Shown here: one piece after another, positions 1 through 60,511 of the stretch | Position numbering within the stretch: the stretch's first letter is position 1 | How the letters are laid out: each line of letters begins with the position of its first letter | NCBI GenBank assembly: GCA_028278625.1 | Contig: JANQDY010000155.1 | Span: forward strand, 1-60,511 | Reading direction: 5' to 3' | Source: Thermodesulfobacteriota bacterium | GTDB lineage: Bacteria > Desulfobacterota > DSM-4660 > Desulfatiglandales > Desulfatiglandaceae | Length of the DNA: 60,511 nucleotides | Notes under the pieces: model-generated | Seen by the model: only the letters and a program-made list of their open reading frames with translations | What the model was told of the DNA's origin: nothing | Database searches by the model: none | Program-made: the position numbers and the translations under genes

Positions 1-100
1 TTTCTATAGCAAAATGTAAGTCGAAAATCAAGGCAAAAGCGATTTTCTTCGCAAGTATTTCAAATGGTTAAATTGGTTTTACTTTTTACAGGACCATCAC

Positions 101-646
101 GGTTGGACGGGAAAACGTTTTACGGACAATCGCGATGGTACTGTGACTGATAATTTGACGGGGCTTGTATGGCTGAAGAATGCAAATTTGTGGGGGATAA
201 GTGGTCCTTGGTGGGAGGCCGTAAAGTCGCCAATAAAACTGCGTCACGGAGAAGCCGGCCTAACTGATAGCTCCGTGCCAGGGGAATGGAGGTTACCGAA
301 TATTAATGAATTACATAGCCTTGCTGACTCCTCAAAAAAATGCCCAGCCCTGCCCGACGGTTATGAATCATATTTCGATAATGTCCAGTTTGATCGCGCT
401 TGTTATTGGAGTAGTACCACTGTTTTTTATAACCCTCATTATGGAAACATGGAAGATGATTTCGCATTTATTGTGGATTTCTCAAATTACGGTAGTGTAT
501 ATACTGGTTACAAGAAAGGTGCTGATTGGGGCGACGGTTGTTACCTGTGGGCGGTTCGTTCTAGCGTGCCAGAGATCTCTCAGGCCGGCCAACAAGAGGT
601 CTCAGTCGAGATATCGACAGATCTCCGGGGTCTCTGGTCGGATTAA
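101..646 (+). pseudogene. DUF1566 (Lcl C-terminal) domain fragment
   Basis: The reading frame carries the hallmarks of DUF1566 domains: a TDN.DGTVTDNLTGL opening, a WRLPNINEL core, a YWSST block and a final WAVRSS. The similarity already begins near base 101, but the first usable start is a GTG at 143 inside the domain, and the frame runs upstream only to a stop at 17-19 with no start codon. The normal N-terminus (signal peptide and spacer) is therefore missing, and the tail after WAVR is longer than usual. Intact DUF1566 proteins are usually exported and have a C-type-lectin/SUMF1-like fold; their function is mostly unknown. I read this as a 5'-truncated remnant in a degraded stretch. Confidence 0.7.
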
Positions 647-1171
647 GGCAACTAATGATGGGTCTGCCGGGTCTGGGTCGAACCAGACTAACATGTTGTA
701 ATGTGATTATAAATTCATCGAAACAGCCATATTTTCGACCTTAAGAGATATTTCTTGATGGCAAGATGGCCATCCTAAGAGCACAAGGAAAGTGCCCAGA
801 GCAAACCGACGTTTTTTAACCGTGGGAATAGGGAGGGTGGTAAAAAAGCAAGTTGCCTGGGAATTCAGAGATGATGAAATATTGATCCTTGCCGGGACAC
901 GCCCGCCAGAACATCGAGGATGCCGATGTTGCCATTCGGAAGGTGGACTACCGCAAACTGCCGGAGAACGAGGTTTGATGCCGTAGTTTACCTCACAAAT
1001 TCAGGCAATGAACTCCTTCAGGACGCCGAGACCCTCAGGGCTTCAGCGCAGTACATAAGCGGTGCTCCGCACCGTCGGGATTCTCGTATCCGATCAAGGC
1101 TTGACGGACGCCCTAATGTGGAATCCTCCGGCTCAAAATAGTGGCGATTAAAAAAAGTACGCTTTAGTCGG
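647..1171. other. Gene-poor stretch with probable gene debris
   Basis: No convincing gene. Several short overlapping frames exist, none with a good ribosome binding site. One short frame near 908-979 reads like the tail of a real protein (ending DYRKLPENEV), which suggests decayed coding sequence, but I cannot name the family. No terminal inverted repeats or transposase motifs were seen. Confidence 0.5.
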
Positions 1172-2047
1172 ATGAGCCCCATTTCTCAAATCGAATATTG
1201 TCAAAATTCTATTTTTCGTCGCAGCTTTCCGATTCGCAAACTGTTTGAAAGATCCTGTGAACTCAGCTTTTTTTCAATGACCGCCGATAAAATATCCAAC
1301 ATGTTTGGATGGTATATCAATCGAAGGTTCAAAGGAAAATTACAAACCGTATTTGAACGTCTGGACCAGTCCCATCACACCTTTCGAGCGTATTTCAAGA
1401 ATTCCTTTGTAAAGCAATATGAGAAGTACCGTACATTTCTTCGTATGGAAATCTGCAGCAATCACCTCCCTGATTTGCGCATCAAAAAATCGCTCGAACA
1501 TCTGGATACCGTTCGAAAGACGTCTAAAGAAATCCTGGACCGTTTTGCACAAATCCAATCCTGCACTTTAAATGCACACTTTGATTTTCCCTTATTGCAA
1601 AGACTTGCATTAGCGATAACCCATAAAAACACACGCATCGCCGGCATAAAAATTCAAGACAACCGGATGATCCGTTTGATGGAAACGATTATGCACGCGG
1701 GAACCTGTCTCAACGGCTGGTCTTCGGCAGCCATTCATAAAGCGGTCGTTGAAGCCTTTGAATTACCAGATTATACAATCAATCAAACGCGTTACGATCT
1801 GCGAAAAATGAAAGCCCACGGTCTTGTTGAACGAAATGGCCGCCAATATTCATACTTTCTTACCGAAAAAGCAATCAAAGTCGCGACCATGTTTATACTT
1901 TTTCATAAACGACTATTCGGCCCCTTGGCCAACAGCCTTTTTCATCACCGGCCCAGCAATTTGGTCATCGCGAATAGCAAACTCGAAAAGGCTTACCATC
2001 AAGCAGACGACTATATTGAAAAAATAACTGAATTATTAGGAGCTTAA
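1172..2047 (+). CDS. Conserved protein with C-terminal winged helix, probably 5'-truncated
   Basis: A 291-residue frame. The C-terminal third (QTRYDLRKMKAHGLVERNG, then a Tyr-rich wing and an LFHKR..GPLANSLF tail) looks like a winged-helix DNA-binding domain. The middle block (SFVKQYEK...RMEICSN) resembles a family I know only as multicopy hypothetical proteins of roughly 400 or more residues in deltaproteobacteria and other anaerobes. Compared with those, the N-terminal part is absent. The frame is closed upstream by TAG at 1139-1141 and no Shine-Dalgarno precedes the ATG. The gene may be a truncated copy moved by recombination. Its function is unknown; binding nucleic acid is an inference from the C-terminal domain. 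Confidence 0.55.
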   Translation: MSPISQIEYCQNSIFRRSFPIRKLFERSCELSFFSMTADKISNMFGWYINRRFKGKLQTVFERLDQSHHTFRAYFKNSFVKQYEKYRTFLRMEICSNHLPDLRIKKSLEHLDTVRKTSKEILDRFAQIQSCTLNAHFDFPLLQRLALAITHKNTRIAGIKIQDNRMIRLMETIMHAGTCLNGWSSAAIHKAVVEAFELPDYTINQTRYDLRKMKAHGLVERNGRQYSYFLTEKAIKVATMFILFHKRLFGPLANSLFHHRPSNLVIANSKLEKAYHQADDYIEKITELLGA

Positions 2048-2437
2048 ACGTTCTGACAGATGGACTCTCAGACTTAATTCGTAAGAATCTAAAATTAACT
2101 TCATGTACCCGGAATTCTTCTTACATCCGACTAGGTTGGGCTTTTATTCTTCCTTTTCCCCACCAAATCATTTTCCTCTTCCTTTTGCCAACGGACAGTT
2201 TACTGAATCGAAGGATTAAACCACTTGCATGCCAGTTGTTTGTTCTTCCGAATTAGGTATGGTGTCCCCCGAATTCCCCAATGACATATCCTCTCTGCCG
2301 TATATTTCATCAATTAATGAGCTAAGCCGCCACACATTGGTCTATGGCAGAGAAACCTGTTTCCACACGTGCATGGGTATGGAATTCACGGAATTCAACA
2401 ATTGGCTATGGTATTGCCAGAATTGCGGAATTGCTTG
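2048..2437. other. Intergenic, no gene supported
   Basis: AT-rich region. A 70-codon frame at 2229-2441 has no ribosome binding site and a low-complexity, repetitive-looking DNA base (recurring GGTATGG and GAATTC words). I see no RNA gene, clear terminator or transposon end. Confidence 0.4.
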
Positions 2438-2830
2438 TTAACCATACCTTTTCATGGCGCTTTTTAGAAATTGAAGTGCCTTGTCTCTATTTCTGAAAAC
2501 TCGAATAACTACTGGATGCTCAGCGAATTCAACGTGTGTTTGAAACATTCTGGCCATGCCAAATTGAAAGTCATTTACCACATAATAAGCGATATGTGGA
2601 TGTGGATAAGTACTCCCTGACTTCTCTAAATAATGCGCTATTCTTTCCATATCATTGATGCTGAGATGTATCCCCGTTACATTTGTGAAATCGCTGAATT
2701 CATAATGGTTTTTCATCTTGTTCTTCAAAGACGCTATGAAATCAATTTGTTGACATATAATATCATATTTGATTTCACCAATTATCTCGGTATAAACTAT
2801 TCCGTCATTTAGCATTGATTTGATACTCAT
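2438..2830 (-). CDS. Small SpoIIAA/STAS-like protein, hypothetical
   Basis: A 130-residue protein beginning MSIKSMLNDGIVYTEI, with alternating beta and alpha segments (GEIKYDIICQQIDFIASL; YEFSDFTNVTGIHLS; MERIAHYLE; IAYYVVNDFQFGMARM; VIRVFRNRDKALQFL). The pattern, especially the EFSDFTNVTG strand-turn and the terminal DKALQFL helix, resembles the SpoIIAA-like/DUF-type STAS relatives common in deltaproteobacteria. There is no catalytic motif. It stands alone between the debris and the TonB operon and is probably transcribed from its own promoter in 2831-3018. Function unknown. Confidence 0.55.
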   Translation of the reverse strand: MSIKSMLNDGIVYTEIIGEIKYDIICQQIDFIASLKNKMKNHYEFSDFTNVTGIHLSINDMERIAHYLEKSGSTYPHPHIAYYVVNDFQFGMARMFQTHVEFAEHPVVIRVFRNRDKALQFLKSAMKRYG

Positions 2831-3018
2831 AACAAATCCTTATCCTAAGTGACTGGCAACACGCTAAGAACCGGGATTCATATCCTATCAATTGATTCTT
2901 GAAAGGGTACAAGAACGGTGGAAAATGAGTCAAGAGAAATTCAAAAGCTGCTGAATAAGGTTCATACTATCTGACGCTCTTTCGGACCGGCTACGGGGTA
3001 TTTAAGAAGGGCGTCGGC

Positions 3019-5241
3019 CTAACGGCCGGGATTTGTCGGTTGTCTCTGGAGCATCTGGTCGATGGATTCTATGGCTTTTGAAGCGCTTATGGCGGTTTGG
3101 CTCTTGGCATCGGCCTTTTCCAGGGCCGACTCAAAAGCGGTTCTGGCGGACGCCAGCTGATCCAGCTTCATGGCGGCGTACCCGGCTCTCAGACTGTTGG
3201 TTCCGCCGTTATCGTCCAATTCCGCCGCCTTTTGAAAGGCTTCTTTCCCTTTCTGGAATTCCTCTTTGGACATATAGAGCTGTCCCAGACGGGAAAACCG
3301 TTTGGCGGTGGGGCCGCGTTTGGCGGCGAGGGCCGCGGCTGCCAATGCTTTTTCCATCTGATGGGATTCCGCATAGGTGCTGGCCAGAAGATCCAGGTCA
3401 TTGGCGGTGGCAGGGTTGGCAAATGCCTTTTCGTAGGCAAGTGCTGCCTTTTTGGGTACTCCTGCCAGTCTATAGAGGTTCCCGAGGCGCTTCCAGTCCC
3501 GCTGTTTGGGAGGATCCAGCCGAAAGGCCACTTCAAGGGCCGCGGCGGCCTTTGCATAGTCTTCAAGCTCGATGGCGACCCATGCCTGCAACTGCCAGAT
3601 TCTCTTATCCTCGGGATACCGGTCGAGGAGTTGTTTCAAAAAAACACTGGCCCCTTTGGGGTTTCCCGTTCGCACCAATGCTTCGATATAGGCCATGCCG
3701 CACGCTTTTGAGGCTCTTGGCTCTTTTGCGAGGCTGTTCAAAAGGGGCAGGGCCCGCTTTGCTTGATCGTGATTCAGCCAAAAGATGGCCATCTGCAGTT
3801 TCAGCTTTGAGGAAAGCGGCGCGCTACAAGCATCCGCCTTTGACATGGCCTCGCAGGCGGCATGGGGTTTTTCAAGCTGGTCCAGGGTCATGGCGAGCGC
3901 CATGAGCCACTGGGGATCGGGATTGTCCGTGTTTGAAAGCTCCTTTAGAATGGGAAGCGCTTTTTGGGGATGTCCCTCCTTAAGATACAAAAGCGCGGAC
4001 CTGTAGGATTCAGCCGTCGATTTTTTTCCGGCTTTGCCATCCGCAAGTAATTTGGCGGCCTCTTCGTTCTTCCCCAGCTTTTCAAGGACATGGGCCAGGG
4101 TGGTGCGGCACTCCGAAGGGGCATCGGGCTTTTCACAGAGGGTCTTGAGGAGCGGCAGGGCCTTCTCCGGTTTATCCGCCTGGATCCATAGACGGGCCGC
4201 CCGGTATTGATGGTCCGGATGCGGTTTCACCCGGTTGGCTTTTTCCATGGCAAGTGCCGCCTTGGCCGGTTTTTTTAGGGACACATAAACCTGGGACAAG
4301 GCCAGCACCCATTCGGATCTGACCTTCTTCTGCTTTGCGAGGCCCTCAAGAAGGGGTAGGGCGGTCTCCGGTTTTCCCGCATGTATGAAAATAATGGCCG
4401 CCTGGTATGTGAGTTCGGGGGCCTTAAATCGTTTTCCCGCCGTTTGAAGCACTTTGGCCGCATCGATATCTCTTTTTTCTTTTTGGAGCGTTTGGGCCAG
4501 TAGCATGAACCAGGCGCGTTTGGCGCGTGGTTGCCGGGCCAGTTTTTGAAGCAGTGGAATGGCTTTTTTGGGTTCCTTGGACGTCAGTCGCAAAAGCGCC
4601 GCTTCATAGAGCAATTCAGGATCTTGTCTTTTGCGGTACGCTTTTTCTAGGGTTGCGGCCGCTTTTCGGGTCTGCCCCGACGCTTTTTGAGCCCTTGATA
4701 GGGCGATGAGCCAATCCGTGGGTGGGTTCTTTCTTTTTGTCAATTCCCTTAAGGTCTTAAGGGCTTTTTGAGGTTCATTGGCCATGAGCCGAAACAGGGC
4801 AGACTGGTATTTGAGGTCCGGGTTTTCAGGTTTTATGAAAGAAAAGGCTTTCTCCATGGCGTTGGCCGCCTGGGCCGGCTTCTTTTGCCCGTGATAGACC
4901 ACCGCCAGATTTTGCCACGCTTCACCGAAACAGGGGTTTTGTTCCAGTGCCCCCCTAAACAGCGTCTCCGCATTTTTAAACCGCTTCAATCGATATTGGA
5001 TCAACCCTTTAAGAAATGGGACCTGGGGATGCACGGTTCCAGGATTTTTGCGAGAAAAACCGGTCAGAGTGTTGAGAGCCTCTTGATACCGCCCTTTTCC
5101 CATCTCTTTTTTGGCCCTTGCCAGAACTCCGTGCAGTTCCGGTGTCACCGGCATTGGCTCTTTGGGGCAGTCCTTTGCTGAAACGGTGTTGGCCGTCAAA
5201 AGGAAAACGATGCTCAAAAGAATGGTTTTCGTAATTCCCAT
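3019..5241 (-). CDS. Exported tetratricopeptide-repeat protein of a TonB system
   Basis: 740 residues. An N-terminal signal peptide (MGITKTILLSIVFLLTANTV, then SAKDC) is followed by an almost uninterrupted TPR array; units are easy to see by recurring A..LEKA, W..LA..Y and YR.A.L motifs. It is the last gene of the - strand operon, starting at the stop codon of tonB (ATG overlaps). TPR proteins of this type are common in deltaproteobacterial operons that combine DUF3450, two ExbB proteins, ExbD and TonB, and probably act as a periplasmic scaffold for the energised transporter. No enzymatic motif is visible. Its exact partner is unknown. Confidence 0.85.
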   Translation of the reverse strand: MGITKTILLSIVFLLTANTVSAKDCPKEPMPVTPELHGVLARAKKEMGKGRYQEALNTLTGFSRKNPGTVHPQVPFLKGLIQYRLKRFKNAETLFRGALEQNPCFGEAWQNLAVVYHGQKKPAQAANAMEKAFSFIKPENPDLKYQSALFRLMANEPQKALKTLRELTKRKNPPTDWLIALSRAQKASGQTRKAAATLEKAYRKRQDPELLYEAALLRLTSKEPKKAIPLLQKLARQPRAKRAWFMLLAQTLQKEKRDIDAAKVLQTAGKRFKAPELTYQAAIIFIHAGKPETALPLLEGLAKQKKVRSEWVLALSQVYVSLKKPAKAALAMEKANRVKPHPDHQYRAARLWIQADKPEKALPLLKTLCEKPDAPSECRTTLAHVLEKLGKNEEAAKLLADGKAGKKSTAESYRSALLYLKEGHPQKALPILKELSNTDNPDPQWLMALAMTLDQLEKPHAACEAMSKADACSAPLSSKLKLQMAIFWLNHDQAKRALPLLNSLAKEPRASKACGMAYIEALVRTGNPKGASVFLKQLLDRYPEDKRIWQLQAWVAIELEDYAKAAAALEVAFRLDPPKQRDWKRLGNLYRLAGVPKKAALAYEKAFANPATANDLDLLASTYAESHQMEKALAAAALAAKRGPTAKRFSRLGQLYMSKEEFQKGKEAFQKAAELDDNGGTNSLRAGYAAMKLDQLASARTAFESALEKADAKSQTAISASKAIESIDQMLQRQPTNPGR

Positions 5242-6065
5242 TACCGATCCAGTTTGAAATTGATGGTCTGTTCCACCCAGAGATCAACGGGCTGCCCGTT
5301 CTTCTTGGCCGGCTTGAACCGCCAGTTGGGTACTGTTTTCAAAACCGTTTTATGAAATACCCCTTTAGGGGATTCAGAAAGCACCGACAGATTGCGCACC
5401 CTGCCTTTTTTTGTGATAACGAATCGCACTTTTACCCACCCTTCAATACCCCTCCGACGGGCCCTTCGGGGATAGGGGGGCAGGGCCTGCCCAAGAGCCG
5501 TTGGGCCGGCATCGACCTCGCCGATGCCGTATTCACGATTTTCAATAACGGCCGGTGCGGTAGCTGCGGTGGGTGTGGCGGGCGTTGGGTGCTTTATTTG
5601 GGGATTTTTGGCCATTGCAGGACTCACATTCACGGCAATGGGCACCGATGCGGCAGGAAGGGATTTCATATCAATTTCCAGGACGGGCATTTCAGGGGCC
5701 GTCTGTTCCAGGAGTGGCGTGGGCGGCGTTACGGGGGATACTTCCATTTCCGGTATTTCAAGTTCCGGCGGTGCGATTTCAGGGGAGGGCGGCGGCTCCG
5801 TTTCCACCTCCATGGGCAGCAATTCCAGTTTGGGCAATTCTACCGGGACCTCTGGTTCCTCCACCTCGGGCTCCGGCGGTTTGGGCCGTAACGGCATCAT
5901 GAGGTTTAAAAGGGCGTGTGGGGACAGCAATGGTGATATCCCACGGTCCAGCAGGAGCGGTGCAACGGCAAAGATGGCGCCGTTGACCATGAGGGAAAGA
6001 AGCAGGGCCGCGGTCACCCGGTATGCGGACCGACGTCTTCCCAGAATGTTCCTGGCCGTACTCAC
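5241..6065 (-). CDS. tonB: TonB family energy transducer
   Basis: About 274 residues, starting with GTG at 6065 that overlaps the exbD stop (GTGA). Layout: short cytoplasmic N-terminus, one membrane helix (roughly residues 15-35, ALLLSLMVNGAIFAVAPLLL), a long Pro/Glu-rich periplasmic spacer, then a C-terminal TonB domain with the typical YP..AR..G.EG.V.V.F.I pattern and a final W.FKPAKKNG...V..TI.FKL. It transmits proton-motive force from ExbB/ExbD to an outer-membrane receptor. The riboswitch at the head of the operon suggests the cargo is a cobamide. No TonB-dependent receptor gene lies within the window. Confidence 0.9.
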   Translation of the reverse strand: MSTARNILGRRRSAYRVTAALLLSLMVNGAIFAVAPLLLDRGISPLLSPHALLNLMMPLRPKPPEPEVEEPEVPVELPKLELLPMEVETEPPPSPEIAPPELEIPEMEVSPVTPPTPLLEQTAPEMPVLEIDMKSLPAASVPIAVNVSPAMAKNPQIKHPTPATPTAATAPAVIENREYGIGEVDAGPTALGQALPPYPRRARRRGIEGWVKVRFVITKKGRVRNLSVLSESPKGVFHKTVLKTVPNWRFKPAKKNGQPVDLWVEQTINFKLDR

Positions 6066-6490
6066 GAATCGCTCCGGACCGTTGATACGGCAATATTCTC
6101 GGCCCCGGCCAGGCGGCACTGATCCAGCACCTGGACCATGCGGCCCGTAATGCTGTTACGATCCGCTTCAATCATGACGGCCCCTGAAGGGTTTTCCAGA
6201 AGGAACTGTTCCACCATGCCCCTGACGCTCCTTAGGTCAATCCGGTCCTTGTCCACAAAGATATCCCCGTCCTTGGTAACGGCGATGAAGAGGCCTGCGG
6301 TGTCCTTTGACTCGGCGGATGCGGCTTCCGGCCGTTGAACTTCAACGCCCGATTCCCTCACAAATGTGGCGGTTACCAGGAAGAAAATGAGGAGAATGAA
6401 TATCATATCGATGAGGGGCGCCATGTTGATTTCGGCGTCACCGCTGTCCTGCTTGTGCATGCTGCTAAGGCTGCTGCCGACTCTGAACAT
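6062..6490 (-). CDS. exbD: ExbD/TolR biopolymer transport protein
   Basis: 142 residues. One N-terminal membrane segment with the family motif INMAPLIDMIFILLIFFLV, which holds the conserved Asp needed for proton coupling, then a small periplasmic domain (VTKDGDIFVDKDRIDL...VMIEADRNS). The start at ATG 6490 gives the typical ExbD length and lies 26 bases inside the 3' end of exbB. Together with ExbB and TonB it forms the inner-membrane motor. The stop overlaps the GTG of tonB, so the three genes are translationally coupled. Confidence 0.92.
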   Translation of the reverse strand: MFRVGSSLSSMHKQDSGDAEINMAPLIDMIFILLIFFLVTATFVRESGVEVQRPEAASAESKDTAGLFIAVTKDGDIFVDKDRIDLRSVRGMVEQFLLENPSGAVMIEADRNSITGRMVQVLDQCRLAGAENIAVSTVRSDS

Positions 6491-7097
6491 TGTTCTGACT
6501 CCTTTCAAGCCATTGATCCACGGCGCGATAGAAGACCATGAGGTCCCCTTGAATGTTCTTGATCTGTTTGCGAAGGGTCTGTCCCACCAGCAGTCCCGGA
6601 ATGGCAATTAAAAGCCCGGTCTGGGTGGTGATGAGTGCTTCTTCGATGCCTGAAGCCAGGGCCTGGGGGTTTCCGGTACCTGCCATGCCGATAACCCTGA
6701 AAGTATCCACCATCCCCGTGACCGTCCCCAAAAGCCCCAGGAGCGGGGCCACGGCCGCCAGAACGATGATGGCGCTCATGTGCTGGCTCAAGGGAAACAC
6801 CTGCCGGTGAACGGCCGCCTCCCACACCAGGTGGTCAGATTTGGAATCAAAACGGCGGTTTTGGATAAAGTACCGAATGGCTTTTCCTTTGGGCCCTCGA
6901 TCATTTAAATCCGTGGCATCTTCGTCGGTCATGCAATGAATCGCCTGGGTCATGCCAAGCTGGTTTCGCCGCACGCGGAAGACCCACAGAAGTTTGAGTG
7001 CAATCAAATGCCACATCCACACGGACACCACGATCAGCGGGATCATGACCGGTCCGCCCTTTTGAACCAGAACCCCTATGCTTTCAATGGTTTCCAT
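6465..7097 (-). CDS. exbB: MotA/TolQ/ExbB proton channel protein
   Basis: 210 residues. The N-terminal helix (GGPVMIPLIVVSVWMWHLIAL) is followed by a cytoplasmic loop and the conserved C-terminal pair of helices with LAAVAPLLGLLGTVTGMVDTF and EALITTQTGLLIAIPGLLVG, diagnostic for ExbB/TolQ. It is the second ExbB-type gene of this operon; the first (7084-8487) has a long periplasmic extension. Paired ExbB proteins with DUF3450 and ExbD are a known deltaproteobacterial and gammaproteobacterial TonB2-like arrangement. It overlaps both neighbours. Confidence 0.93.
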   Translation of the reverse strand: METIESIGVLVQKGGPVMIPLIVVSVWMWHLIALKLLWVFRVRRNQLGMTQAIHCMTDEDATDLNDRGPKGKAIRYFIQNRRFDSKSDHLVWEAAVHRQVFPLSQHMSAIIVLAAVAPLLGLLGTVTGMVDTFRVIGMAGTGNPQALASGIEEALITTQTGLLIAIPGLLVGQTLRKQIKNIQGDLMVFYRAVDQWLERSQNNVQSRQQP

Positions 7098-8487
7098 TGG
7101 GAAGCGTTCGATCCCTCAACAATGCCGCAATCAGGGCCATGGCTTTTTCCTCCATGTCCGAGGCGATGCGGCTGGCCTTTCGGCCCAATAATGCGGTAAT
7201 GACCAGTATGGGAATGGCAACCGCCAGACCCAACTGGGTGGTGATCAGTGCTTCGCTGATGCCTCCGGCCATCAATCTGGGGTCCCCGGTGCCATGGACG
7301 GTGATCACGTGAAAGGTGTTGATCATGCCGGTGACGGTTCCCAGGAGTCCCAAAAGCGGCGCAATGGCCGCCAGCACTTTGAGGGCCGGAAGAAATCTCT
7401 CAAGGCGCGGGGTTTCCTTCAGGATCGCCTCCGCAAGGCTGCTTTCGACGATGTCCCGGGGTTGTCCCTGTTGGGCGAGGCCCGCTTTCAGAACGTTGCT
7501 GGTAGGGCGGCCGGACCGGGAAGCGGTCTTTGAAACGGCCTCGCCGTACTTCCCTTCTTCCACCAGTTTTGTTACCTGGGTCATGAGCCGGTCCGTATTC
7601 TGACTCACCCGGCCCAGGAAAAAGAGCCGTTCCAGTACCAGTACCGCCGCCACAAGGCCCACCAGCAAAATGGGCCAGATGAGGAGACCGCCGCTTTCGA
7701 TTTGTTCCCACAGGGTCTTTTTCCGTGACAACTGTTTTATGGCCACGCCGCCGGAAATATCCATGTAGACCGCGTCCGTATCACCATCAAAATACTGCTT
7801 GAGGTTCCTTCGTACACGCCAGCCAGGGGCGTCGGCCGCCAGAAGCCTCCCTGAAGCGGGGCTCATGTTGAGGTAGCCCACTTTTTCTCCTTCCCGGTAG
7901 AGGGCGGTTAAGTCACCCAGGCGGATAATATGGGCCGTTACTTCACGGCCTTGGCGGTCAACGATGGTTCCCTGCCGTCTGCTGATTTCAGATGATGCCG
8001 TTATATCCTGAAATGCCAGTTCCATCAATGTGCGGATGTCGTCAATGCCAAGGACCTTTTCTTCATTTAGGAAGTCTTTGAGGGTATTTAACCGTTCGGG
8101 ATCTTCCGAGGAATAGGGAGACCGCTCCGCGAGACCTGAAAAATCCCGGGCAAAGTCACCCACAACCGCGTCCAGTTCTTTCATGTGGCTGGTGTGGGCC
8201 CGAATACGATGCTCCATTTCAAGACGGTCCTTGCGCATGGTTTCAAGGCGCTCTTCGTCTTTCTCTAGCGCCAAGCGTTCATGTTGGATTTGCTCCTTTA
8301 ATCGCTTGATGTCACCTTTTAGTTTCTTGCGCTGCTCCTGGATTTCAGCCCGGGTCAGCGCCTTTTCCTCATGGGCCGCCGCCAAATCCGTCCGGATTTC
8401 TCTGACCACGGTTTTCAGTTTGCCATCCTGGGCCGAGAGCCCTGTGGGCGCCAGGAACAACGGTATCAAAAAAATGAGGTATTTCAA
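7084..8487 (-). CDS. ExbB-like channel protein with periplasmic coiled-coil extension
   Basis: 467 residues: signal peptide (MKYLIFLIPLFLAPTGLSAQ), a coiled-coil segment about residues 25-110 (rich in E, K, R and L heptads), a small alpha/beta region of DUF3450 type up to about 245, then a MotA/TolQ/ExbB domain with helices near 265-290 and the motif LAAIAPLLGLLGTVTGMINTF near 375. The fusion of a periplasmic coiled coil to ExbB is characteristic of TonB2-like systems (TtpC-type), where it assists energy transfer across the periplasm. It overlaps the DUF3450 gene by 4 bases and exbB by 14 bases. Confidence 0.9.
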   Translation of the reverse strand: MKYLIFLIPLFLAPTGLSAQDGKLKTVVREIRTDLAAAHEEKALTRAEIQEQRKKLKGDIKRLKEQIQHERLALEKDEERLETMRKDRLEMEHRIRAHTSHMKELDAVVGDFARDFSGLAERSPYSSEDPERLNTLKDFLNEEKVLGIDDIRTLMELAFQDITASSEISRRQGTIVDRQGREVTAHIIRLGDLTALYREGEKVGYLNMSPASGRLLAADAPGWRVRRNLKQYFDGDTDAVYMDISGGVAIKQLSRKKTLWEQIESGGLLIWPILLVGLVAAVLVLERLFFLGRVSQNTDRLMTQVTKLVEEGKYGEAVSKTASRSGRPTSNVLKAGLAQQGQPRDIVESSLAEAILKETPRLERFLPALKVLAAIAPLLGLLGTVTGMINTFHVITVHGTGDPRLMAGGISEALITTQLGLAVAIPILVITALLGRKASRIASDMEEKAMALIAALLRDRTLPNGNH

Positions 8488-9287
8488 TTCGTTTCCTCCG
8501 GTACCGGTTCCTGTGGCGGGCCAACGGGGAGTTTGACCAATGAGACCAGCCGTGTGCGTTGGGTCATTTGTATGACTTCCTGGATCGATCTGGCAAAATG
8601 GGAAATCGGTTCATAACGACCCGTATCCTTCTCCCATTTCCAGGCATCCCTGCCGTCGCTGCTCAGCGCGAAAAGTCCCAAACGACCGACACAGAGACGC
8701 TGAACACGGATTCGCCGGCCTTGAATGTCGATTTCACTTTCATCCACCTGCGGAAAATATCCGTATTCAAGGGCCTGGGTGGTGGTTTCAAGAAGCCGTC
8801 GCGTTTTATGGACCATGTTGGCATCGGCGTTGTTCAAGGTCGTCATGGTTGCCCGAAGGGCCGGCGCCTGCAGTTGGGCCAGCATGGGGAGATCCTTTTC
8901 TGAGAAGTCCCGCAGCTCCTCCAGGGCCTGATCCAGAAACGGCTCCAGTTCATTGCGAATTTCAGCGGCTGACTGCTCCTGCTTTTCAAGGGCGGCCATT
9001 TTGCCTTCGAGGTCTTTGATATAGACGGCGATTTTTTCCCGTCGCCAATTGAGGGTTTCCAACTCGGCTTCGAGGGCTTCCATTTCCGAACGGAGATCCG
9101 CCGTTTCAACGGCCCACTGATCCGCCAGTTTCTGGCTTTGCTGTCGTACGGACACGGCTTCTTCGGCCGTCTTCTGCAGGACGGTGCCCGGTGATGGCTT
9201 CGGTTCTTGGGCACCGGCAAAGGCCCCTGACAGGAGGAGCAAAAGGATTAATCCAAAAGAGAGAGGAAAACGGATAGAAGATGTCAT
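8484..9287 (-). CDS. DUF3450 periplasmic coiled-coil protein
   Basis: 267 residues. Signal peptide (FGLILLLLLSGAFAGAQ), then a long coiled coil about residues 40-115 and a C-terminal domain with CVGRLGLFALSSDGRDAW..W, the DUF3450 signature. The family is always found next to ExbB/ExbD/TonB genes and is thought to assist TonB-dependent transport. The similar architecture of the first part of the next gene suggests the two may pack together. It lies 75 bases after the BtuF-CbiZ gene and is probably in the same riboswitch-controlled transcript. Confidence 0.9.
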   Translation of the reverse strand: MTSSIRFPLSFGLILLLLLSGAFAGAQEPKPSPGTVLQKTAEEAVSVRQQSQKLADQWAVETADLRSEMEALEAELETLNWRREKIAVYIKDLEGKMAALEKQEQSAAEIRNELEPFLDQALEELRDFSEKDLPMLAQLQAPALRATMTTLNNADANMVHKTRRLLETTTQALEYGYFPQVDESEIDIQGRRIRVQRLCVGRLGLFALSSDGRDAWKWEKDTGRYEPISHFARSIQEVIQMTQRTRLVSLVKLPVGPPQEPVPEETN

Positions 9288-9361
9288 CAGAGGTACTCCT
9301 TTTTTAACCGGACCCGCCCGAAAGAGAAGGCCCTGATAGGTTAGGCTAAACCATATTCATT

Positions 9362-11392
9362 CTATGGCGCATTTCGAAAAGAGATCCCGTTTAATATGGC
9401 ATTCAGCGACATTTTAAGAGGCAATGGTATCTGATCCATCTGAACCAGGTCCCTGGGCTCTGGAATTTCCCGTCCGGCGAGTTCCTGAGCCACGGCATTG
9501 CACCAGTCCTGGTAACTGCCAAGATCCTGTATCAGACCGCGTCGATAGTCGTTTGAGAGGGCAAATGCCGTTTCCAGGAAGCCGGCGTACCGGGGATCCA
9601 TGAGAATCTCCTCGAGGGCCGCCGTTGCCTCTCCCTTTTTGACCATGCAATCGCACTGGGCTTCTGAAACCAATTCGTAAAGACTGACTTGTCGCTCATG
9701 AAGCCGCTGAAAGATGCTGCGATCGGGTACCAGAGCGTTTTGCCCGTAGACTGCTTCCAGAACTCCCTGATAGACGGCCCGGGCCATGAGTTCCCCCATT
9801 TTGGAGTGACCGCCTGCGTTATCAATGGAAATTCCCGCTCCCTGTACCACCAGGATATTGTCGGTCCCGGTTCCCGTTGCCTGATAGGTCGCTGGCGTGG
9901 GCGTGCTTCTGACATCCAGGTCCATTAACGCAGCGGTTTTGGCCTCGGTGGCACTGATGATGGCCCGGGTCATGGCTCGCGGAGAGAGCTTCATATTGGC
10001 CATAAGAACGATATTGATGGTTCCCGGTTCATAATACTTCCCCTCATCTTTCCCCATCCTGAGCGCATTTGATTTGACGCCCGCTGTGACCAGGGCATAG
10101 ACCTCCATCTCTTTGAACCGTTTCTGAACAACGGCCAGATAATCCATATCCGCGCCGGTAAAGAGGAAGGAGGCGGTCTTCGTGGATACACCCAAGACAT
10201 CGTAGACCCGTGCACGTGAACGGGCCAGTCCCTTTTGGTGCTCGATGGCCCAGCAGGGTGGGGGAGAGTAATGGTTCCCAACGGTTTCGATTCCCGTTCG
10301 CTCACCTTCGAGGGTTGAAACGATCTTCATGGGCTCGGTGAAGTCAACCCGAAGACTTTTGTTCACAAAGTCATTGATGGTACTATAAACGATCCGCGCA
10401 CTTTTTATGTATTTGAGATGAATGTCCAGTTTTCTCGATTTCAGGATTTTCTCATCCAAAACATGAGCGGCATCCTCTGAAAACGCTTTGGAATAGATCC
10501 TGGCCGAGAGCCAGCCCACGAATTCGCCGGTGTGGGTGGCTGCCCGGCAGGTGAGTTCACATGGGAAGTAGAAGATCCTGCCGTTCTTAACGGCTTCCAC
10601 GTCTTTCCATCCGGGTCGGTCAAAAAAGGCTTCCGCGGTTCTTCGATCACCGCCGCACCCGTAAATGACCTGGGGATTGAATTTCATCCATTCTTCCTTT
10701 GTGATCGGCGTAACCGCCCCTTTTCGCCCCAGTTTCGGGGGAATGCCGCCGGCCGCTCTAATCATCTCATTCTGGAAGGCGTCGTCTCCCGGTGTCATGA
10801 CCCTGTCACGGCCCATAAGACGGATGACCCGCTGACGGTCTTTCATGGGGATTCTTGCCACTTTTTCCGTGATCAATTGCAGCAGTTCATCGGTGGATTC
10901 AACCACCTTTCGGGCTTCCGGTTCCTTTTGAAAGATCTTTCCCAAGAGCAGGATTTTTTCGCGGCTGTCCCGGATGGATTCGGTTTCCAATTGCACCAGT
11001 TGAACAGGGCTGTCCTTGAAGTGTTGGATTACCTCCTTTTGGAGCCCTGAATGGAAGATCACATCAGGATTCAAAGATTCGATGATATCCAGCGACGGTG
11101 CAAAAAAGCCGCCGACAATCTGCTTTTTGCTGTTTTCAATTGGGTACACGTCATGGTAGGTGACACCGGTGACCGCATCGCCCGCGCCGATCGCGTTTAG
11201 GATTTCGGCCACCGAAGGGACCAGGGATATCACGCGCTTGGGCGGATGGGGAATGATGACGGAATTGTTCCCGTCATCCATGAACTGAACAGAAAAAGCT
11301 GTTGCCGGAAATACCAGCAGAAGGAGCAGGGTGAAGAGAATGTGGAACAGTCGTTGTTTAAAGTTTCTTCGTACGCCATCAGGGCCTTTCAT
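9362..11392 (-). CDS. Exported BtuF-like cobamide-binding protein fused to CbiZ amidohydrolase
   Basis: 676 residues from ATG 11392, preceded by TCTGGAGAA; an upstream in-frame TTG lies inside the terminator U-tract and was rejected. Order: signal peptide (about 1-34, HILFTLLLLLVFPATAFS), a BtuF/periplasmic binding fold (PKRVISLVPSVAEILNAIG...VGGFFAPSLDIIESLNPDVI), then from about 360 a CbiZ domain (TAGVKSNALRMGKD, PGTINIVLMANMKLSPRAM, ATGTGTDNILVVQGAG), then a helical tail. CbiZ hydrolyses the amide bond of adenosylcobinamide-type corrinoids to adenosylcobyric acid for salvage. CbiZ enzymes are usually cytoplasmic; here the signal peptide implies cobamide capture and side-chain removal outside the cytoplasm. 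The riboswitch directly upstream supports the cobamide role. Confidence 0.88.
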   Translation of the reverse strand: MKGPDGVRRNFKQRLFHILFTLLLLLVFPATAFSVQFMDDGNNSVIIPHPPKRVISLVPSVAEILNAIGAGDAVTGVTYHDVYPIENSKKQIVGGFFAPSLDIIESLNPDVIFHSGLQKEVIQHFKDSPVQLVQLETESIRDSREKILLLGKIFQKEPEARKVVESTDELLQLITEKVARIPMKDRQRVIRLMGRDRVMTPGDDAFQNEMIRAAGGIPPKLGRKGAVTPITKEEWMKFNPQVIYGCGGDRRTAEAFFDRPGWKDVEAVKNGRIFYFPCELTCRAATHTGEFVGWLSARIYSKAFSEDAAHVLDEKILKSRKLDIHLKYIKSARIVYSTINDFVNKSLRVDFTEPMKIVSTLEGERTGIETVGNHYSPPPCWAIEHQKGLARSRARVYDVLGVSTKTASFLFTGADMDYLAVVQKRFKEMEVYALVTAGVKSNALRMGKDEGKYYEPGTINIVLMANMKLSPRAMTRAIISATEAKTAALMDLDVRSTPTPATYQATGTGTDNILVVQGAGISIDNAGGHSKMGELMARAVYQGVLEAVYGQNALVPDRSIFQRLHERQVSLYELVSEAQCDCMVKKGEATAALEEILMDPRYAGFLETAFALSNDYRRGLIQDLGSYQDWCNAVAQELAGREIPEPRDLVQMDQIPLPLKMSLNAILNGISFRNAP

Positions 11393-11432
11393 TGATATTT
11401 CTCCAGAGAAACGGCTTTTGGGACCGGTCTTC

Positions 11433-11468
11433 AAAAAAAAACCCCGAGCCGATTTAAGCGACCCGAGG
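11433..11468 (-). terminator. Intrinsic terminator of the cobalamin riboswitch
   Basis: On the - strand, CCTCGGGTCG and CGGCTCGGGG form a 10-bp stem (three G-U pairs) with a 7-base loop, followed by nine T. It sits between the riboswitch aptamer and the BtuF-CbiZ start codon, so ligand binding probably controls transcription read-through into the uptake operon. Confidence 0.85.
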
Positions 11469-11532
11469 ATTCCCGTTTTTATCCATTAGGTTGACGGGAT
11501 TTGCCGCCGGTCCGTGCGGGCAAATCCTTCAG

Positions 11533-11694
11533 TGTTCAGGCAGGTCTTCTGACTTCCGGATCCCTCTAATAACCGCTCCTTCCCATCTCAACCATTAAGA
11601 CAGTGGCGTTTTGCGGTGTTCGTCCCCGGTTACAGCGGCGGGCCCGTCCCGTATGATTCGGTGTTCCCTATTAAGCCTTGGGCGGCACCTGAAC
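11533..11694 (-). promoter_or_regulatory. Cobalamin riboswitch
   Basis: Read on the - strand, the region shows the expected blocks in order: P1 5' arm GTTCAGG, GGTGCC, AATAGGGAA, CGCCGCTGTAACC, GCCACTG, GATGGGAAGG, the B12-box-like GTCAGAAGACCTGCC and P1 3' arm CCTGAAC, which pairs perfectly with the 5' arm. This is a class I (adenosylcobalamin) cobalamin riboswitch by consensus. It precedes a terminator and the BtuF-CbiZ/TonB operon, so import should be shut off when cobalamin is plentiful. The promoter must lie in about 11695-11780. Confidence 0.95.
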
Positions 11695-11779
11695 AATCAA
11701 AGTTTATCAAAACAGACAATAAAGTCAAATGGAATGTTGCCATTGAATCAGCGATTCAGCGGTGGTTCGGAAGTGTCGG

Positions 11780-12397
11780 TTATTCAAGCAGGATAATGGC
11801 GTAATAATCGAAGGTATCGGAGGTGCGGGTTGCCACATTCGCGGACGTGCCTAAGTTGTTGAGGGTGCCGATGACGTCGATGGAGAAAGATTCCACGGAG
11901 GGTCTTTTTTCCTGGGGGAAACGACAGGTGTCTGGATATGCGCACTCCTTGCATAGGGCGCAACATTCCCCCACAAGGCTGAAGGCTTTGTAATATCCCT
12001 TCAGAAAGAGCATCCGTTCGAGGCTGATGGTCCCCTTCCAGCACCGAACCTGATTCGCCCGTTTCTTTCCGTTGTTGAGGTAGAAGTCCTTGCAGGTGTT
12101 GTTGCCCACCAGAAGGACGGCCTTGGTGTATTCCTCCACGATGGAACGTACTTTGTCGGGAGATGGTGTCGCGGGCGGACAGCACCAGTTGGTGCTGTAT
12201 TGGCTGCAGCCGTAGCGGCATTTCAGATGAACCCATTCCGCAACAACGATCTTTTGGGTATCAAAGGGCAATACTTGCGTCAGACCGTATTCCTTCCCCT
12301 TTTGCAGCAGTTCCTGAAGCAAATTCTGGGAAATCCCCGTGCCGTTCCGAAACGGGGTGACTTTGCCGTTTTCAACGATTTTCCTTGCAATCTTCAT
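11780..12397 (-). CDS. DUF2284 metal-binding protein
   Basis: 205 residues from ATG 12397. Cys-rich: KCRYGCSQYSTNWCCPPATPSP in the N-terminal half, then GECCALCKECAYPDTCRFP in the C-terminal half, the DUF2284 signature for a predicted Fe-S or metal site. The family is found in anaerobes next to corrinoid methyltransferase genes; its biochemical role is not established. It ends the methyltransferase operon, overlapping the preceding gene by 26 bases, and a second DUF2284 gene lies at 48895-49401. A role in handling corrinoid or reductive activation is inference from context. Confidence 0.85.
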   Translation of the reverse strand: MKIARKIVENGKVTPFRNGTGISQNLLQELLQKGKEYGLTQVLPFDTQKIVVAEWVHLKCRYGCSQYSTNWCCPPATPSPDKVRSIVEEYTKAVLLVGNNTCKDFYLNNGKKRANQVRCWKGTISLERMLFLKGYYKAFSLVGECCALCKECAYPDTCRFPQEKRPSVESFSIDVIGTLNNLGTSANVATRTSDTFDYYAIILLE

Positions 12398-12731
12398 CAA
12401 TGGAGACCTCGATTTTGACGTCTTTGGGCAGCGCCATTTCCATTGCCACTTCCACCGTTTTCAATACGGCCACCGGAATGGTGCAGGAAGTATGGCACCC
12501 GGCACTTTTTGCCGACACCATCACTGGATTATGGGTTATGGGTTTGAAGAGATCGTGCATTGACATTTCATTAAGGCGCCCGGACAGTTTCTGGATTTGT
12601 TTACACTCCGAACCTGAGATTTCAATTGAAACGGTCCGGGCGCCGGTTTTTTTCGCTTTGATGATGCAGGGAAACCCACATATCCCCGGATCTACCTTTG
12701 TGCAAGCCGCGAGGGCTTCCCTGTCAGCCAT
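12372..12731 (-). CDS. DUF6951-type small Cys-containing protein
   Basis: 119 residues. Recognisable features are a GICGFPCIIKAKK start, SECKQIQKLS in the middle and SAKSAGCHTSCTIPVAVLKTVEVA followed by ALPKDV near the end. This matches a small conserved family (annotated, I believe, as DUF6951) that accompanies corrinoid methyltransferase and activator genes in anaerobes. The conserved Cys residues suggest metal or Fe-S binding. It sits 9 bases after the RACE stop, in the same operon. Function unknown; the family number is from memory. Confidence 0.7.
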   Translation of the reverse strand: MADREALAACTKVDPGICGFPCIIKAKKTGARTVSIEISGSECKQIQKLSGRLNEMSMHDLFKPITHNPVMVSAKSAGCHTSCTIPVAVLKTVEVAMEMALPKDVKIEVSIDEDCKENR

Positions 12732-12740
12732 TTGTCCGTC

Positions 12741-14801
12741 CTACTGGTTCAAGATTTCGTCACGCACAACGCCCACAAGATGCGGAAATTCATCGGTCAT
12801 GTGGGGCATTTGCATGGCTTCCATGAATTCCTGCTCAAAGTTGGCTTCAACAGTCAACTCAATATACTCCACGTTTCTGGAACACCAGTTGGCTTCCACC
12901 CGTTTCTTGACATCCAGGAGGGCGCACCGGCAACCGTCACCGGCGGCATTTCCGACCCCAAGAATTTTCTCGATTTCACAATCGGGAAACAGGCCCATGG
13001 TCAAAGCCTTGGTACGGTCCACATGGGTCCCGAAAGCACCGGCGATTTTCACCGTATCCACCTGGTCCAGGCCCATCCGTTGCACCATGAGCTTGCAGCC
13101 GGCATAGAGGGCACCCTTGGCCAGCTGGATCTGGCGGATGTCTTTCTGGGTGATGACGATGTCTTTGTCGATGCTCGATTCATCGGACCACGCCAATACG
13201 TATTCAGGCTGATTCGTGTCCGGGTTCTTGCGGAAACGCGGATTGTCCTTGAGCGCCTTCTTGTTAAAAATACCGCTCTTTTTGATGACGCCGGAACTGT
13301 AAAGCTCCGCCAGAACATCCAGAATACCGGACCCGCAGATACCTTTGGCCTTCATGTCCTTGGGTTCCGAGAATTTTCGCCAGGCGTCACGGCCGATGAC
13401 CTTGTAGTCAACCTCATGGGTATCGGGGTCAATGTTGATGCGCTCGATGGCACCCGGTGCGGCCCTCATGCCAAAGGCCAGCTGGGCCCCTTCCAGGGCG
13501 GGACCCGTGGCGCAGGAAGAGGAAATAAGCTTGTGCCGGTTTCCCAACACCAACTCGCCGTTCGTGCCGATGTCGATAATGAGCTGGTTTTCGTCTCCCT
13601 TGTAGGGTTCCTCGGCAATGAGCACGCCCACGTTGTCGGCACCTACAAAGCCCGCTTCGATGGGAAGGACAAACATGTAGGCGGAAGGCGCGACATTGAC
13701 ACCCAGATCACGGGCTTTGATGTCCATGCTGTGGTGAATGACCGGCGGAAAAGGTGCCAATCCCACAAATTCCGGATTGAGGTTCAACAGAATGTGGTGC
13801 ATGGCCGTATTAAAACCGATGGTGATATCCTCAACATCCTCTCTTTCGAGGCGAAGGTAGGTTTTGCCTTCTTCCGGGACTTCCTCATACTCGTCGGGCC
13901 CTTTTTCCCCTTTCTTCTTCTTGATCTTCTTCTTAGGCGGGTGGGTGCCGGCAATGGCCTTGTCGATGAGGTCGTTTAAGCCTTCGATGATGTCGTCGCT
14001 CATACGCTGAAGGCCGTCGAGTGTGGTCATGTGAAAGGTAATCCGCGCCATGACGTCTTCGCCGTATTTGCACTGGGGATTCATCATGGAAACCGTGTCC
14101 AGCACTTCCATTGTGGTCAGATCGCAGAAATATCCGGCCACTGTGGTGGTCCCCACGTCAATGGCGATACCATAAGCCTTATCGGCCTTGCCCGGGCGGA
14201 AGCGAATAACTTCCTTGTCATTCCAGACACTGCAAGTGACCGACCACTTGCCGTCCCGAAGGGCAGTGGGAAGCTGCCGCAGGGCAAAGATGTCCACGGT
14301 CAGATCTTTGAGGCCATACTCCCTTTCAAGGGCTCGGCACACGCGCTCGAAGTCGCCGGTGGGCTCTTCAAAGGTGGGTGGGTCCACCTGAACATAGTAA
14401 ACCTTGACAGCGGGGTTGTGGTTGATGTGGATGTCGCGGGCAGCCTTGCTGACCACCTGCTTGCCGGCCCTGGATTCCTCGGGCACAAATATCAAAAGGT
14501 CGCCCTCGACCTTGGCGACACAACCGAGACGAAGCCCCTTTTCCTTGTTGGCTGCGTTAATGAATTTGTCTTCTTCCTCCTGCCATGGGCTGCAGTTGTC
14601 CTTGCTGGATGTAACGCCATACTTTTCATAATGGCCTTCTTCCACGCGGACAATGCATTTTCCGCAGACTTTCTTCTCGCCGCAGAGCGCCTCGATATCC
14701 ACCCCCAGAAGCCTTGATGCTTCAATGAGGTTGATGCCTTTGGGAACTTCGCCCCGCCGGCCTGAAGGTTGGAATATCACCATTGCCTTGTCGTCGTCCA
14801 T
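12741..14801 (-). CDS. Reductive activator of corrinoid protein (RACE; ASKHA plus 2Fe-2S ferredoxin)
   Basis: 686 residues. The N-terminal ferredoxin-like domain has Cys40, Cys46 and Cys49 (ALCGEKKVCGKC) with a fourth Cys in RLGCVAK, typical for a plant-type 2Fe-2S cluster. A linker follows, then a large ASKHA ATPase-like domain (AIDVGTTTVAGYFCDL, IDIGTNGELVLGN, GICGSGILDVLAELY, GAFGTHVD). RACE proteins return oxidised Co(II) corrinoid to Co(I) using ATP and low-potential electrons. A Lys-rich insertion (PKKKIKKKKGEKG) sits in the middle. It follows the corrinoid-protein gene after a strong hairpin, which may lower its expression compared with the methyltransferase and corrinoid protein. Confidence 0.92.
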   Translation of the reverse strand: MDDDKAMVIFQPSGRRGEVPKGINLIEASRLLGVDIEALCGEKKVCGKCIVRVEEGHYEKYGVTSSKDNCSPWQEEEDKFINAANKEKGLRLGCVAKVEGDLLIFVPEESRAGKQVVSKAARDIHINHNPAVKVYYVQVDPPTFEEPTGDFERVCRALEREYGLKDLTVDIFALRQLPTALRDGKWSVTCSVWNDKEVIRFRPGKADKAYGIAIDVGTTTVAGYFCDLTTMEVLDTVSMMNPQCKYGEDVMARITFHMTTLDGLQRMSDDIIEGLNDLIDKAIAGTHPPKKKIKKKKGEKGPDEYEEVPEEGKTYLRLEREDVEDITIGFNTAMHHILLNLNPEFVGLAPFPPVIHHSMDIKARDLGVNVAPSAYMFVLPIEAGFVGADNVGVLIAEEPYKGDENQLIIDIGTNGELVLGNRHKLISSSCATGPALEGAQLAFGMRAAPGAIERINIDPDTHEVDYKVIGRDAWRKFSEPKDMKAKGICGSGILDVLAELYSSGVIKKSGIFNKKALKDNPRFRKNPDTNQPEYVLAWSDESSIDKDIVITQKDIRQIQLAKGALYAGCKLMVQRMGLDQVDTVKIAGAFGTHVDRTKALTMGLFPDCEIEKILGVGNAAGDGCRCALLDVKKRVEANWCSRNVEYIELTVEANFEQEFMEAMQMPHMTDEFPHLVGVVRDEILNQ

Positions 14802-14870
14802 TCGTTGCTATCCTCCCCAGATCTATTGATTTTTGGTTTAGTTAAAGGGTTTTCTCGTTTTTCCATAAAA

Positions 14871-14910
14871 CTAAAGGCATGTGAGTGGTGAAAAGCTCCC
14901 ATGCCCCTAG
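14871..14910 (-). terminator. Intra-operon hairpin, probable attenuator
   Basis: On the - strand CTAGGGGCATGGGAG pairs imperfectly with CTCACATGCCTTTAG around a 10-base loop and is followed by TTTTATGG. It lies between the corrinoid-protein gene and RACE, where partial termination or 3'-end protection of the upstream mRNA would make the substrate proteins more abundant than their activator. Confidence 0.6.
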
Positions 14911-14945
14911 TTTCACATGTACTGCCACCCGAGATCCAGCGGTGA

Positions 14946-15605
14946 TTACTTTCGCATTTCTCTGAGCCTGCCGATCATTTTGATACCTTCGGTAACGGCG
15001 TTACCCGCGGATTCCGCATAACCATCGGCACCGAACAGATTGGCCACATCTTTGGTCACGGGAGCGCCACCCAGCATGATACCCACATCCGGATTCTTCT
15101 CCTTGATCATGGCAATCACCTTTTTCATGCCCAGCATGGTGGTGGTCATCATGGCGCTCATGGCAACCACTTCGGAGTCGGTGCGAAGCTGTTCCTCAAC
15201 GAAGTTTTCCAGGGGCACATCGCGTCCCAGGTCATGCACTTCCCATCCGGCCACATCAAACATCATTTTCACCAGGTTCTTGCCGATATCGTGCACATCA
15301 CCCTGAATACTGCCGATAACCACCTGAGCGTTCACGCCGTCTTGATCTTTCGGTACATGGGGCCGCAGAATGTCAAGGCCCTTGTACAGGGCGTCAGCAC
15401 ACATGAGTACTTCCGGTACGAAGTATTCATTCTTCTCATAGAGATCACCCACCACCTGCATGCCGGCGGCAAGTCCGTCCATAATGGCTTCCAGCGGATC
15501 ATACCCTTCGTCCAGAACCGCCTGGGATGCCTCCACCACGGTATCTTCTTCATACTCGATTACGCCTTCCTTCAGTTGTGCCAACAACTCTTCTTTTGTC
15601 GCCAT
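14946..15605 (-). CDS. Methyltransferase cognate corrinoid protein (MtaC/MtbC/MtmC type)
   Basis: 219 residues. An N-terminal helical cap domain (AVLDEGYDPLEAIMDGLAAG...YFVPEVLMCADAL) is followed by a Rossmann-type B12-binding domain with the base-off motif GDVHDIGKN; His105 would be the lower cobalt ligand, and GGAPVT occurs further on. It carries the methyl group between a substrate methyltransferase and a second methyltransferase. It lies between a UroD-fold methyltransferase and RACE. The methyl donor cannot be told from this protein; methylamines, methanol, methoxyaromatics or betaines are all possible. Confidence 0.93.
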   Translation of the reverse strand: MATKEELLAQLKEGVIEYEEDTVVEASQAVLDEGYDPLEAIMDGLAAGMQVVGDLYEKNEYFVPEVLMCADALYKGLDILRPHVPKDQDGVNAQVVIGSIQGDVHDIGKNLVKMMFDVAGWEVHDLGRDVPLENFVEEQLRTDSEVVAMSAMMTTTMLGMKKVIAMIKEKNPDVGIMLGGAPVTKDVANLFGADGYAESAGNAVTEGIKMIGRLREMRK

Positions 15606-15696
15606 GTGCTCTCTCCTTTTTTTTTATGGTTTTGGTTTTTTATAAGATATCGCATGAGGCCCACCCCAATTGTGTTGTGGTCTCAAAATGCCCTGG

Positions 15697-16776
15697 TTAA
15701 ATCCTTCCCACAGCCGGGGTCGGTCCAGCGTTGTATTCCCGCACGGTCTGTTCCATGGCTCGGAAGTTTTCTTCCTTAATGTCCGGCCAAAGGTCGCATC
15801 CCGGCCACACCGCGTCAACGAGTCCATCGATGTTCTGTTTGATGCCGTCCACGGCCATTTCAACGGTGGTCTCTTCCGCACAGGGCAATGCAAATACATC
15901 GTAATTGCCTAAGATGATGGCGTCATCGCCCAGTTTTTTCCGTGATTCCAGAAGGTTGTTCTTTATGTCAAAGCTGACGGCCTGGCCTCCGGTATCAGTC
16001 ACGATCTCCCACATCATTTCGGTCAGCGGGTCCGTGGAGCCGCAGATATGAAGCACCTTGGGCGCTTCCCATGCGGCCATGATACGGGTGAGTCGCGGCT
16101 TGATCACGTCCTTAAAGGTCTTGGGGCTCAAAAGGTCGGCTGCCACGCCCGGCTCACGAAGGGTGATGAAATCGGCGCCGGCCGCCTGCAATCCCTTGCC
16201 GATTTCGATGATCATATCCGTGAAGCTGTCGAGAATTTCTGCGACCTTGTCCTTCTGTTTGAAGACGCCTTTCAGCACCTTATCGAGTTCGATGGTCTGG
16301 CCACACTGGGTAAAGGGGCCCAGTTGCCACGCGCCCACGGGGAGTTCCGGCGCTTCAGCTTTGCAGATCTTAATGGCTTCGGGAATCAGTGTCATGGGAT
16401 AGGTATCCATGATATTGTCGATCTGCTCTTGTGCGATTTCAACCTGATCCAGTTCAGTCCAGTTTTTCTCCGGAATGGTGGGATAGAGAATATCCTCTGA
16501 ATCCTCGTAAAGACTGATTTTATTGCCGAGGGCTTCGGATTCCCAGCACATGTCAAAGGGGATTACAATGGAATCCAGGTTGAACATTCTCGCTGATTCA
16601 ATGCCGGCCCACGCCAGTTTTTCGGCTGATTCTCTGTGGATGGACGGGAAATTGTAGCCAAGCTTCTTGATGGCAGGGGCGAGAACCATGCCCATACCGG
16701 TAAAAAAGGGCATTTTGTCAATGGGTTCTCGGTTGAAAAAACGTGTCACTCTTTCGATGGGGCTTAAATCGGCCAT
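15697..16776 (-). CDS. UroD-fold corrinoid methyltransferase (MtaA/MtbA family)
   Basis: 359 residues. It has the zinc-site motifs of methylcobamide:CoM-type methyltransferases: KVLHICGSTDPL (His-x-Cys) and WPGCDLWPD near the C-terminus, and a FNREPIDKMPFFTGMG start typical of this uroporphyrinogen-decarboxylase-like family. In organisms without coenzyme M, such proteins demethylate substrates or transfer methyl groups to tetrahydrofolate. It is the first gene of the operon with the corrinoid protein and RACE. A close paralogue lies at 50247-51299 (same WPGCDLWPDIKEEN segment). The promoter region contains the 17-bp palindrome at 16903. Confidence 0.9.
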   Translation of the reverse strand: MADLSPIERVTRFFNREPIDKMPFFTGMGMVLAPAIKKLGYNFPSIHRESAEKLAWAGIESARMFNLDSIVIPFDMCWESEALGNKISLYEDSEDILYPTIPEKNWTELDQVEIAQEQIDNIMDTYPMTLIPEAIKICKAEAPELPVGAWQLGPFTQCGQTIELDKVLKGVFKQKDKVAEILDSFTDMIIEIGKGLQAAGADFITLREPGVAADLLSPKTFKDVIKPRLTRIMAAWEAPKVLHICGSTDPLTEMMWEIVTDTGGQAVSFDIKNNLLESRKKLGDDAIILGNYDVFALPCAEETTVEMAVDGIKQNIDGLVDAVWPGCDLWPDIKEENFRAMEQTVREYNAGPTPAVGRI

Positions 16777-16838
16777 AAATACCTCCCTTTCTTTAGGAAA
16801 TTGGTCTGTGCAACCGACAGGTGGAAAAACGCTGAAGT

Positions 16839-16869
16839 ACCGCTTTAGGATCCATATCCAAAAAGCGGT
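16839..16869. repeat. Leader hairpin upstream of the methyltransferase operon
   Basis: ACCGCTTT and AAAGCGGT form an 8-bp perfect inverted repeat, with an inner GGAT/ATCC pair, about 60 bases before the start codon at 16776. It would fold in the 5' leader of the - strand transcript. On the + strand it is followed by TTTTTTAT and could act as a terminator, but no + gene precedes it. A stabilising leader structure is the most likely reading. Confidence 0.55.
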
Positions 16870-16902
16870 TTTTTATATATACAGGATGGCGGTATCTTGA
16901 AA

Positions 16903-16919
16903 ATCGTCTAAAAGATGAT
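16903..16919. promoter_or_regulatory. 17-bp palindromic operator (site 1)
   Basis: ATCGTCT-AAA-AGATGAT, flanked by A and T tracts, 127 bases upstream of the methyltransferase start. One of six related dyads in this window (7-bp arms, 3-bp AT spacer) that precede corrinoid-methyl and signalling operons. Binding by the encoded NarL/LuxR-type regulators is inference. Confidence 0.65.
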
Positions 16920-16988
16920 TTTAAAGAAAAAAGCAGATGATTTTGCGGGCTTTAAGCGTGGAAATCATTAATGTGCTGATCTCAGGTG

Positions 16989-17016
16989 AAAAACGGCATG
17001 TGGGATCACCCGTTTA
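16989..17016 (-). terminator. Possible terminator after the radical SAM gene
   Basis: On the - strand AACGG-GTG-ATCC-CAC-(ATG)-CCGTT forms an 8-bp stem with a 3-base bulge, running into TTTTT, exactly at the stop codon of the radical SAM gene. It is modest in strength. Confidence 0.4.
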
Positions 17017-18960
17017 GCAGCGGTTTGGGAAGGATTCTGCTGCCTCATTAAGTGTGCTGAGAAGGGTCGGTCCCTCCAAAACGCCGTAGGCCGCCACGGC
17101 GATGCGGCTTTCTTTTGTTTCCGCGACCAGTGACCGGATTCGGTCCAATCCCTCCCGGGTCAGGTGGTATTTTTTGTTTCGATCTCTGCGGGTCCAGCCC
17201 TTTGAGATGGTGATCTGAGCCACTTCATCAAAGCTTCTGGAGAGTGTAAACGCGTAACCAAAATTGCCGTGGCTGTTTCTCAGATACTTGGGAACCTGGC
17301 CGGCGGTCGCCTTTCTCGCGAGCAGAGCGAGAATCTCATTTTTGCGCAAACCCTTGCCATGGTTTTCAAGAAAGAGTATCAGCATGATCCAGAAGCACTT
17401 GATGGGATGCGTTTTTTTGACTTTTGAACACCAGTCTCTCACCCGATGAAGAACCGTTTTGAGTCTGTTTCCGTCAACTTCATCGCCCGGATAGGTTTTG
17501 ACGAAAAAGGATGCGGATATATCCAGAAGACGAAAGGTTTTCTGTTTGATCTCTTCAAGATCCGGGTCATAGAGCGAATAGTCATAGGCCAACGGGTACG
17601 CCTTAAACCCTTTTCCGATGTGGGGTTTCAGCAACGGGGTTGGAATCTCTTTCAGGTTCCCTCTGGCCTTTAAAAGGGCATGGATGTCGGATCCGAAAAG
17701 TGGGAACGTATAGAGATGAACGTGTGCGGTCGATTCGCCGTTCCGGATACATGAAAGGGCCAGTGCCGCCGTAATCCCGGTGTCATCTACCGATGATTCC
17801 GGTGAAAAAAGCTGAACGCTTAAACGGGGAAGGATTCGGCCTTTTTGCAGCAGTTTTAGGGAACGGTTCATTTCAGAGACGGTGCAACCCCTCCGCATGC
17901 GCTTGCTCAATTCTTCGGTCAGTGCATCCGCTCCCAAAAAAGCCACTTTCATGTGTGTTTCACCCATTTTTCGGGTCAGTCTTTCCGTGAGCCCTTTGGG
18001 TCTTAAAAAGCATGAGTAGGTGATTTGACGGTTTGCTTTTCGGGTGACGGTTTGAAAGAAATCGCAGATTCTGAGGGCCCAGGTTTCGTTGATATTGAAA
18101 GTGTCGTCCCAGACATCCACAAATTCAACGGCCGGATTGTCTATGAGAATCTGGGCCAATTCATTTACAAAGTCATCGCCTTGAACGGCGCAGTGAAAAT
18201 TCTTTCCGAATTGGCTCGCAATGGCACAGAAGAGACATCCGCCTTTGGATTTCTTCGCCCAAATACACGCCCTTTGTAGGGTAATGGCGATGGTCTTTTC
18301 CCCAAGCCGGACAAAAGTGAAGATGTCCTTTTCTTTCAGAGGTACGGATAAAAACGGGGTGGATACAAGTGCCGCTCTTTTAGGAAGCCAAAAGGCCAGA
18401 TTGGGAATGGAGAGGAGTTTACTTAAATAGACGCGATCCCATTTGCGCGTCATGACCGTCTTATCCAGAACGGGCAGAAGTTCATAAAGGGTGTTCTCCG
18501 CTGCGCCCCGCACAATGAAATCAGGGGCGATATCCAACACTTGGTTGGCAAAGGTGACGTAGCGGTGTTCGAGGATATTCTTGTAGTTGTTGGAAGCTTC
18601 ATTCCCGCCTAAAATAATGGGGGCCGGGCAGATGTTCCTGAGACACCCGATCACTCTTGGCAGAGAATAGAGATTAACGGAGTAAGGAGCTGAAATGAGA
18701 ATGATATCCGATTCAGAGAACCCGATTTCAAGGAAGAAAGCGTTTAGAAAATCATACCCCTTTGTGGCCAACTCTTGAAGGGACATGTAAACACTTTCGG
18801 CCCCAATGGCCTCCCCGCAAATGGCCTCATAACCGGCAATCGAAACGATCTTCTTGAGACTTGAGCAGGCCAGGCTGTCCTGCCGGGTAAGGGTGATGAT
18901 TCCGATTTTTTTCATTGTGGTGTTCACGGGAATGTTTTTTAGCAATTGGGTGTGCGCCAT
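17014..18960 (-). CDS. B12-binding-type radical SAM protein of unknown substrate
   Basis: 648 residues from ATG 18960. The N-terminal part looks like a B12-binding Rossmann domain (IVSIAGYEAICGEA...ILISAPYSVNLYSLPRVIGCL...PIILGGNEASNN). The radical SAM region contains ACIWAKKSKGGCLFC, a Cys cluster with unusually wide first spacing (C-x8-x-C-x2-C) instead of CxxxCxxC, followed by barrel segments (VEFVDVWDDTFNIN, YSCFLRP, VAFLGADALTEEL). The C-terminal 150 residues include a winged-helix-like segment (GWTRRDRNKKYHLTREGLDRIR). It follows the response regulator after 10 bases. A link to methyl or cobamide sensing is inference. Confidence 0.72.
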   Translation of the reverse strand: MAHTQLLKNIPVNTTMKKIGIITLTRQDSLACSSLKKIVSIAGYEAICGEAIGAESVYMSLQELATKGYDFLNAFFLEIGFSESDIILISAPYSVNLYSLPRVIGCLRNICPAPIILGGNEASNNYKNILEHRYVTFANQVLDIAPDFIVRGAAENTLYELLPVLDKTVMTRKWDRVYLSKLLSIPNLAFWLPKRAALVSTPFLSVPLKEKDIFTFVRLGEKTIAITLQRACIWAKKSKGGCLFCAIASQFGKNFHCAVQGDDFVNELAQILIDNPAVEFVDVWDDTFNINETWALRICDFFQTVTRKANRQITYSCFLRPKGLTERLTRKMGETHMKVAFLGADALTEELSKRMRRGCTVSEMNRSLKLLQKGRILPRLSVQLFSPESSVDDTGITAALALSCIRNGESTAHVHLYTFPLFGSDIHALLKARGNLKEIPTPLLKPHIGKGFKAYPLAYDYSLYDPDLEEIKQKTFRLLDISASFFVKTYPGDEVDGNRLKTVLHRVRDWCSKVKKTHPIKCFWIMLILFLENHGKGLRKNEILALLARKATAGQVPKYLRNSHGNFGYAFTLSRSFDEVAQITISKGWTRRDRNKKYHLTREGLDRIRSLVAETKESRIAVAAYGVLEGPTLLSTLNEAAESFPNRC

Positions 18961-18970
18961 TCGCTTATGT

Positions 18971-19633
18971 TCAGAGATCCGGATCGACCAGCCCGAGTTG
19001 TATGGCAAAGTGAATCAGCTTGATTGATGATTCGGTCCCCAGTTTTTCCATGATTTTGGCCTTGTGGGATTTTATGGTGCTTACGCTGACACACAGCATT
19101 TCAGCAATCTGTCTCGTGGGATGACCTTCCGCAATGAGCTGAAAAACTTCTCTTTCCCGGTTGGAAAGCTGTTTGTAGAGTTCCGCTTTTGAAGACGTCT
19201 TGGCAGGGGAGAGGTATGCGGCGACCACTTTCTTTGAGATTGAGGGGCTCAGGAAGGTCTCGTTGTTGAGAGCCGCCCGGATCGCTTTGATAATGTCCCG
19301 GCCCCCGGCATCTTTCAGCAAATATCCGGACACGCCGCATTCCAGGAGTTCATGAATGTAGTGCTCATGGGAATACATGGAGAGGATGATGATTTTTGTT
19401 TCAGGGACCGTCTTTCTGATCCGTTTTGCTGCCTCGATACCGTTCATGCGCGGCATGGCAATGTCCATGATGAGGATATCCGGTTTCAATCTTTCGGCCT
19501 TTTCAATGGCGATTTGCCCATTTGTCGCTTCTCCAACGATTTTGAGATCCCGTTGCTCCTCCAGTAGACGGGCCAGCCCCTGTCGAACGATGGTATGGTC
19601 GTCCGCAAGCAAAATTCGAATGGGTTTAGACAT
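18971..19633 (-). CDS. NarL/FixJ-family response regulator
   Basis: 220 residues. A receiver domain with the acidic pair at DDH, phospho-acceptor Asp in DILIMDIAMPRMNG and the Lys of LLKDAG, followed by a LuxR-type helix-turn-helix (QLSNREREVFQLIAEGHPTRQIAEMLCVSVSTIKSHKAKIMEKLG, residues about 150-195). It overlaps the histidine kinase gene by 8 bases and is clearly its partner. NarL-type proteins bind paired 7-bp half sites, so it is the leading candidate for binding the six 7-3-7 palindromes in the window, one of which lies upstream of this signalling operon. Confidence 0.93.
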   Translation of the reverse strand: MSKPIRILLADDHTIVRQGLARLLEEQRDLKIVGEATNGQIAIEKAERLKPDILIMDIAMPRMNGIEAAKRIRKTVPETKIIILSMYSHEHYIHELLECGVSGYLLKDAGGRDIIKAIRAALNNETFLSPSISKKVVAAYLSPAKTSSKAELYKQLSNREREVFQLIAEGHPTRQIAEMLCVSVSTIKSHKAKIMEKLGTESSIKLIHFAIQLGLVDPDL

Positions 19634-21884
19634 CCTCTGCCTCCTCTCTGTGGGGTATTTTTATTCGAATGCGGGTGCCTTTGCCAGGCGTTGTGGTCAA
19701 TTGAAAGCTGCCGCCCAGAAAGGAACAGCGTTCCCGAATTCCCAGTAGGCCCAGACTTCTTTTGTTTTTAGCGATGACCTCGTCATCGAACCCCCTGCCG
19801 TTATCTTCCGCCGCGAAGACGATCCATGGGTAACTTCGAATGATGGAAAGCCTGAATTTGCTGGCGCCCGAATGCTTCAATGTGTTGGTGAGGGTTTCCT
19901 GGCTGAACCGGTATAAAATGGTTTCCATTTCCGGATCCAGCCGTTTGTCAAAACCGACCATGCTGAATTTGATCTTGAGGTTCGATTTATTCTCAATGTC
20001 CTTGAAATAGAGTTTCAGGGCCGGTTCGAGACCCAGATCGATGAGCAGGGTGGGATGAAGATTGTAGGACAGGCGCCTTATTTCCGAAGAGGTGCGGGTA
20101 ATCATTTTTCGAATCTCATCGATTTCGGACCGTATCCGCTGTTCATCGTCACGAAAGCTCTCCTCCAATCTGTCCAGTCCCAGTTTGACCGCCATCAGGG
20201 ATTGGCCCGCTTCATCGTGCAGTTCCTGGGCGATGCGGCGGCGTTCCTCTTCCTGGGTTTCGAAAAGCCGTTCAGTGAGTCGCCTCAATTCACGCCGGTG
20301 AAGGCGGATGGTTTGCATCAACCGTGCAATTTCAATGGGTCCTCCCAGAAAGTTGCCCAAAGACCCCAAGAGATGGATCTCATGCTGATTCAATTTCCGG
20401 GAATCGGAAATGTGAAATGCAAAAAAGCCGACGGCCCTCCCTTTAAAGGTAATGAGGAAACAGGAGAGCCATGGCACGGTAGCGCCGCCCACCGCATTGT
20501 ATCGCATTTTAAAAGAGGGGAAAGTGGGTTCCGGTTTCAGTGGAGAACTCTTTTCCATGAGGTATTGTCCCAGTTTGGCATCTCTGAAGATCCCTGCCAT
20601 GGGCTCGTCCGTCAACTGATCAGGAAGTCCTGATTTCGCTTGAAGCCTTATTTTCTGGGAGCTCTGGTCAATGAGGAAAAGTCCCCCGGATTTTAACTCC
20701 AATGTCTTCAGCACATCTTGAAGTGTCACTTTAAGGACATGATCCAAGTCGAGCGTATTGTTCAAGGCGACGGCGGTTCGGTTTAGAATGGAGAGTTCCC
20801 GGTTTCGCTCTTTGATGGTCCGTTCATAGTGTTTGCGGTGGGTGATATCCTTGACGATCCCTTCGTACTCCACTTCACGGGTTACAAAACTCTCATACCG
20901 TCTGCTTGAGATCAACGTATGAATGATCTTTCCGTCTCTTCTCTTGAAGTCCACTTCGTAATCTTTTGTGAAACCGTCCCGGTTGATGGTTTTAACAAAT
21001 CTGTCACGGTCTTTTGGATTCTTGTAGAGGTTTTTGATGTTCACCCGTTGGACCAGTTCCCTTATGTCCGAATACCCCATCAATTCGACGCCGGCCTGGT
21101 TCATGTCCAGAATATCGCCCCGCGGATTGGTGGTGTAGATCATGTCGTGGCTTCCCTCGAAAATGCGGCGGTATTTCCGTTCCCGGCGCAAAAGTTCCTT
21201 TTGCAGTTTTTTATGCTCAGTGATGTCTTTAAATATTTCAAGTCCGCCGGTGACCTGGCCGGAGGCATCTCTAAATGCCGAAGTGGAACAAATGATCGGT
21301 ATTTCCTGGCCGTCGATATTGGTGATGGCATATTCCCGGTTGTGGATATCCTGATTCTCTTCAACGGCACGCTTTAAGGCACAGTCGGATTCACAGATGG
21401 AGTTTTTGAAAACGTCTTTGCAGAACATGCCCACAGCGTCATCTGCGGGAAATCCCGTGATTTTCTCGGCAGCGGGATTGAAATAGGTGATCCGCCATTC
21501 CCGGTCAGTGGTGAAAAGACCATCGGGAATGCGATTTAAGATTTCAATGAAACTCTCTTCCTTCTGGTAGAGCCTTTCAAGGGCCTTGATGTTGTATGCA
21601 TGAATTTGATCCGCCAGAAATTGATTCCACCCTCCCGGGTAGAGTTCTCCTTTGGCTTTAAAATAGGAACAGTTCAGGCAATGGGGCAGTTTCCTGAAAA
21701 AATCCTCTTCCATGAAGCTGCCACAGTGGGTGTCGGGAATCAGCCAGCAGTCAGTGCGCTGTCGATCATGGGCAGGGCACAGGACGTTGTGACAGGATAG
21801 CAGTTTCCAACAAGGTGAATTGCTGAAATCGGTCTCTTCAAGGGGCGAGAGTTGGATGAGGTGACTTTCGAGCAACGAATTCAC
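19626..21884 (-). CDS. PAS-PAS-GAF sensor histidine kinase (HisKA_3)
   Basis: 752 residues from GTG 21884, which has AAAGGAG eight to ten bases upstream. N-terminal Cys-rich two-CW-like module (CWKLLSCHNVLCPAH, then CWLIPDTHC and HCLNCSYFK), two PAS domains (about 115-235 and 245-355), a GAF domain (about 375-525), then a HisKA_3 dimerisation domain (RRRIAQELHDEAGQSL, phospho-His in ELHDE) and an HATPase domain (DNGRGFD, GLLGIRERC). No membrane helix, so it is a cytoplasmic sensor; the Cys module and PAS domains suggest redox or metal/small-molecule input. It overlaps a V4R protein gene by 47 bases and the response regulator by 8. Confidence 0.9.
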   Translation of the reverse strand: MNSLLESHLIQLSPLEETDFSNSPCWKLLSCHNVLCPAHDRQRTDCWLIPDTHCGSFMEEDFFRKLPHCLNCSYFKAKGELYPGGWNQFLADQIHAYNIKALERLYQKEESFIEILNRIPDGLFTTDREWRITYFNPAAEKITGFPADDAVGMFCKDVFKNSICESDCALKRAVEENQDIHNREYAITNIDGQEIPIICSTSAFRDASGQVTGGLEIFKDITEHKKLQKELLRRERKYRRIFEGSHDMIYTTNPRGDILDMNQAGVELMGYSDIRELVQRVNIKNLYKNPKDRDRFVKTINRDGFTKDYEVDFKRRDGKIIHTLISSRRYESFVTREVEYEGIVKDITHRKHYERTIKERNRELSILNRTAVALNNTLDLDHVLKVTLQDVLKTLELKSGGLFLIDQSSQKIRLQAKSGLPDQLTDEPMAGIFRDAKLGQYLMEKSSPLKPEPTFPSFKMRYNAVGGATVPWLSCFLITFKGRAVGFFAFHISDSRKLNQHEIHLLGSLGNFLGGPIEIARLMQTIRLHRRELRRLTERLFETQEEERRRIAQELHDEAGQSLMAVKLGLDRLEESFRDDEQRIRSEIDEIRKMITRTSSEIRRLSYNLHPTLLIDLGLEPALKLYFKDIENKSNLKIKFSMVGFDKRLDPEMETILYRFSQETLTNTLKHSGASKFRLSIIRSYPWIVFAAEDNGRGFDDEVIAKNKRSLGLLGIRERCSFLGGSFQLTTTPGKGTRIRIKIPHREEAEDV

Positions 21885-22455
21885 AATAGGAATCTCCTTT
21901 TGCACGGCAAAATGGCTCTTCGGCCAGAAAGGTAAAACATCCGTCCGGATAGTCCTCTCCATATAGCAGATCCATAAAGGCACCGGTAACGCCTCGGAGC
22001 ATATAACACTTTCCTGAGGTGCTCTTACCGTATCGTTCCATATAGCCACCTGCCTCGTAAGAATCGTTCACGCGGATAACCAGCTTTTCATGGGGCATGA
22101 GTTCCGTGACTTTCAAATCGCCCCACCCAAAGGCAACGGCCACGGCTGTAAAACCCTCAATTTGATCGTCCGTTTCTTCAATCATGGGTGCCACCAGTTC
22201 GTCCCATTCCCAGGAATTGCGGATTCCCTGGAAAGTGGCATATCCGCATTCCTGTGCGGCTTTGATGAGGAGGTCTTCCGATTCGTTGGCCCTCTCTTTT
22301 CCCAACAGTTTTTCAAAATCGAAGCAGAGTCTATTATAGTAGTGGATTGAAAAGAGGGAAAGATAGACGCCAAAAAGGGGAATGATGCCTTTTGATTCCC
22401 TGATGATGCTTCCTTCCATTACCGCATGGATGATCTTATTGCCGTCGATTGTCAC
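21838..22455 (-). CDS. V4R (4-vinyl reductase-like) domain protein
   Basis: 205 residues from GTG 22455 with GGGAGG upstream. The C-terminal part (RGVTGAFMDLLYGEDYPDGCFTFLAEEPFCRAKGDSYCEFVARK) has the V4R signature, a small-molecule and metal-binding domain with two or three Cys that is common in regulators of aromatic and methyl metabolism. It overlaps the histidine kinase gene, so it probably feeds a ligand signal to that kinase. It resembles the neighbour at 22543-23076 in architecture but not closely in sequence. Confidence 0.75.
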   Translation of the reverse strand: MTIDGNKIIHAVMEGSIIRESKGIIPLFGVYLSLFSIHYYNRLCFDFEKLLGKERANESEDLLIKAAQECGYATFQGIRNSWEWDELVAPMIEETDDQIEGFTAVAVAFGWGDLKVTELMPHEKLVIRVNDSYEAGGYMERYGKSTSGKCYMLRGVTGAFMDLLYGEDYPDGCFTFLAEEPFCRAKGDSYCEFVARKSPHPTLAP

Positions 22456-22542
22456 GGGAACCTCCCAGAATGCCTTCCAACTGCCATTGACAACCGACCC
22501 CGGGCAAGGGGCGCAGGAATCCGGCGCACGAAAGGGATAGGT

Positions 22543-23076
22543 TCATGGTACACTGGCGGTTGCATCGAAAATACAATCGCCTTTTTGTACCATTTTGCAC
22601 TGTACTTCTTCGACCTGATAATGGCCGATGGGTCTGTTGAAAAGAACTTCCAGAACGCCGGCAATCCAGCCTCTGGTAAAATGACAACCGGGCGTCTTGC
22701 GACGTCCGTGTTTTGCAAGCCAGCCCGTCACATGATGGCTGGCGCTGCTGATAATTCTTCCACCAATGGGTCCCACGTTTTGAAAATGAATAATGCCCAG
22801 GCCGGAATTCTGGTAAAGAACGGAGACCATTTCCAGCCTTGATTTCAGGGTTTTGATTTGGCTGTAATGCTTGAGAATCGGTTTGAAACCGTCGTATACA
22901 GCTTCTTCGGCGGAACGGTAAAGGAGTTGAACCCCTTTTTCACCCAGGACGTCTTCCAGCGTTTTTTGAAGATTGATGTTGTAATGATGGCAGTGCATGG
23001 TGACCGGTTGGCCGGAAAGCACCATCCGGTGTCCCTTGCGCCCCAGTTCATTTCTCCAATCAAGCTGGACAGTCAT
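22543..23076 (-). CDS. V4R-domain-like protein, first gene of the signalling operon
   Basis: 177 residues. The first half (HCHHYNINLQKTLEDVLGEKGVQLLYRSAEEAVYDGF) and the C-terminal TRGWIAGVLEVLFNRPIGHYQVEEVQCKMVQKGDCIFDA follow the V4R/heme-NO-binding-associated pattern: a helical part, then a beta-rich end with two Cys. His and Cys residues (MHCHHYN) could bind metal. It is 87 bases upstream of the second V4R gene. Together with the kinase and response regulator they form a likely ligand-sensing relay. The ligand is unknown. Confidence 0.7.
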   Translation of the reverse strand: MTVQLDWRNELGRKGHRMVLSGQPVTMHCHHYNINLQKTLEDVLGEKGVQLLYRSAEEAVYDGFKPILKHYSQIKTLKSRLEMVSVLYQNSGLGIIHFQNVGPIGGRIISSASHHVTGWLAKHGRRKTPGCHFTRGWIAGVLEVLFNRPIGHYQVEEVQCKMVQKGDCIFDATASVP

Positions 23077-23264
23077 TGCTCTGCGCCGTATTTTTCAATG
23101 ATATTGACAGATTAACTCTCAATTATAGCGGAACAACGGCAATCCGTCAAATGAAAAAGAACGCCCGTGATGAAACCGTGCGGGTGGCGCCTCCTCTTGC
23201 GATTCAGTTGCCGAGGCATGTATGATGGTTCAGCCCATTAAGGCAGCGCTTGCCCATTATGGAT

Positions 23265-23281
23265 ATCGTCCAAAGGACGAT
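23265..23281. promoter_or_regulatory. 17-bp palindromic operator (site 2)
   Basis: ATCGTCC-AAA-GGACGAT, a perfect dyad, 189 bases upstream of the V4R/kinase operon (-) and 171 bases upstream of the CobW gene (+). It could serve both divergent units and would give autoregulation if the response regulator binds it. Confidence 0.7.
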
Positions 23282-23451
23282 TTTTTTGTGAATTGAGACG
23301 GTTTTTCAGAATGATCGGTCCATGGTGCCCGTTTGTTCCCTATTCCGTTGACACATCCTGAACCTAGGGAATATAAATTCCCCTGAAAAAGCCTGGATGA
23401 CATCATCCTTTGTTACTTGTAACCCCTTATTTTTCTAAGGAGCTACCCGAA

Positions 23452-24507
23452 ATGAAAGAGAAACCCCATAAAAAGTCGAATCAGAAGGCTAGTATTGTAC
23501 TGCTTGCCGGATTCCTGGGATCCGGCAAGACCACGCTGCTCAAGCGGATTCTGTCTTGGGAGACGGATCTGTCAGACACCGTTGTGCTGGTAAATGAATT
23601 CGGGGACATCGGTATTGATGGCGCTTTGTTAAAGGACTCAGCGTCGGATGTGATTGAATTGACCAGTGGATGCATCTGCTGTACGCTCAGTGCCGACCTG
23701 AGACGCTCCCTTGAAAAGATTTGGAAGCGGTTTCACCCCCAGCGCATTTTCATAGAGTCTTCCGGCGTTGCCGACCCTGCCGCCGTGGTGTCGGCGTTGA
23801 CTGACCCGCTTCTGACGCGTTCTATGCGCATTGACAAGATTTTAACGGTTTTGGACGCGGATTTCTGGGAAGCCAGGGAGGCGTTCGGACCGCTCTTCTT
23901 CAACCAACTGGAAAAGGCGGATCTGATTCTCCTAAACAAAATCGACACCCAGGAAAAAGAGAAGATTGCGGTTTACCTTAAAGAGATGCATGAAGTTTTA
24001 TCTGGTACTCAAATTGTCCCCACCATCCAGTGCAATATTGATCCTGCAACGCTATGGGCCGAGAAAGCGCGCAAAGACCGCTTTGAGCGTGCGCCTGTTC
24101 ATCTGTTTAAGGAGACTCTGCCCGAGATGGGAGATTCACATACATCCGGCCAGCATGATCATCATCAGCACCTTGATGAGATGCACAGGGAAGAGGAGCA
24201 TGGGGAAGAAGGGCATGGGGATCACAATGGGCACCATACCAGTCATTTTGTGACGTTTTCCTTTGCCAGCGACAAAGTGGTGAAAGAGTCCTGTTTCAGG
24301 AAATTTGTGGATGGACTTCCCTTTGAACTCTTCAGGCTTAAAGGGCCGGTCAAGTTTGAAGATCGAAGTGTGCTCATCAACTTTGTCGGGGGCAAAAGTG
24401 AGTGGACACCTTGGGAAGGTGAGCCTGACACGCGGTTGGCATTCATCGGGTGGACGGTGGATGAGGCAGCTATTTTGAACCAATTGAAAGAATGTATCAT
24501 TGATTAG
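23452..24507 (+). CDS. CobW-family GTPase with His-rich segment
   Basis: 351 residues from ATG 23452 (AAGGAG upstream). G domain: Walker A AGFLGSGKTTLL, NEFGDIGIDG switch, metal motif SGCICCTL (CxCC), ESSGVADPA and LLNKID. A His/Asp/Glu-rich stretch about residues 220-265 (HDHHQHLDEMHREEEHGEEG) precedes the CobW C-terminal domain (HFVTFSFASDK...FELFRLKGPVKF). This is the COG0523 metallochaperone architecture; the metal could be zinc, cobalt or another. It is followed after 11 bases by a SUMF1-like gene. Delivery of zinc to UroD-fold methyltransferases is an attractive but unproven idea. Confidence 0.88.
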   Translation: MKEKPHKKSNQKASIVLLAGFLGSGKTTLLKRILSWETDLSDTVVLVNEFGDIGIDGALLKDSASDVIELTSGCICCTLSADLRRSLEKIWKRFHPQRIFIESSGVADPAAVVSALTDPLLTRSMRIDKILTVLDADFWEAREAFGPLFFNQLEKADLILLNKIDTQEKEKIAVYLKEMHEVLSGTQIVPTIQCNIDPATLWAEKARKDRFERAPVHLFKETLPEMGDSHTSGQHDHHQHLDEMHREEEHGEEGHGDHNGHHTSHFVTFSFASDKVVKESCFRKFVDGLPFELFRLKGPVKFEDRSVLINFVGGKSEWTPWEGEPDTRLAFIGWTVDEAAILNQLKECIID

Positions 24508-24518
24508 ATTGCAGGATC

Positions 24519-25622
24519 ATGATGACAAAGGATCAATTTCTGAAAAACCTGGAAAAGGCGCTTCTGCGCTTGATAGTGGAGCGCCTGTTCAATGACTTGG
24601 ATGAAGCGAAGAAAGCGGCACTCAAGTTGGACGTGAAGGAGTTCATTCGCGAGCGTGCGGAAACCTACAGCCTTCCGGAGTTGAAAGAGACCTTTGTTTC
24701 CGCACAGGTGGCTATCGGTCTTTTTCTGGAATATCAGAGTGCTAAGGCCATTTGTGAAAGTGATGGAGAAAAACCGCAAAACCTTGAGCAGGAGATTAAA
24801 AGCCTCTTGAACACCGGAGAGTGCGTTTCCCGGAGACCGGTTTTTCCGGCGGACAACTGGCGGGAGCCTTTAACCGGAATGGCATTTGTCTGGGTCCCGG
24901 GCGGTGCTTTTCAAATGGGCAGTGGACCCTGGGATGACCAGGGTCTTGGGGATGAAAAGCCGGTGCATGAGGCTTGGCTGGACGGATTCTGGATCGGCAA
25001 GTATCCGGTAACGGTATCCCAGTATCTGGTATTCGTGACGGAAGCGGCAAAATATGAACCGGCCTGGCTTGAACAGGGGAGTCCCTACAATATCCATACC
25101 GGGGAAGATGATACCTTTAGATCCCTGGAAGAGAGCATCACAGGGGATTCCTATCCCATTGTCGGCATCAGCTGGGCCGATGCAGTGGCCTATTGCGATT
25201 GGATCTCAGAAAAGACCGGCCATTTTTTTCGTCTGCCCACAGAGGCGGAGTGGGAATATGCGGCCAGAAGCGGGGGCCGGGAAGAGAAATACGCCGGCGG
25301 CGGCGCTGTTGACACAGTGGCGTGGTATGGAGACAACAGCAATGGTTCGGCCCATCCGGTGGGTACCAAAGCAGCCAATGGCCTGGGGATTTTTGACATG
25401 TGCGGCAATGTGTCCGAGTGGTGCCTCGATTTCTACCATAAGGCGGCATATGGCAGCCATCAACCGTACAACCCTCAAGCCACGGAAAAGAGCAGGGCCC
25501 GGGTGGCCAGAGGGGGCAGCTGGAACTACGGTGCCAGGGATGTGCGCTGCGCCGACAGGGGACTTTTCAACCCTGATTACCGAGGTTGTGACCTCGGGTT
25601 TCGCCTGATTCGAACCCCTTGA
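24519..25622 (+). CDS. SUMF1/formylglycine-generating-enzyme-like domain protein
   Basis: 367 residues. An N-terminal helical region of about 110 residues (FNDLDEAKKAALKLDVKEFIRERAETYS) precedes a SUMF1/FGE-sulfatase fold: MAFVWVPGGAFQMGSGPWDD, EKPVHEAWLDGFWIGKYPVT, YPIVGISWADAVAYCDWIS, FRLPTEAEWEYAARSG, MCGNVSEWCLDFY, ARGGSWNYGARDVRCADR and DLGFRLIRTP. Most members are not true formylglycine-generating enzymes; the Cys pair of genuine FGE is not obvious here, so activity cannot be assumed. It forms a pair with the upstream CobW gene and converges with the VWA gene, leaving 8 bases between stops. Confidence 0.85.
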   Translation: MMTKDQFLKNLEKALLRLIVERLFNDLDEAKKAALKLDVKEFIRERAETYSLPELKETFVSAQVAIGLFLEYQSAKAICESDGEKPQNLEQEIKSLLNTGECVSRRPVFPADNWREPLTGMAFVWVPGGAFQMGSGPWDDQGLGDEKPVHEAWLDGFWIGKYPVTVSQYLVFVTEAAKYEPAWLEQGSPYNIHTGEDDTFRSLEESITGDSYPIVGISWADAVAYCDWISEKTGHFFRLPTEAEWEYAARSGGREEKYAGGGAVDTVAWYGDNSNGSAHPVGTKAANGLGIFDMCGNVSEWCLDFYHKAAYGSHQPYNPQATEKSRARVARGGSWNYGARDVRCADRGLFNPDYRGCDLGFRLIRTP

Positions 25623-25630
25623 GCGAGCCC

Positions 25631-28009
25631 TTAGACCGTAAGGCGCTTATAGATGGCCGGCAGCATGGTGGGGAGCAGTTCCACTTTGGAAAGGATGATA
25701 CTCTGGGTTTGAGGGGCGATGTGCTTTAAATACTCGGATCCCTTTTTGTCGCTGGTGATGATAAAGGGGTGAATCCGTTTCTGTCGGGCTTCTTGAATGG
25801 CCTTTTTGGTATCCATGATGGCGTAGTTGAGGTTGCCGTACTCAAAATCGTATGGTCTTCCGTCGGTTAAGATGACCATCAATTTGACGGCGCTGGGTAT
25901 CGTTTCCATCTTATAGGTGGCATGACGGATCACCGCTCCCATTCTCGTCAGTTCATGGGGTTCCAGATTGCCTAGCCGGTGCTGTACCGTTTTGTTGTAA
26001 GGCTCTCCGAATTCTTTGACACTGAACATGTCCACCCGAAAACGTCCTTCCGAGCTGAAACCGTAAATGGCATAAGGATCATCAAGGGCGTCCAGGGCTT
26101 CGGCCATAAGGACCATGGCCTCCTTTTGGATGTCGATGACCCTTTTTCCATGAATCCGGTCTTCGGTGGATCGGCTCATGTCCAGTAGAAAAATGACCCC
26201 CACATCCCGGGTCCGCTTGTCCCTTCTGGTGTAGATATTCTCGGAAAGAAAGCTGCCCGAGCGTTTGTCCAGAAGGGCCTGAACCAGGGCATCGATGTCC
26301 AGGGCATCGCCATAGGGCTGGGCGCGAAACTTCTTGAACCGTTCCGGTTTAAGCCGCATGAATTGGCGCCTGATGAGACCGATGATGCCGTGAAGCCGTT
26401 CACGGATGTCCTGAACGAACAGGTTGGGCTCGTCCTTGGCAAACCGTTGGCGGATCAGGCACCAGTCCTGTTTGTAATCGGCGATGTTCTGGTCCCACTC
26501 CCGGTAAAAAAAGGTTTTGACGGTTTCCTCCAGTTCTTCGGCGTCGGGGGAGACAAACTCCACCTGATCAAACATCTCCCTCAGGAGTCTGAAAAGAGCG
26601 TCTTTTTCCCGGTTTCCTTCTGCCATCATGGAGGATAGGAGCCCGTCCAGAACGTCCGGCTTCAAGTCCACCTGGAAAGCCGATGAATTGATGAGTTTTG
26701 AGATGACGTCTTCCGTTTCCCATATCAGTTCCGGCAAAATATCTCCCCACCAGGGCATTGGCGAAATGAACTCATGTTTATGGGGCCGGGGATAATTCTC
26801 CGGCAGGCCGTTTTCCGCGTGCCGGGCCATTTCCTTGATCAGTCCCGGCATGGTTGTAAGGATCCGCTCATCGGCCTCCAGATGGAGTGCCCGGGTATCG
26901 ATGGCTTGAACATTTTTGGGGCTGCGCCATATCTCATGGTTCAACAGCATGGCCTGATGAAGGGCCATCAGTTTGAATGTCTTGAAACCGGGCGCCGACT
27001 CGGGCAGATAAATGGTCCGTCCGTCAGTAGCAGGGCCGCCGGTAAATCCCTTGATGGAATAGAGGGTCTGGTTGGAGGCGATTTTCATCCGTTTTCCAAG
27101 GACCGCTTCGCACATTAACGCCAGGGTGTTAACACGATCTTTGAGCAGGACACCCCCCACCAGGTCGTCCCGGCGGGTGAGGCCGCTCACGGAAATGCCG
27201 CTGAAATAGCTGATCAGTTCCTCTTCGCCCTGACAGACCATCTGATCGGCGGTCACCTTTCGCCTGAAATTGCGGTTTTCCACATAGGGTTGCAGACTGC
27301 ACCCTTCAAGGCCCCGGTCAATCCACTTCCGTGTGTCTTCTTCGCTCAAGACAAGACACATTTTGACCCCTTCCTGAACAAAGGCCTCGGCGCCTTCGGA
27401 AGAGAATTTGGAAATTCGAACGGCCTGCCGAAGATAAAAGGGCCACTGGGGCAGGGGGATGGAGCCTTCCTGGTGGGACGAAATGGAATTCCTGAGAAAG
27501 GCGCGGGTGGCCTTATACATCTTTCTTCCGGCTTGAATGGCGCCACCGGCCAACTGCCCCCATTGGAATAAACCTTCAGCGCCGAAGGCTTCGAGAGCCG
27601 AAGGGGTCTCTTCCATAAAGGTGACGGCCACGTCCACATCCAGCGCATAGAGCTTGTGGATCAGTTGAATCCAACGCTCTATGATCGCTTCATCCCGCCC
27701 AAGACACGCCACGGCAGTGAAATAGTGTTGCACCAATGCCCAGTGGGCCGCGCTCAGGGAGACGGCTCCCTCAAGCATCAGATCTTTTAACGGATGGTTT
27801 TCCAGTCCCTTTAAGTCATGATACCGTTCAAGAAAAAAGGACCGGGCTTTCTTGGACCGCCAGTGGGAAACCGACCTGCAGATTTTCTTGTAGGTCTCAA
27901 CGGTGCCAGGGTCCATACCTTTTAGAAGGTTTGGATTGTCTTCCAGAAAGGTCTCCAGCGCGGTTTTCTGATCCCGAACAATGTTTTTGAGACGGGCGGG
28001 TAGTTCCAT
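25631..28009 (-). CDS. NorD/CbbO-like von Willebrand factor A protein
   Basis: 792 residues from ATG 28009, eight bases after the MoxR stop. A long helical N-terminal region (about 1-560) is followed by a VWA domain with MIDAS motif DMSRSTEDR, a Thr in the next loop and VKLMVILTDGRPYDFE, as in NorD/CbbO proteins. Such VWA proteins work with MoxR-type AAA ATPases (NorQ/CbbQ) to remodel or insert metal into enzymes. Here no denitrification or Rubisco genes are present; the partner upstream genes are GroEL-like, PqqD-like and radical SAM, so the client is something else. Confidence 0.87.
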   Translation of the reverse strand: MELPARLKNIVRDQKTALETFLEDNPNLLKGMDPGTVETYKKICRSVSHWRSKKARSFFLERYHDLKGLENHPLKDLMLEGAVSLSAAHWALVQHYFTAVACLGRDEAIIERWIQLIHKLYALDVDVAVTFMEETPSALEAFGAEGLFQWGQLAGGAIQAGRKMYKATRAFLRNSISSHQEGSIPLPQWPFYLRQAVRISKFSSEGAEAFVQEGVKMCLVLSEEDTRKWIDRGLEGCSLQPYVENRNFRRKVTADQMVCQGEEELISYFSGISVSGLTRRDDLVGGVLLKDRVNTLALMCEAVLGKRMKIASNQTLYSIKGFTGGPATDGRTIYLPESAPGFKTFKLMALHQAMLLNHEIWRSPKNVQAIDTRALHLEADERILTTMPGLIKEMARHAENGLPENYPRPHKHEFISPMPWWGDILPELIWETEDVISKLINSSAFQVDLKPDVLDGLLSSMMAEGNREKDALFRLLREMFDQVEFVSPDAEELEETVKTFFYREWDQNIADYKQDWCLIRQRFAKDEPNLFVQDIRERLHGIIGLIRRQFMRLKPERFKKFRAQPYGDALDIDALVQALLDKRSGSFLSENIYTRRDKRTRDVGVIFLLDMSRSTEDRIHGKRVIDIQKEAMVLMAEALDALDDPYAIYGFSSEGRFRVDMFSVKEFGEPYNKTVQHRLGNLEPHELTRMGAVIRHATYKMETIPSAVKLMVILTDGRPYDFEYGNLNYAIMDTKKAIQEARQKRIHPFIITSDKKGSEYLKHIAPQTQSIILSKVELLPTMLPAIYKRLTV

Positions 28010-28016
28010 TGAAACC

Positions 28017-28865
28017 CTAAAAAACCCCTTCCACGATTTCCTTGATGGCTTCCTGCATTTCCGGATCATCGCTCATGGCTCGGGTAATGGCGATTTCGCA
28101 AGCGGTATCCGGCACCAAACCTTCACACATCATTTTCGCCGCATAAACCAACAGACGTGTGCTGACCCCTTCTTCCAGCCCATGCTGCCTGAGATTGCGA
28201 ACCATTTCCCCTAAATGAACCAGCTTGTCGGCGGTATTTGCATCCACACCCCCTTCTTTCATGAGAATGGTCCGCTCAGTTTCGGAAACGGGATAGTTGA
28301 ATTCCAGGGCCACGAACCGCTGACGGGTGGAATGCTTGAGATCCTTCATGACGCTCTGATAGCCTGGGTTATAGGAAATGGTCAAAAGGAAGTCAGGATG
28401 GGATTCCAGAAGAAGGCCCCTTTTTTCCTGAAGCAGGATTCGCCGGTCATCGGTCAGGGGATGGATGACCACCGTGGTATCTTTTCGGGCCTCCACCACC
28501 TCGTCCAGATAGCAGATAGCCCCGTGTTTGACGGCCAGGGACAACGGACCGTCGGACCACACGGTTTCCTCACCTGCCAAAAGATACCGGCCCACCAGGT
28601 CGGAAGCCGTCAGGTCTTCGTGGCATGCAATGGTGACCAGCGGCCGTTTCAATTTCCAGGCCATGTATTCAATGAATCGGGTCTTACCGCACCCCGTGGG
28701 CCCTTTGAGCATCACCGGAAGCCTGAGCCGGTAGGCGGTTTCAAAGGATTCAATCTCGTCTTTTACCGGAAGATAATACGGCTCTTCGGTAATATGGTAG
28801 TTCTCAATGGCAATGCCGTTGGTGTCCTGTGCCTTTCTTTGATGGGATGCTGTGGTCATTTCCAA
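28017..28865 (-). CDS. MoxR-family AAA+ ATPase (NorQ/CbbQ type)
   Basis: 282 residues. Walker [21 protein letters not shown], Walker [15 protein letters not shown], sensor region [25 protein letters not shown], and a C-terminal CbbQ/NirQ/NorQ helical lid ([20 protein letters not shown]). These ATPases act as chaperones with VWA partners, and the VWA gene follows directly. Upstream, the GroEL-like gene ends 84 bases before this start, so all belong to one - strand operon. Confidence 0.92.
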
Positions 28866-28948
28866 ATTGCCTTTCCGAAGCGGGTGTTTTCAAAAGTTAT
28901 GTGTCAAGGGCCGTGGAGGCGTATACACATTAATCGACTATGATGTCT

Positions 28949-30649
28949 CTATTCTCCTTCTGCCAATTGTTGTTCGGCGGCTTCCGGTCCCCCCATCTGC
29001 TTGACCCGGGCCATATGTTCTTTGATCTTCGGGATGGCTTCGTGGGGATTTTTGAGAGTGGGCGGGGGTGTTTTCACCTTGTCCACCACAGCAACTTCGG
29101 TGGTCAAAAGGGTTGCCGCGACGGAAGCCGCATTCTGAAGGGCATGGCGCGTCACCAGGGCCGGGTCAATGACCCCCTCATCCAGGAGGTCTTGAAACCG
29201 GCCGGTCAATGCATTGAATCCGGTGCCGTTTTCGGATTCTCTGATACGGCGCACAACCGCGTCCCCTTCGAAACCGGCATTATGGGCAATGAGACGTGCC
29301 GGTTCTTCCAATGCCCGTTTGGTAATCGCAACACCCAACGCTTCATCACCTTTAAGTCTCAGGCTGTCCAGTGTTTTGGCGCAGCGAATGAGAGCCGTCC
29401 CTCCGCCCGGAAGAATCCCCTCTTTGAGTGCGGCGCCGGTGGCACTGAGCGCATTGTCCACGCGGGCCTTTTTTTCCGTTAGAGCGGTTTCCGTGGCCGC
29501 GCCCACATGGACGACGGCGATGCTGCCGGCGATTCGCGCCAGTCGTTTCTCGGTCTGTTCTCTGTCGTAATCCCACGAAGAGCGCTCAATCTGGCCCTTT
29601 ATTTCGCGGATGCGCTGCCCAACGGCTTCCTTGCTGCCCCAGCCACCTACAATAAAAGTATTGTCTTTATCGACAATAACACGATTGCACCGTCCCAAGT
29701 GTTCAAGGGTTACGCTTTTGATTTTCAACCCCACCTCTTTGGAAATCACCTGGCCCCCGGTGATGGCGGCAATATCGGCAAGGTTAAGACGCCTTCTGTC
29801 CCCGAATCCCGGCGGTTTGGTGATCACCACCTCCAGATTGCCGTTGGTCTTGTTCTGTATCAGGGTTGAAAGGGCTTCTCCGGTAACATCATCGGCGATG
29901 ATCATCAAGGGGCCGTCGGCTTTGATGATCTGCTTGAGCAAGACCAAAAGGTCCTTGACCGTCTCGATTTTATCATCGTAGATGAGGATAAAGGGATTTT
30001 CCAGAACAGTGCGCATGGTGGGTTTGTCGGTGACGAAATAGGGGGAAATATATCCCCGGTCGTAGTGCATGCCGGGCAAAACCTCCGTATTGGTGTGAAT
30101 GCCGTTTCCCTTTTCGGAGATCACTTTGCCGTGCTTGCCTGCTTTTTCAATGGCATCGGATACGATTTCCCCGATTTCAGTGTCGTTGTTGGCACTGATG
30201 GCGGCAATACGGGCGATGTCTTCTTTTGATGTCACCGGGCGGGAAATGTGTTTCAGTTCCTCTGTGACCCGTTCTACGGCCTTATCGATACCTCGCTTCA
30301 GGGAGACCAGGTTTGCCCCCGCGGCGGCCAGTTTGCAGCCTTCCCGAAAAATGGCCTGGGTCAAAACGGCCACGGTGGTGGTACCGTCTCCCACCATATT
30401 GGACGTTTTCTTGCAGGCGGCGTAAACCAGTTGGGCGCCCATGTCTTCCAAGGGATCCGGCAGCATGTCGATGAATCGCGCCACTTTGACCCCGTCCTTG
30501 GTGATGTGGGGATAGCCGATTTTCCATTCGAGCATGACATTCTGGCCCCCGGGGCCCAGGGTGATTTTGACCGCATCGGCCATGGTATCCAACCCTTTCT
30601 TAAGTTTGTCACGCGCATTTCCGCTATATCTTATTGTTCTGGGTGCCAT
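28949..30649 (-). CDS. Divergent GroEL-type chaperonin paralogue
   Basis: 566 residues from ATG 30649 (AGGAAGGAA upstream). Clear Hsp60 features: KITLGPGGQNVMLE, DGVKVAR, VGDGTTTVAVLTQAI, GYISPYFVTD, AAITGGQVIS, LPGGGTALIRC. It differs from housekeeping GroEL in the start (TIRYSGNARDKLKKGLDTMA), many substitutions and a C-terminus ending EAAEQQLAEGE instead of a Gly-Gly-Met tail, and no groES is next to it. It overlaps the PqqD-like gene by 26 bases. Probably a dedicated chaperonin for a client linked to the radical SAM/PqqD or MoxR/VWA pair. Confidence 0.9.
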   Translation of the reverse strand: MAPRTIRYSGNARDKLKKGLDTMADAVKITLGPGGQNVMLEWKIGYPHITKDGVKVARFIDMLPDPLEDMGAQLVYAACKKTSNMVGDGTTTVAVLTQAIFREGCKLAAAGANLVSLKRGIDKAVERVTEELKHISRPVTSKEDIARIAAISANNDTEIGEIVSDAIEKAGKHGKVISEKGNGIHTNTEVLPGMHYDRGYISPYFVTDKPTMRTVLENPFILIYDDKIETVKDLLVLLKQIIKADGPLMIIADDVTGEALSTLIQNKTNGNLEVVITKPPGFGDRRRLNLADIAAITGGQVISKEVGLKIKSVTLEHLGRCNRVIVDKDNTFIVGGWGSKEAVGQRIREIKGQIERSSWDYDREQTEKRLARIAGSIAVVHVGAATETALTEKKARVDNALSATGAALKEGILPGGGTALIRCAKTLDSLRLKGDEALGVAITKRALEEPARLIAHNAGFEGDAVVRRIRESENGTGFNALTGRFQDLLDEGVIDPALVTRHALQNAASVAATLLTTEVAVVDKVKTPPPTLKNPHEAIPKIKEHMARVKQMGGPEAAEQQLAEGE

Positions 30650-30947
30650 ACGAAGATTCCTTCCTAGGGTCCAAGAGAACTTCCTCAATGAGTGGTTTTT
30701 GGCGCATCATTTCCATGAATTTTTCCACGGCCCTGGCTCCTTCGTGAGGGGAAACGTCATAATGTTCCCGGACAATGTCGATGACACCGCTTACATCTCT
30801 TTTTCCGTTCAGGGCAGCCGCTATGATGGCACTGCTTTTGCCGAGACTATAGAAGGAGAGATCTGAAATATCAATAACAAATGAGCCGTCGTCGAAATTA
30901 TAGAACCGCGCCTTCTCCTTGAAACGAAACACTCTTTTTAGATCCAT
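30624..30947 (-). CDS. PqqD-like protein (RiPP recognition element type)
   Basis: 107 residues. The PqqD fold is suggested by FDDGSFVIDISDLSFYSLGKSSAIIAAALNGKRDVSGVIDIVREHYDVSPHEGARAVEKFMEMM: a short beta-hairpin, a helix and a winged-helix-like set ending in a helix. PqqD-like domains bind leader peptides for radical SAM enzymes, and a radical SAM gene ends only 12 bases upstream. No precursor peptide could be identified within the operon. The gene overlaps the GroEL-like gene by 26 bases. Confidence 0.78.
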   Translation of the reverse strand: MDLKRVFRFKEKARFYNFDDGSFVIDISDLSFYSLGKSSAIIAAALNGKRDVSGVIDIVREHYDVSPHEGARAVEKFMEMMRQKPLIEEVLLDPRKESSYGTQNNKI

Positions 30948-30959
30948 GATTTCAAGCTT

Positions 30960-32741
30960 TTATTGGTCTCTGCCGTTTATCTGATCCCAGAAGAACCGGT
31001 CCTTGTTCAACAGCGCTAATTCAAAAAGGGTCATGAGTTCTCCGTTTGAAAGACCCTCCGGGAAAAGGGGTTGAGGGGACCCGAGTCTTTGAAAAAAATC
31101 TTCGGGAATTTCCTTGACCATGGGGCTTCGCATGGAGCCGAGATACCGTCCCCCCAGAAATTCAAACAGAATCATGCCACTGACATCAATTGGCCGGTCC
31201 GGGTGTTTCAGAACCGATTGAACGGCTTGCCGACAATCCCTCTGAATGAAATGGTCGGCGGCTGCCGCGTAAGCCCGCTCCACCAAGCCAAGTTCTTTGT
31301 CGGTTAGTGTTATGGAAAAGGGGATGTTGTCCACCCGAATGGCCTTTCGGGTACTTCTTGAATCTATCCGAATGCCGTATGTTTCAAGATCTTTCCCCAG
31401 GGCCGATTTCCTGGTGATTTCCAATCGGAAAAAGGCGATGTTCCCGATGGTTTTTCGAAACCTGGAGATGAACGAAATGTTCTCCAGCTCCTCTTCCAGG
31501 GTGGCCATCGGCGCGCCGTACATGAAATTGCATTGAAAAAAACGGTAATTGGCCTTTTCCGCTTCCTCAAAGAAGGCGTAGACGCTTTTTGCGCCGTAGC
31601 CTTTATTAAAAAAGTCAAGTATCCGGTTGTTCACGGATTCAACACCGACCGCTGAAAAAACACAGCCGGAGCGTTTCAATAAATCAAAGAGGTGTGCATC
31701 AAAACCGCTATCCACCCTGAAAAAGGAACCCCAGGTGATCCTGATTTTCCTGTCAAGGATCCCTTGGGAGATCATTCGAGCATCTCTTGGGGTCAGCGCT
31801 TCGGTAATCAGGGAGATGCGAACCGGCTTGCCTGAAAATTGCGCCAGTTCATCTAGAAGGACTTCGAGGTCTTTTCGCGTAAACCTGCCTGAATCAAGGT
31901 AGATGTAGGTGCAGTAGGTGCATTTGCCCCAGTAGCATCCCCGCGAGTAGAGTATGGGAACGGACGTATGGTCAAATTCCCCTTTGTAAGAAACGGTCTG
32001 CCGGTTGATGTCCACATAGGTTTTTTGAGACAATGCCGTCTGATGGGCTGGGGCTTGTCTCCGGATAAATTCCAGAAGTCCTTTCAGTTTATTCTCGCCG
32101 GAATATTTTACATAGTAGTCAAAGTATCCGTTTTTCACATGATCCAACAGGATCTCATCCTCCATGAGGGTGATGGCGCTGCCACCGAAGATGGTTTTTG
32201 CGGCGCTGCCGGCCTTTTTCAGGTGTTTTCCCAATAACAGTCCCGGCAGTAACTGATCCACATGGGGCACGGAGACCAAAATGGCCTGATAATGGTCTTT
32301 TACCAGTTGGTTGGCCGTATCCTCCAGAAATTGGTTCAACAGGGGCAGGGTGTCAGGGAGTCCTTCGTAAACTGTTTCGAAGGACTGCCGTCCGAAAACA
32401 TCAAGGCGTAGGTTTGCAAGGACGGAACTTCGGAAAAAATGGTCATACAGGCCTTCTTTTTTCAGGCTTTTGGCGGTTTTCGCTTTGTGAAGATGGTCCC
32501 GGTACATTTGGAAATATGTCAAATAGGGTGAACCGGCGTTTTCAGCCTGGGCCATGGGGGTGGAGAAGAGGGTGTCAAGGTGCTTGGCGTCAGAAAGTAG
32601 GAAATCAATCAGGCATTCGTTCTGGTCTATGGCATGGACGTCATGCATCTCCTTTAAAAGGAAATCCAAGATGAGATTGATTCCCAAATAGTCTCTCAAG
32701 GCATGTTCGCTGAATAACGGCAAAATCACGGCAATTTTCAT
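30960..32741 (-). CDS. B12-binding-domain radical SAM enzyme next to PqqD
   Basis: 593 residues from ATG 32741. The N-terminal half (about 1-210) is a B12-binding-like Rossmann region (ALRDYLGINLILDFLL; ILVSVPHVDQLLPGLLLGKHLKK; TIFGGSAITLMED). The radical SAM domain starts near 260 with SRGCYWGKCTYCTY (C-x4-C-x2-C variant), then LITEALTPRDARMIS, FSAVGVESVNNRILDFFNKG and FQCNFMYGAP. The C-terminal part is family-specific. The adjacent PqqD-like gene suggests peptide modification; alternatively it modifies a protein handled by the GroEL and MoxR/VWA chaperones. Confidence 0.82.
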   Translation of the reverse strand: MKIAVILPLFSEHALRDYLGINLILDFLLKEMHDVHAIDQNECLIDFLLSDAKHLDTLFSTPMAQAENAGSPYLTYFQMYRDHLHKAKTAKSLKKEGLYDHFFRSSVLANLRLDVFGRQSFETVYEGLPDTLPLLNQFLEDTANQLVKDHYQAILVSVPHVDQLLPGLLLGKHLKKAGSAAKTIFGGSAITLMEDEILLDHVKNGYFDYYVKYSGENKLKGLLEFIRRQAPAHQTALSQKTYVDINRQTVSYKGEFDHTSVPILYSRGCYWGKCTYCTYIYLDSGRFTRKDLEVLLDELAQFSGKPVRISLITEALTPRDARMISQGILDRKIRITWGSFFRVDSGFDAHLFDLLKRSGCVFSAVGVESVNNRILDFFNKGYGAKSVYAFFEEAEKANYRFFQCNFMYGAPMATLEEELENISFISRFRKTIGNIAFFRLEITRKSALGKDLETYGIRIDSRSTRKAIRVDNIPFSITLTDKELGLVERAYAAAADHFIQRDCRQAVQSVLKHPDRPIDVSGMILFEFLGGRYLGSMRSPMVKEIPEDFFQRLGSPQPLFPEGLSNGELMTLFELALLNKDRFFWDQINGRDQ

Positions 32742-32918
32742 GGAAGGCACCTGAATGCTCTTTCTATTGGCCAGTCTTTCCAGTATCTTAAGCGATTAAG
32801 GAGCGGGTGGGAAGATTCCTGGAAATCAAAAGGGGGGATATCCCCAAAAAACCTCAAAATGGGCAACACCGATGGTTCCGAAGTGTCAAAGACCGCTTCG
32901 GAACCATCTCTTCTCGAA

Positions 32919-33974
32919 TTAGTATTTGCCGTGGAGTTCGGCACCTTCCATCATGGTAACCGCCATGTTTAGGTTGCCGTTGGGCGGGAATTCGCATCCC
33001 GGAGCCAGAATATAACGGCCGCCCGCCTTCAGTTCATCGCATTCCACCTTGATTTCATCGAGCAGTTCCTGTTTGGTGCCCAGGAAGAGCCGCTCCGCCG
33101 GATGGATGTAGCCGAACATGGTGATTTTGTCGCCGTATTTCTGCTTGGCTTCCACATGGGTCTCGCAGTCATCCGGTACATAGGCATAGGAGATGCCGAT
33201 GGGGTCCATGGCCTCGATCTGGGCATCGAAGTAGACGTTATTACCACAGTTGTGGACCCAGACCGTGGTCTTTTCCCGAATTTTGTCCGCCAGTTTCGCG
33301 GCCGTCGGTGCTTCCACTTTTCTCCACAGTTTCTTGCTCATGATGCCGCCGGAAGCGTAGAGGGTATCCAGGCATACACCGTGGACCCCGGTATCCGTCA
33401 CTTTGGGGATGTAGTCCAGCAGCACGTCCTGAATGACCAACTGGGCTTCCATCTGTGGCTTAAAATTTTTGACGCAGTCAAAGAAGAGTTTCTCTGCGCC
33501 GCGCATCATGCCCAAAAGACCTAAGGTTCCGAAGACAAAGGCCACAACTGCCGTGTCTTTTCCCACCTCGTTCATCATGATATCAAGGGCCTTGACATAT
33601 TCGGCCATACGGCTCATGCCGCCGGGTCCTTTGGTGACGCACGGCTCAATGGGCTGCACCTTGCCGTAATCGTCGGGGCTGGTGACCAGAGGGTTATCAT
33701 AGTTGGGCCGGGTGGTGTCATTGAGCAGGAACTGAGTATCCTGACCGAAGTCATGGGCTTCCAGGGTGAGGTCCCACAAAAGGACATGGGCATCAAAACC
33801 GATCAGTTCCTGGGCTGCAATACATGATTTGGCAAAAAGTTCCCCTTCCTTTGAAAACTCATCGAATCGGCAGCCATAAACATTATGGGACACGCCGAGC
33901 ATGAGCGGGCAGACCGGAACGCGATCCGCCTCTTTCCCTTCAATTGCCGTTACGACTCTCTCCAAGCTGTTCAT
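32919..33974 (-). CDS. UroD-fold corrinoid methyltransferase (MtbA-like)
   Basis: 351 residues. Features of the MtaA/MtbA/UroD family: MNSLERVVTAIEGKEADRVPV start, VWVHNCGNN (His-x-Cys of the zinc site) and ILAPGCEFPPNGN (third ligand Cys) near the C-terminus. It is less similar to the two WPGCDLWPD paralogues and closer in its end region to the Sec-containing protein at 51943 (APG-C/U). It is the last gene of an operon with two CobW-type GTPases and a protein of unknown function, suggesting dedicated metal or cofactor delivery. Substrate unknown. Confidence 0.87.
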   Translation of the reverse strand: MNSLERVVTAIEGKEADRVPVCPLMLGVSHNVYGCRFDEFSKEGELFAKSCIAAQELIGFDAHVLLWDLTLEAHDFGQDTQFLLNDTTRPNYDNPLVTSPDDYGKVQPIEPCVTKGPGGMSRMAEYVKALDIMMNEVGKDTAVVAFVFGTLGLLGMMRGAEKLFFDCVKNFKPQMEAQLVIQDVLLDYIPKVTDTGVHGVCLDTLYASGGIMSKKLWRKVEAPTAAKLADKIREKTTVWVHNCGNNVYFDAQIEAMDPIGISYAYVPDDCETHVEAKQKYGDKITMFGYIHPAERLFLGTKQELLDEIKVECDELKAGGRYILAPGCEFPPNGNLNMAVTMMEGAELHGKY

Positions 33975-34070
33975 TTTTTCCCTCCATTCATTTTTTCCAA
34001 CGGTCCGGTGCGGAGCCGTCAGCGTCCCCCGGCGCGAGGACCTGGTTGGTTTTTACAGGTGACAACCGAT

Positions 34071-34664
34071 TCAGGAAATATCGGCGATCACCTCATCAAC
34101 ACCCTTCCCGTCAGGGATGCTTACGGATAGCACATGATCCACATGTGCCTCCTTTCTCAGAACTTCCCTGATATGTTGAAGTTTTTGTTTGTCTACGCGG
34201 TCTGCACGGGTGATGGCGGTCCTGAGACTCTTGTTAATATGGTTCATGACCGTTTGTCTCCGCTCCTGCCATAGAAAACCAAATTCCGGGGCATCCACAA
34301 GAGCGAACACAGGGCCTATTTCGTAATCCACGTCCCTTGTGCCCATTCGAAGGGCCGTCAGCATTTCAGCCGTCACCACCAGTTCAAAGGGCTCAACAAA
34401 TAGATAATCGGGATTCACACGTCTTCTGATATCTTTGATCATGATCGTCAGGCTGCCAGCCAACGTGCACCCCACTCAGCCGCCGCGAAGGTACTCCACA
34501 TGGATACCGTTTGTTTGAACAAAACCCGCGTCAAAATCGGCTTCGCCCCTTTCGTTCACAATAACGGCGGAATTCCTTCCCCTTTTCCTGAGACGATGGA
34601 TAACCTCACGGATGAGGGTTGTTTTGCCGCTGTTCTGAACACCACAAAAAGTAACGGTTTTCAT
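34071..34664 (-). CDS. CobW/HypB-type GTPase, predicted selenoprotein (Sec63)
   Basis: 197 residues if TGA at 34478-34476 is read as Sec. Upstream of it: Walker A CGVQNSGKTTLIREV and INVNERGEAD-like switch (VIVNERGEADFDAG); the TGA falls in EYLRGG-U-VGCTLAG, exactly where the GTPase encoded two genes upstream has GGGCICC. Sec thus replaces the first Cys of the CxCC metal motif. Reading continues in frame with FVEPFELVVTAEML and a final TRADRVD in place of NKxD. No ribosome binding site or start precedes the second half, and a good SECIS-like hairpin follows the TGA. It lacks a CobW C-terminal domain. Confidence 0.87.
34446..34465 (-). promoter_or_regulatory. bSECIS-like hairpin of the Sec-GTPase
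   Basis: Beginning 13 bases from the TGA: CGT-T-GGCT-(GGC)-AGCC-TG-ACG, a two-part stem with a T-side bulge and a 3-base loop starting GG. Spacing and loop agree with bacterial SECIS elements. Confidence 0.7.
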
Positions 34665-34689
34665 AGACTATCCTGAACGCCGGTTCGAT

Positions 34690-35214
34690 TTATGAAGCCT
34701 GGTTTTCTTCATGGGCTCTGAACTGATCTTCAAGCTGTTGTTGATGCTCCTCCTTGCTCATGAGAAAATCAAATTCATCAAAATAGGTGTGTTCCTTTTC
34801 CTTCACCACCACGATGTTATTGCCATCGGCAATTTCATGCATTCCTTCCAACGTGGCCGCTTTGACCGCATCTTCGGGGATCCCCTGCACAATGCTGTTG
34901 ATGGCCACATAAAGGTCTTTCACCGGGTGGGAGAGATGGCCGCTGGAGTAACTCCCGTGGCTGGTTCCGATGGTATCCGCCTTGACGGCGCCGCTATCGG
35001 TGCGAATGTGGCTTTTGATGTGACCGATGGCCCGGGCCCCCAGGTCCATGCATTTTTCGGCGATGGACATCATCATGGATTCAGCCATTTCCCGAACCTG
35101 CATTTCCGCCATGGCCCGTTTGGCGGTTAACCGGGCCGCGACGCCGTAACCGCTGACGCCGTGATCGGTGTAGCATCCCTTTTCGGTATTTCCCCTTTGG
35201 GTGGCATCCGTCAC
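34690..35214 (-). CDS. Conserved hypothetical protein between two GTPases
   Basis: 174 residues. I do not recognise the family. Visible features: an N-terminal YGVAARLTAKRAMAEMQVREMAESMMMSIAEKCMDLG helix, a GARAIGHIKSHIRTDSGAVKADTIGTSHG segment with several His, and a C-terminal acidic tail (FDFLMSKEEHQQQLEDQFRAHEE). No signal peptide or membrane helix. It lies 4 bases after the CobW-type GTPase and 25 bases before the Sec-GTPase, which implies a shared task, perhaps as their effector or client. The His residues could bind metal. Confidence 0.7.
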   Translation of the reverse strand: MTDATQRGNTEKGCYTDHGVSGYGVAARLTAKRAMAEMQVREMAESMMMSIAEKCMDLGARAIGHIKSHIRTDSGAVKADTIGTSHGSYSSGHLSHPVKDLYVAINSIVQGIPEDAVKAATLEGMHEIADGNNIVVVKEKEHTYFDEFDFLMSKEEHQQQLEDQFRAHEENQAS

Positions 35215-35218
35215 GGTC

Positions 35219-35833
35219 CTACTCCTTTCCTTTCAGAATGATGTCAACCAGACGTTCAAGTCCCTCGCCGGTAAAAGCGGAGATGTAAATATATTCCGCG
35301 GTTTCATTGAACGGTTTTACCCGTTCAGCGATATTCTCCAATTCGCCGGCATCCACCGCGTCAATCTTGCTGATGGCGATATAATCGGCATCCTTCACCT
35401 GATTGACCACCAGATTACCGAGCATATCCATGTCCAGAAGTTCAGCGGGGCGTGTGGCGTCAAACAAAACGATGGCGGGACCCACCGTCAGTTTCGCATC
35501 CCGCATGCCCATTTTGGCCGCTGATTTCACCTGATGAGGGATGGCAACGCCCGTGGGTTCAACGAGCACAAAGTCCGGTTTGAATTGCTTGTAGAGGGCC
35601 ACGAGGGTTTTGCCGAATGACACGGCGACTTCGCAGCAGATACACCCGCCGCCGATGTCCTTGACGGTCATTCCCCCTTCTTCAATGATCTTTCCATCAA
35701 CGGGGATTTCACCGATTTCGTTGACAATGAGTGCCACCTTGCGCTTACCGCCGTTGGCGATCATGGCGGCCAGTTTCAGAATAAGTGTCGTTTTCCCACA
35801 TCCGAGAAACCCCGCAATTTGCGTTATTTCCAT
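35219..35833 (-). CDS. Short CobW/HypB-type GTPase with CxCC metal motif
   Basis: 204 residues from ATG 35833 with AAGGAG upstream. Walker A AGFLGCGKTTLILKL, switch VNEIGEIPVDG, metal motif DIGGGCICCEVA, VEPTGVAIPHQV and nucleotide-base motif SKIDAVD. Only the G domain is present; the C-terminal CobW domain and His-rich tail are absent, as in HypB/UreG-like proteins. First gene of the operon leading to the Sec-GTPase and the methyltransferase at 32919. A metallochaperone role for that methyltransferase system is inferred from context. Confidence 0.87.
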   Translation of the reverse strand: MEITQIAGFLGCGKTTLILKLAAMIANGGKRKVALIVNEIGEIPVDGKIIEEGGMTVKDIGGGCICCEVAVSFGKTLVALYKQFKPDFVLVEPTGVAIPHQVKSAAKMGMRDAKLTVGPAIVLFDATRPAELLDMDMLGNLVVNQVKDADYIAISKIDAVDAGELENIAERVKPFNETAEYIYISAFTGEGLERLVDIILKGKE

Positions 35834-35975
35834 TTTCTTCTCCTTTTTATGGAAGAGAGAACCGCAATTGTGCCAGAGCAATACTTCCCGGAATGAGAGA
35901 GCGGTTCCGATTTCTGCAGTCTGTAATTTTTTAGCGCGCTGCTTCTGGAAACAAAAGGATTTAAAAAAGGTAATA

Positions 35976-35999
35976 AATGGGTATTATTGAATACCCATT
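35976..35999. promoter_or_regulatory. Palindrome upstream of the GTPase-methyltransferase operon
   Basis: AATGGGTATT-ATTG-AATACCCATT, a perfect 10-bp inverted repeat with a 4-base centre, 143 bases before the start at 35833 and directly after the PAS-LuxR gene. No T-run follows on either strand, so an operator is more likely than a terminator. It differs from the 17-bp palindrome family. Confidence 0.55.
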
Positions 36000-36037
36000 A
36001 TCGGTCTATTGGGAAGATGTCGGGTGGAAGAGAAGGA

Positions 36038-36886
36038 TTATCGTGATGTAATATTCTGCAGAAACGGTTTTGAACTCAAAAAAGAGTAGAGGTTGATCCG
36101 GCGCCGCCTAAGCCCCAGTTTTTTTCGAATATTGCGCCGGTGCGTCAGAATCGTTTCCAGGCTGATGTTCATTCTGTCAGCGATTTCCTTACTTGAGAGT
36201 CCCGACTGGATATGGCTGCAGATGACCATCTCCGAGCGGGTGAGGTTAAGGAAACGGCCGTCCATTTCCCTTGAAAATCCCCGTGTCAAATCGATGAGTT
36301 GATGTTGCAGAAGTTCAAGATAGCTGTTACGAATGTCTCTGGCGTTTTCATTTTTGATTTTTTCAAGGGCAGGCATGAGCAGGGTCTCGATTTTGTGGCT
36401 GACCCCCATTTCGATCCCGCTTCTCTCCCGCTCAAAGGCCTTCATCATGTTTCGCATGGTAATATACATTTCTCTTCTGTTGGCCTTTTCATGCCGCAGT
36501 TCTTCCTTAAGGGCCTCAAAGGAGGAAAGATCCCGAATGACAATGGTGAAAAAGGGCATCTTTAGAATGGGAAACCGTTTAACCGTCAATCGAATGGGAA
36601 ACTGGTGTTCATTGCGATACCCTTTCAGGTCCGAGGTCCAGGTGATATGATCTCCAATGTTTTTGAGTGCGCGATCTAGCGCTTTCCGGTGGCGTGTAAT
36701 CACGAGGCTTCGACAGTCACGGTTCAGGAGACCTTGATACGACGTTTTGTAAATCTGGCACAGACGGTCGTTGGCGTTCACGATTTTCAGCTCGGAATCC
36801 GCAAAGAGAACCCCTTCGCCCGTATCCGGATAGAGCGTATGGAAAATGGAGGTGATCGATTCAACGGTTTGACTTTTATTTGCCAT
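36038..36886 (-). CDS. PAS-LuxR transcriptional regulator
   Basis: 282 residues. A PAS domain (about 20-130: GVLFADSELKIVNANDRLCQIY...PFFTIVIRDLSSFEALKEEL), a helical linker, and a C-terminal LuxR-type helix-turn-helix (LTRSEMVICSHIQSGLSSKEIADRMNISLETILTHRRNIRKKLG). No receiver domain, so it senses a ligand or redox state directly. It is the last gene after the CobN-like gene on the - strand and is followed by the GTPase-methyltransferase operon. It is the second candidate (with the NarL-type regulator) for binding the palindromes in this window. Confidence 0.88.
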   Translation of the reverse strand: MANKSQTVESITSIFHTLYPDTGEGVLFADSELKIVNANDRLCQIYKTSYQGLLNRDCRSLVITRHRKALDRALKNIGDHITWTSDLKGYRNEHQFPIRLTVKRFPILKMPFFTIVIRDLSSFEALKEELRHEKANRREMYITMRNMMKAFERERSGIEMGVSHKIETLLMPALEKIKNENARDIRNSYLELLQHQLIDLTRGFSREMDGRFLNLTRSEMVICSHIQSGLSSKEIADRMNISLETILTHRRNIRKKLGLRRRRINLYSFLSSKPFLQNITSR

Positions 36887-36914
36887 CTGTTTGCTCGTGC
36901 TGCGTCCGCCGGCT

Positions 36915-39900
36915 TCAGGCGGTGTTCACTCTTCTGGCACCAATGACGACCAGGCCGAGTATCAAGAGAATAAAAAGAGAGGCAAACCATTGTATTCCGG
37001 AAGAAGATAAATCCGTGGTTTTCTCCGTTTGAGCAACCTCCTCCATTTTATAACCTTCAACGGTTTTGTCTGTCACATTTTCCGTGCTGGGCCGGTGTTC
37101 ATTGGAGGATGTTTTTTGCGGCTTTTGGGCAAATCCTTCCTGCAGCTGTTTTTGGAGCGCTTTCCTGTCAAGGACTTGTTGTTCAAGGCTTTTCTTCATG
37201 GCCTGCTCAATGGCGATTCTGAATTTGTCCACCATCTCCGGTGACATGACGCCCGGCATGCTGATGATGTTTACGACCATTTGGTTGAGAAACGGATTGT
37301 TGCAGGTATGATCGCAGCAGGCCACCCCTTTTTCAATGACATTCAGCGCATACTCAACAGCCAGTTTCTTTTTAACCGAATCCTCCGCCTTCCAATAGCC
37401 CTTTCGAATGGATTCCGCCATGCGGGCCGTAATGGACTGATAGGCCCAGGGGTTTTCCCGGTTGAGAAACTTCTTGATATCAAGCCCGTATTTGTCCAGC
37501 ACATAGACTTCATAAGTTTGTTCCCATTTGGCGTGATCGATGGCAGAGGGGACCGTCACCTGCCAACCCCACATGTATTCCACGTAGTCCGACATTTCCC
37601 TGGCCCCGGCATACCCTTCTTTTTTCATTCCCTCGATCCATTTGGGATTGAGGTATCGGGTGCGAATTTCCCGGCCAAAGGTTTTGGAGGCATTTTCCAC
37701 CTGGACCCGGCCCCGGGCGCGTTGCATGGTGATCAAGGTGTCGGGGGACTTGCCGCTTTCATGTTTTACAGCCAGGGACAAGCCGCCAAGATATTGAAAC
37801 ATGTCGTCATTGTCCATGGTTCCGAAAATGTTGGAGGAGAGGGAATGGACCGTTGTGTTGACCTTTTTGAGATTTTCCTTGAACAGCTTCTTGGCGGGAA
37901 CGCCCCATTTTCCCATGCCGAAGGCATGCCCTTCTCTGTTTTCAAAAACTTCAGCCACTTCACCGGATGATTCCCAGAGTCCGGAGTTGGATGTCATGGT
38001 ATCGACACCCGTACCATAATCGCCCGGTTTTTCTGTGAAAATACGAATCCGTGAAAGGAGTTCCGCCTGCTGTTCGTCCATGCCGTCCCGAACCAGGCGG
38101 TCTTTGATGTGACGGCTGTGTTCACGGATCAGATTCCGGATATCGGTCTGGACCGATGCCTTTTGAACGGCCTTGTCAATGAAGCGCATGAAGGTTGGGA
38201 AGAGATCACGGTAAAGGCCGGACGGGTTTACCAGCACATCGATTCTGGGGCGCCCCAGCAGTTTCCCCGGAATCACTTCAACCCCCACGACCCGTTTTGC
38301 GGCATCCCATACGGGCTTGAGCCCCAAAAGATATAAAATGGTGCTTTCATTTAGACCTTCGTTTCGAATGGTTTCCGTGGACCACAAAATCACGCCCACC
38401 TTTTCCGGGTATTTGCCGTTTTCGTTCAGGCTTTTTTGGACCAACTGTTGGGCGGCCCGTTTTCCCAAGATCCAGGCGGTGGGCGATGGGATCTTGTTAG
38501 GATCAAAACCGTAGAAGTTTTTGCCCGTCGGTATGGCCGAAGGGTTTCGAATAGGATCGTTCCCGGGTCCCGAAGGGATATAGCCGGCATTGAGCCCTTT
38601 GATGAAATGATCCATCTCCCGGGGACCGGAGTCCGAAAGGGCTTTTTGAATGGCGGCGGCTTTTGATGCCGTATTCTGGTCCAAAATGGCCTGAACCGTG
38701 TCCGCCAATGCATCGCCCATAGGTGAGCGCCCAAAGGTGTGAAGGCCGTATGGCATCAGGTTTTCTTTCAGTTCCATAAGATATTGTTCAATCCGGCGCA
38801 GGCTGTTTTCATTGACTGACGAAACTTTCAGGTCTTTGTCGAGTCCGGTTTTTTGTACGATTTCCTGAATGGCTTGAAGCTTAACCGCATCGGTTCGGCT
38901 TCCCATGGCAGTGGCCTGCCAGTAATTGTTGATCATGTCACAGAGGTCACTGTATTCGTGATGGAGACCTCCCTTCTTGACCGGCGGTGTCAGATGGTCC
39001 AGGATAACGGCCCGGCCTCTTCGTTTTGCCTGAATCCCTTCCCCCACCACGTCCACGTTGTAGGGATAAAGATTGGGGATGTCCGTTATGAGCACATCAG
39101 GAGGGCAGGAGGGCGAAAGACCCGCCTGTTTGCCGGGGAGCCATTCGTGGGTGCCGTGGGTTCCCAGATGGATCATGGCATTGGCGTTGAAACCGTATTT
39201 CAACCAAAGATAAGCCGCGATGTATTGATGATGGGGATAAAGGGTGGTGTCATGGTAAAGCTTCATGGGATCATCGCTCCATCCCCGGGCCGGTTCGGGC
39301 ATGATGAGCACGTTTCCCAGAATGATGGACGGTATGATCAGATGATCGTTCTTGATCATGATGGTTGAGGATGAAACGTCTCCCCACTGCCGGATGACGT
39401 TTTCTCTGAATTTCGGGGGCAGTTTTTCAAACCATTTCCGGTAGGTATGAACGGGTATCAAAACGGCCTTGTTTTCTTCCAACAGCCGGTCCAGTTCTCC
39501 CGGTGCCCAGCTGCCGATGTTCCGGCCGTATTTCAGAACCAGTTCCTTTAAGGATTCCTTTTCCGTGCGCGCATCATTCTGGAACTGATACCCTTCCAAT
39601 TTCATGCGGTTCAACATTAATTCGAGACTGGCGAACACATTCAGGTAGGTGGCGCCCACGTTCTGCTTTCCGCGGCTGTTGTTATAGTAGAGGATGGCAA
39701 CGCGCTTCTTATTGTTTGGGCGTCTTTTAAGCGCGATCCACTTCTTCAGGCGGGGCAGAAGCAGTGCCAGATTCTCATTTATGGCATTTTGGACAAAGAT
39801 CTTTTTGCCTGCTGTATCGCTCACAAGCCGGACCTTTCCGGTCAACAGGGAGGGTTCCGCCATACCCGAAATCTCCGGGTTTGCCACGCTCCAGACAAGG

Positions 39901-40814
39901 TCGGTGATGGGGATGCCCACGGGATCTTTGCGCCATTGGTCAATGGTGATGCCATGAAGGCTGATGATGTTGAAAATAGGGACGTTGAGGTTGTTGATGG
40001 CTTTGTGTATGGTTTCATCCAGTGAAGAATAGAATTTGAGGGAAAGGGCCAGGATCAGGTCGACGCGCGATTTTCCAGGCCCACTGGCAAACAAATCCGT
40101 GAGAATCCGTCTTTCAGATCCGAAGCAGGCCAGCACGTTAAACCCTTCCGTTTCAAGGGCCCTGATGATGTGGTTAACGGCCTGGACCTGTCCTTCTCCC
40201 AGGTTGGACGCGTAAAGCATGAGGCCCACCCATGGGCGCCCCTGCTCGTACTGCGGTCTTTTCTCATACCATCCAAGATATGCTTCATAATCCGTAAAGG
40301 GTCCTTTGGCCCCGGTGTGGTAGATTCCCGTGCGGGGCATTTTCTCCACTTCCTCGTAGGAAATGCGCTTGTCAAAGCATTCATGGACGACGCGGTATAC
40401 CATGTTTTGAATATTGGGGATGGACAAATGATCGTAATACGCCTTTATCCGGGCGTCAAAGACGATGCCTTTTCTTTTGAGACCCTCATCGTCCCTTGAC
40501 TGCCGCAGCGCAATGATCTTCTTTCCCCTAAGCGTTACGTTTTTGAGGAGATAATCGGTCAATTCGGGGGACATCACATCCAGTACGACAACGTCGGACG
40601 TCTCAAGGAAATCCCTTGCGGATGCATCTTCCGTCAATTCAGACAGGGTAAAGGATTTAACATCAATCTCTTTTGGAAGGGCTAAACCATGGATGGATTT
40701 GTCCAGAAGATAGCTCTCTTCATCGATGGATAGAAGTGTTAGTTGTTTTGATAGAGCAATGGCGGGAAAAAGTAACAGGATACAAAAAAGGACCGCTTTA
40801 AACCCTCTTTTCAT
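36915..40814 (-). CDS. Exported CobN/magnesium-chelatase-H-like protein with C-terminal anchor
   Basis: 1299 residues from ATG 40814. Signal peptide (MKRGFKAVLFCILLLFPAIA), a long CobN/BchH body with the family blocks MIHLGTHGTHEWLPGKQAGLS and NPSGLYRDLFPTFMRFIDKA, and a C-terminal hydrophobic helix (WFASLFILLILGLVVIGARR) that would anchor it. Normal cobaltochelatase CobN is cytoplasmic and needs CobS/CobT, absent here. Exported CobN-like proteins with ExbB-type and DUF2149 partners are known by genomic context in methanogens and some bacteria and are thought to bind or move tetrapyrroles or metal. The companions upstream fit that pattern. Confidence 0.87.
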   Translation of the reverse strand: MKRGFKAVLFCILLLFPAIALSKQLTLLSIDEESYLLDKSIHGLALPKEIDVKSFTLSELTEDASARDFLETSDVVVLDVMSPELTDYLLKNVTLRGKKIIALRQSRDDEGLKRKGIVFDARIKAYYDHLSIPNIQNMVYRVVHECFDKRISYEEVEKMPRTGIYHTGAKGPFTDYEAYLGWYEKRPQYEQGRPWVGLMLYASNLGEGQVQAVNHIIRALETEGFNVLACFGSERRILTDLFASGPGKSRVDLILALSLKFYSSLDETIHKAINNLNVPIFNIISLHGITIDQWRKDPVGIPITDLVWSVANPEISGMAEPSLLTGKVRLVSDTAGKKIFVQNAINENLALLLPRLKKWIALKRRPNNKKRVAILYYNNSRGKQNVGATYLNVFASLELMLNRMKLEGYQFQNDARTEKESLKELVLKYGRNIGSWAPGELDRLLEENKAVLIPVHTYRKWFEKLPPKFRENVIRQWGDVSSSTIMIKNDHLIIPSIILGNVLIMPEPARGWSDDPMKLYHDTTLYPHHQYIAAYLWLKYGFNANAMIHLGTHGTHEWLPGKQAGLSPSCPPDVLITDIPNLYPYNVDVVGEGIQAKRRGRAVILDHLTPPVKKGGLHHEYSDLCDMINNYWQATAMGSRTDAVKLQAIQEIVQKTGLDKDLKVSSVNENSLRRIEQYLMELKENLMPYGLHTFGRSPMGDALADTVQAILDQNTASKAAAIQKALSDSGPREMDHFIKGLNAGYIPSGPGNDPIRNPSAIPTGKNFYGFDPNKIPSPTAWILGKRAAQQLVQKSLNENGKYPEKVGVILWSTETIRNEGLNESTILYLLGLKPVWDAAKRVVGVEVIPGKLLGRPRIDVLVNPSGLYRDLFPTFMRFIDKAVQKASVQTDIRNLIREHSRHIKDRLVRDGMDEQQAELLSRIRIFTEKPGDYGTGVDTMTSNSGLWESSGEVAEVFENREGHAFGMGKWGVPAKKLFKENLKKVNTTVHSLSSNIFGTMDNDDMFQYLGGLSLAVKHESGKSPDTLITMQRARGRVQVENASKTFGREIRTRYLNPKWIEGMKKEGYAGAREMSDYVEYMWGWQVTVPSAIDHAKWEQTYEVYVLDKYGLDIKKFLNRENPWAYQSITARMAESIRKGYWKAEDSVKKKLAVEYALNVIEKGVACCDHTCNNPFLNQMVVNIISMPGVMSPEMVDKFRIAIEQAMKKSLEQQVLDRKALQKQLQEGFAQKPQKTSSNEHRPSTENVTDKTVEGYKMEEVAQTEKTTDLSSSGIQWFASLFILLILGLVVIGARRVNTA

Positions 40815-40828
40815 GGCAGTATTTAAAA

Positions 40829-41188
40829 TCACTCTTCCGGTACATAAACCATAGAGCCATCTTCCAGCTTATAGGCGACACCCAGCCGCTGTCCACGGCC
40901 TTTGGCTTTTTGTTTTGATACTTTCATGGCTTTGATCTTGTTTCCCTTTTTCGTGATGATCTCCATCTCCTGGTTTTTGCTCATCTTGAGGAGCGTCACA
41001 TTCGATTTTTCGCTCAGAAGATCCTGCAGGTTGTATGCGGAAAAGATGGTGACAATCAGTCCCACGATAAAGACCAGTCCGATGTCAAAAAGATTGGCGA
41101 TGCCTGACAGGGGGTCGCTTTCAGGCGCTGTCTGATGGTTGCCATTGCGGGCGAAAAGGCGGCTTCTTCTTTTGTTCATGTATTTCAT
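40829..41188 (-). CDS. DUF2149 membrane protein
   Basis: 119 residues. A single membrane helix (ANLFDIGLVFIVGLIVTIFSAY) then a small domain rich in Lys with KGNKIKAMKVS and LEDGSMVYVPEE, matching DUF2149. The arrangement (short cytoplasmic N-terminus, one helix with Asp, extracytoplasmic domain) is like ExbD. It lies one base after the ExbB-like gene, with the CobN-like gene next, so the three likely form an energised complex. Confidence 0.85.
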   Translation of the reverse strand: MKYMNKRRSRLFARNGNHQTAPESDPLSGIANLFDIGLVFIVGLIVTIFSAYNLQDLLSEKSNVTLLKMSKNQEMEIITKKGNKIKAMKVSKQKAKGRGQRLGVAYKLEDGSMVYVPEE

Positions 41189-41189
41189 C

Positions 41190-41807
41190 TTACGCCTTTT
41201 GTTTGCCCGAGAAATGATCCGTTAACAACTCCGTGGCCAGTTCGATGTTTTTGATGTCTTCTTCCATCCATCTCTTCTTGATGGTGTGAAAGAAAAATGC
41301 GGTCATTCCCAAAGCCAGGCCCACCACCGTGGTCGTGAAAGCAATGACCAGGTCGGAAGAGAGCTTTGTCATATCGCCCTGACCCAGGGCGGCAAGGCCC
41401 GTTCCCATGGGGATCAGGGTACCGATGAGGCCGAGACCCGGACCGATGCGTATGACCATGGCGGTTTTTTCAAGGGATCTGTTTAAACTGAGCATTTTCT
41501 CCTGCAGCACGTTCTCCGTTTCAATCTCCGAATTCGCCTTGCCATCAGCGAACATGGATCGCAATCCTGCCACATACTCTTCAACGCGGTTGGGAAAGAT
41601 CCTTCGATTGTCGGGTTGTTTGATAACGCCGGGGAGTTCTTTGGGATCGCACCGGTCGAGCCGGATTCTTTCCAGCCATTCGGCGAAAAAGCCGCCGGTG
41701 CAGATAAGCATCCAGAGCGTCAGCAATACCAGTAAAAACATGACCGGGTAGAGCAGAGACGAGGCAATCAGATAGATAAATAACTTCAGCAGGGCGGCTA
41801 TATCCAT
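41190..41807 (-). CDS. MotA/TolQ/ExbB-like proton channel protein
   Basis: 205 residues from ATG 41807, overlapping the DUF2162 stop. Three membrane segments: SLLYPVMFLLVLLTLWMLICTGGFF, IRIGPGLGLIGTLIPMGTGLAAL and LVIAFTTTVVGLALGMTAFFF; the last two carry the MotA/TolQ/ExbB pattern. It should use proton-motive force together with the ExbD-like DUF2149 protein. Distinct from the TonB-type ExbB proteins at 6.5-8.5 kb. Confidence 0.88.
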   Translation of the reverse strand: MDIAALLKLFIYLIASSLLYPVMFLLVLLTLWMLICTGGFFAEWLERIRLDRCDPKELPGVIKQPDNRRIFPNRVEEYVAGLRSMFADGKANSEIETENVLQEKMLSLNRSLEKTAMVIRIGPGLGLIGTLIPMGTGLAALGQGDMTKLSSDLVIAFTTTVVGLALGMTAFFFHTIKKRWMEEDIKNIELATELLTDHFSGKQKA

Positions 41808-42553
41808 TTCCACCTCATTTTGAGCTTCTTTTTCTTTCGAAGAAACCCCAGCATCAGAAAAAGACTGATGATGCTCAAAAATGCCCAAATATCATCCGCT
41901 TCTATGATCCGTGTATCTCCCTCATGGGCGGCGAGCCGGTAGATCTCATCGACGCTTCCAAACTGGGGCAGGATGATGATGGACAGGAGAAAATAGACGG
42001 CAATGAGGATCATGGCGGTCCCGAGGGATAACTCGGGCGTTTGGCGAGTGTGCTTCAGCCAGAGAGCCATCACCATGACCGTAACGGAGACAATGGCCAT
42101 AAACGCGCCATAGGCTGAGATGGCGGCCAAGTGAACCGCGTCGGGGAAGTAGGAAATCAAGAAGGAGAGACTCAAAAAGATGACGGTCAGACAGACGGGG
42201 CAGGGGATGATAAGGGCCAGCCAGGCGGTATTGCTTTTGCCGCTCTTTCCCGCACGCCTTAGCAGCAGTAGCCCCCAGATCAGCAAACCGCCGGCCATCA
42301 GGACGTGCAATCCCATGCCGTATTGCAGGAATTTCTGAAACGCTTCAAAATGGGAAATAAGGTCAATCCGATCAATGATATGCCCGCATAGCAGAAAGAG
42401 AAGAAGGTACAAAAGCCCGTACAGGCCGATGTGCGTGCATTTGCCAAAAACGCCTTCCTTCCTCGCCAGGAGATAATGAATGCCGACACCGCTTTTCACG
42501 GCAAAGACACCCATGGCAAAAACGATACCGATAAATAGAGTTTTAAGCTCCAT
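41798..42553 (-). CDS. DUF2162 multi-spanning membrane protein
   Basis: 251 residues with about seven membrane helices (e.g. LYGLLYLLLFLLCGHIID; MGLHVLMAGGLLIWGLLLL; ISAYGAFMAIVSVTVMVMALW; SLGTAMILIAVYFLLSIIIL) and an IIPCPVCLT motif in the middle, characteristic of DUF2162 putative transporters. CxxC or CPVC in a membrane helix may bind a metal. It is the second gene of the CsoR-headed operon and probably the permease for the CobN-like/ExbB-like complex. Substrate unknown. Confidence 0.83.
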   Translation of the reverse strand: MELKTLFIGIVFAMGVFAVKSGVGIHYLLARKEGVFGKCTHIGLYGLLYLLLFLLCGHIIDRIDLISHFEAFQKFLQYGMGLHVLMAGGLLIWGLLLLRRAGKSGKSNTAWLALIIPCPVCLTVIFLSLSFLISYFPDAVHLAAISAYGAFMAIVSVTVMVMALWLKHTRQTPELSLGTAMILIAVYFLLSIIILPQFGSVDEIYRLAAHEGDTRIIEADDIWAFLSIISLFLMLGFLRKKKKLKMRWKWI

Positions 42554-42591
42554 GAAGGTCCTCTCCCGGGTTCCGAATCAACCGCAGAGAA

Positions 42592-42855
42592 TCACAATTT
42601 GATTTCCACCACTTGACGAATCAATTCCGCGTCGTGTTCCTTGTTTCTGATGGCCCCTGCCACGCATCCGTTTAAGTGCTCTTCCAGGATCACAATGCCC
42701 AGGGACCGCATGGCACCGATGGTCGCGGAAATCTGTTTTAAAACATCCATGCAATCCCTGTCTTCACCGACCATTTTCTTGATGCCGCGCACCTGACCTT
42801 CTATCCGGCTCAGCCGGTTAACGTACTTCAATTTGTCGCTGCCGCATAGTGTCAT
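42592..42855 (-). CDS. CsoR/FrmR-family metal-sensing repressor
   Basis: 87 residues from ATG 42855, which has AGGAG at 42863; an upstream in-frame ATG at 42876 lies inside the operator and lacks a ribosome binding site. All-helical family with NRLSRIEGQVRGIKKMVGEDRDCMDVLKQI and EEHLNGCVAGAI; the Cys, His and Cys match the Cu(I) ligand set of CsoR, though related sensors use similar ligands for Ni/Co or persulfide. It heads the DUF2162-ExbB-DUF2149-CobN operon (39 bases to the next gene) and likely represses it through the palindrome just upstream. Confidence 0.87.
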   Translation of the reverse strand: MTLCGSDKLKYVNRLSRIEGQVRGIKKMVGEDRDCMDVLKQISATIGAMRSLGIVILEEHLNGCVAGAIRNKEHDAELIRQVVEIKL

Positions 42856-42868
42856 TTTCTGATCTCCT

Positions 42869-42885
42869 ATACCCATGGGGGGTAT
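42869..42885. promoter_or_regulatory. CsoR-type operator
   Basis: ATACCC-ATGGG-GGGTAT: a G-tract dyad with A/T ends, as typically bound by CsoR/RcnR-family repressors, 13-30 bases upstream of the repressor start codon. Autoregulation is expected. Confidence 0.75.
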
Positions 42886-42914
42886 TAGTATGTGTCTTGG
42901 CGGAGGATGTGTCC

Positions 42915-42931
42915 ATCATCCAAAGGTTGAT
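42915..42931. promoter_or_regulatory. 17-bp palindromic operator (site 6, diverged)
   Basis: ATCATCC-AAA-GGTTGAT, 60 bases upstream of the CsoR gene start at 42855, the same 7-3-7 form as the other five sites. A second weaker dyad of similar sequence follows at 42932-42951. The operon may thus answer both to metal and to the methyl/corrinoid regulator. Confidence 0.5.
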
Positions 42932-43041
42932 CATCGACCCTTTCGAGGTTGATATTTTTGAGCAGAAAGGCTGATTTTCAATGCATTGTAAAACAAAAGG
43001 TGGTCTATGCGCAACTACCTTTTTTCACTCAGGTAAATGGA

Positions 43042-43962
43042 TCAATGCAGGTTGGGTGCCGAAGGTGTTGGTTTGGAAGCGTTTTTAGGGGAGACCAGGT
43101 AATGGGATTTAACGATCTTAAATAGATGTGTGACGATTTCAGAATAGGAAGAACCGTCATACCGGTGGGGTATGCTCCCAAGCTCACAGAGAAACCGCTT
43201 GTCCGTGGGTATCAGGAAGTCATTCGCTTTCCACCAATAGGCGAGAAGATCCCGGGAGAATTCCACGTCATTTTCCGCCAGCCATGAAATGGGCATGAAT
43301 TCCTTGAATTTGCGGCACAAGAAGAGGGATTTGGTCCAAAGGTGCGGCAGGGTCTCCCGGTAGTTCCGTTGGTCTTCGACCATTGGGCCTATGGTGAAGA
43401 AATAGAAATGGGCCTGTTGAAGCCCCCGGCCCCCGGAAACAAGCGCTCTAGTGGCATTGTATTTCTTGAGGCCCAGTTCAAGGGATCGAATCAGTTGGAG
43501 CATATGATTCTCCGCCAGGCCGGTGACCGGCATCAAAGGGAAGATGTTCTTTCTGTAATTGAATTGGCTGTAATCACCATTCTGATCATGAATACAGCGC
43601 ATGGTTTCATGCTCCATCCAACCCTGTAGGGCCAGGGAAGTGATATTCCTCAGGTTCTCTTCACAGACATGAATGGTGAAACCATTTCCCTGATTCTCCG
43701 CATAAACGGGTCCAACAAATGCGTGGCCCGTTTCCGTTTCATAGGCGGCCCGGTTCGGGTAGAAGGAAAGCGCTATATCAAAGGGCGGTTTGCCATTTGT
43801 CTCTTTTATGAGTTCCTCAACAAAATAGCGTGAGTAGGTTTCCAGCTTTTCCAAGGGAATGATCTGTGGGATAGCTTGCTCCATGGTATACGTTAAGGCA
43901 ACACGGCCATTGCTCTGGTAAGAGGAGCGGCCGCGGAATTTCTTAAGAGTGTTAAGTTTCAC
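43042..43962 (-). CDS. Conserved hypothetical protein downstream of CbiR
   Basis: 306 residues from GTG 43962. I do not recognise the family with confidence. The central region (ALQGWMEHETMRCIHDQNGDYSQFNYRKNIFPLMPVTGLAEN) with its His/Glu cluster faintly resembles a degenerate metallopeptidase helix, but no HExxH is present. The rest is mixed alpha/beta without membrane segments. It begins 23 bases after the CbiR stop, so it closes the - strand operon of the ArsR regulator. Function unknown. Confidence 0.65.
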   Translation of the reverse strand: MKLNTLKKFRGRSSYQSNGRVALTYTMEQAIPQIIPLEKLETYSRYFVEELIKETNGKPPFDIALSFYPNRAAYETETGHAFVGPVYAENQGNGFTIHVCEENLRNITSLALQGWMEHETMRCIHDQNGDYSQFNYRKNIFPLMPVTGLAENHMLQLIRSLELGLKKYNATRALVSGGRGLQQAHFYFFTIGPMVEDQRNYRETLPHLWTKSLFLCRKFKEFMPISWLAENDVEFSRDLLAYWWKANDFLIPTDKRFLCELGSIPHRYDGSSYSEIVTHLFKIVKSHYLVSPKNASKPTPSAPNLH

Positions 43963-43985
43963 AAAACGATAGCAAAATACGCGCT

Positions 43986-44888
43986 TCAGGGCAAGCGGTT
44001 TGTTCTGTGGGAATCCGGTGGTTCCAAGTGAGGATCACGCGTTTGTGACAAAGAAACCGATTCATTTGACTCGGTCCCAATGTCACTTTTCATTTTAAGC
44101 CTGCCCAGCATCGCAAGTGACTTTTTCAGATCCGAGGGACTGAAGACTTCGATATTGAGAATTCCCGTGTATCCCTTTTCCATCAGACATTGAATCCAGG
44201 ATTTCATCCTTTGAAAAGGCAGGACATCCAAAGAAAGATGCTCATCCCATCCATTGACACCATGGATGTGTATTTCCTTTATGGCCGGCAAATATCGATT
44301 CAAGGTTTTCCGAACGGATTCCCCTCCCAGAAGGAGGTGGCCGATATCGAGGCAGAAATCACAGCACCCTTCCTGTCTTATGGTTTCGAGCAATTGGGGG
44401 CTGTAATTGATGTTTTCCAGCAACAGCTTCCGTCCCAGGCCTGTTTCCGCCTGAATGCGCGCAAGGCTTCCCAGGGCCCTGTCCACCCAGGCGGCATAAT
44501 TGAACCGGTCCTTTTTCATTATGTAGCATCCTGGTATGGCCGTAAGTGTGGGTGGGGTGATTGGAACATGGAGTATGTGGCATTCGGGTGCAATGCCTTT
44601 TAACCGAGCAACAATTTCTGTGACCTGATGAACTGCAAAAACCCTCTTTGACTCCTCTTCCGAAGCAATTTCAAGGGAGGACGGCAAATGGACGGAGTAG
44701 GTCAGACCTTTTTCATCCTTTAAACCTCGAAGGAAGTGGATCTCATCAAGATTTGGAATATTGTTCTGTTCCGGCGTATGAAAAAGGAGAATCTCCACAT
44801 GGTTTAAGTATTCGGAAAGCTTCTTGACATTTTCAACCAGGTTTGGGCCATAAACCATGGAGGGCGCACCAATGGTGGGTGGGTTCAC
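43986..44888 (-). CDS. cbiR: TIM-barrel cobamide phosphodiesterase, CbiR-like
   Basis: 300 residues from GTG 44888, overlapping the upstream stop (GTGA). AP-endonuclease-2/xylose-isomerase-like barrel: GAPSMVYGPNLVENVKKL, NHVEILLFHTPEQNNIPN, LTYSVHLPSSLEI, CHILHVPITPP, LLLENINYSPQLL, FCLDIGHLLLGGES, KEIHIHGVNGWDEH and GILNIEVFSPSD. This order, especially the FHTPEQNNIP/YSVHLP pair, matches CbiR, which cleaves the nucleotide loop of cobamides to let cells replace the lower ligand. With the CbiZ domain at 9.4 kb, the cell has two corrinoid salvage enzymes. The residues after about 265 form an unstructured tail. Confidence 0.8.
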   Translation of the reverse strand: MNPPTIGAPSMVYGPNLVENVKKLSEYLNHVEILLFHTPEQNNIPNLDEIHFLRGLKDEKGLTYSVHLPSSLEIASEEESKRVFAVHQVTEIVARLKGIAPECHILHVPITPPTLTAIPGCYIMKKDRFNYAAWVDRALGSLARIQAETGLGRKLLLENINYSPQLLETIRQEGCCDFCLDIGHLLLGGESVRKTLNRYLPAIKEIHIHGVNGWDEHLSLDVLPFQRMKSWIQCLMEKGYTGILNIEVFSPSDLKKSLAMLGRLKMKSDIGTESNESVSLSQTRDPHLEPPDSHRTNRLP

Positions 44889-45079
44889 GGGTGGACAACA
44901 AGAACGAGTTCCCGCAAGCAGTGAGGAAAACGCTTTATCATGGGGTCATTCACCCGGTTTTTGTGGGCGGCAATGCACTCACAGCAGAGCCCGTGTCTCG
45001 GGCAATCCGTTTTTGGGCAAGAGCATTCGGCATTTATATTGACCCTGACGGGGCAATCCACGTGAGATGTTTCCATCAT
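44885..45079 (-). CDS. Small Cys-rich protein
   Basis: 64 residues with AECSCPKTDCPRHGLCCECI and AAHKNRVNDPMIKRFPHC: six to seven Cys plus His in a compact pattern, a conserved small family seen in anaerobes, often near corrinoid or redox genes. It may bind zinc or an Fe-S cluster. The stop overlaps the GTG of CbiR, so the two are translationally coupled. Function unknown. Confidence 0.78.
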   Translation of the reverse strand: MMETSHVDCPVRVNINAECSCPKTDCPRHGLCCECIAAHKNRVNDPMIKRFPHCLRELVLVVHP

Positions 45080-45099
45080 ATCCCTTCCAAAATTCCCAA

Positions 45100-45609
45100 T
45101 CAGCTTTTTTGCTCTCCAATGCCGTTATAAATAGCCTCGCGCACGCCCGGACCGCCACCTTTCAACCCTTTGGGATTCTTGCATCCATCCGAGCTTTTAA
45201 GGATTTCGGCATAAGTCCACGCCCCCGCCAGCCGCTGAAAATCAACATCCGTTCTTTCATTTCCTATCAAGCGAAAGAGCCACCCCCCATCATAGGGATG
45301 CTGCATGATGAATTCGGGGCCGTTTTTTACGGATGGGTTAAAGTGAATGCGGCCGGAGAGGGGCGCGTCGATATAAAGAATCTCTCGGGTGATGGCAAAG
45401 ATGACGGTTTCCTCCTGCTCAACCGATTGACCTTCGTTAACAAGCCATTCCACGCTTTTAAGCCCTCCCGCAAGGATGAGGGCGGGTTCGCTCAGGCCAA
45501 CGGTAACATGGTGATCATCCTGCTTGGCCCATAGCCCCTGCCTCACTGAATAGCGGCGATCTTCGGGCAATTCGGCGCGTCTTCCCAGAAATCTTTCGAA
45601 AATAATCAT
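45100..45609 (-). CDS. GcvH-like lipoyl-domain-fold protein lacking the lipoyl lysine
   Basis: 169 residues, AAGGAG before the ATG. The biotinyl/lipoyl-like fold is suggested by TVGLSEPALILAGGLKSVEWLVNEGQSVEQEETVIFAITREILYIDAPLSGRIHFNP and by PYDGGWLFRL, which mirror the glycine-cleavage H protein (VG.T..A, DAP.SG.I, GWL). At the site where H proteins carry lipoyl-Lys (ESVKA), the sequence is AITREILY with no Lys, so it probably is not lipoylated by the usual route. Such GcvH-like proteins occur in redox or sulfur operons. The selenoprotein gene lies immediately upstream. Confidence 0.72.
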   Translation of the reverse strand: MIIFERFLGRRAELPEDRRYSVRQGLWAKQDDHHVTVGLSEPALILAGGLKSVEWLVNEGQSVEQEETVIFAITREILYIDAPLSGRIHFNPSVKNGPEFIMQHPYDGGWLFRLIGNERTDVDFQRLAGAWTYAEILKSSDGCKNPKGLKGGGPGVREAIYNGIGEQKS

Positions 45610-45651
45610 TCCCTCTCCTTAACCGAAGGTATGGCAGTGGAAAGGAAGATA

Positions 45652-45969
45652 TCATCTTTTTAACACGCGATCAAGAATTCCCTTCTTTGCCGGTTTCGGC
45701 GGCGGAAGCCCCAGGTGCTTGCAGATGGCCGCCGCCACCTTTTCATCTGAAACGTCGGAACCCTCTACCAGAATTTCCTCGCCAATCATTACGGCAGGTG
45801 CAACCGGCAGATCCAATTCGAAGTATTCGTCGGTGTTGTATTCCGCTCGCGGTTTTGAAATGGTCTCAATTTCAATTTCGTATTTTTCGCCCAGACCGGG
45901 CATCATGGCTTTGAAATGCTTTCACGGTTTCCCGTTGGGTTCGTTTAAAAAAAATCTGACTTTCAACAT
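45652..45969 (-). CDS. Small predicted selenoprotein, thioredoxin/glutaredoxin-like (Sec16)
   Basis: 105 residues with TGA at 45924-45922 as Sec16. The start ATG 45969 has a perfect AGGAGG six bases upstream, while the ATG after the TGA has none, so translation must pass the TGA. Sequence around it: NEPNGKP-U-KHFKAMMPGL, then LDLPVAPAVMIGEEILVEGSDVS, which has the cis-Pro and beta-strand signature of the thioredoxin fold (APAVMIGEE) and an end rich in Lys. A single redox Sec with no nearby resolving Cys in the motif. A SECIS-like hairpin with loop GGTC lies 20 bases downstream. Next to the Sec rhodanese-DsbD gene, so probably in the same redox pathway. Confidence 0.87.
45889..45901 (-). promoter_or_regulatory. 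bSECIS-like hairpin of the small selenoprotein
   Basis: GCCC-GGTC-T-GGGC, 20 bases after the TGA. The GGUC loop with a following bulged U is the same form as in the E. coli fdhF SECIS element. Confidence 0.78.
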
Positions 45970-46013
45970 GGGAACCTCCTTCAATTTGATTGGACATTTT
46001 TTGACACAAGACC

Positions 46014-47759
46014 CTATTGGGTGTCGCTTTGTACCGCCACCAGCATTCGGTTCAAGAACTGATCCGGGGGGAGGAAATCGACCAGTCGAAGGTCCTTTCG
46101 TTCCTCACCTTCCGGTGCCAGAAACACAACGGTCGGAACCCCTTTCACCTTGTAACGGCTCAGTACCTCTTTATGCAAAAAGTTACGCTTTTTTGTCAAA
46201 TCTACTTTGACCATAACAAAGTCCCGTTCGGCTTTGTCGACCACCTGTTGGTCGTGAAAGGTGATGTCTTCCAACTCCCGGCATGGCGCGCACCAGTCCG
46301 CATAGAAATCAATAATGACCGGTTTTTTCAGTTCTTGGGCCCGTTCCAGCACTTCACGGGAGTAGGGTTGCCAGGTGACGCCGGGACCTTTCATCAACCA
46401 GTGGCCCACGAGGAGGACGGCCAGGACAAGGCTTGCCGTTCCCACAAGGGCCCTTACCCATCTGAAAATCCGGAAGCCGTTTTGGGTTTGATCAATCCAC
46501 CCCAGGTGAAGACCGGCGGCAACAGCAACCCCCGCCAGTGCGAGGACCCCAATGGTTTCCGGTAGGGCCGGTCTGATAAAGTAGGCGGCCATCCCCAGGA
46601 GAACCCAGCCCATCAGCTTCCGAACCCACAGCATCCACTCTCCTGAACGGGGAAGTTTTTCAATTTGGCCCGAAAAGAGGGCCAGGAAAAAGAGCGGAAA
46701 CCCGAGTCCAAAGCTCAAGGTGAAAAAGACCAAAAATCCGAGCCACGGGCTTCCCATGCCTGCCACCCAGGTTAAGAGCCCCAAAACAAAAGGACCAATG
46801 CAGGGGGCGGCGACCACGCCCAGGGTGATACCCATGAAAAGCGTGCCCAAATATCCTGCGTAAGACTTTGACGCTGCCCGGGTAAGGCCCGAGGGGAGTC
46901 TTAATTCCCAGAATCCGAACAGGCTGGAGGCGAAGAAAAGCATGACCGCCGCGATGATGATGAGGACTATCGGGTTCTGCAGCATAGACCCCATAAGGCC
47001 TCCTGTTAGCGCGGCGGTAACTCCGAGCAATGAATTGGTCACGGAAAGGCCACCGATGTAGCACATACCGTGAACGGTGAGGTTTCCCCGATTCTGTCCG
47101 CTCTTTCCGCCAAAATAGGAAACGGTTATGGGGATCAGCGGGTAGACGCAAGGGGTGAGATTAAGGGCGATACCGCCCGCGAATATGCCCAAAAGGGTCC
47201 AGATCATGGCCCAGCCGTGAAGCGGCCCGGGCTCATCCGGTTTTTCGAGTGGTTCTGATAGTCCCGCCGGTCTGCTTAGAACGGGCAAGCCCCTCTTAAG
47301 CCAATCTGGATAACCTTCTGGATAGCGATAAACCTTGTTAAACCCTAATGACGCAGCTACCCGAGCCGCCGAGTCGCTTCGGACTCACGAAAGCCCTGCT
47401 CAGAAAAATACGATAAACCGGTTCTTGTCGGATCCAAGTAATGTTTTTAGGGCGTCTTTTTTCTTCCATCTTGCAAACCAGGTGGGTTCCATGGGGAAGT
47501 TGACGGCCCCCTTGATGTGCCCCGAGCGGTATTCCCACTCCTGGCGGGTGTCCACCAGCAGGAGATCTTTATGATTCTCCCTATAAACCTTTTCCAGTGC
47601 ATCCGTATTGATCAGTTGATATCCGCCACTTTGAGCCTCGGCAATCACGTCTTCAAGGGTGGCTTTTTTTGGCGCCACCGAGCGGTTGGTAAACCACAAA
47701 AGCCCGATGGTTATGGCAATGGCCGCGAGTGCTAAAAGGCTTGTTCTGGTTCGATTCAT
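46014..47759 (-). CDS. Rhodanese-DsbD-thioredoxin fusion, predicted double selenoprotein (Sec120, Sec125)
   Basis: 581 residues when TGA at 47402-47400 and 47387-47385 are read as Sec. Order: membrane helix (about 6-26), rhodanese domain (LLLVDTRQEWEYRSGHIKGAVNFPMEPTW), the loop FF-U-AGLS-U-VRSDSAARVAASLGF where relatives have C-x-G-x-x-C, VYRYPEGYPDWLKRGLPV, then a DsbD-type membrane domain (LNLTPCVYPLIPITVSYFGG; AAPCIGPFVLG), and a C-terminal thioredoxin domain with YADWCAPCRE. Reading is continuous in one frame and the protein is intact after the TGA codons. DsbD moves electrons across the membrane; the rhodanese could supply or receive persulfide sulfur. Confidence 0.87.
47353..47369 (-). 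promoter_or_regulatory. bSECIS-like hairpin after the second TGA
   Basis: GCGGCT-CGGGT-AGCTGC (6 bp, one G-U pair), 15 bases after the second TGA and 30 bases after the first. A shorter stem (GAGTC/GACTC) lies between. Either could serve both codons. Confidence 0.5.
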
Positions 47760-47795
47760 TCTTTTCCCCTTGAAATGGCGGAAAGCAGCACCGGG

Positions 47796-48251
47796 CTATA
47801 TCTTCATCTCTCTTTTCAGTTTCGTGAGCAGGAATTCCGCTCCTGATCTCGAAAGGCCGCAGCCCTCCGCCAAATGATGGGGCTCGGTTTCGCCTGTCTT
47901 ATTGACAAAAGAGACGACTTCCTCTTCCAACTCCTCAAGCCAGTTTTCAAAGAGCAAAAAGATCTCCGGGTCAACGATTGTGGTCAGCTGCTTTGAGCGG
48001 CTCACCTTTTCCACCATGCTTTGACACATATCCGTTGGATCGACACCTTCGTCCATGCAGGTCGCCATTCAAAGGTGAACCAGGCTGGAGACTTTTTCAT
48101 TGGAAGCGTCTCCCACCAGGTTTGATATGACCGTGAGACGGGTTTCTTCTTCCAAAAGGGGAAATACCTTCTTAAGTATCCCGGAAAGGAATGATGCCGC
48201 TTCTTCCGGCGCCATTTTTAGGATCAGGTCTTCAATTTTCTTAATATCCAT
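47796..48251 (-). CDS. Candidate selenoprotein of unknown function (Sec61) or two adjacent small genes
   Basis: Two short frames (60 and 90 codons) lie in the same frame, separated only by TGA at 48071-48069 followed at once by ATG. Read as one protein of 151 residues: MDIKKIEDLILKMAPEEAASFLSGILKKVF...SSLVHL-U-MATCMDEGVDP. The second part has no ribosome binding site, and a partial stem-loop (CGAC.CT and AGG.GTCG) follows the TGA. The C-terminus (LAEGCGLSRSGAEFLLTKLKREM) looks like a helix-turn-helix. Sec near two Cys (UxxxC, then DMC) would suit a redox or metal site. The evidence is weaker than for the other Sec genes because I know no Cys homologue. Confidence 0.6.
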
Positions 48252-48270
48252 GAACTTCCGTCTCCAAAAA

Positions 48271-48606
48271 TCAAAATGAGGTTCGTCTGCTGAGGAGGGC
48301 CGTGGCCAACACCTCCAGTTGTTCAATAATGCCAAAAACACCTTTGTCCGCTATTTGATAATCAATAAAAGGGCCCCTTCGCTCAACATTCACCAGGAGT
48401 GTTCGTTTCAGTTCTTTGAGATGATGTGAGACAAGGGGTTGAGAAAGCTCCAGGGATTCCACTATTTGGGAAACGGATCTTTTTCCATCCATGAGACAGA
48501 GCAAAATGCGCAGTCTGTTTTCATCGGTAAAACTCTTGGCAAGATCTGCAATGAGATTGAGACGGCCATGAAAATGATCTGCCGGCTCAGTTTTTGGATG
48601 CGTCAC
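48271..48606 (-). CDS. ArsR/SmtB-family repressor
   Basis: 111 residues from GTG 48606 with GGAGGAAAG upstream. Winged helix: DENRLRILLCLMDGKRSVSQIVESLELSQPLVSHHLKELKRTLLVNVERRGPFIDYQI. A single Cys (in LLCL), so it is not the two-Cys persulfide-sensor type. It heads the operon with the candidate Sec protein, rhodanese-DsbD, the small selenoprotein, GcvH-like protein, CbiR and more, and likely represses it. The dyad at 48693-48718 would be its operator. Confidence 0.88.
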   Translation of the reverse strand: MTHPKTEPADHFHGRLNLIADLAKSFTDENRLRILLCLMDGKRSVSQIVESLELSQPLVSHHLKELKRTLLVNVERRGPFIDYQIADKGVFGIIEQLEVLATALLSRRTSF

Positions 48607-48692
48607 GCTTTCCTCCGTGGTTTTCCTGACGGATTGACCGCTCCCTCATGGAGATAGAATAAGATTGAACCGGAAAAAAAATCATATTAATA

Positions 48693-48718
48693 AATCAATA
48701 TCCATTTATATGTTGATT
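48693..48718. promoter_or_regulatory. AT-rich dyad upstream of arsR, likely operator
   Basis: AATCAATAT and ATATGTTGATT form an inverted repeat with one extra base in the right arm around CCATTT, 87 bases upstream of the GTG of the ArsR gene. The A/T-rich imperfect form is typical of ArsR-family binding sites. Confidence 0.5.
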
Positions 48719-48779
48719 TGATTGGTGTGTCAAGGCATAAACCATCCGAAACCGTATTGCCTTCACTTTTTTTTAAAAA

Positions 48780-48796
48780 ATCGTCCTTTGGACGAT
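48780..48796. promoter_or_regulatory. 17-bp palindromic operator (site 3)
   Basis: ATCGTCC-TTT-GGACGAT, a perfect dyad preceded by a run of A and followed by TTTATAC, 99 bases upstream of the DUF2284 start. It is identical to site 2 read on the other strand. Confidence 0.72.
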
Positions 48797-48894
48797 TTAT
48801 ACTCTCACCAGAGTAGGATAAGGAGGGAAAGGGGCATAGGGCTTTGGTATATCTTGCCCTGAACCCAAGAAACTTGAAAATCGGGAGGTTCCTT

Positions 48895-49401
48895 ATGGCC
48901 GAAGATTATGTCAAACTGATTGACAAGTGTTTGGAGATGGGCGCGGAGGGCGCAAAATTGATGAAGACCGATCAAGTGGTTTTTGATCCCAGGTCGCATC
49001 TCAAATGCCGGTTTGGATGCAATCGCTGGGGAAAATTCTGGACCTGCCCGCCCCACAATCGTATTTCCCAGGAAACCTTCATGGAATCTTTCGGCAAATA
49101 CAAGACCGCGTTGGTCATCAAGACATCCAATGCCAAGCTGGGGCAGGATATCTCCGTGGAGATCGAAAAGGAGGCCATGCTTTCTTACGGGGCCGTTTTT
49201 GCCTTTGCCCTGGCCTTGTGCGTGCAATGTGATGAATGCGCATACCCTGAGCCCTGTCGATTCCCTCATCTGGCGCGTCCTTCCATGGATGCCTACGGTG
49301 TTGATATCGGCAAAACCGTGGGGCGACTGAATTTTGATGTGAATTTTGATGAGAAAGGCGAGCTGCTTCCCGCCTGGTATTCAATGGTCCTTTTGGACTG
49401 A
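48895..49401 (+). CDS. DUF2284 metal-binding protein, second copy
   Basis: 168 residues from ATG 48895 (GGGAGG upstream), chosen over an upstream GTG without ribosome binding site. Motifs: KCRFGCNRWGKFWTCPPHN and CVQCDECAYPEPCRFPHLARPS, the DUF2284 Cys pattern, as in the copy at 11780. The number and spacing of Cys fit an Fe-S cluster or metal site. It is followed after 29 bases by a DUF1638 gene. The palindrome 99 bases upstream places it in the same regulon as the methyltransferases. Confidence 0.85.
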   Translation: MAEDYVKLIDKCLEMGAEGAKLMKTDQVVFDPRSHLKCRFGCNRWGKFWTCPPHNRISQETFMESFGKYKTALVIKTSNAKLGQDISVEIEKEAMLSYGAVFAFALALCVQCDECAYPEPCRFPHLARPSMDAYGVDIGKTVGRLNFDVNFDEKGELLPAWYSMVLLD

Positions 49402-49430
49402 CGGGGCTGTTTGATAAAGAGGAGAGATCA

Positions 49431-50060
49431 ATGAGTGTGGGGGTTATCTGCTGCCGGGTTCTGGAAGCGGAGATGCGGACGGTCGTTAAGGATTTCCCGG
49501 AGGTCTCATGTTTTGAGGTAATGGAATGGGGACTCCATATTGAGCCGGACCTGCTCCTTCACACCCTGACGGAACGAATTCTGTTGCTTCAGGAAAATGT
49601 CTCGGCCATTGTTCTCGGTTATGGCCGTTGTCAGACCTTGGACAGACTTCGGGACGATTTTTTAGTGCCGGTCTTTCGTCCACACGGGGATGACTGTATT
49701 GGTGTGCTTCTGGGACAGGAACCATACGAAAAAGCCCTTCTGGAAGAGGGGGGGACATGGTTTTTTACGCCGGGATGGACCGAGCTTGGGATGGAGTTTA
49801 TATTTCATGAACTTCAATTGAGCCCCCTGGCGGAAAGGGGCCTCGATCCCATGCAATTGGCACACCGCATGTTGAAAGATTTTACCCGGGGCCTATTCGT
49901 TGAGGCCGGGGGGGAAGATGTAAGAAGGCTTGAGCAGAAGGCAAAAGAGATATCAAAGACCTTTGGTTTGAGGTTTGAAAAAAGGCTTGGGACCCTTTCC
50001 AGTTTGAGAAGCACTTTAAACGAGGCGGTAAACGCCGCGTCATTAAATGGTGATCGATGA
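49431..50060 (+). CDS. DUF1638 domain protein
   Basis: 209 residues, beginning VGVICCRVLEAEMRTVV and followed by PDLLLHTLTERILLLQ, VLGYGRCQTLDRL and VFRPHGDDCIGVLLG, the DUF1638 pattern. The conserved Cys, His and Asp residues (CCR, GRC, GDDC) suggest a metal or corrinoid contact. DUF1638 genes are common beside corrinoid methyltransferase genes in anaerobes and methanogens; function unknown. It ends opposite the methyltransferase at 50247, with a strong hairpin in between. Confidence 0.8.
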   Translation: MSVGVICCRVLEAEMRTVVKDFPEVSCFEVMEWGLHIEPDLLLHTLTERILLLQENVSAIVLGYGRCQTLDRLRDDFLVPVFRPHGDDCIGVLLGQEPYEKALLEEGGTWFFTPGWTELGMEFIFHELQLSPLAERGLDPMQLAHRMLKDFTRGLFVEAGGEDVRRLEQKAKEISKTFGLRFEKRLGTLSSLRSTLNEAVNAASLNGDR

Positions 50061-50155
50061 TGTTCCTGAACCACGGCGGCGCTGGATGTGGAGAAATGCT
50101 TACGGGAAGATGTAGCGCTGAGGACCCCGTGTTCGGCGCCCAAATGGATGTTCCA

Positions 50156-50184
50156 TTGGGGGATCGGTCATGCCGATCCCCCAA
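50156..50184. terminator. Strong hairpin between convergent genes
   Basis: TTGGGGGATCGG and CCGATCCCCCAA form a 12-bp perfect stem with a 5-base loop, between the DUF1638 stop (+) and the methyltransferase stop (-). No long T-run follows on either strand, so rho-dependent or mechanical termination is possible. Confidence 0.6.
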
Positions 50185-50246
50185 AACAGGAGGCCGTCGG
50201 CTATTTGCCGGACCGGCTTTGCCGACAGTTCTTTGTGGATGGAAGC

Positions 50247-51299
50247 TTACAGACGTCCAACCGCAGGGGTAGGCCCTTTTCCGTATTCCCTGGCCGTCTT
50301 TACGATGGCCCGCATGTTTTCTTCTTTTATGTCCGGCCAAAGGTCGCAGCCGGGCCATATGGCGTCAACGCCGCCATCGACGTTTGTTTTGATCCCCTCA
50401 ATGGCCTGTTCAACGGTGGTCTCTTCCTTGCAGGGCAGTTCGAACACATCGAAATTACCGAAGAGAAGCACGTCATTGCCCAGTTTCTTGCGTGATTCCA
50501 CTAAATTGTTCTTAATGTCCACACTGAGAGCGTCGGCGCCGCACTCGTTCATCATTTCGATGATCAGGTCCGTGGCGCCGCAGATGTGAAGTACTTTCGG
50601 GGATTCCCAGGCATCCAGAATCTTTTTCACCCTTGGCTGGATCATTTTCTTCCAGGTCCTTGGGCTTAGCAGATCCGAACCGGTGGCCATTTCACGAAGG
50701 GTGATGTAATCCGCGCCCGCTGCCTGAAACGCTTTGCCGTTTTTGATGATCATCTCCGTGATTTGATCAAGGGCTCTTTCAACCAGTGCCTTCTGTTTGA
50801 AGACACCCTTCAAAAGTACATCCAGTTCCAGGAGCTGTCCGGCCATGGTAAAGGGTCCCAATTGCCAGGCGCCGATGGCGTGATCGGGCGCGTCCCGTTT
50901 GGCGATCTTGATGGCTTCGATGATCATGGGCATGCGGGCCTTTTCAAGGACGTCTGAAGGGATTTCCAGATCTTCCAGATTTTTCCACATCTTTTCGGGA
51001 ATGGTGGGATAGAGAATATCCGTGGAGTTTTCATAAAGGCTGATGGCATTGCCGATGGCCTCCGATTCACAACACATGTCGTAGGGAACGATGACTGAAT
51101 CGAAATCGAACATCTTGGCGGAAAGGATGGCCGATTGGGCCAGCTTGTTGGCATCGGTGTGGACCTGGGGGAATTTGTAGCCCAGTTCATTGATGGCCGG
51201 TAACAGCACCATCCCGTATCCGCTGAAAAACGGCATGGTATCCACGGGCTCCTTCTTGAAAACTCTCATGACTCTTTCTTTGGGTGTCAACTCTGGCAT
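50247..51299 (-). CDS. UroD-fold corrinoid methyltransferase (MtaA/MtbA family)
   Basis: 350 residues. Shares the ERVMRVFKKEPVDTMPFFSG start, KVLHICGATDLI zinc motif, DALSVDIKNNLVESRKKLG block and WPGCDLWPDIKEEN end with the gene at 15697, so the two are close paralogues. No corrinoid protein is adjacent on this strand; it may use the one at 14946 or another elsewhere. Divergent from the Sec-methyltransferase at 51943, with a 640-base regulatory region between them that holds site 4 and a hairpin in the leader. Confidence 0.9.
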   Translation of the reverse strand: MPELTPKERVMRVFKKEPVDTMPFFSGYGMVLLPAINELGYKFPQVHTDANKLAQSAILSAKMFDFDSVIVPYDMCCESEAIGNAISLYENSTDILYPTIPEKMWKNLEDLEIPSDVLEKARMPMIIEAIKIAKRDAPDHAIGAWQLGPFTMAGQLLELDVLLKGVFKQKALVERALDQITEMIIKNGKAFQAAGADYITLREMATGSDLLSPRTWKKMIQPRVKKILDAWESPKVLHICGATDLIIEMMNECGADALSVDIKNNLVESRKKLGNDVLLFGNFDVFELPCKEETTVEQAIEGIKTNVDGGVDAIWPGCDLWPDIKEENMRAIVKTAREYGKGPTPAVGRL

Positions 51300-51328
51300 A
51301 AAATTCTGTCTCCTTTCTGGTTTTAAAG

Positions 51329-51345
51329 TCTGGCAAAATGCCAGA
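51329..51345. repeat. Leader hairpin of the methyltransferase at 50247
   Basis: TCTGGCA-AAA-TGCCAGA, a perfect 7-bp stem, 30 bases before the ATG of the - strand gene. It would lie in the mRNA leader; a stability or translation effect is possible. Confidence 0.5.
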
Positions 51346-51942
51346 TTCTACCCTCGGCGTCAAGTGGCCTTAGGACGGCTTTTGGATATCTAACGGTCGA
51401 ATTTTGGGCAATAACCGGTCCAAAAGAGACTTTTGAAAAATATTGTTGATTGTTTCAAGAATAGGGAATAAGGTGAGACGGCTTGTGATGTACCGGCTTA
51501 TCATTCCAGGGCTTCAATAGGAAAAAGGGAGATTTTGTCCCATTTGGGGCATTTTTACCCGTGACAATTGAAAACGGTCCATTTTTATCTAAACAATTTC
51601 AGAGACTCTAACGCTTCCAACAGGGAAAATCGTCTGTTTTTTTTGTAAAATCATTCTTTGGACGATTTTCAGAGCATCAAGGTCCCATATATATATTTGC
51701 ACAATATATATTCTCTTACTTCGGATGTGAATCCTGAAATAATCCTTTGTGGTTTTTCAACCAAGAGGTTTTTGTGAATCACATTTTTCGGAGAAAATGT
51801 GGAGACAGGGCTCTGGAGTTCATTGGGTCCCCATTTTGCGCGGCGAATAAACGGATGCCGAAGAAAGGAGGTGCTGACGCAAAACGATCGATTTGGATGT
51901 GAAATCTGATGTCAACCCAAATGGTAAGAAAGGAGAGTCCAA
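51346..51942. other. Divergent regulatory region between two methyltransferases
   Basis: No gene is supported. The stretch is AT-rich and contains the 17-bp palindrome at 51650 and a half site (AAAATCGTCTG at 51627). Other than these I see only runs of T and short AT repeats (ATATATATTTGCACAATATATAT near 51692 is one imperfect dyad). Promoters for both units must lie here. Confidence 0.5.
51650..51666. promoter_or_regulatory. 17-bp palindromic operator (site 4)
   Basis: ATCATTC-TTT-GGACGAT, with AAA and TTT flanks, 277 bases upstream of the Sec-methyltransferase (+) and 351 bases upstream of the methyltransferase at 51299 (-). One arm is perfect and the other has two changes. Confidence 0.6.
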
Positions 51943-52977
51943 ATGGCGAAGCAAATGCTGATTGACGCCTATCGAGGCAAAAAAACACCCAAACCACCAT
52001 GGGTTCCTTATGCCGGTGTTCATTGCGCTTTTCTCATCAATGAACCGGCCGACAAAGTGCTGAAGGACCCCGAATTGTTGGCAAAGAGTGTTGTCTATGC
52101 GGCAAAACGGTACAAAGCGGACGGTATCCCCCTGATATTTGATCTGTCCGTTGAAGCCAACGCCGTCGGTTGCGATCTGAAATGGTGGGAGGATAACGTC
52201 CCTTCCGTAAAAACCCATCCCTGTTCCGACAAAACGCCTGCGGAGGCCGGTTTACAGATGCCCACCAAAGATACGGGCCGTTGGCCGGTTCTTTTTGAAG
52301 CGGCAAGGATTGCAAAGCCGCAACTGGATGAGCTGGACTGCTGCCTCATGGGTCTTTTCTGCGGACCCCTGACCCTGGCATCTCATTTGGCGGGTGTTCG
52401 AATCTTCACCGATGTCTACAAGAACAAGGAATTTGCCGCTGACGTCTGCAAATTCGCGGGAGAAGTGGGCGCCAAGTCTGCTGAATTCTATGCGGAAATG
52501 GGTTGCGATATCATCGCCAACGTGGATCCGGTGGCTTCTCAGATCAGGCCTGAGACTTTCCGGGAATACGTGACGCCCAACAGCCAGGCGGCAAACAAGG
52601 TGATCCATGATGCCGGTATCACGTCATCATTCTTCATCTGCGGGGACGCGACCAAGGTGATGGAAGAGGTCTGCAAGGTGGGGACCCACGGATTTGCCAT
52701 TGATGAGCAGATGAACATGAACTTCATCCGCGATCTTGCCCGCAAGTACGGCGTGGGCTTCGGCGGAAATCTGAAGCTGACATTGGCCCTCAGTTTGGGC
52801 CTGCTGTCCTCAAGGGAAGATGCCATCGTGAGTCTTGCTGCCGGAGGTCAGCACGGCTATACCTTCGCACCTGGGTGAGACATGCCATACGATGTTCCGG
52901 TGGAACATATGGATCAGGCAATCGAAGCCCGCGACTGGTATGAGCAGTATTATGCCAAGTACCCGGATTCTTGGTAA
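51943..52977 (+). CDS. UroD-fold methyltransferase, predicted selenoprotein (Sec312)
   Basis: 344 residues with TGA 52876-52878 as Sec312. The frame continues without a break to TAA 52975: YTFAPG-U-DMPYDVPVEHMDQAI...AKYPDSW. In the relative at 32919 the same place reads LAPGCEFP, so Sec replaces the third zinc-ligand Cys. At the usual His-x-Cys site the protein has FFICGDAT, Phe instead of His, so the metal site differs. Strong start (AAGGAG) and a perfect SECIS-like hairpin downstream of the TGA support translation. It opens the + strand operon that ends with YkgJ. Substrate unknown; Sec could give a more nucleophilic or lower-pKa metal ligand. Confidence 0.92.
52892..52908 (+). promoter_or_regulatory. 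bSECIS-like hairpin of the Sec-methyltransferase
   Basis: ATGTTCC-GGT-GGAACAT, a perfect 7-bp stem with a 3-base loop starting GG, 13 bases after the TGA. It fits the known bacterial SECIS position and loop rule closely. Confidence 0.82.
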
Positions 52978-53006
52978 ACGAACTAGATACAAGGAGGATT
53001 CGGATC

Positions 53007-53408
53007 ATGGCAGACAAGATAGTCATAGACGTGGTAACCTTGGACAGCGTGCAATGCGCGGCCTGTGGATACATGATGGAATCCATTGCGGCCCTGCCGG
53101 ATGACGTTCAGGAGATGATTGAATATAAAGAGTGGTCTATCAAAAACAAGGACGGTATCGGGAAATTCATGGAACTGGGCGTGCAGGTTTTGCCGTCCAT
53201 TTGCATTGAAAGGGATATCGTCTTTCCCAGCATCATCCCTCAGTATGAAGAACTGATTGATGAAATGGCCAAACGGGCGCCCTCAGACGAAATGAAGGAG
53301 AGAATTGCGTCACTTCGCGAAAAAGGTTTTCAGTTCGATAAGATTCAGGAGAACCTTGCCAAGGCCGGCGCCGGGAAGTCCACACGGGTCGATTCAACAG
53401 TAGAGTAA
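53007..53408 (+). CDS. Thioredoxin-like protein with CxxC (Cys parent of the Sec copies)
   Basis: 133 residues from ATG 53007 (AAGGAGG upstream). N-terminal strand KIVIDVVTLDSVQ, active site CAACGYMMES, cis-Pro in VQVLPSICIERDIVFP, and a C-terminal helix EELIDEMAKRAPSD with a further 30-residue tail. It is a close relative of the protein at 57645, in which the first Cys is Sec (NQ-U-LACVYM). Member 1 of four in this operon sharing [C/U]xxC followed by xYM. Likely a small redox partner for the Sec-methyltransferase or reductase nearby. Confidence 0.85.
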   Translation: MADKIVIDVVTLDSVQCAACGYMMESIAALPDDVQEMIEYKEWSIKNKDGIGKFMELGVQVLPSICIERDIVFPSIIPQYEELIDEMAKRAPSDEMKERIASLREKGFQFDKIQENLAKAGAGKSTRVDSTVE

Positions 53409-53418
53409 CTTTTTACAT

Positions 53419-53451
53419 GTTAAACGGGGTCTATGACCGGCCCCGTTTAAC
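53419..53451 (+). terminator. Hairpin between the thioredoxin-like and zinc-ribbon genes
   Basis: GTTAAACGGGG and CCCCGTTTAAC form an 11-bp perfect stem with an 11-base loop, followed by ATTATTTT. The weak T-tract suggests partial termination within the operon, which would make the first two genes the most expressed. Confidence 0.65.
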
Positions 53452-53472
53452 ATTATTTTGTGAGGATTGATT

Positions 53473-53763
53473 TTGCCGCCGACTCAAACCATTGAAGATT
53501 TTCGAACGTTTATTATGGAACATGGCCTGCCGGATACCGAAATCGCATTGTTCGGTGTTAAATGCCCCTATTGCGGCAAATCGGATCGGATCAAAAAGCT
53601 GGATCCCCCCGGCGATTTGGGCCAGGTGCTCGATGAGGAAGCGCTGACTGTTTACGAGGCTTTCTTCCAGGAAATGGGGGATCCCGATACCTCCATGGGC
53701 GTCTGTGGTTTTTGTCGAAACTGTTTGACCCTTAAGGGAGGCGGCAGGGCCGAACCGCTTTGA
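53473..53763 (+). CDS. Small zinc-ribbon-like protein
   Basis: 96 residues from TTG 53473, six bases after GAGGA (an earlier TTG at 53467 touches the ribosome binding site). Two Cys pairs, KCPYCGKSD and GVCGFCRNC, give a zinc-ribbon-like site. The rest is DEEALTVYEAFFQEMGDPDTSMG. I do not recognise the family. It lies between the thioredoxin-like gene and a CobW GTPase, with the GTPase starting 17 bases later. Metal hand-over to the GTPase is a guess. Confidence 0.65.
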   Translation: MPPTQTIEDFRTFIMEHGLPDTEIALFGVKCPYCGKSDRIKKLDPPGDLGQVLDEEALTVYEAFFQEMGDPDTSMGVCGFCRNCLTLKGGGRAEPL

Positions 53764-53780
53764 AAGGAGTCCTTTGAAAA

Positions 53781-54815
53781 ATGTCTGATGTGACCCGCGT
53801 GTATTTGATAACCGGATTTCTGGGAAGCGGAAAGACCACTCTGCTGAACCGAATCATCAAGAGATTTCCGAAAGATCGGAAACTGACGCTTTTGGTCAAC
53901 GAGTTCGGGGAGATCGGGGTGGACGGGACCCTGGTGGAGGGTGACGACATCGACATGATGGAGATCAGCAAGGGATCGATTTTCTGTGTTTGCGTCAAAA
54001 CCGATTTCATCAAAGGACTTTATGAATTGAACACGACGGTCCAGCCGGACGTCCTGTTGATTGAGTCCACGGGTGTTGCCAATCCATCGGATCTCAAGAA
54101 AGATCTCAAGCTCCCCATATTTAACGACCGCTTCCAGTTCAAGGAGCAGTTTTGCATGGTGGATGCGGCCCACTTCGCGGATGCCTATGAAGTTTATGCA
54201 AGTCTTGAAAAGCAGATCGCCTCTTCCAGCGTCTTCATCATCAATAAGGTGGATCTGGCATCGCCTGAGCAAATCGAGGGAACCAAAAAGATTATTGCCC
54301 GTTTTCATCCTGATCCGGTCTTTTTCGAAACCACCTATGCCGATATACCGCTCGAGCGTTTTTTGGAAGTAGAGGAGCGGAAAGAACCTTCTCCGACTCT
54401 TCCGGAGGGTGAAGCCCCCCAAAAGGCAAGACTGTCGGACCAAGAGCTGGACGCGTTTCTGGATCGCCTTCTTGAAAGCCCTGACCTTGAAATCACACCG
54501 CCGGATATGCTCATGTCAGTGGGATACCGGTGGAACGGCAGTGACATTCATGATGTGGAAAAGATTGCCGATGCATTGCCGGCCTCGGTGGTTCGCGCCA
54601 AGGGGTTTCTGGAAGACGTGCGGGGAATGCACATCTTCAATTACGTCATGGGCCATTGGACCATTGAAGAAACCGAGATTCCAAAGGATCGCATTCAGCA
54701 CAAAAACATCGTGGTTTTTATTGGCCCCCCTGAATCAATGGCAGGCATCGAAGCGGCTGCCGAGACCGGCACATGGTCCAGCCTGGGTGTTTTTCAGCCA
54801 TATTCGGAAGATTAA
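53781..54815 (+). CDS. CobW-family GTPase with altered metal motif
   Basis: 344 residues, AAAGGAG upstream. G domain: ITGFLGSGKTTLLNRI, VNEFGEIGVDG, ESTGVANPSDL and IINKVDLAS, plus a CobW C-terminal domain from about residue 245. Where other CobW proteins have GGCICC, this has KGSIFCVCVKTDF, so the first Cys is lost and the remaining Cys are shifted (C-x-C). Metal binding is probably weaker or different. It belongs to the + strand operon with the Sec-methyltransferase and thioredoxin genes. Confidence 0.86.
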   Translation: MSDVTRVYLITGFLGSGKTTLLNRIIKRFPKDRKLTLLVNEFGEIGVDGTLVEGDDIDMMEISKGSIFCVCVKTDFIKGLYELNTTVQPDVLLIESTGVANPSDLKKDLKLPIFNDRFQFKEQFCMVDAAHFADAYEVYASLEKQIASSSVFIINKVDLASPEQIEGTKKIIARFHPDPVFFETTYADIPLERFLEVEERKEPSPTLPEGEAPQKARLSDQELDAFLDRLLESPDLEITPPDMLMSVGYRWNGSDIHDVEKIADALPASVVRAKGFLEDVRGMHIFNYVMGHWTIEETEIPKDRIQHKNIVVFIGPPESMAGIEAAAETGTWSSLGVFQPYSED

Positions 54816-54879
54816 GAAACCATTCCCCAAATGGGATCAAAAGCCCGTGCGCAGGGTGGAATCATAAAGGGAGAAAATC

Positions 54880-55806
54880 GTGGATGATACGAACACATTT
54901 GATATCATGATCGTCGGGAGTGGTCCTGCCGGCCTGACCGCCGCCCTGTACGCACAGCGTCTTGGGATGAAATGTGTCATTTTCGGCGATGTGCCGGGTG
55001 GAAATCTATACATGGTTCAAAGCCTTGCCAATTTCCCCGGGTTTCCGGGTGGGATTGCGGGCACCGAATGGGGCGTTAAAACCTTTCAGCAGGCCCAGAG
55101 TGAAGGCGGTTTTTTTACCATGAGCCGCCTCGACGCTCTGGAAAAAACAGGAGATCGCTTTTACGCTACCGACACCAACGGCGTGGACTATTCGGCGCCT
55201 ACCGTCATCGTGGCAACCGGACGTGTCCCCGTGACACTGCCGGAGTTTGAATCGCAGATGAAGGGAATCAATTTCTGCTCTGTTTGTGACGGGCCTTTGT
55301 TCCGCGACAAAGATGCAACGCTGGCGGTGGTGGGAAGCGATAACGCTGCGGCCCAGCACGCGTTGACCCTGTCGGGAATCGCCCGGAAAGTACTTCTCAT
55401 CTGCAGGAGCCCTGATTTGAAAATGGATGCGGCACACCAAGATCGCATTGCCGCGGCAAAAAACATCGATCTGATGGTTGAGACCGAAGTGACGGGATGT
55501 CAGGGCCTCGACATCATTGAATCCCTGGAAATCAGGTCTCCGGGCGGTGAGGAGCGACTGCTGCCGGTGGACGGCGTTTTTCTGGCTGTAGGCTGGAACC
55601 CGAGTACGGAGATGATCGGGATGCCCGTTGAAACAATCGAGGGCGGCTATCTTAAGACCGATGGCCAGCTGATGACTTCCATTTCCGGCATGTTTGCGGC
55701 AGGAGACGTGAGAGACACGGATCTGTATCAGGTGCTTTGTGCCTGTGCGGACGGGGCAAGGTGCGCCTTGTACGCCGGCGAATATGTTAAAGCGCGGTTG
55801 AAGTAG
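54880..55806 (+). CDS. Thioredoxin-reductase-like flavoprotein
   Basis: 308 residues from GTG 54880 (AAAGGGAG upstream). FAD-binding GSGPAGLTAALYAQRLG, central NADPH-type motif VVGSDNAAAQHAL, redox-active INFCSVCDGPLF (CxxC), and C-terminal FAD contact MFAAGDVRDTDLYQ. This is the architecture of bacterial thioredoxin reductase. Surrounded by four thioredoxin-like proteins in the operon, so it most likely reduces them. Whether it uses NADPH, NADH or another donor cannot be told; the second nucleotide motif (CRSPDLK) lacks the usual Arg pair for NADPH. Confidence 0.88.
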   Translation: MDDTNTFDIMIVGSGPAGLTAALYAQRLGMKCVIFGDVPGGNLYMVQSLANFPGFPGGIAGTEWGVKTFQQAQSEGGFFTMSRLDALEKTGDRFYATDTNGVDYSAPTVIVATGRVPVTLPEFESQMKGINFCSVCDGPLFRDKDATLAVVGSDNAAAQHALTLSGIARKVLLICRSPDLKMDAAHQDRIAAAKNIDLMVETEVTGCQGLDIIESLEIRSPGGEERLLPVDGVFLAVGWNPSTEMIGMPVETIEGGYLKTDGQLMTSISGMFAAGDVRDTDLYQVLCACADGARCALYAGEYVKARLK

Positions 55807-55877
55807 GTTGGATGTTGGCTTCCCCAAAATGTTTCAATTTGGGATGAATGCTTCAGATGCTTTCATGGAGATAAGGT

Positions 55878-56234
55878 GTGTCCAATTCCCATAAAATCAC
55901 CATAGAGGTCGTTTACAAGGCGGATTACTGTTTGCCTTGCCTTTACATGGATGAAAGTATGCGCCAAGTACTGCCCAAATATGAGCAGTATGTGGATTAC
56001 AAAAGAATCGAATTTATGAAGAGTTCCGGGAAGGATCGATTCCTGGAGCTTTCCTGCAAACTATTCGGCGAAGAGGCGGTCTGGAAAAAGTGTCGCGTTG
56101 CGCCGGTGCCGTCCCTTTTCATTGATGGGGAGCTCTATTTTGACGCAATTCCGCCCATGTTCGAATTGACGAAGGCCATCGATGAGGCCCTTGTGGAGAA
56201 AGGCCTGATGCGGGAGGGAGATAAGCTGCCATGA
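55878..56234 (+). CDS. Thioredoxin-like protein with CxxC
   Basis: 118 residues from GTG 55878 (GGAG upstream). N-terminal strand KITIEVVYKADY, active site CLPCLYMDES, a middle helical region with two further Cys (ELSCKLFGEEAVWKKC), and APVPSLFIDGELYF with the cis-Pro. Member 2 of the [C/U]xxCxYM family in this operon. The stop overlaps the start of the next, Sec-containing member (ATGA), so they are translated together and may form a relay. Confidence 0.82.
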   Translation: MSNSHKITIEVVYKADYCLPCLYMDESMRQVLPKYEQYVDYKRIEFMKSSGKDRFLELSCKLFGEEAVWKKCRVAPVPSLFIDGELYFDAIPPMFELTKAIDEALVEKGLMREGDKLP

Positions 56235-56524
56235 CGACGAAAGAGATTCATATCGAGGTTCTCCACGAAGGTCCCCACTGAGTGCCCTGTGAATACATGG
56301 CCAGGTTGGTCGAATCGGTTGTGGCGGACTACGGTGGTGCCGTTCGATGGGAAAAGGTTATTACAAAAGATCTCCAAGGGGCCCAACGGTTTTTGGCGTT
56401 GTCAAAAGAGCTGGGACGTCCCGCACGGGTCCCATCCATTTATGTGAATGGAAGACTGGCCTTTGATACGACGCCTGAAAGCGCGGATCTTAAAAGATAC
56501 ATAGACCAATTGATTTCCCCCTGA
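56231..56524 (+). CDS. Thioredoxin-like predicted selenoprotein (Sec17, UxxC)
   Basis: 97 residues with TGA 56279-56281 as Sec17: IEVLHEGPH-U-VPCEYMARLVES, then PARVPSIYVNGRLAF with the cis-Pro. The Sec sits exactly at the first active-site Cys of the preceding gene (DY-C-LPCLYM). The ATG overlaps the upstream stop. The frame after the TGA starts at GTG without ribosome binding site but continues a coherent thioredoxin fold, and a hairpin with loop GGT lies 17 bases downstream. Member 3 of the family. A UxxC redox site is expected to be faster and lower in potential than CxxC. Confidence 0.9.
56299..56311 (+). promoter_or_regulatory. bSECIS-like hairpin of the Sec thioredoxin-like protein
   Basis: GGCCA-GGT-TGGTC (5 bp, one G-U pair), 17 bases after the TGA, loop starting GG. 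Confidence 0.7.
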
Positions 56525-56608
56525 AGTTCATATCAGCCTCAAAAAAGCGTGCTACCGCAACATGACGATGTCATTTCATCCAAGCACTGAGCCGAGATTT
56601 TCAATTTC

Positions 56609-57559
56609 ATGAGCCATTCCAACAAGGTACCGAAACGGTTTATTTTTCACACCCAAGGGGTTTGCCCGCCTGAAATTCATTTTGAGCTGAATGGCGATGT
56701 ACTGGAAGAGGTCCGCTTCATGGGAGGGGGCTGCCCAGGAAACGCAAGCCTGGTTTCCCGACTCCTTAAGGGGCGGCCCGTTGATGAAATCCTTCCGGTG
56801 CTGGCGGGCATCGGGTGCCGAGAGAAAACCTCATGTCCGGACCAGCTTTCGGTTGCGCTCCAAAAAGCGATGCAGGGAACGCTTGAGCCGGCCGATACGG
56901 TCCGTTTAAGGGATGACCCGGAAGCGCACGATCGGGTGGGACTTGTGGGTGCGCTGAATGGAAATACCAGGTCTCTTGAGAAGATCATGGACGGGATTGC
57001 GCGCCAAAATGTGGGCGTTGTGTATTGTCTGGGCAATTTCACCGGAAAGGGGAAAAACGTGGGAGAAATGGTGCAACGCCTTCGCGCTCACAAGAATATG
57101 ATCAGCCTTCAGGGCGAAAATGACTGGGACTGCGCAAATAACATGGCAGCGGATGGGTCGCTTTCAAGAACAAGGGACCGCGACTGGATTGCCATGCTGC
57201 CGCAAATGGCCACATTCCGGCTGGGACCCCATAAAGCGGTCGCCTTTTATGGAGATTACCTACAGAATCTGCCCGGATTTTCCGACTTTGCACCCTATGC
57301 TCTTGAAATCAACATGGTTTGCGGTCTTGCCGATTTTATGGAAGATGCGTCTGTTTTTCCGGCGCTTGAAGCAATGACACCGCAATTCGACGCTGATGTG
57401 GTTTTGTTCGGCCAGAGCGAAGCGTGGGGCCACTGGCGCGTGGGCGGAAAGGAATTTTTGGGCGTGGGGTTTTCCGGAAACCGGGAAAACGCTACATGGG
57501 GACTTCTTGAGAGCACAAAAGACGGCCTGCGATTCACAACAGTCGTGGAATCACGTTGA
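56609..57559 (+). CDS. TSCPD domain fused to metallophosphoesterase-like domain
   Basis: 316 residues. The N-terminal TSCPD-type module (about 1-95) is recognised by FHTQGVCPPEIHFELNGDVLEEVRFMGGGCPGNASLVSRLLKG and KTSCPDQLSVAL; in other proteins TSCPD domains occur in B12-dependent ribonucleotide reductases and alone. The C-terminal part (about 110-315) looks like a calcineurin-type phosphoesterase (LVGALNGNTRSLEKI, VYCLGNFTGKGKN, SLQGENDWDCA), but the GD and GNHD metal motifs are degenerate (GN and GEND), so activity is doubtful. No strong ribosome binding site. It lies between the two Sec thioredoxin-like genes. Confidence 0.75.
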   Translation: MSHSNKVPKRFIFHTQGVCPPEIHFELNGDVLEEVRFMGGGCPGNASLVSRLLKGRPVDEILPVLAGIGCREKTSCPDQLSVALQKAMQGTLEPADTVRLRDDPEAHDRVGLVGALNGNTRSLEKIMDGIARQNVGVVYCLGNFTGKGKNVGEMVQRLRAHKNMISLQGENDWDCANNMAADGSLSRTRDRDWIAMLPQMATFRLGPHKAVAFYGDYLQNLPGFSDFAPYALEINMVCGLADFMEDASVFPALEAMTPQFDADVVLFGQSEAWGHWRVGGKEFLGVGFSGNRENATWGLLESTKDGLRFTTVVESR

Positions 57560-57644
57560 TCTTCCCCTTTGAAAGAGCGGTTCCGAAACCGGAAAAGCCT
57601 TCTGTTTAAGACCTGAAACTGCAATATGGAGCGAGGATGGGCAT

Positions 57645-57929
57645 ATGGCACAAAAAGTGGTGGTGGACGTACTATTAACTGACTTTAACCAGTGACTCGC
57701 CTGTGTCTACATGGCGGAATCGGTAAAGGTTTTACCGGAAGAGATTCAGAATATCATAGAGGTTCATGAATGGGACATGCGGACCCGCGAGGGGGTGCAG
57801 CGTTTTAAAGAGCTGAAAGCGAAATCCCTGCCCAGCGTTGCACTGGATGGCGATCTCGTTTACGAGGCCATTATTCCGGGCCAGGAAGAGCTGATTGAAG
57901 AGCTGAGACGGCGATACAAAGACAAATAG
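57645..57929 (+). CDS. Thioredoxin-like predicted selenoprotein (Sec17, UxxC), second copy
   Basis: 94 residues with TGA 57693-57695 as Sec17: VVVDVLLTDFNQ-U-LACVYMAESVKVLPEE. It aligns throughout with the CxxC protein at 53007 (DSVQ-C-AACGYMMES; EWSIKNKDG versus EWDMRTREG; LPS cis-Pro), so Sec replaces a Cys. The ATG at 57645 has GCGAGGATGG upstream (GAGG), and the frame is continuous to TAG 57927. A perfect 7-bp hairpin with loop GGT lies 25 bases after the TGA. Member 4 of the family, 12 bases before the SMC-like gene. Confidence 0.9.
57721..57737 (+). promoter_or_regulatory. bSECIS-like hairpin of the second Sec thioredoxin-like protein
   Basis: CGGTAAA-GGT-TTTACCG, a perfect 7-bp stem with loop GGT, 25 bases after the TGA. 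A shorter stem (CGCC/GGCG with TGT/ACA) lies nearer the TGA and could be an alternative. Confidence 0.72.
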
Positions 57930-57941
57930 GAGAAGGGTGGC

Positions 57942-58922
57942 ATGCATCTGGAAGAGGTCAATATCGAAGGGTTCAAATCGTTTTCCGAAAAGACCAATAT
58001 GGGGTTTCAACCGGGCATCGGCGTAATTATCGGTAACAACGGGGTCGGAAAAAGCAACATTCTGGACGCCATTGTGTGGGCAATGGGAGAAGATGATGTG
58101 GGCAGGCTCAGATGCTACAACCGTGATGAGCTCTTTTTTGGCGGGAGCAACCGGTATCCGCCCGCGGAAGGAATCGCCGTGGAATTGTTGTTCAAGGATG
58201 GTTCCGGTAAAGATAAATCCGTAATCAAACTCCGAAGGACCATGCGCCGAAAGGGCCGAAGCCGGTTTCGCATGGACGATAAACCGTGCGGCAGATCGGA
58301 ATATGAGAAGAAGCTTGAGTCCCTCCAGCTGGGGGATTCGCTGAAAACCATCATTCGACAGGAAGAGATCAATGATCTCCTGCAACTGACGCCCCGGAGG
58401 CGTTTTTCCGTGGTCCGCAACCTGATGGCCATGAAAAACGAAAATGGGCTGGTAAAACGGATCCGGGACCGGGTGACGCCCCTTTTCTACCGGTACATGG
58501 GGTATCTCATGCCCCTGGCGGAGGTTCGTCTGGATGTGGGAACGGAAAAGGGCGAAGGGGAAATCGACATTGAGATCGCGCTTTCCGGCAACCGGGTGAG
58601 GCGCGCCCACCAGCTCTCCGGAGGAGAGAAAGCCATCACCAGCCTGGCGCTCAAATTGGCCCTTTTTCACCTGCTTGACAGCCCCTTCTATCTTTTGGAC
58701 GAGGTGGAGCCGTCTCTTGATTATACCAATCACAAGTCAATGCAGGCCTTTTTAAAGGACGTGGCAACCGATAAGCAGCTGGTGATGATTACGCACCTTC
58801 GCAGTACCATAGAGCTTGCCTATACGGTCCATGGTGTCAGAACCCGTTTTGACGGGTCCTCTTTCATGAAATTCTATTTTGTCATGGACGAACGTCTGTT
58901 GCGGCTCTATAAGTGTTGCTGA
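57942..58922 (+). CDS. SMC-like head-only ATPase without coiled coil or hinge
   Basis: 326 residues. N-terminal head: VNIEGFKSFSEKTNM, Walker A IGNNGVGKSNILDAIVWAMG, then IIRQEEINDLLQLTPRRRFSVV, equivalent to the SMC block before the coiled coil. It then passes directly, in about 50 residues, to the C-terminal head: VRLDVGTEKGEGEIDIEIAL, ABC signature HQLSGGEKAITSLALKLALF, Walker B FYLLDEVEPSLD and the D/H-loop LVMITHLRSTIELA. A full SMC has 700-900 more residues of coiled coil and hinge. AGGAG lies upstream. All catalytic motifs are intact, so it should be an active dimerising ATPase. Its role among redox and methyltransferase genes is unknown. Confidence 0.88.
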   Translation: MHLEEVNIEGFKSFSEKTNMGFQPGIGVIIGNNGVGKSNILDAIVWAMGEDDVGRLRCYNRDELFFGGSNRYPPAEGIAVELLFKDGSGKDKSVIKLRRTMRRKGRSRFRMDDKPCGRSEYEKKLESLQLGDSLKTIIRQEEINDLLQLTPRRRFSVVRNLMAMKNENGLVKRIRDRVTPLFYRYMGYLMPLAEVRLDVGTEKGEGEIDIEIALSGNRVRRAHQLSGGEKAITSLALKLALFHLLDSPFYLLDEVEPSLDYTNHKSMQAFLKDVATDKQLVMITHLRSTIELAYTVHGVRTRFDGSSFMKFYFVMDERLLRLYKCC

Positions 58923-58956
58923 TGAGGCCCATGAACCGTAAAACGGGAAGAAGAAA

Positions 58957-59712
58957 ATGATCGATGGCATGAAACTACAGGAGGCGGTGCTCAAAAACCG
59001 GAAGGCTTTAAAAGCGCTCAAAAAAGCATATGAGGCGCTTCCTGAGACCGTCTGCAATTGTGATACCATCGGTGTTTGTTGCGTTTCCCTGCCGGAAATG
59101 ACGGTTCTGGAAGCCCTATTGTGGATGGAAGCCATTTCAGGGTTCCCCGATCATGAACAAATGTCCCTTCTTAACAGGTTTGTCCATTTCTATCTGACCG
59201 GTCCTGTTTATCATACCGGTTGTCCCTTTTGTGTTGAAGGTTCCTGTTCCAACTATGACCTAAGGCCCTTTGCATGTCGCGCATACGGATTATGGAGCCG
59301 CAAGTTGGGGAAGGAACAGACGCGAAAAAACCGCGACGCCCAGAAAGCCCTGGTGGAGATGTGGGAGAGATTCGGCGTCCCCATTCCGGAAGAGCGCCTT
59401 TTGACGGAAATGGAATACTGCCAAAAGGTCCAAACACGGAATCCCGTTTCCATCTCGGATCATGTTCTGTTGGGCGTACTTGAAACGGTTTATCTTTTGA
59501 GCAAACCGGTGGCGGACTTGCAAAAATCCTTTGAAACCGCCTACCAGTCTGATTTCAGCTACCTTGTGGCCTCCCTTCTCCTGGGGCAGAAAAAGGCGTT
59601 TCTGGGAAAGTATGCCGTTGTGAAAGAGATTGTCACAAAGGGGACGGAAGACCGGCTGAACAGGTTTCTGAAGGCTGTCTCTCCGGAAAAATGGCCTTTT
59701 AATCTCTCCTGA
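58957..59712 (+). CDS. YkgJ-family Cys-cluster protein
   Basis: 251 residues. The N-terminal half carries CNCDTIGVCCVSLPEMT and HTGCPFCVEGSCSNYDLRPFACRAYGLW, the zinc/iron-chelating Cys pattern of YkgJ-like proteins (CxxCx..C..RP..CR). The C-terminal half is helical (VLLGVLETVYLLSKPV; DLQKSFETAYQSDFSYLVASLLLG). It is the last gene of the operon before the intergenic region with site 5. YkgJ proteins are thought to bind an Fe-S cluster or metal; function unproven. Confidence 0.82.
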   Translation: MIDGMKLQEAVLKNRKALKALKKAYEALPETVCNCDTIGVCCVSLPEMTVLEALLWMEAISGFPDHEQMSLLNRFVHFYLTGPVYHTGCPFCVEGSCSNYDLRPFACRAYGLWSRKLGKEQTRKNRDAQKALVEMWERFGVPIPEERLLTEMEYCQKVQTRNPVSISDHVLLGVLETVYLLSKPVADLQKSFETAYQSDFSYLVASLLLGQKKAFLGKYAVVKEIVTKGTEDRLNRFLKAVSPEKWPFNLS

Positions 59713-59771
59713 TTTCCCACGTATTAAACCATCTTGGTAATCCGGCAAAATCAGCCGAAGGGGTGAGGAAA

Positions 59772-59788
59772 ATCAACCTTTGGACTAT
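59772..59788. promoter_or_regulatory. 17-bp palindromic operator (site 5, diverged)
   Basis: ATCAACC-TTT-GGACTAT, with GAAA and TTTTC flanks, 88 bases upstream of the mtrH-like gene. Same 7-3-7 form; arms have three differences from the perfect sites. Confidence 0.55.
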
Positions 59789-59875
59789 TTTCAAAATTTA
59801 CGGCATCCGTTAAAACCTGCTAATGATTATTACCAGGCTTTAACGACAATCATTTAAACCATTGAGGAGGGCAGC

Positions 59876-60511
59876 ATGTTTCAGTTAAGCGGGGAACAGA
59901 AGATTTGTGAGATTGGTGGCGTGAAGTTTGGCGGTCAACCGGGTGATTATCCCTGTGTATGTGTCAGCTCAATTTTTCAGAAAGGCGACAAAGTCTTTAC
60001 CGGAAAAAGGAAAGAAGGATTTGACGAAGAACGGGCCGAGATGCTCTTGAAGACCCAGGAAAAGTACACGGAAGATTGCGGCGTGCCCGGTATGGCGGAC
60101 ATTGTCGCCAACACGGGCAAGGAATTTAAAACCTTTATCGATTTTGTGGTGGACAAAAGCGATATGCCCTTTTGCATTGATGCCTGGGTCATGAAGCCGA
60201 AACTGGAAGGGGCTGCCTACTGCGCGGAAAAAGGGCTCCTGGACCGAATGTTTTACAACAGCCTGACCGTCTGGGAACAGGATCTCGAAACCGAGATCAA
60301 AGAGATTGCCGACATCGGTGTAAAACATGTACTGCTGGTTTCCTTTGACCAGGAAGACCAGATGCCTTCAGGACGCATCACCGGCACACAGAAGCTTCTG
60401 GATGCCATTGAAAAAGTCGGTGCCGAATTTGAGAGCATCTTTGTGGATACCTCGGTGATGAACGGGCCTGCCACCGCTTTTTGCGGGGTTGCCAACAAGC
60501 TGATCAAGGAA
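59876..60511 (+). CDS. MtrH-family tetrahydrofolate/tetrahydropterin methyltransferase, cut by the window end
   Basis: The first 212 residues of an MtrH-like protein: FQLSGEQKICEIGGVKFGGQPGDYPCVCVSSIFQKGDKVF, then ERAEMLLKTQEKYTEDCGVPGMADIVANT, FIDFVVDKSDMPFCIDAWVM, YNSLTVWEQDLETEIKEIADIGVKHVLLVSFDQED and DTSVMNGPATAFCGVANKLI. Start ATG 59876 has GAGGAGGG upstream. In methanogens MtrH belongs to the membrane methyltransferase; in acetogens and sulfate reducers, stand-alone MtrH-like proteins move the methyl group from a methyl-corrinoid protein to tetrahydrofolate. This fits the corrinoid modules in the window and would be the exit point into the Wood-Ljungdahl pathway. Confidence 0.93.
   Translation, partial: MFQLSGEQKICEIGGVKFGGQPGDYPCVCVSSIFQKGDKVFTGKRKEGFDEERAEMLLKTQEKYTEDCGVPGMADIVANTGKEFKTFIDFVVDKSDMPFCIDAWVMKPKLEGAAYCAEKGLLDRMFYNSLTVWEQDLETEIKEIADIGVKHVLLVSFDQEDQMPSGRITGTQKLLDAIEKVGAEFESIFVDTSVMNGPATAFCGVANKLIKE

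What the first reader, a model, noticed from the sequence alone, without database searches (positions are those of the whole stretch)
16903..59788. A 17-bp palindrome marks a methyl/corrinoid regulon at six sites
Seen: ATCGTCC-TTT-GGACGAT (or its variants) at 16903, 23265, 42915, 48780, 51650 and 59772, all in upstream regions of operons and, in this reading, none inside a gene. The downstream units are methyltransferase, signalling, CobW, CobN/CsoR, DUF2284/DUF1638, Sec-methyltransferase and MtrH. Known: NarL-type proteins bind paired 7-bp half sites. Inference: the kinase/regulator pair at 19-22 kb, or the PAS-LuxR at 36 kb, controls all of them in response to a methylated substrate.
Basis: partly seen in the sequence, partly recalled or inferred. 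Interest (0 to 1): 0.9.

Follow-up and report, generated by a model that had tools for sequence, protein, structure and literature searches.

The report
Three-part switch for methyl-transfer genes
A short mirrored DNA word, usually with a third copy of its half two DNA turns away, sits in front of methyl-transfer and vitamin-B12-related genes in a group of anaerobic bacteria and is most likely the landing site of one sensor-driven activator encoded among those genes.

Summary
Confirmed and extended. All six sites are real and intergenic. A weight matrix trained on 45 sites from other genomes ranks exactly these six first in the window (26.7-58.4 bits; best of 100 shuffles 21.9). The element is asymmetric and names its target: UroD methyltransferase-corrinoid protein-RACo, V4R-kinase-regulator, CsoR-CobN, DUF2284-DUF1638, Sec-methyltransferase, MtrH.

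In 389 Desulfobacteria genomes the tripartite operator tracks the NarL-type kinase: 33 of 42 operator genomes against 19 of 347 others. A matrix from the six window sites alone finds it before 48 of 51 MtrH genes; two exceptions lack kinase and regulator, one has too little DNA held. ArsR (TsoR) and PAS-LuxR do not track it. Relatives carry it before pylB, acsE-like/acsD and TSCPD-SMC genes.

Best reading: a NarL/FixJ two-component activator of a methyl/corrinoid regulon. Binding, activation and signal are untested; ten of 42 operator genomes showed no regulator hit.

The parts
16900..16922 (-). Operator palindrome (half-sites 2 and 3) pointing at UroD-type methyltransferase 15697-16776 / corrinoid protein 14946-15605 / RACo activator 12741-14801
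   Evidence: 58.4 bits with the matrix from other genomes; same place in relatives L107, L110-L112, L125
16935..16944 (-). Third half-site AAAATCATCT, 22 bp from the palindrome
   Evidence: 10 of 10 matches
23262..23284 (-). Operator palindrome pointing at V4R 22543-23076, kinase 19626-22049, regulator 18971-19633 (putative autoregulation); CobW 23410-24507 lies divergently
   Evidence: 49.5 bits on - strand, 13.6 on + strand; a weaker site between V4R and CobW in L118
23296..23305 (-). Third half-site AAAACCGTCT, 21 bp from the palindrome
   Evidence: 9 of 10 matches
42912..42934 (-). Weak operator palindrome upstream of CsoR-type repressor 42592-42876 and the genes down to CobN 36915-40832
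   Evidence: 26.7 bits, of which 10.0 from the third half-site
42947..42956 (-). Third half-site AATATCAACC, 22 bp from the palindrome
   Evidence: 8 of 10 matches
48777..48799 (+). Perfect operator palindrome pointing at DUF2284 48895-49401 and DUF1638 49431-50060; TsoR (ArsR family) lies divergently; no third half-site
   Evidence: 37.4 bits on +, 19.7 on -
51626..51635 (+). Third half-site AAAATCGTCT, 21 bp from the palindrome
   Evidence: 10 of 10 matches
51647..51669 (+). Operator palindrome pointing at the Sec-methyltransferase operon 51943 onwards
   Evidence: 48.9 bits; same target in L161, L184 and L190
59747..59756 (+). Third half-site AAAATCAGCC, 22 bp from the palindrome
   Evidence: 9 of 10 matches
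59769..59791 (+). Operator palindrome pointing at MtrH (59876 onwards)
   Evidence: 49.0 bits; operator before 48 of 51 MtrH copies
18971..19633 (-). NarL/FixJ-type response regulator, proposed binder of the operator
   Evidence: Response_reg + GerE; closest solved sequences VraR and NarL; in 32 of 42 operator genomes
19626..22049 (-). PAS sensor histidine kinase (HisKA_3) with a Cys-rich N-terminal stretch, partner of the regulator
   Evidence: two-CW domain match below its cut-off; distribution
22543..23076 (-). V4R-like protein beside the kinase, possible ligand-binding input
   Evidence: Pfam V4R match below cut-off; found in 25 of the 27 kinase-bearing loci
15697..16776 (-). MtaA/CmuA-like methyltransferase (UroMT_A)
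   Evidence: URO-D; MtaA/CmuA-type models below cut-off
14946..15605 (-). Corrinoid protein
   Evidence: B12-binding domains
12741..14801 (-). RACo-type corrinoid activator
51943..52977 (+). UroD-type methyltransferase with an in-frame UGA (52876-52878), probable selenocysteine, followed by 32 open codons and a stop
59876..60511 (+). MtrH-type methyltransferase, cut by the window end

Best explanation
The palindrome is two thirds of a tripartite operator, AAAATCRTCY - N11/12 - AAAATCRTCY - N3 - RGACGATTTT, bound by the NarL/FixJ-type response regulator encoded at 18971-19633 once its partner kinase (19626-22049) phosphorylates it. The inverted half nearest the gene runs into a -35-like TTTTCA with an AT-rich -10-like stretch about 17 bp further on, so the bound regulator would act as a class II activator. 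It would switch on methyltransferases, the corrinoid protein and its activator, the Sec-methyltransferase, MtrH, DUF2284/DUF1638, a CsoR-CobN unit and its own operon: a methyl/corrinoid regulon. Shown: the operator, its fixed geometry, its targets, its conservation and its co-occurrence with the kinase. Inferred: binding, activation, autoregulation and the signal (perhaps a methylated sulfur or selenium compound).
For: Matrix tests in both directions. Third half-site at 22 bp in 34 and at 21 bp in 5 of 52 sites. A pattern scan of genome contigs for the palindrome gave 14 stretches: of the 3 from Desulfobacterota/deltaproteobacteria two lie before MtrH and one on a contig with TsoB-, GcvH- and DUF1638-like genes; 0 of the 11 others has a homolog of a window gene in the held stretch. 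Tripartite pattern with at most 2 mismatches: 42 of 389 genomes; kinase in 33 of these 42 and in 19 of the other 347 (Fisher p 2.5e-26). Regulator at 54-79% identity in 32 of the 42. 49 of 57 tripartite sites with 0-1 mismatch lie within 350 bp upstream, same strand, of a homolog of a methyl-cluster gene of the window. Operator before MtrH in 45 of 45 kinase-bearing cases with the upstream DNA held; the two MtrH copies without it are in genomes lacking kinase and regulator. The stretch ST[IV]K[ST]H in the HTH is kept in 32 of 32 regulators printed.
Against: No binding or expression data. Ten of 42 operator genomes show no regulator at E<=1e-60: G170 (contig ends at the kinase) and G288 (regulator in two pieces) have the kinase; G202, G368, G001 and G306 have convincing sites but no regulator above 43%; at G108 and G341 no methyl gene was found and G126 and G107 were not examined, so these four may be chance sites. 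G235 has an operator before MtrH and no regulator above 38%. The 38 control genomes were drawn from those with neither operator nor kinase match, so 0 of 38 for the regulator is largely built in; the unselected comparison is the one. Of 16 examined tripartite sites with 2 mismatches only 6 lie before such a homolog. Genomes share ancestry, so p-values overstate independence. Site 48777 has no third half-site. The -10 signal is modest (mean 2.92 of 6 TATAAT matches at +43, next best 2.69 at +41).
Confidence: 0.78

Rival explanations
1. The operator belongs to another regulator of the window: TsoR (ArsR family, beside 48777), CsoR (beside 42912) or the PAS-LuxR protein at 36 kb.
For: TsoR and CsoR sit directly next to a site; PAS-LuxR has a GerE-type HTH.
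Against: TsoR over its cut-off is in 5 of 42 operator genomes and 5 of 38 operator-free ones, and none of 10 TsoR loci has the palindrome beside the gene (one 16/20 match about 1 kb away in L208). Full-length PAS-LuxR orthologs are in 3 of 42 operator genomes and 0 of 38. No CsoR match appears in the loci; CsoR was not searched genome-wide.
Confidence: 0.06
2. The NarL-type regulator binds the element but represses, or acts both ways, rather than activating.
For: Half-site 3 touches the inferred -35 hexamer, where a repressor could also act.
Against: Fixed placement upstream of a -10-like stretch; three half-sites upstream of the promoter resemble NarL-family activators such as ComA.
Confidence: 0.12
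3. The palindromes are bidirectional terminators or other structural inverted repeats (A-tract, stem, short loop, T-tract).
For: A/T-flanked inverted repeat with a 3-nt loop; 23262 runs into a T-tract.
Against: The third half-site at fixed spacing cannot be part of such a hairpin; sites sit between divergent genes at 23262, 48777 and 51647; the 55 examined sites with a listed homolog lie 29-347 bp before its start. No folding run was made.
Confidence: 0.02

Closest known systems
ComA of Bacillus subtilis (NarL/FixJ-type regulator with an inverted repeat plus further elements)
   Same: An inverted repeat plus further elements of the same half-site nearby, for a regulator with the same type of HTH (passages of PMC4797271; family placement of ComA partly recalled)
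   Different: Different half-site (TTGCGG), 4-nt spacer, further elements downstream of the inverted repeat; here 10-bp half-sites, 3-bp spacer, extra half-site upstream
NarL of Escherichia coli
   Same: Same family by domains and by sequence match to a solved structure
   Different: NarL's 7-2-7 heptamer arrangement (recalled, not from a call) is not what is seen here; the curated NarL model is far below its cut-off (160 against 250 bits)
mec cassette of anaerobic dichloromethane degraders
   Same: A two-component system encoded with CmuA/MtaA-type methyltransferases and a corrinoid protein (passages of PMC9768040)
   Different: Other bacteria; a PocR-domain kinase is described; no operator is given in the passages seen
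Type 1 mlp gene clusters (Kountz and Balskus)
   Same: UroD-family methyltransferases, corrinoid protein and activator; His-Cys-Cys type sites (PMC10418091: outline, Results section and passages)
   Different: The three clusters described there in detail lack a folate methylase; here an MtrH gene shares the operator. The find call gave no occurrence of two-component or histidine kinase in the main text
Tso selenoprotein operon (TsoR, TsoA, TsoB)
   Same: Tso-type genes are in the window at 46014-48606
   Different: Its regulator TsoR does not track the operator

Membership tests
NarL/FixJ response regulators | Receiver domain plus C-terminal GerE/LuxR HTH | tested here: met
   Response_reg 9.5e-30 and GerE 4e-17; near full-length match to VraR and NarL chains
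NarL/FixJ response regulators | Encoded with a HisKA_3-type kinase | tested here: met
   HisKA_3 3.3e-16 in the adjacent gene
NarL/FixJ response regulators | Binds its operator when phosphorylated | not testable with these tools
   Needs protein and DNA
Named NCBIfam NarL-type equivalogs (MctR, NarL, UvrY) | Score over the curated cut-off | tested here: not met
   Best MctR 174 bits against 300
ComA-type multipartite operator | Inverted repeat plus a further half-site of the same word at fixed distance | tested here: met
   34 of 52 at 22 bp and 5 of 52 at 21 bp
ComA-type multipartite operator | TTGCGG half-site, 4-nt spacer, further elements downstream | tested here: not met
   AAAATCRTCY, 3-nt spacer, extra half-site upstream
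ArsR/TsoR operator | The palindrome beside tsoR in other genomes | tested here: not met
   0 of 10 TsoR loci with the palindrome beside the gene
Type 1 mlp gene cluster | Encodes at least an Mlp2 and an Mlp3 | not tested
   No tree or network was made

The most novel reading that the evidence does not exclude
One two-component system is the clade-wide master switch of corrinoid methyl transfer in the Desulfobacteria: through a single tripartite operator it controls substrate methyltransferases, corrinoid supply and activation, selenocysteine- and pyrrolysine-dependent parts (pylB) and the methyl branch of the Wood-Ljungdahl pathway (acsE-like/acsD), while exchangeable kinase N-termini adapt the same regulator and operator to different methyl donors.
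Probability: 0.4. Interest if true: 0.75.

Novelty: new member of a known kind. Interest (0 to 1): 0.64.

Why it matters
Corrinoid methyltransferase clusters of Desulfobacteria mostly have no known substrate. A shared operator that ties them to one kinase/regulator groups uncharacterised genes (TSCPD-SMC, DUF2284/DUF1638, Sec-methyltransferase, V4R-like protein) into one functional unit, gives a marker for that unit that can be read from a genome, and gives a direct route to the substrate: ask which methyl donor turns the kinase on.

Tried and rejected
A plain mismatch scan of the window is inconclusive on its own (7 against 3.17 expected), so matrices trained elsewhere were used. TsoR and PAS-LuxR were tested and not supported as general regulators; CsoR was only looked for in the loci. 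The B12-like protein at 17014-19008 was not seen in many operator-bearing stretches, such as L090-L092, L114-L116, L118 and L123, so it is unlikely to be the general binder. Terminator hairpins were considered and rejected on geometry; no folding run was made. Literature: searches turned up no described regulon or operator of this kind in the held library (one listed nothing; two listed one paper each, seen as listing only). Haft and Tolstoy 2025, which probably describes the Tso operon, is not held, so 'not described' is limited to this library. Plasmid records hold one relative of the regulator at E<=1e-50, 40% identical.

Corrections and dropped rows: MtrH was first translated one base out of frame (59877 instead of 59876; one search failed for that reason); MtrH positions stand, its identities there do not, and onwards use the right frame. 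Of the 56 palindromes at 16/20 or better in the loci, 45 went into the 52 aligned sites (with six window sites and L048); 11 were left out because they were not before a methyl gene, were cut by a contig end or lay close to another site, and 1 of these 11 has the third half-site. The matrix dropped L105 and the window sites (45 left); the -10 test used 51. Of 75 tripartite sites with at most 2 mismatches, one search examined 73 (those in G126 and G107 left out). In one search one of 51 MtrH copies (G226) has only 133 bp of upstream DNA held and shows no site. The genome lists for one search were typed by hand. Related genomes and a near-duplicate pair (L128/L129) are in the training set.
Full report
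1. Observation. Two are perfect 7-3-7 palindromes (23265, 48780); the other four have 2-3 mismatches. Allowing 3 mismatches, 7 matches are found where 3.17 are expected, so by that measure alone the weak sites would not stand. The independent test is decisive: a matrix from 45 sites collected in other genomes, none of them from the window, gives the six reported sites as the six best places of the window (58.4 to 26.7 bits). Beyond the same sites read on the other strand nothing reaches 8 bits, and the best of 100 Markov sequences is 21.9. By the gene calls used, all six lie between genes.

2. A search free of gene content. The extended palindrome AAATCRTCCWWWGGAYGATTT was sought in the whole genome-contig collection: 14 stretches. 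Three are from Desulfobacterota or deltaproteobacteria by their titles. Two of these lie before MtrH (L008, L014). The third, L002, lies on a contig with TsoB-, GcvH- and DUF1638-like genes, but its own downstream gene is beyond the contig end. In the 11 other stretches there is no homolog of a window gene (0 of 11), and the third half-site is absent in 10 of 11.

3. The operator has three parts. When 52 sites, chosen by palindrome score and position, are aligned and turned towards their gene, a further copy of the half-site appears upstream: 34 score at least 8 of 10 at exactly 22 bp and 5 others at 21 bp; at the other distances from 11 to 59 the count is 0 or 1, except 3 at 44 bp. By target it is present in 16 of 24 MtrH sites, 10 of 13 TSCPD sites and 6 of 6 UroMT_A sites. 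Eleven further palindromes in the same loci were left out of the alignment; 1 of them has it. In the window it is present at 16900, 23262, 42912, 51647 and 59769 and absent at 48777. It makes the element asymmetric and so names the target even between divergent genes: 23262 scores 49.5 bits towards V4R-kinase-regulator and 13.6 towards CobW; 48777 scores 37.4 towards DUF2284 and 19.7 towards TsoR. Downstream, TTTTCA overlaps the end of the third half and T/A enrichment appears at +43 to +49, which fits a -35/-10 pair with 17 bp between; the -10 signal is modest.

4. The targets. A tripartite pattern was sought in 389 genomes sampled from the class of G002, a Desulfotignum genome, that is Desulfobacteria. 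With up to 3 mismatches 61 genomes match; the reversed control pattern gives 9 matches in all 389. By my count the table lists 37 places with 0, 20 with 1 and 18 with 2 mismatches. Of the 57 with 0-1 mismatch, 49 lie within 350 bp upstream, on the same strand, of a homolog of a methyl-cluster gene of the window (MtrH, UroD methyltransferases, TSCPD-x52971-SMC, Sec-methyltransferase, corrinoid protein); of the 16 examined with 2 mismatches, 6 do. None of the 73 lies inside a homolog of a window gene. Among the remaining sites are pylB (508 bits against a cut-off of 348; L188), an acsE-like gene under its cut-off with acsD over one (L168; L169 looks alike but was not searched), a cobA-type adenosyltransferase under its cut-off (L199) and a methylmalonyl-CoA mutase B12-domain gene (L095). 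Others lie before transporter, PadR-like or unidentified genes (L129, L174, L175, L176, L178, L099, L180, L181), or at contig ends (L002, L113, L191). With a matrix from the six window sites only, 48 of 51 MtrH copies have the operator within 400 bp upstream (22.9 to 50.2 bits; best coding control 3.8, best of 510 shuffles 18.7).

5. The regulator. The kinase has a match in 52 of 389 genomes, 26 of them by orthologs of at least 57% identity. Tripartite operators with at most 2 mismatches occur in 42 genomes; the kinase is in 33 of these and in 19 of the other 347 (Fisher p 2.5e-26). Of those 19, 16 have an MtrH copy and all 16 have a site before it by the matrix. The regulator was sought in the 42 operator genomes and in 38 genomes drawn from those with neither operator nor kinase: 54-79% identity in 32 of 42; in the 38 one hit at 42%. 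Because of that choice the second figure is largely built in. TsoR over its cut-off: 5 of 42 and 5 of 38. Full-length PAS-LuxR: 3 of 42 and 0 of 38. Among MtrH copies, 45 of 45 in kinase-bearing genomes with the upstream DNA held have the operator; of 5 kinase-less genomes 3 have it (G202, G235, G368) and 2 do not (G046, G389); none of the five has a regulator above 42%. The kinases of the more distant group (41-48% identity) do not align to the N-terminal Cys-rich stretch, yet 15 of the 26 genomes outside the close group carry the operator; that argues that the operator belongs to the regulator and not to a particular sensor domain.

6. Results against. No experiment shows binding. Ten of 42 operator genomes gave no regulator hit; two of these have the kinase with the regulator cut off or split (G170, G288), four have convincing sites but no regulator above 43% (G202, G368, G001, G306), and four (G108, G341, G126, G107) may be chance sites. 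Contig numbers in the hundreds suggest fragmented assemblies, but gaps were not proven. Shared ancestry makes the p-values optimistic. The plain palindrome with at most 2 mismatches gives 55 sites in 26 kinase-bearing genomes (reversed control 2) against 16 in 26 kinase-free genomes (control 4).

7. Function of the regulon. The window's UroD-type enzymes at 15697 and 50247 carry HIC and PGC motifs of the His-Cys-Cys kind that Kountz and Balskus associate with sulfur or selenium methyltransferases (Results of PMC10418091); the one at 51943 has an in-frame UGA where those have the second Cys motif, followed by 32 open codons, probably selenocysteine. A methylated sulfur or selenium compound is therefore a reasonable guess for the donor, no more. 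In relatives of the distant kinase group an aldehyde dehydrogenase lies beside the MtrH operon (L136, L138, L140, L146), which may mean other donors in other species.

8. Known relatives. The regulator is a NarL/FixJ protein by domains and by the sequences of solved relatives VraR and NarL, but no named equivalog shown reaches its cut-off. ComA of B. subtilis is the closest precedent found for an inverted repeat with further half-sites (passages of PMC4797271). The mec cassette pairs a two-component system with CmuA-type methyltransferases (passages of PMC9768040). No description of this operator was found in the held library.

9. Verdict.

Noticed in passing
window 46014-48606: Tso selenoprotein genes: TsoR over its NCBIfam cut-off, TsoA- and TsoB-like pieces below theirs because they are split, apparently at in-frame UGA codons.
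   Followed up: partly
window 51943-52977: UroD-type methyltransferase read through an in-frame UGA, 344 residues in all.
   Followed up: partly
window 17014-19008: B12-binding/radical-SAM-like protein with only weak family matches, found beside the regulator in several relatives.
   Followed up: no
window 43986-44888: CbiR cobamide-remodelling enzyme over its cut-off; with CbiZ- and CobN-type genes it may point to corrinoid scavenging.
   Followed up: no
   Followed up: partly
L004 4650 and 6425: Two perfect copies of the extended palindrome within 1.8 kb in a Clostridia MAG, without a window homolog in the stretch; possibly an unrelated regulon or repeat.
   Followed up: no
L007 1375 and L012 7583: The same extended palindrome, GAAATCGTCCATTGGACGATTTC, in a Pseudooceanicola and a Pseudoruegeria genome, without window homologs in the stretch.
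   Followed up: no
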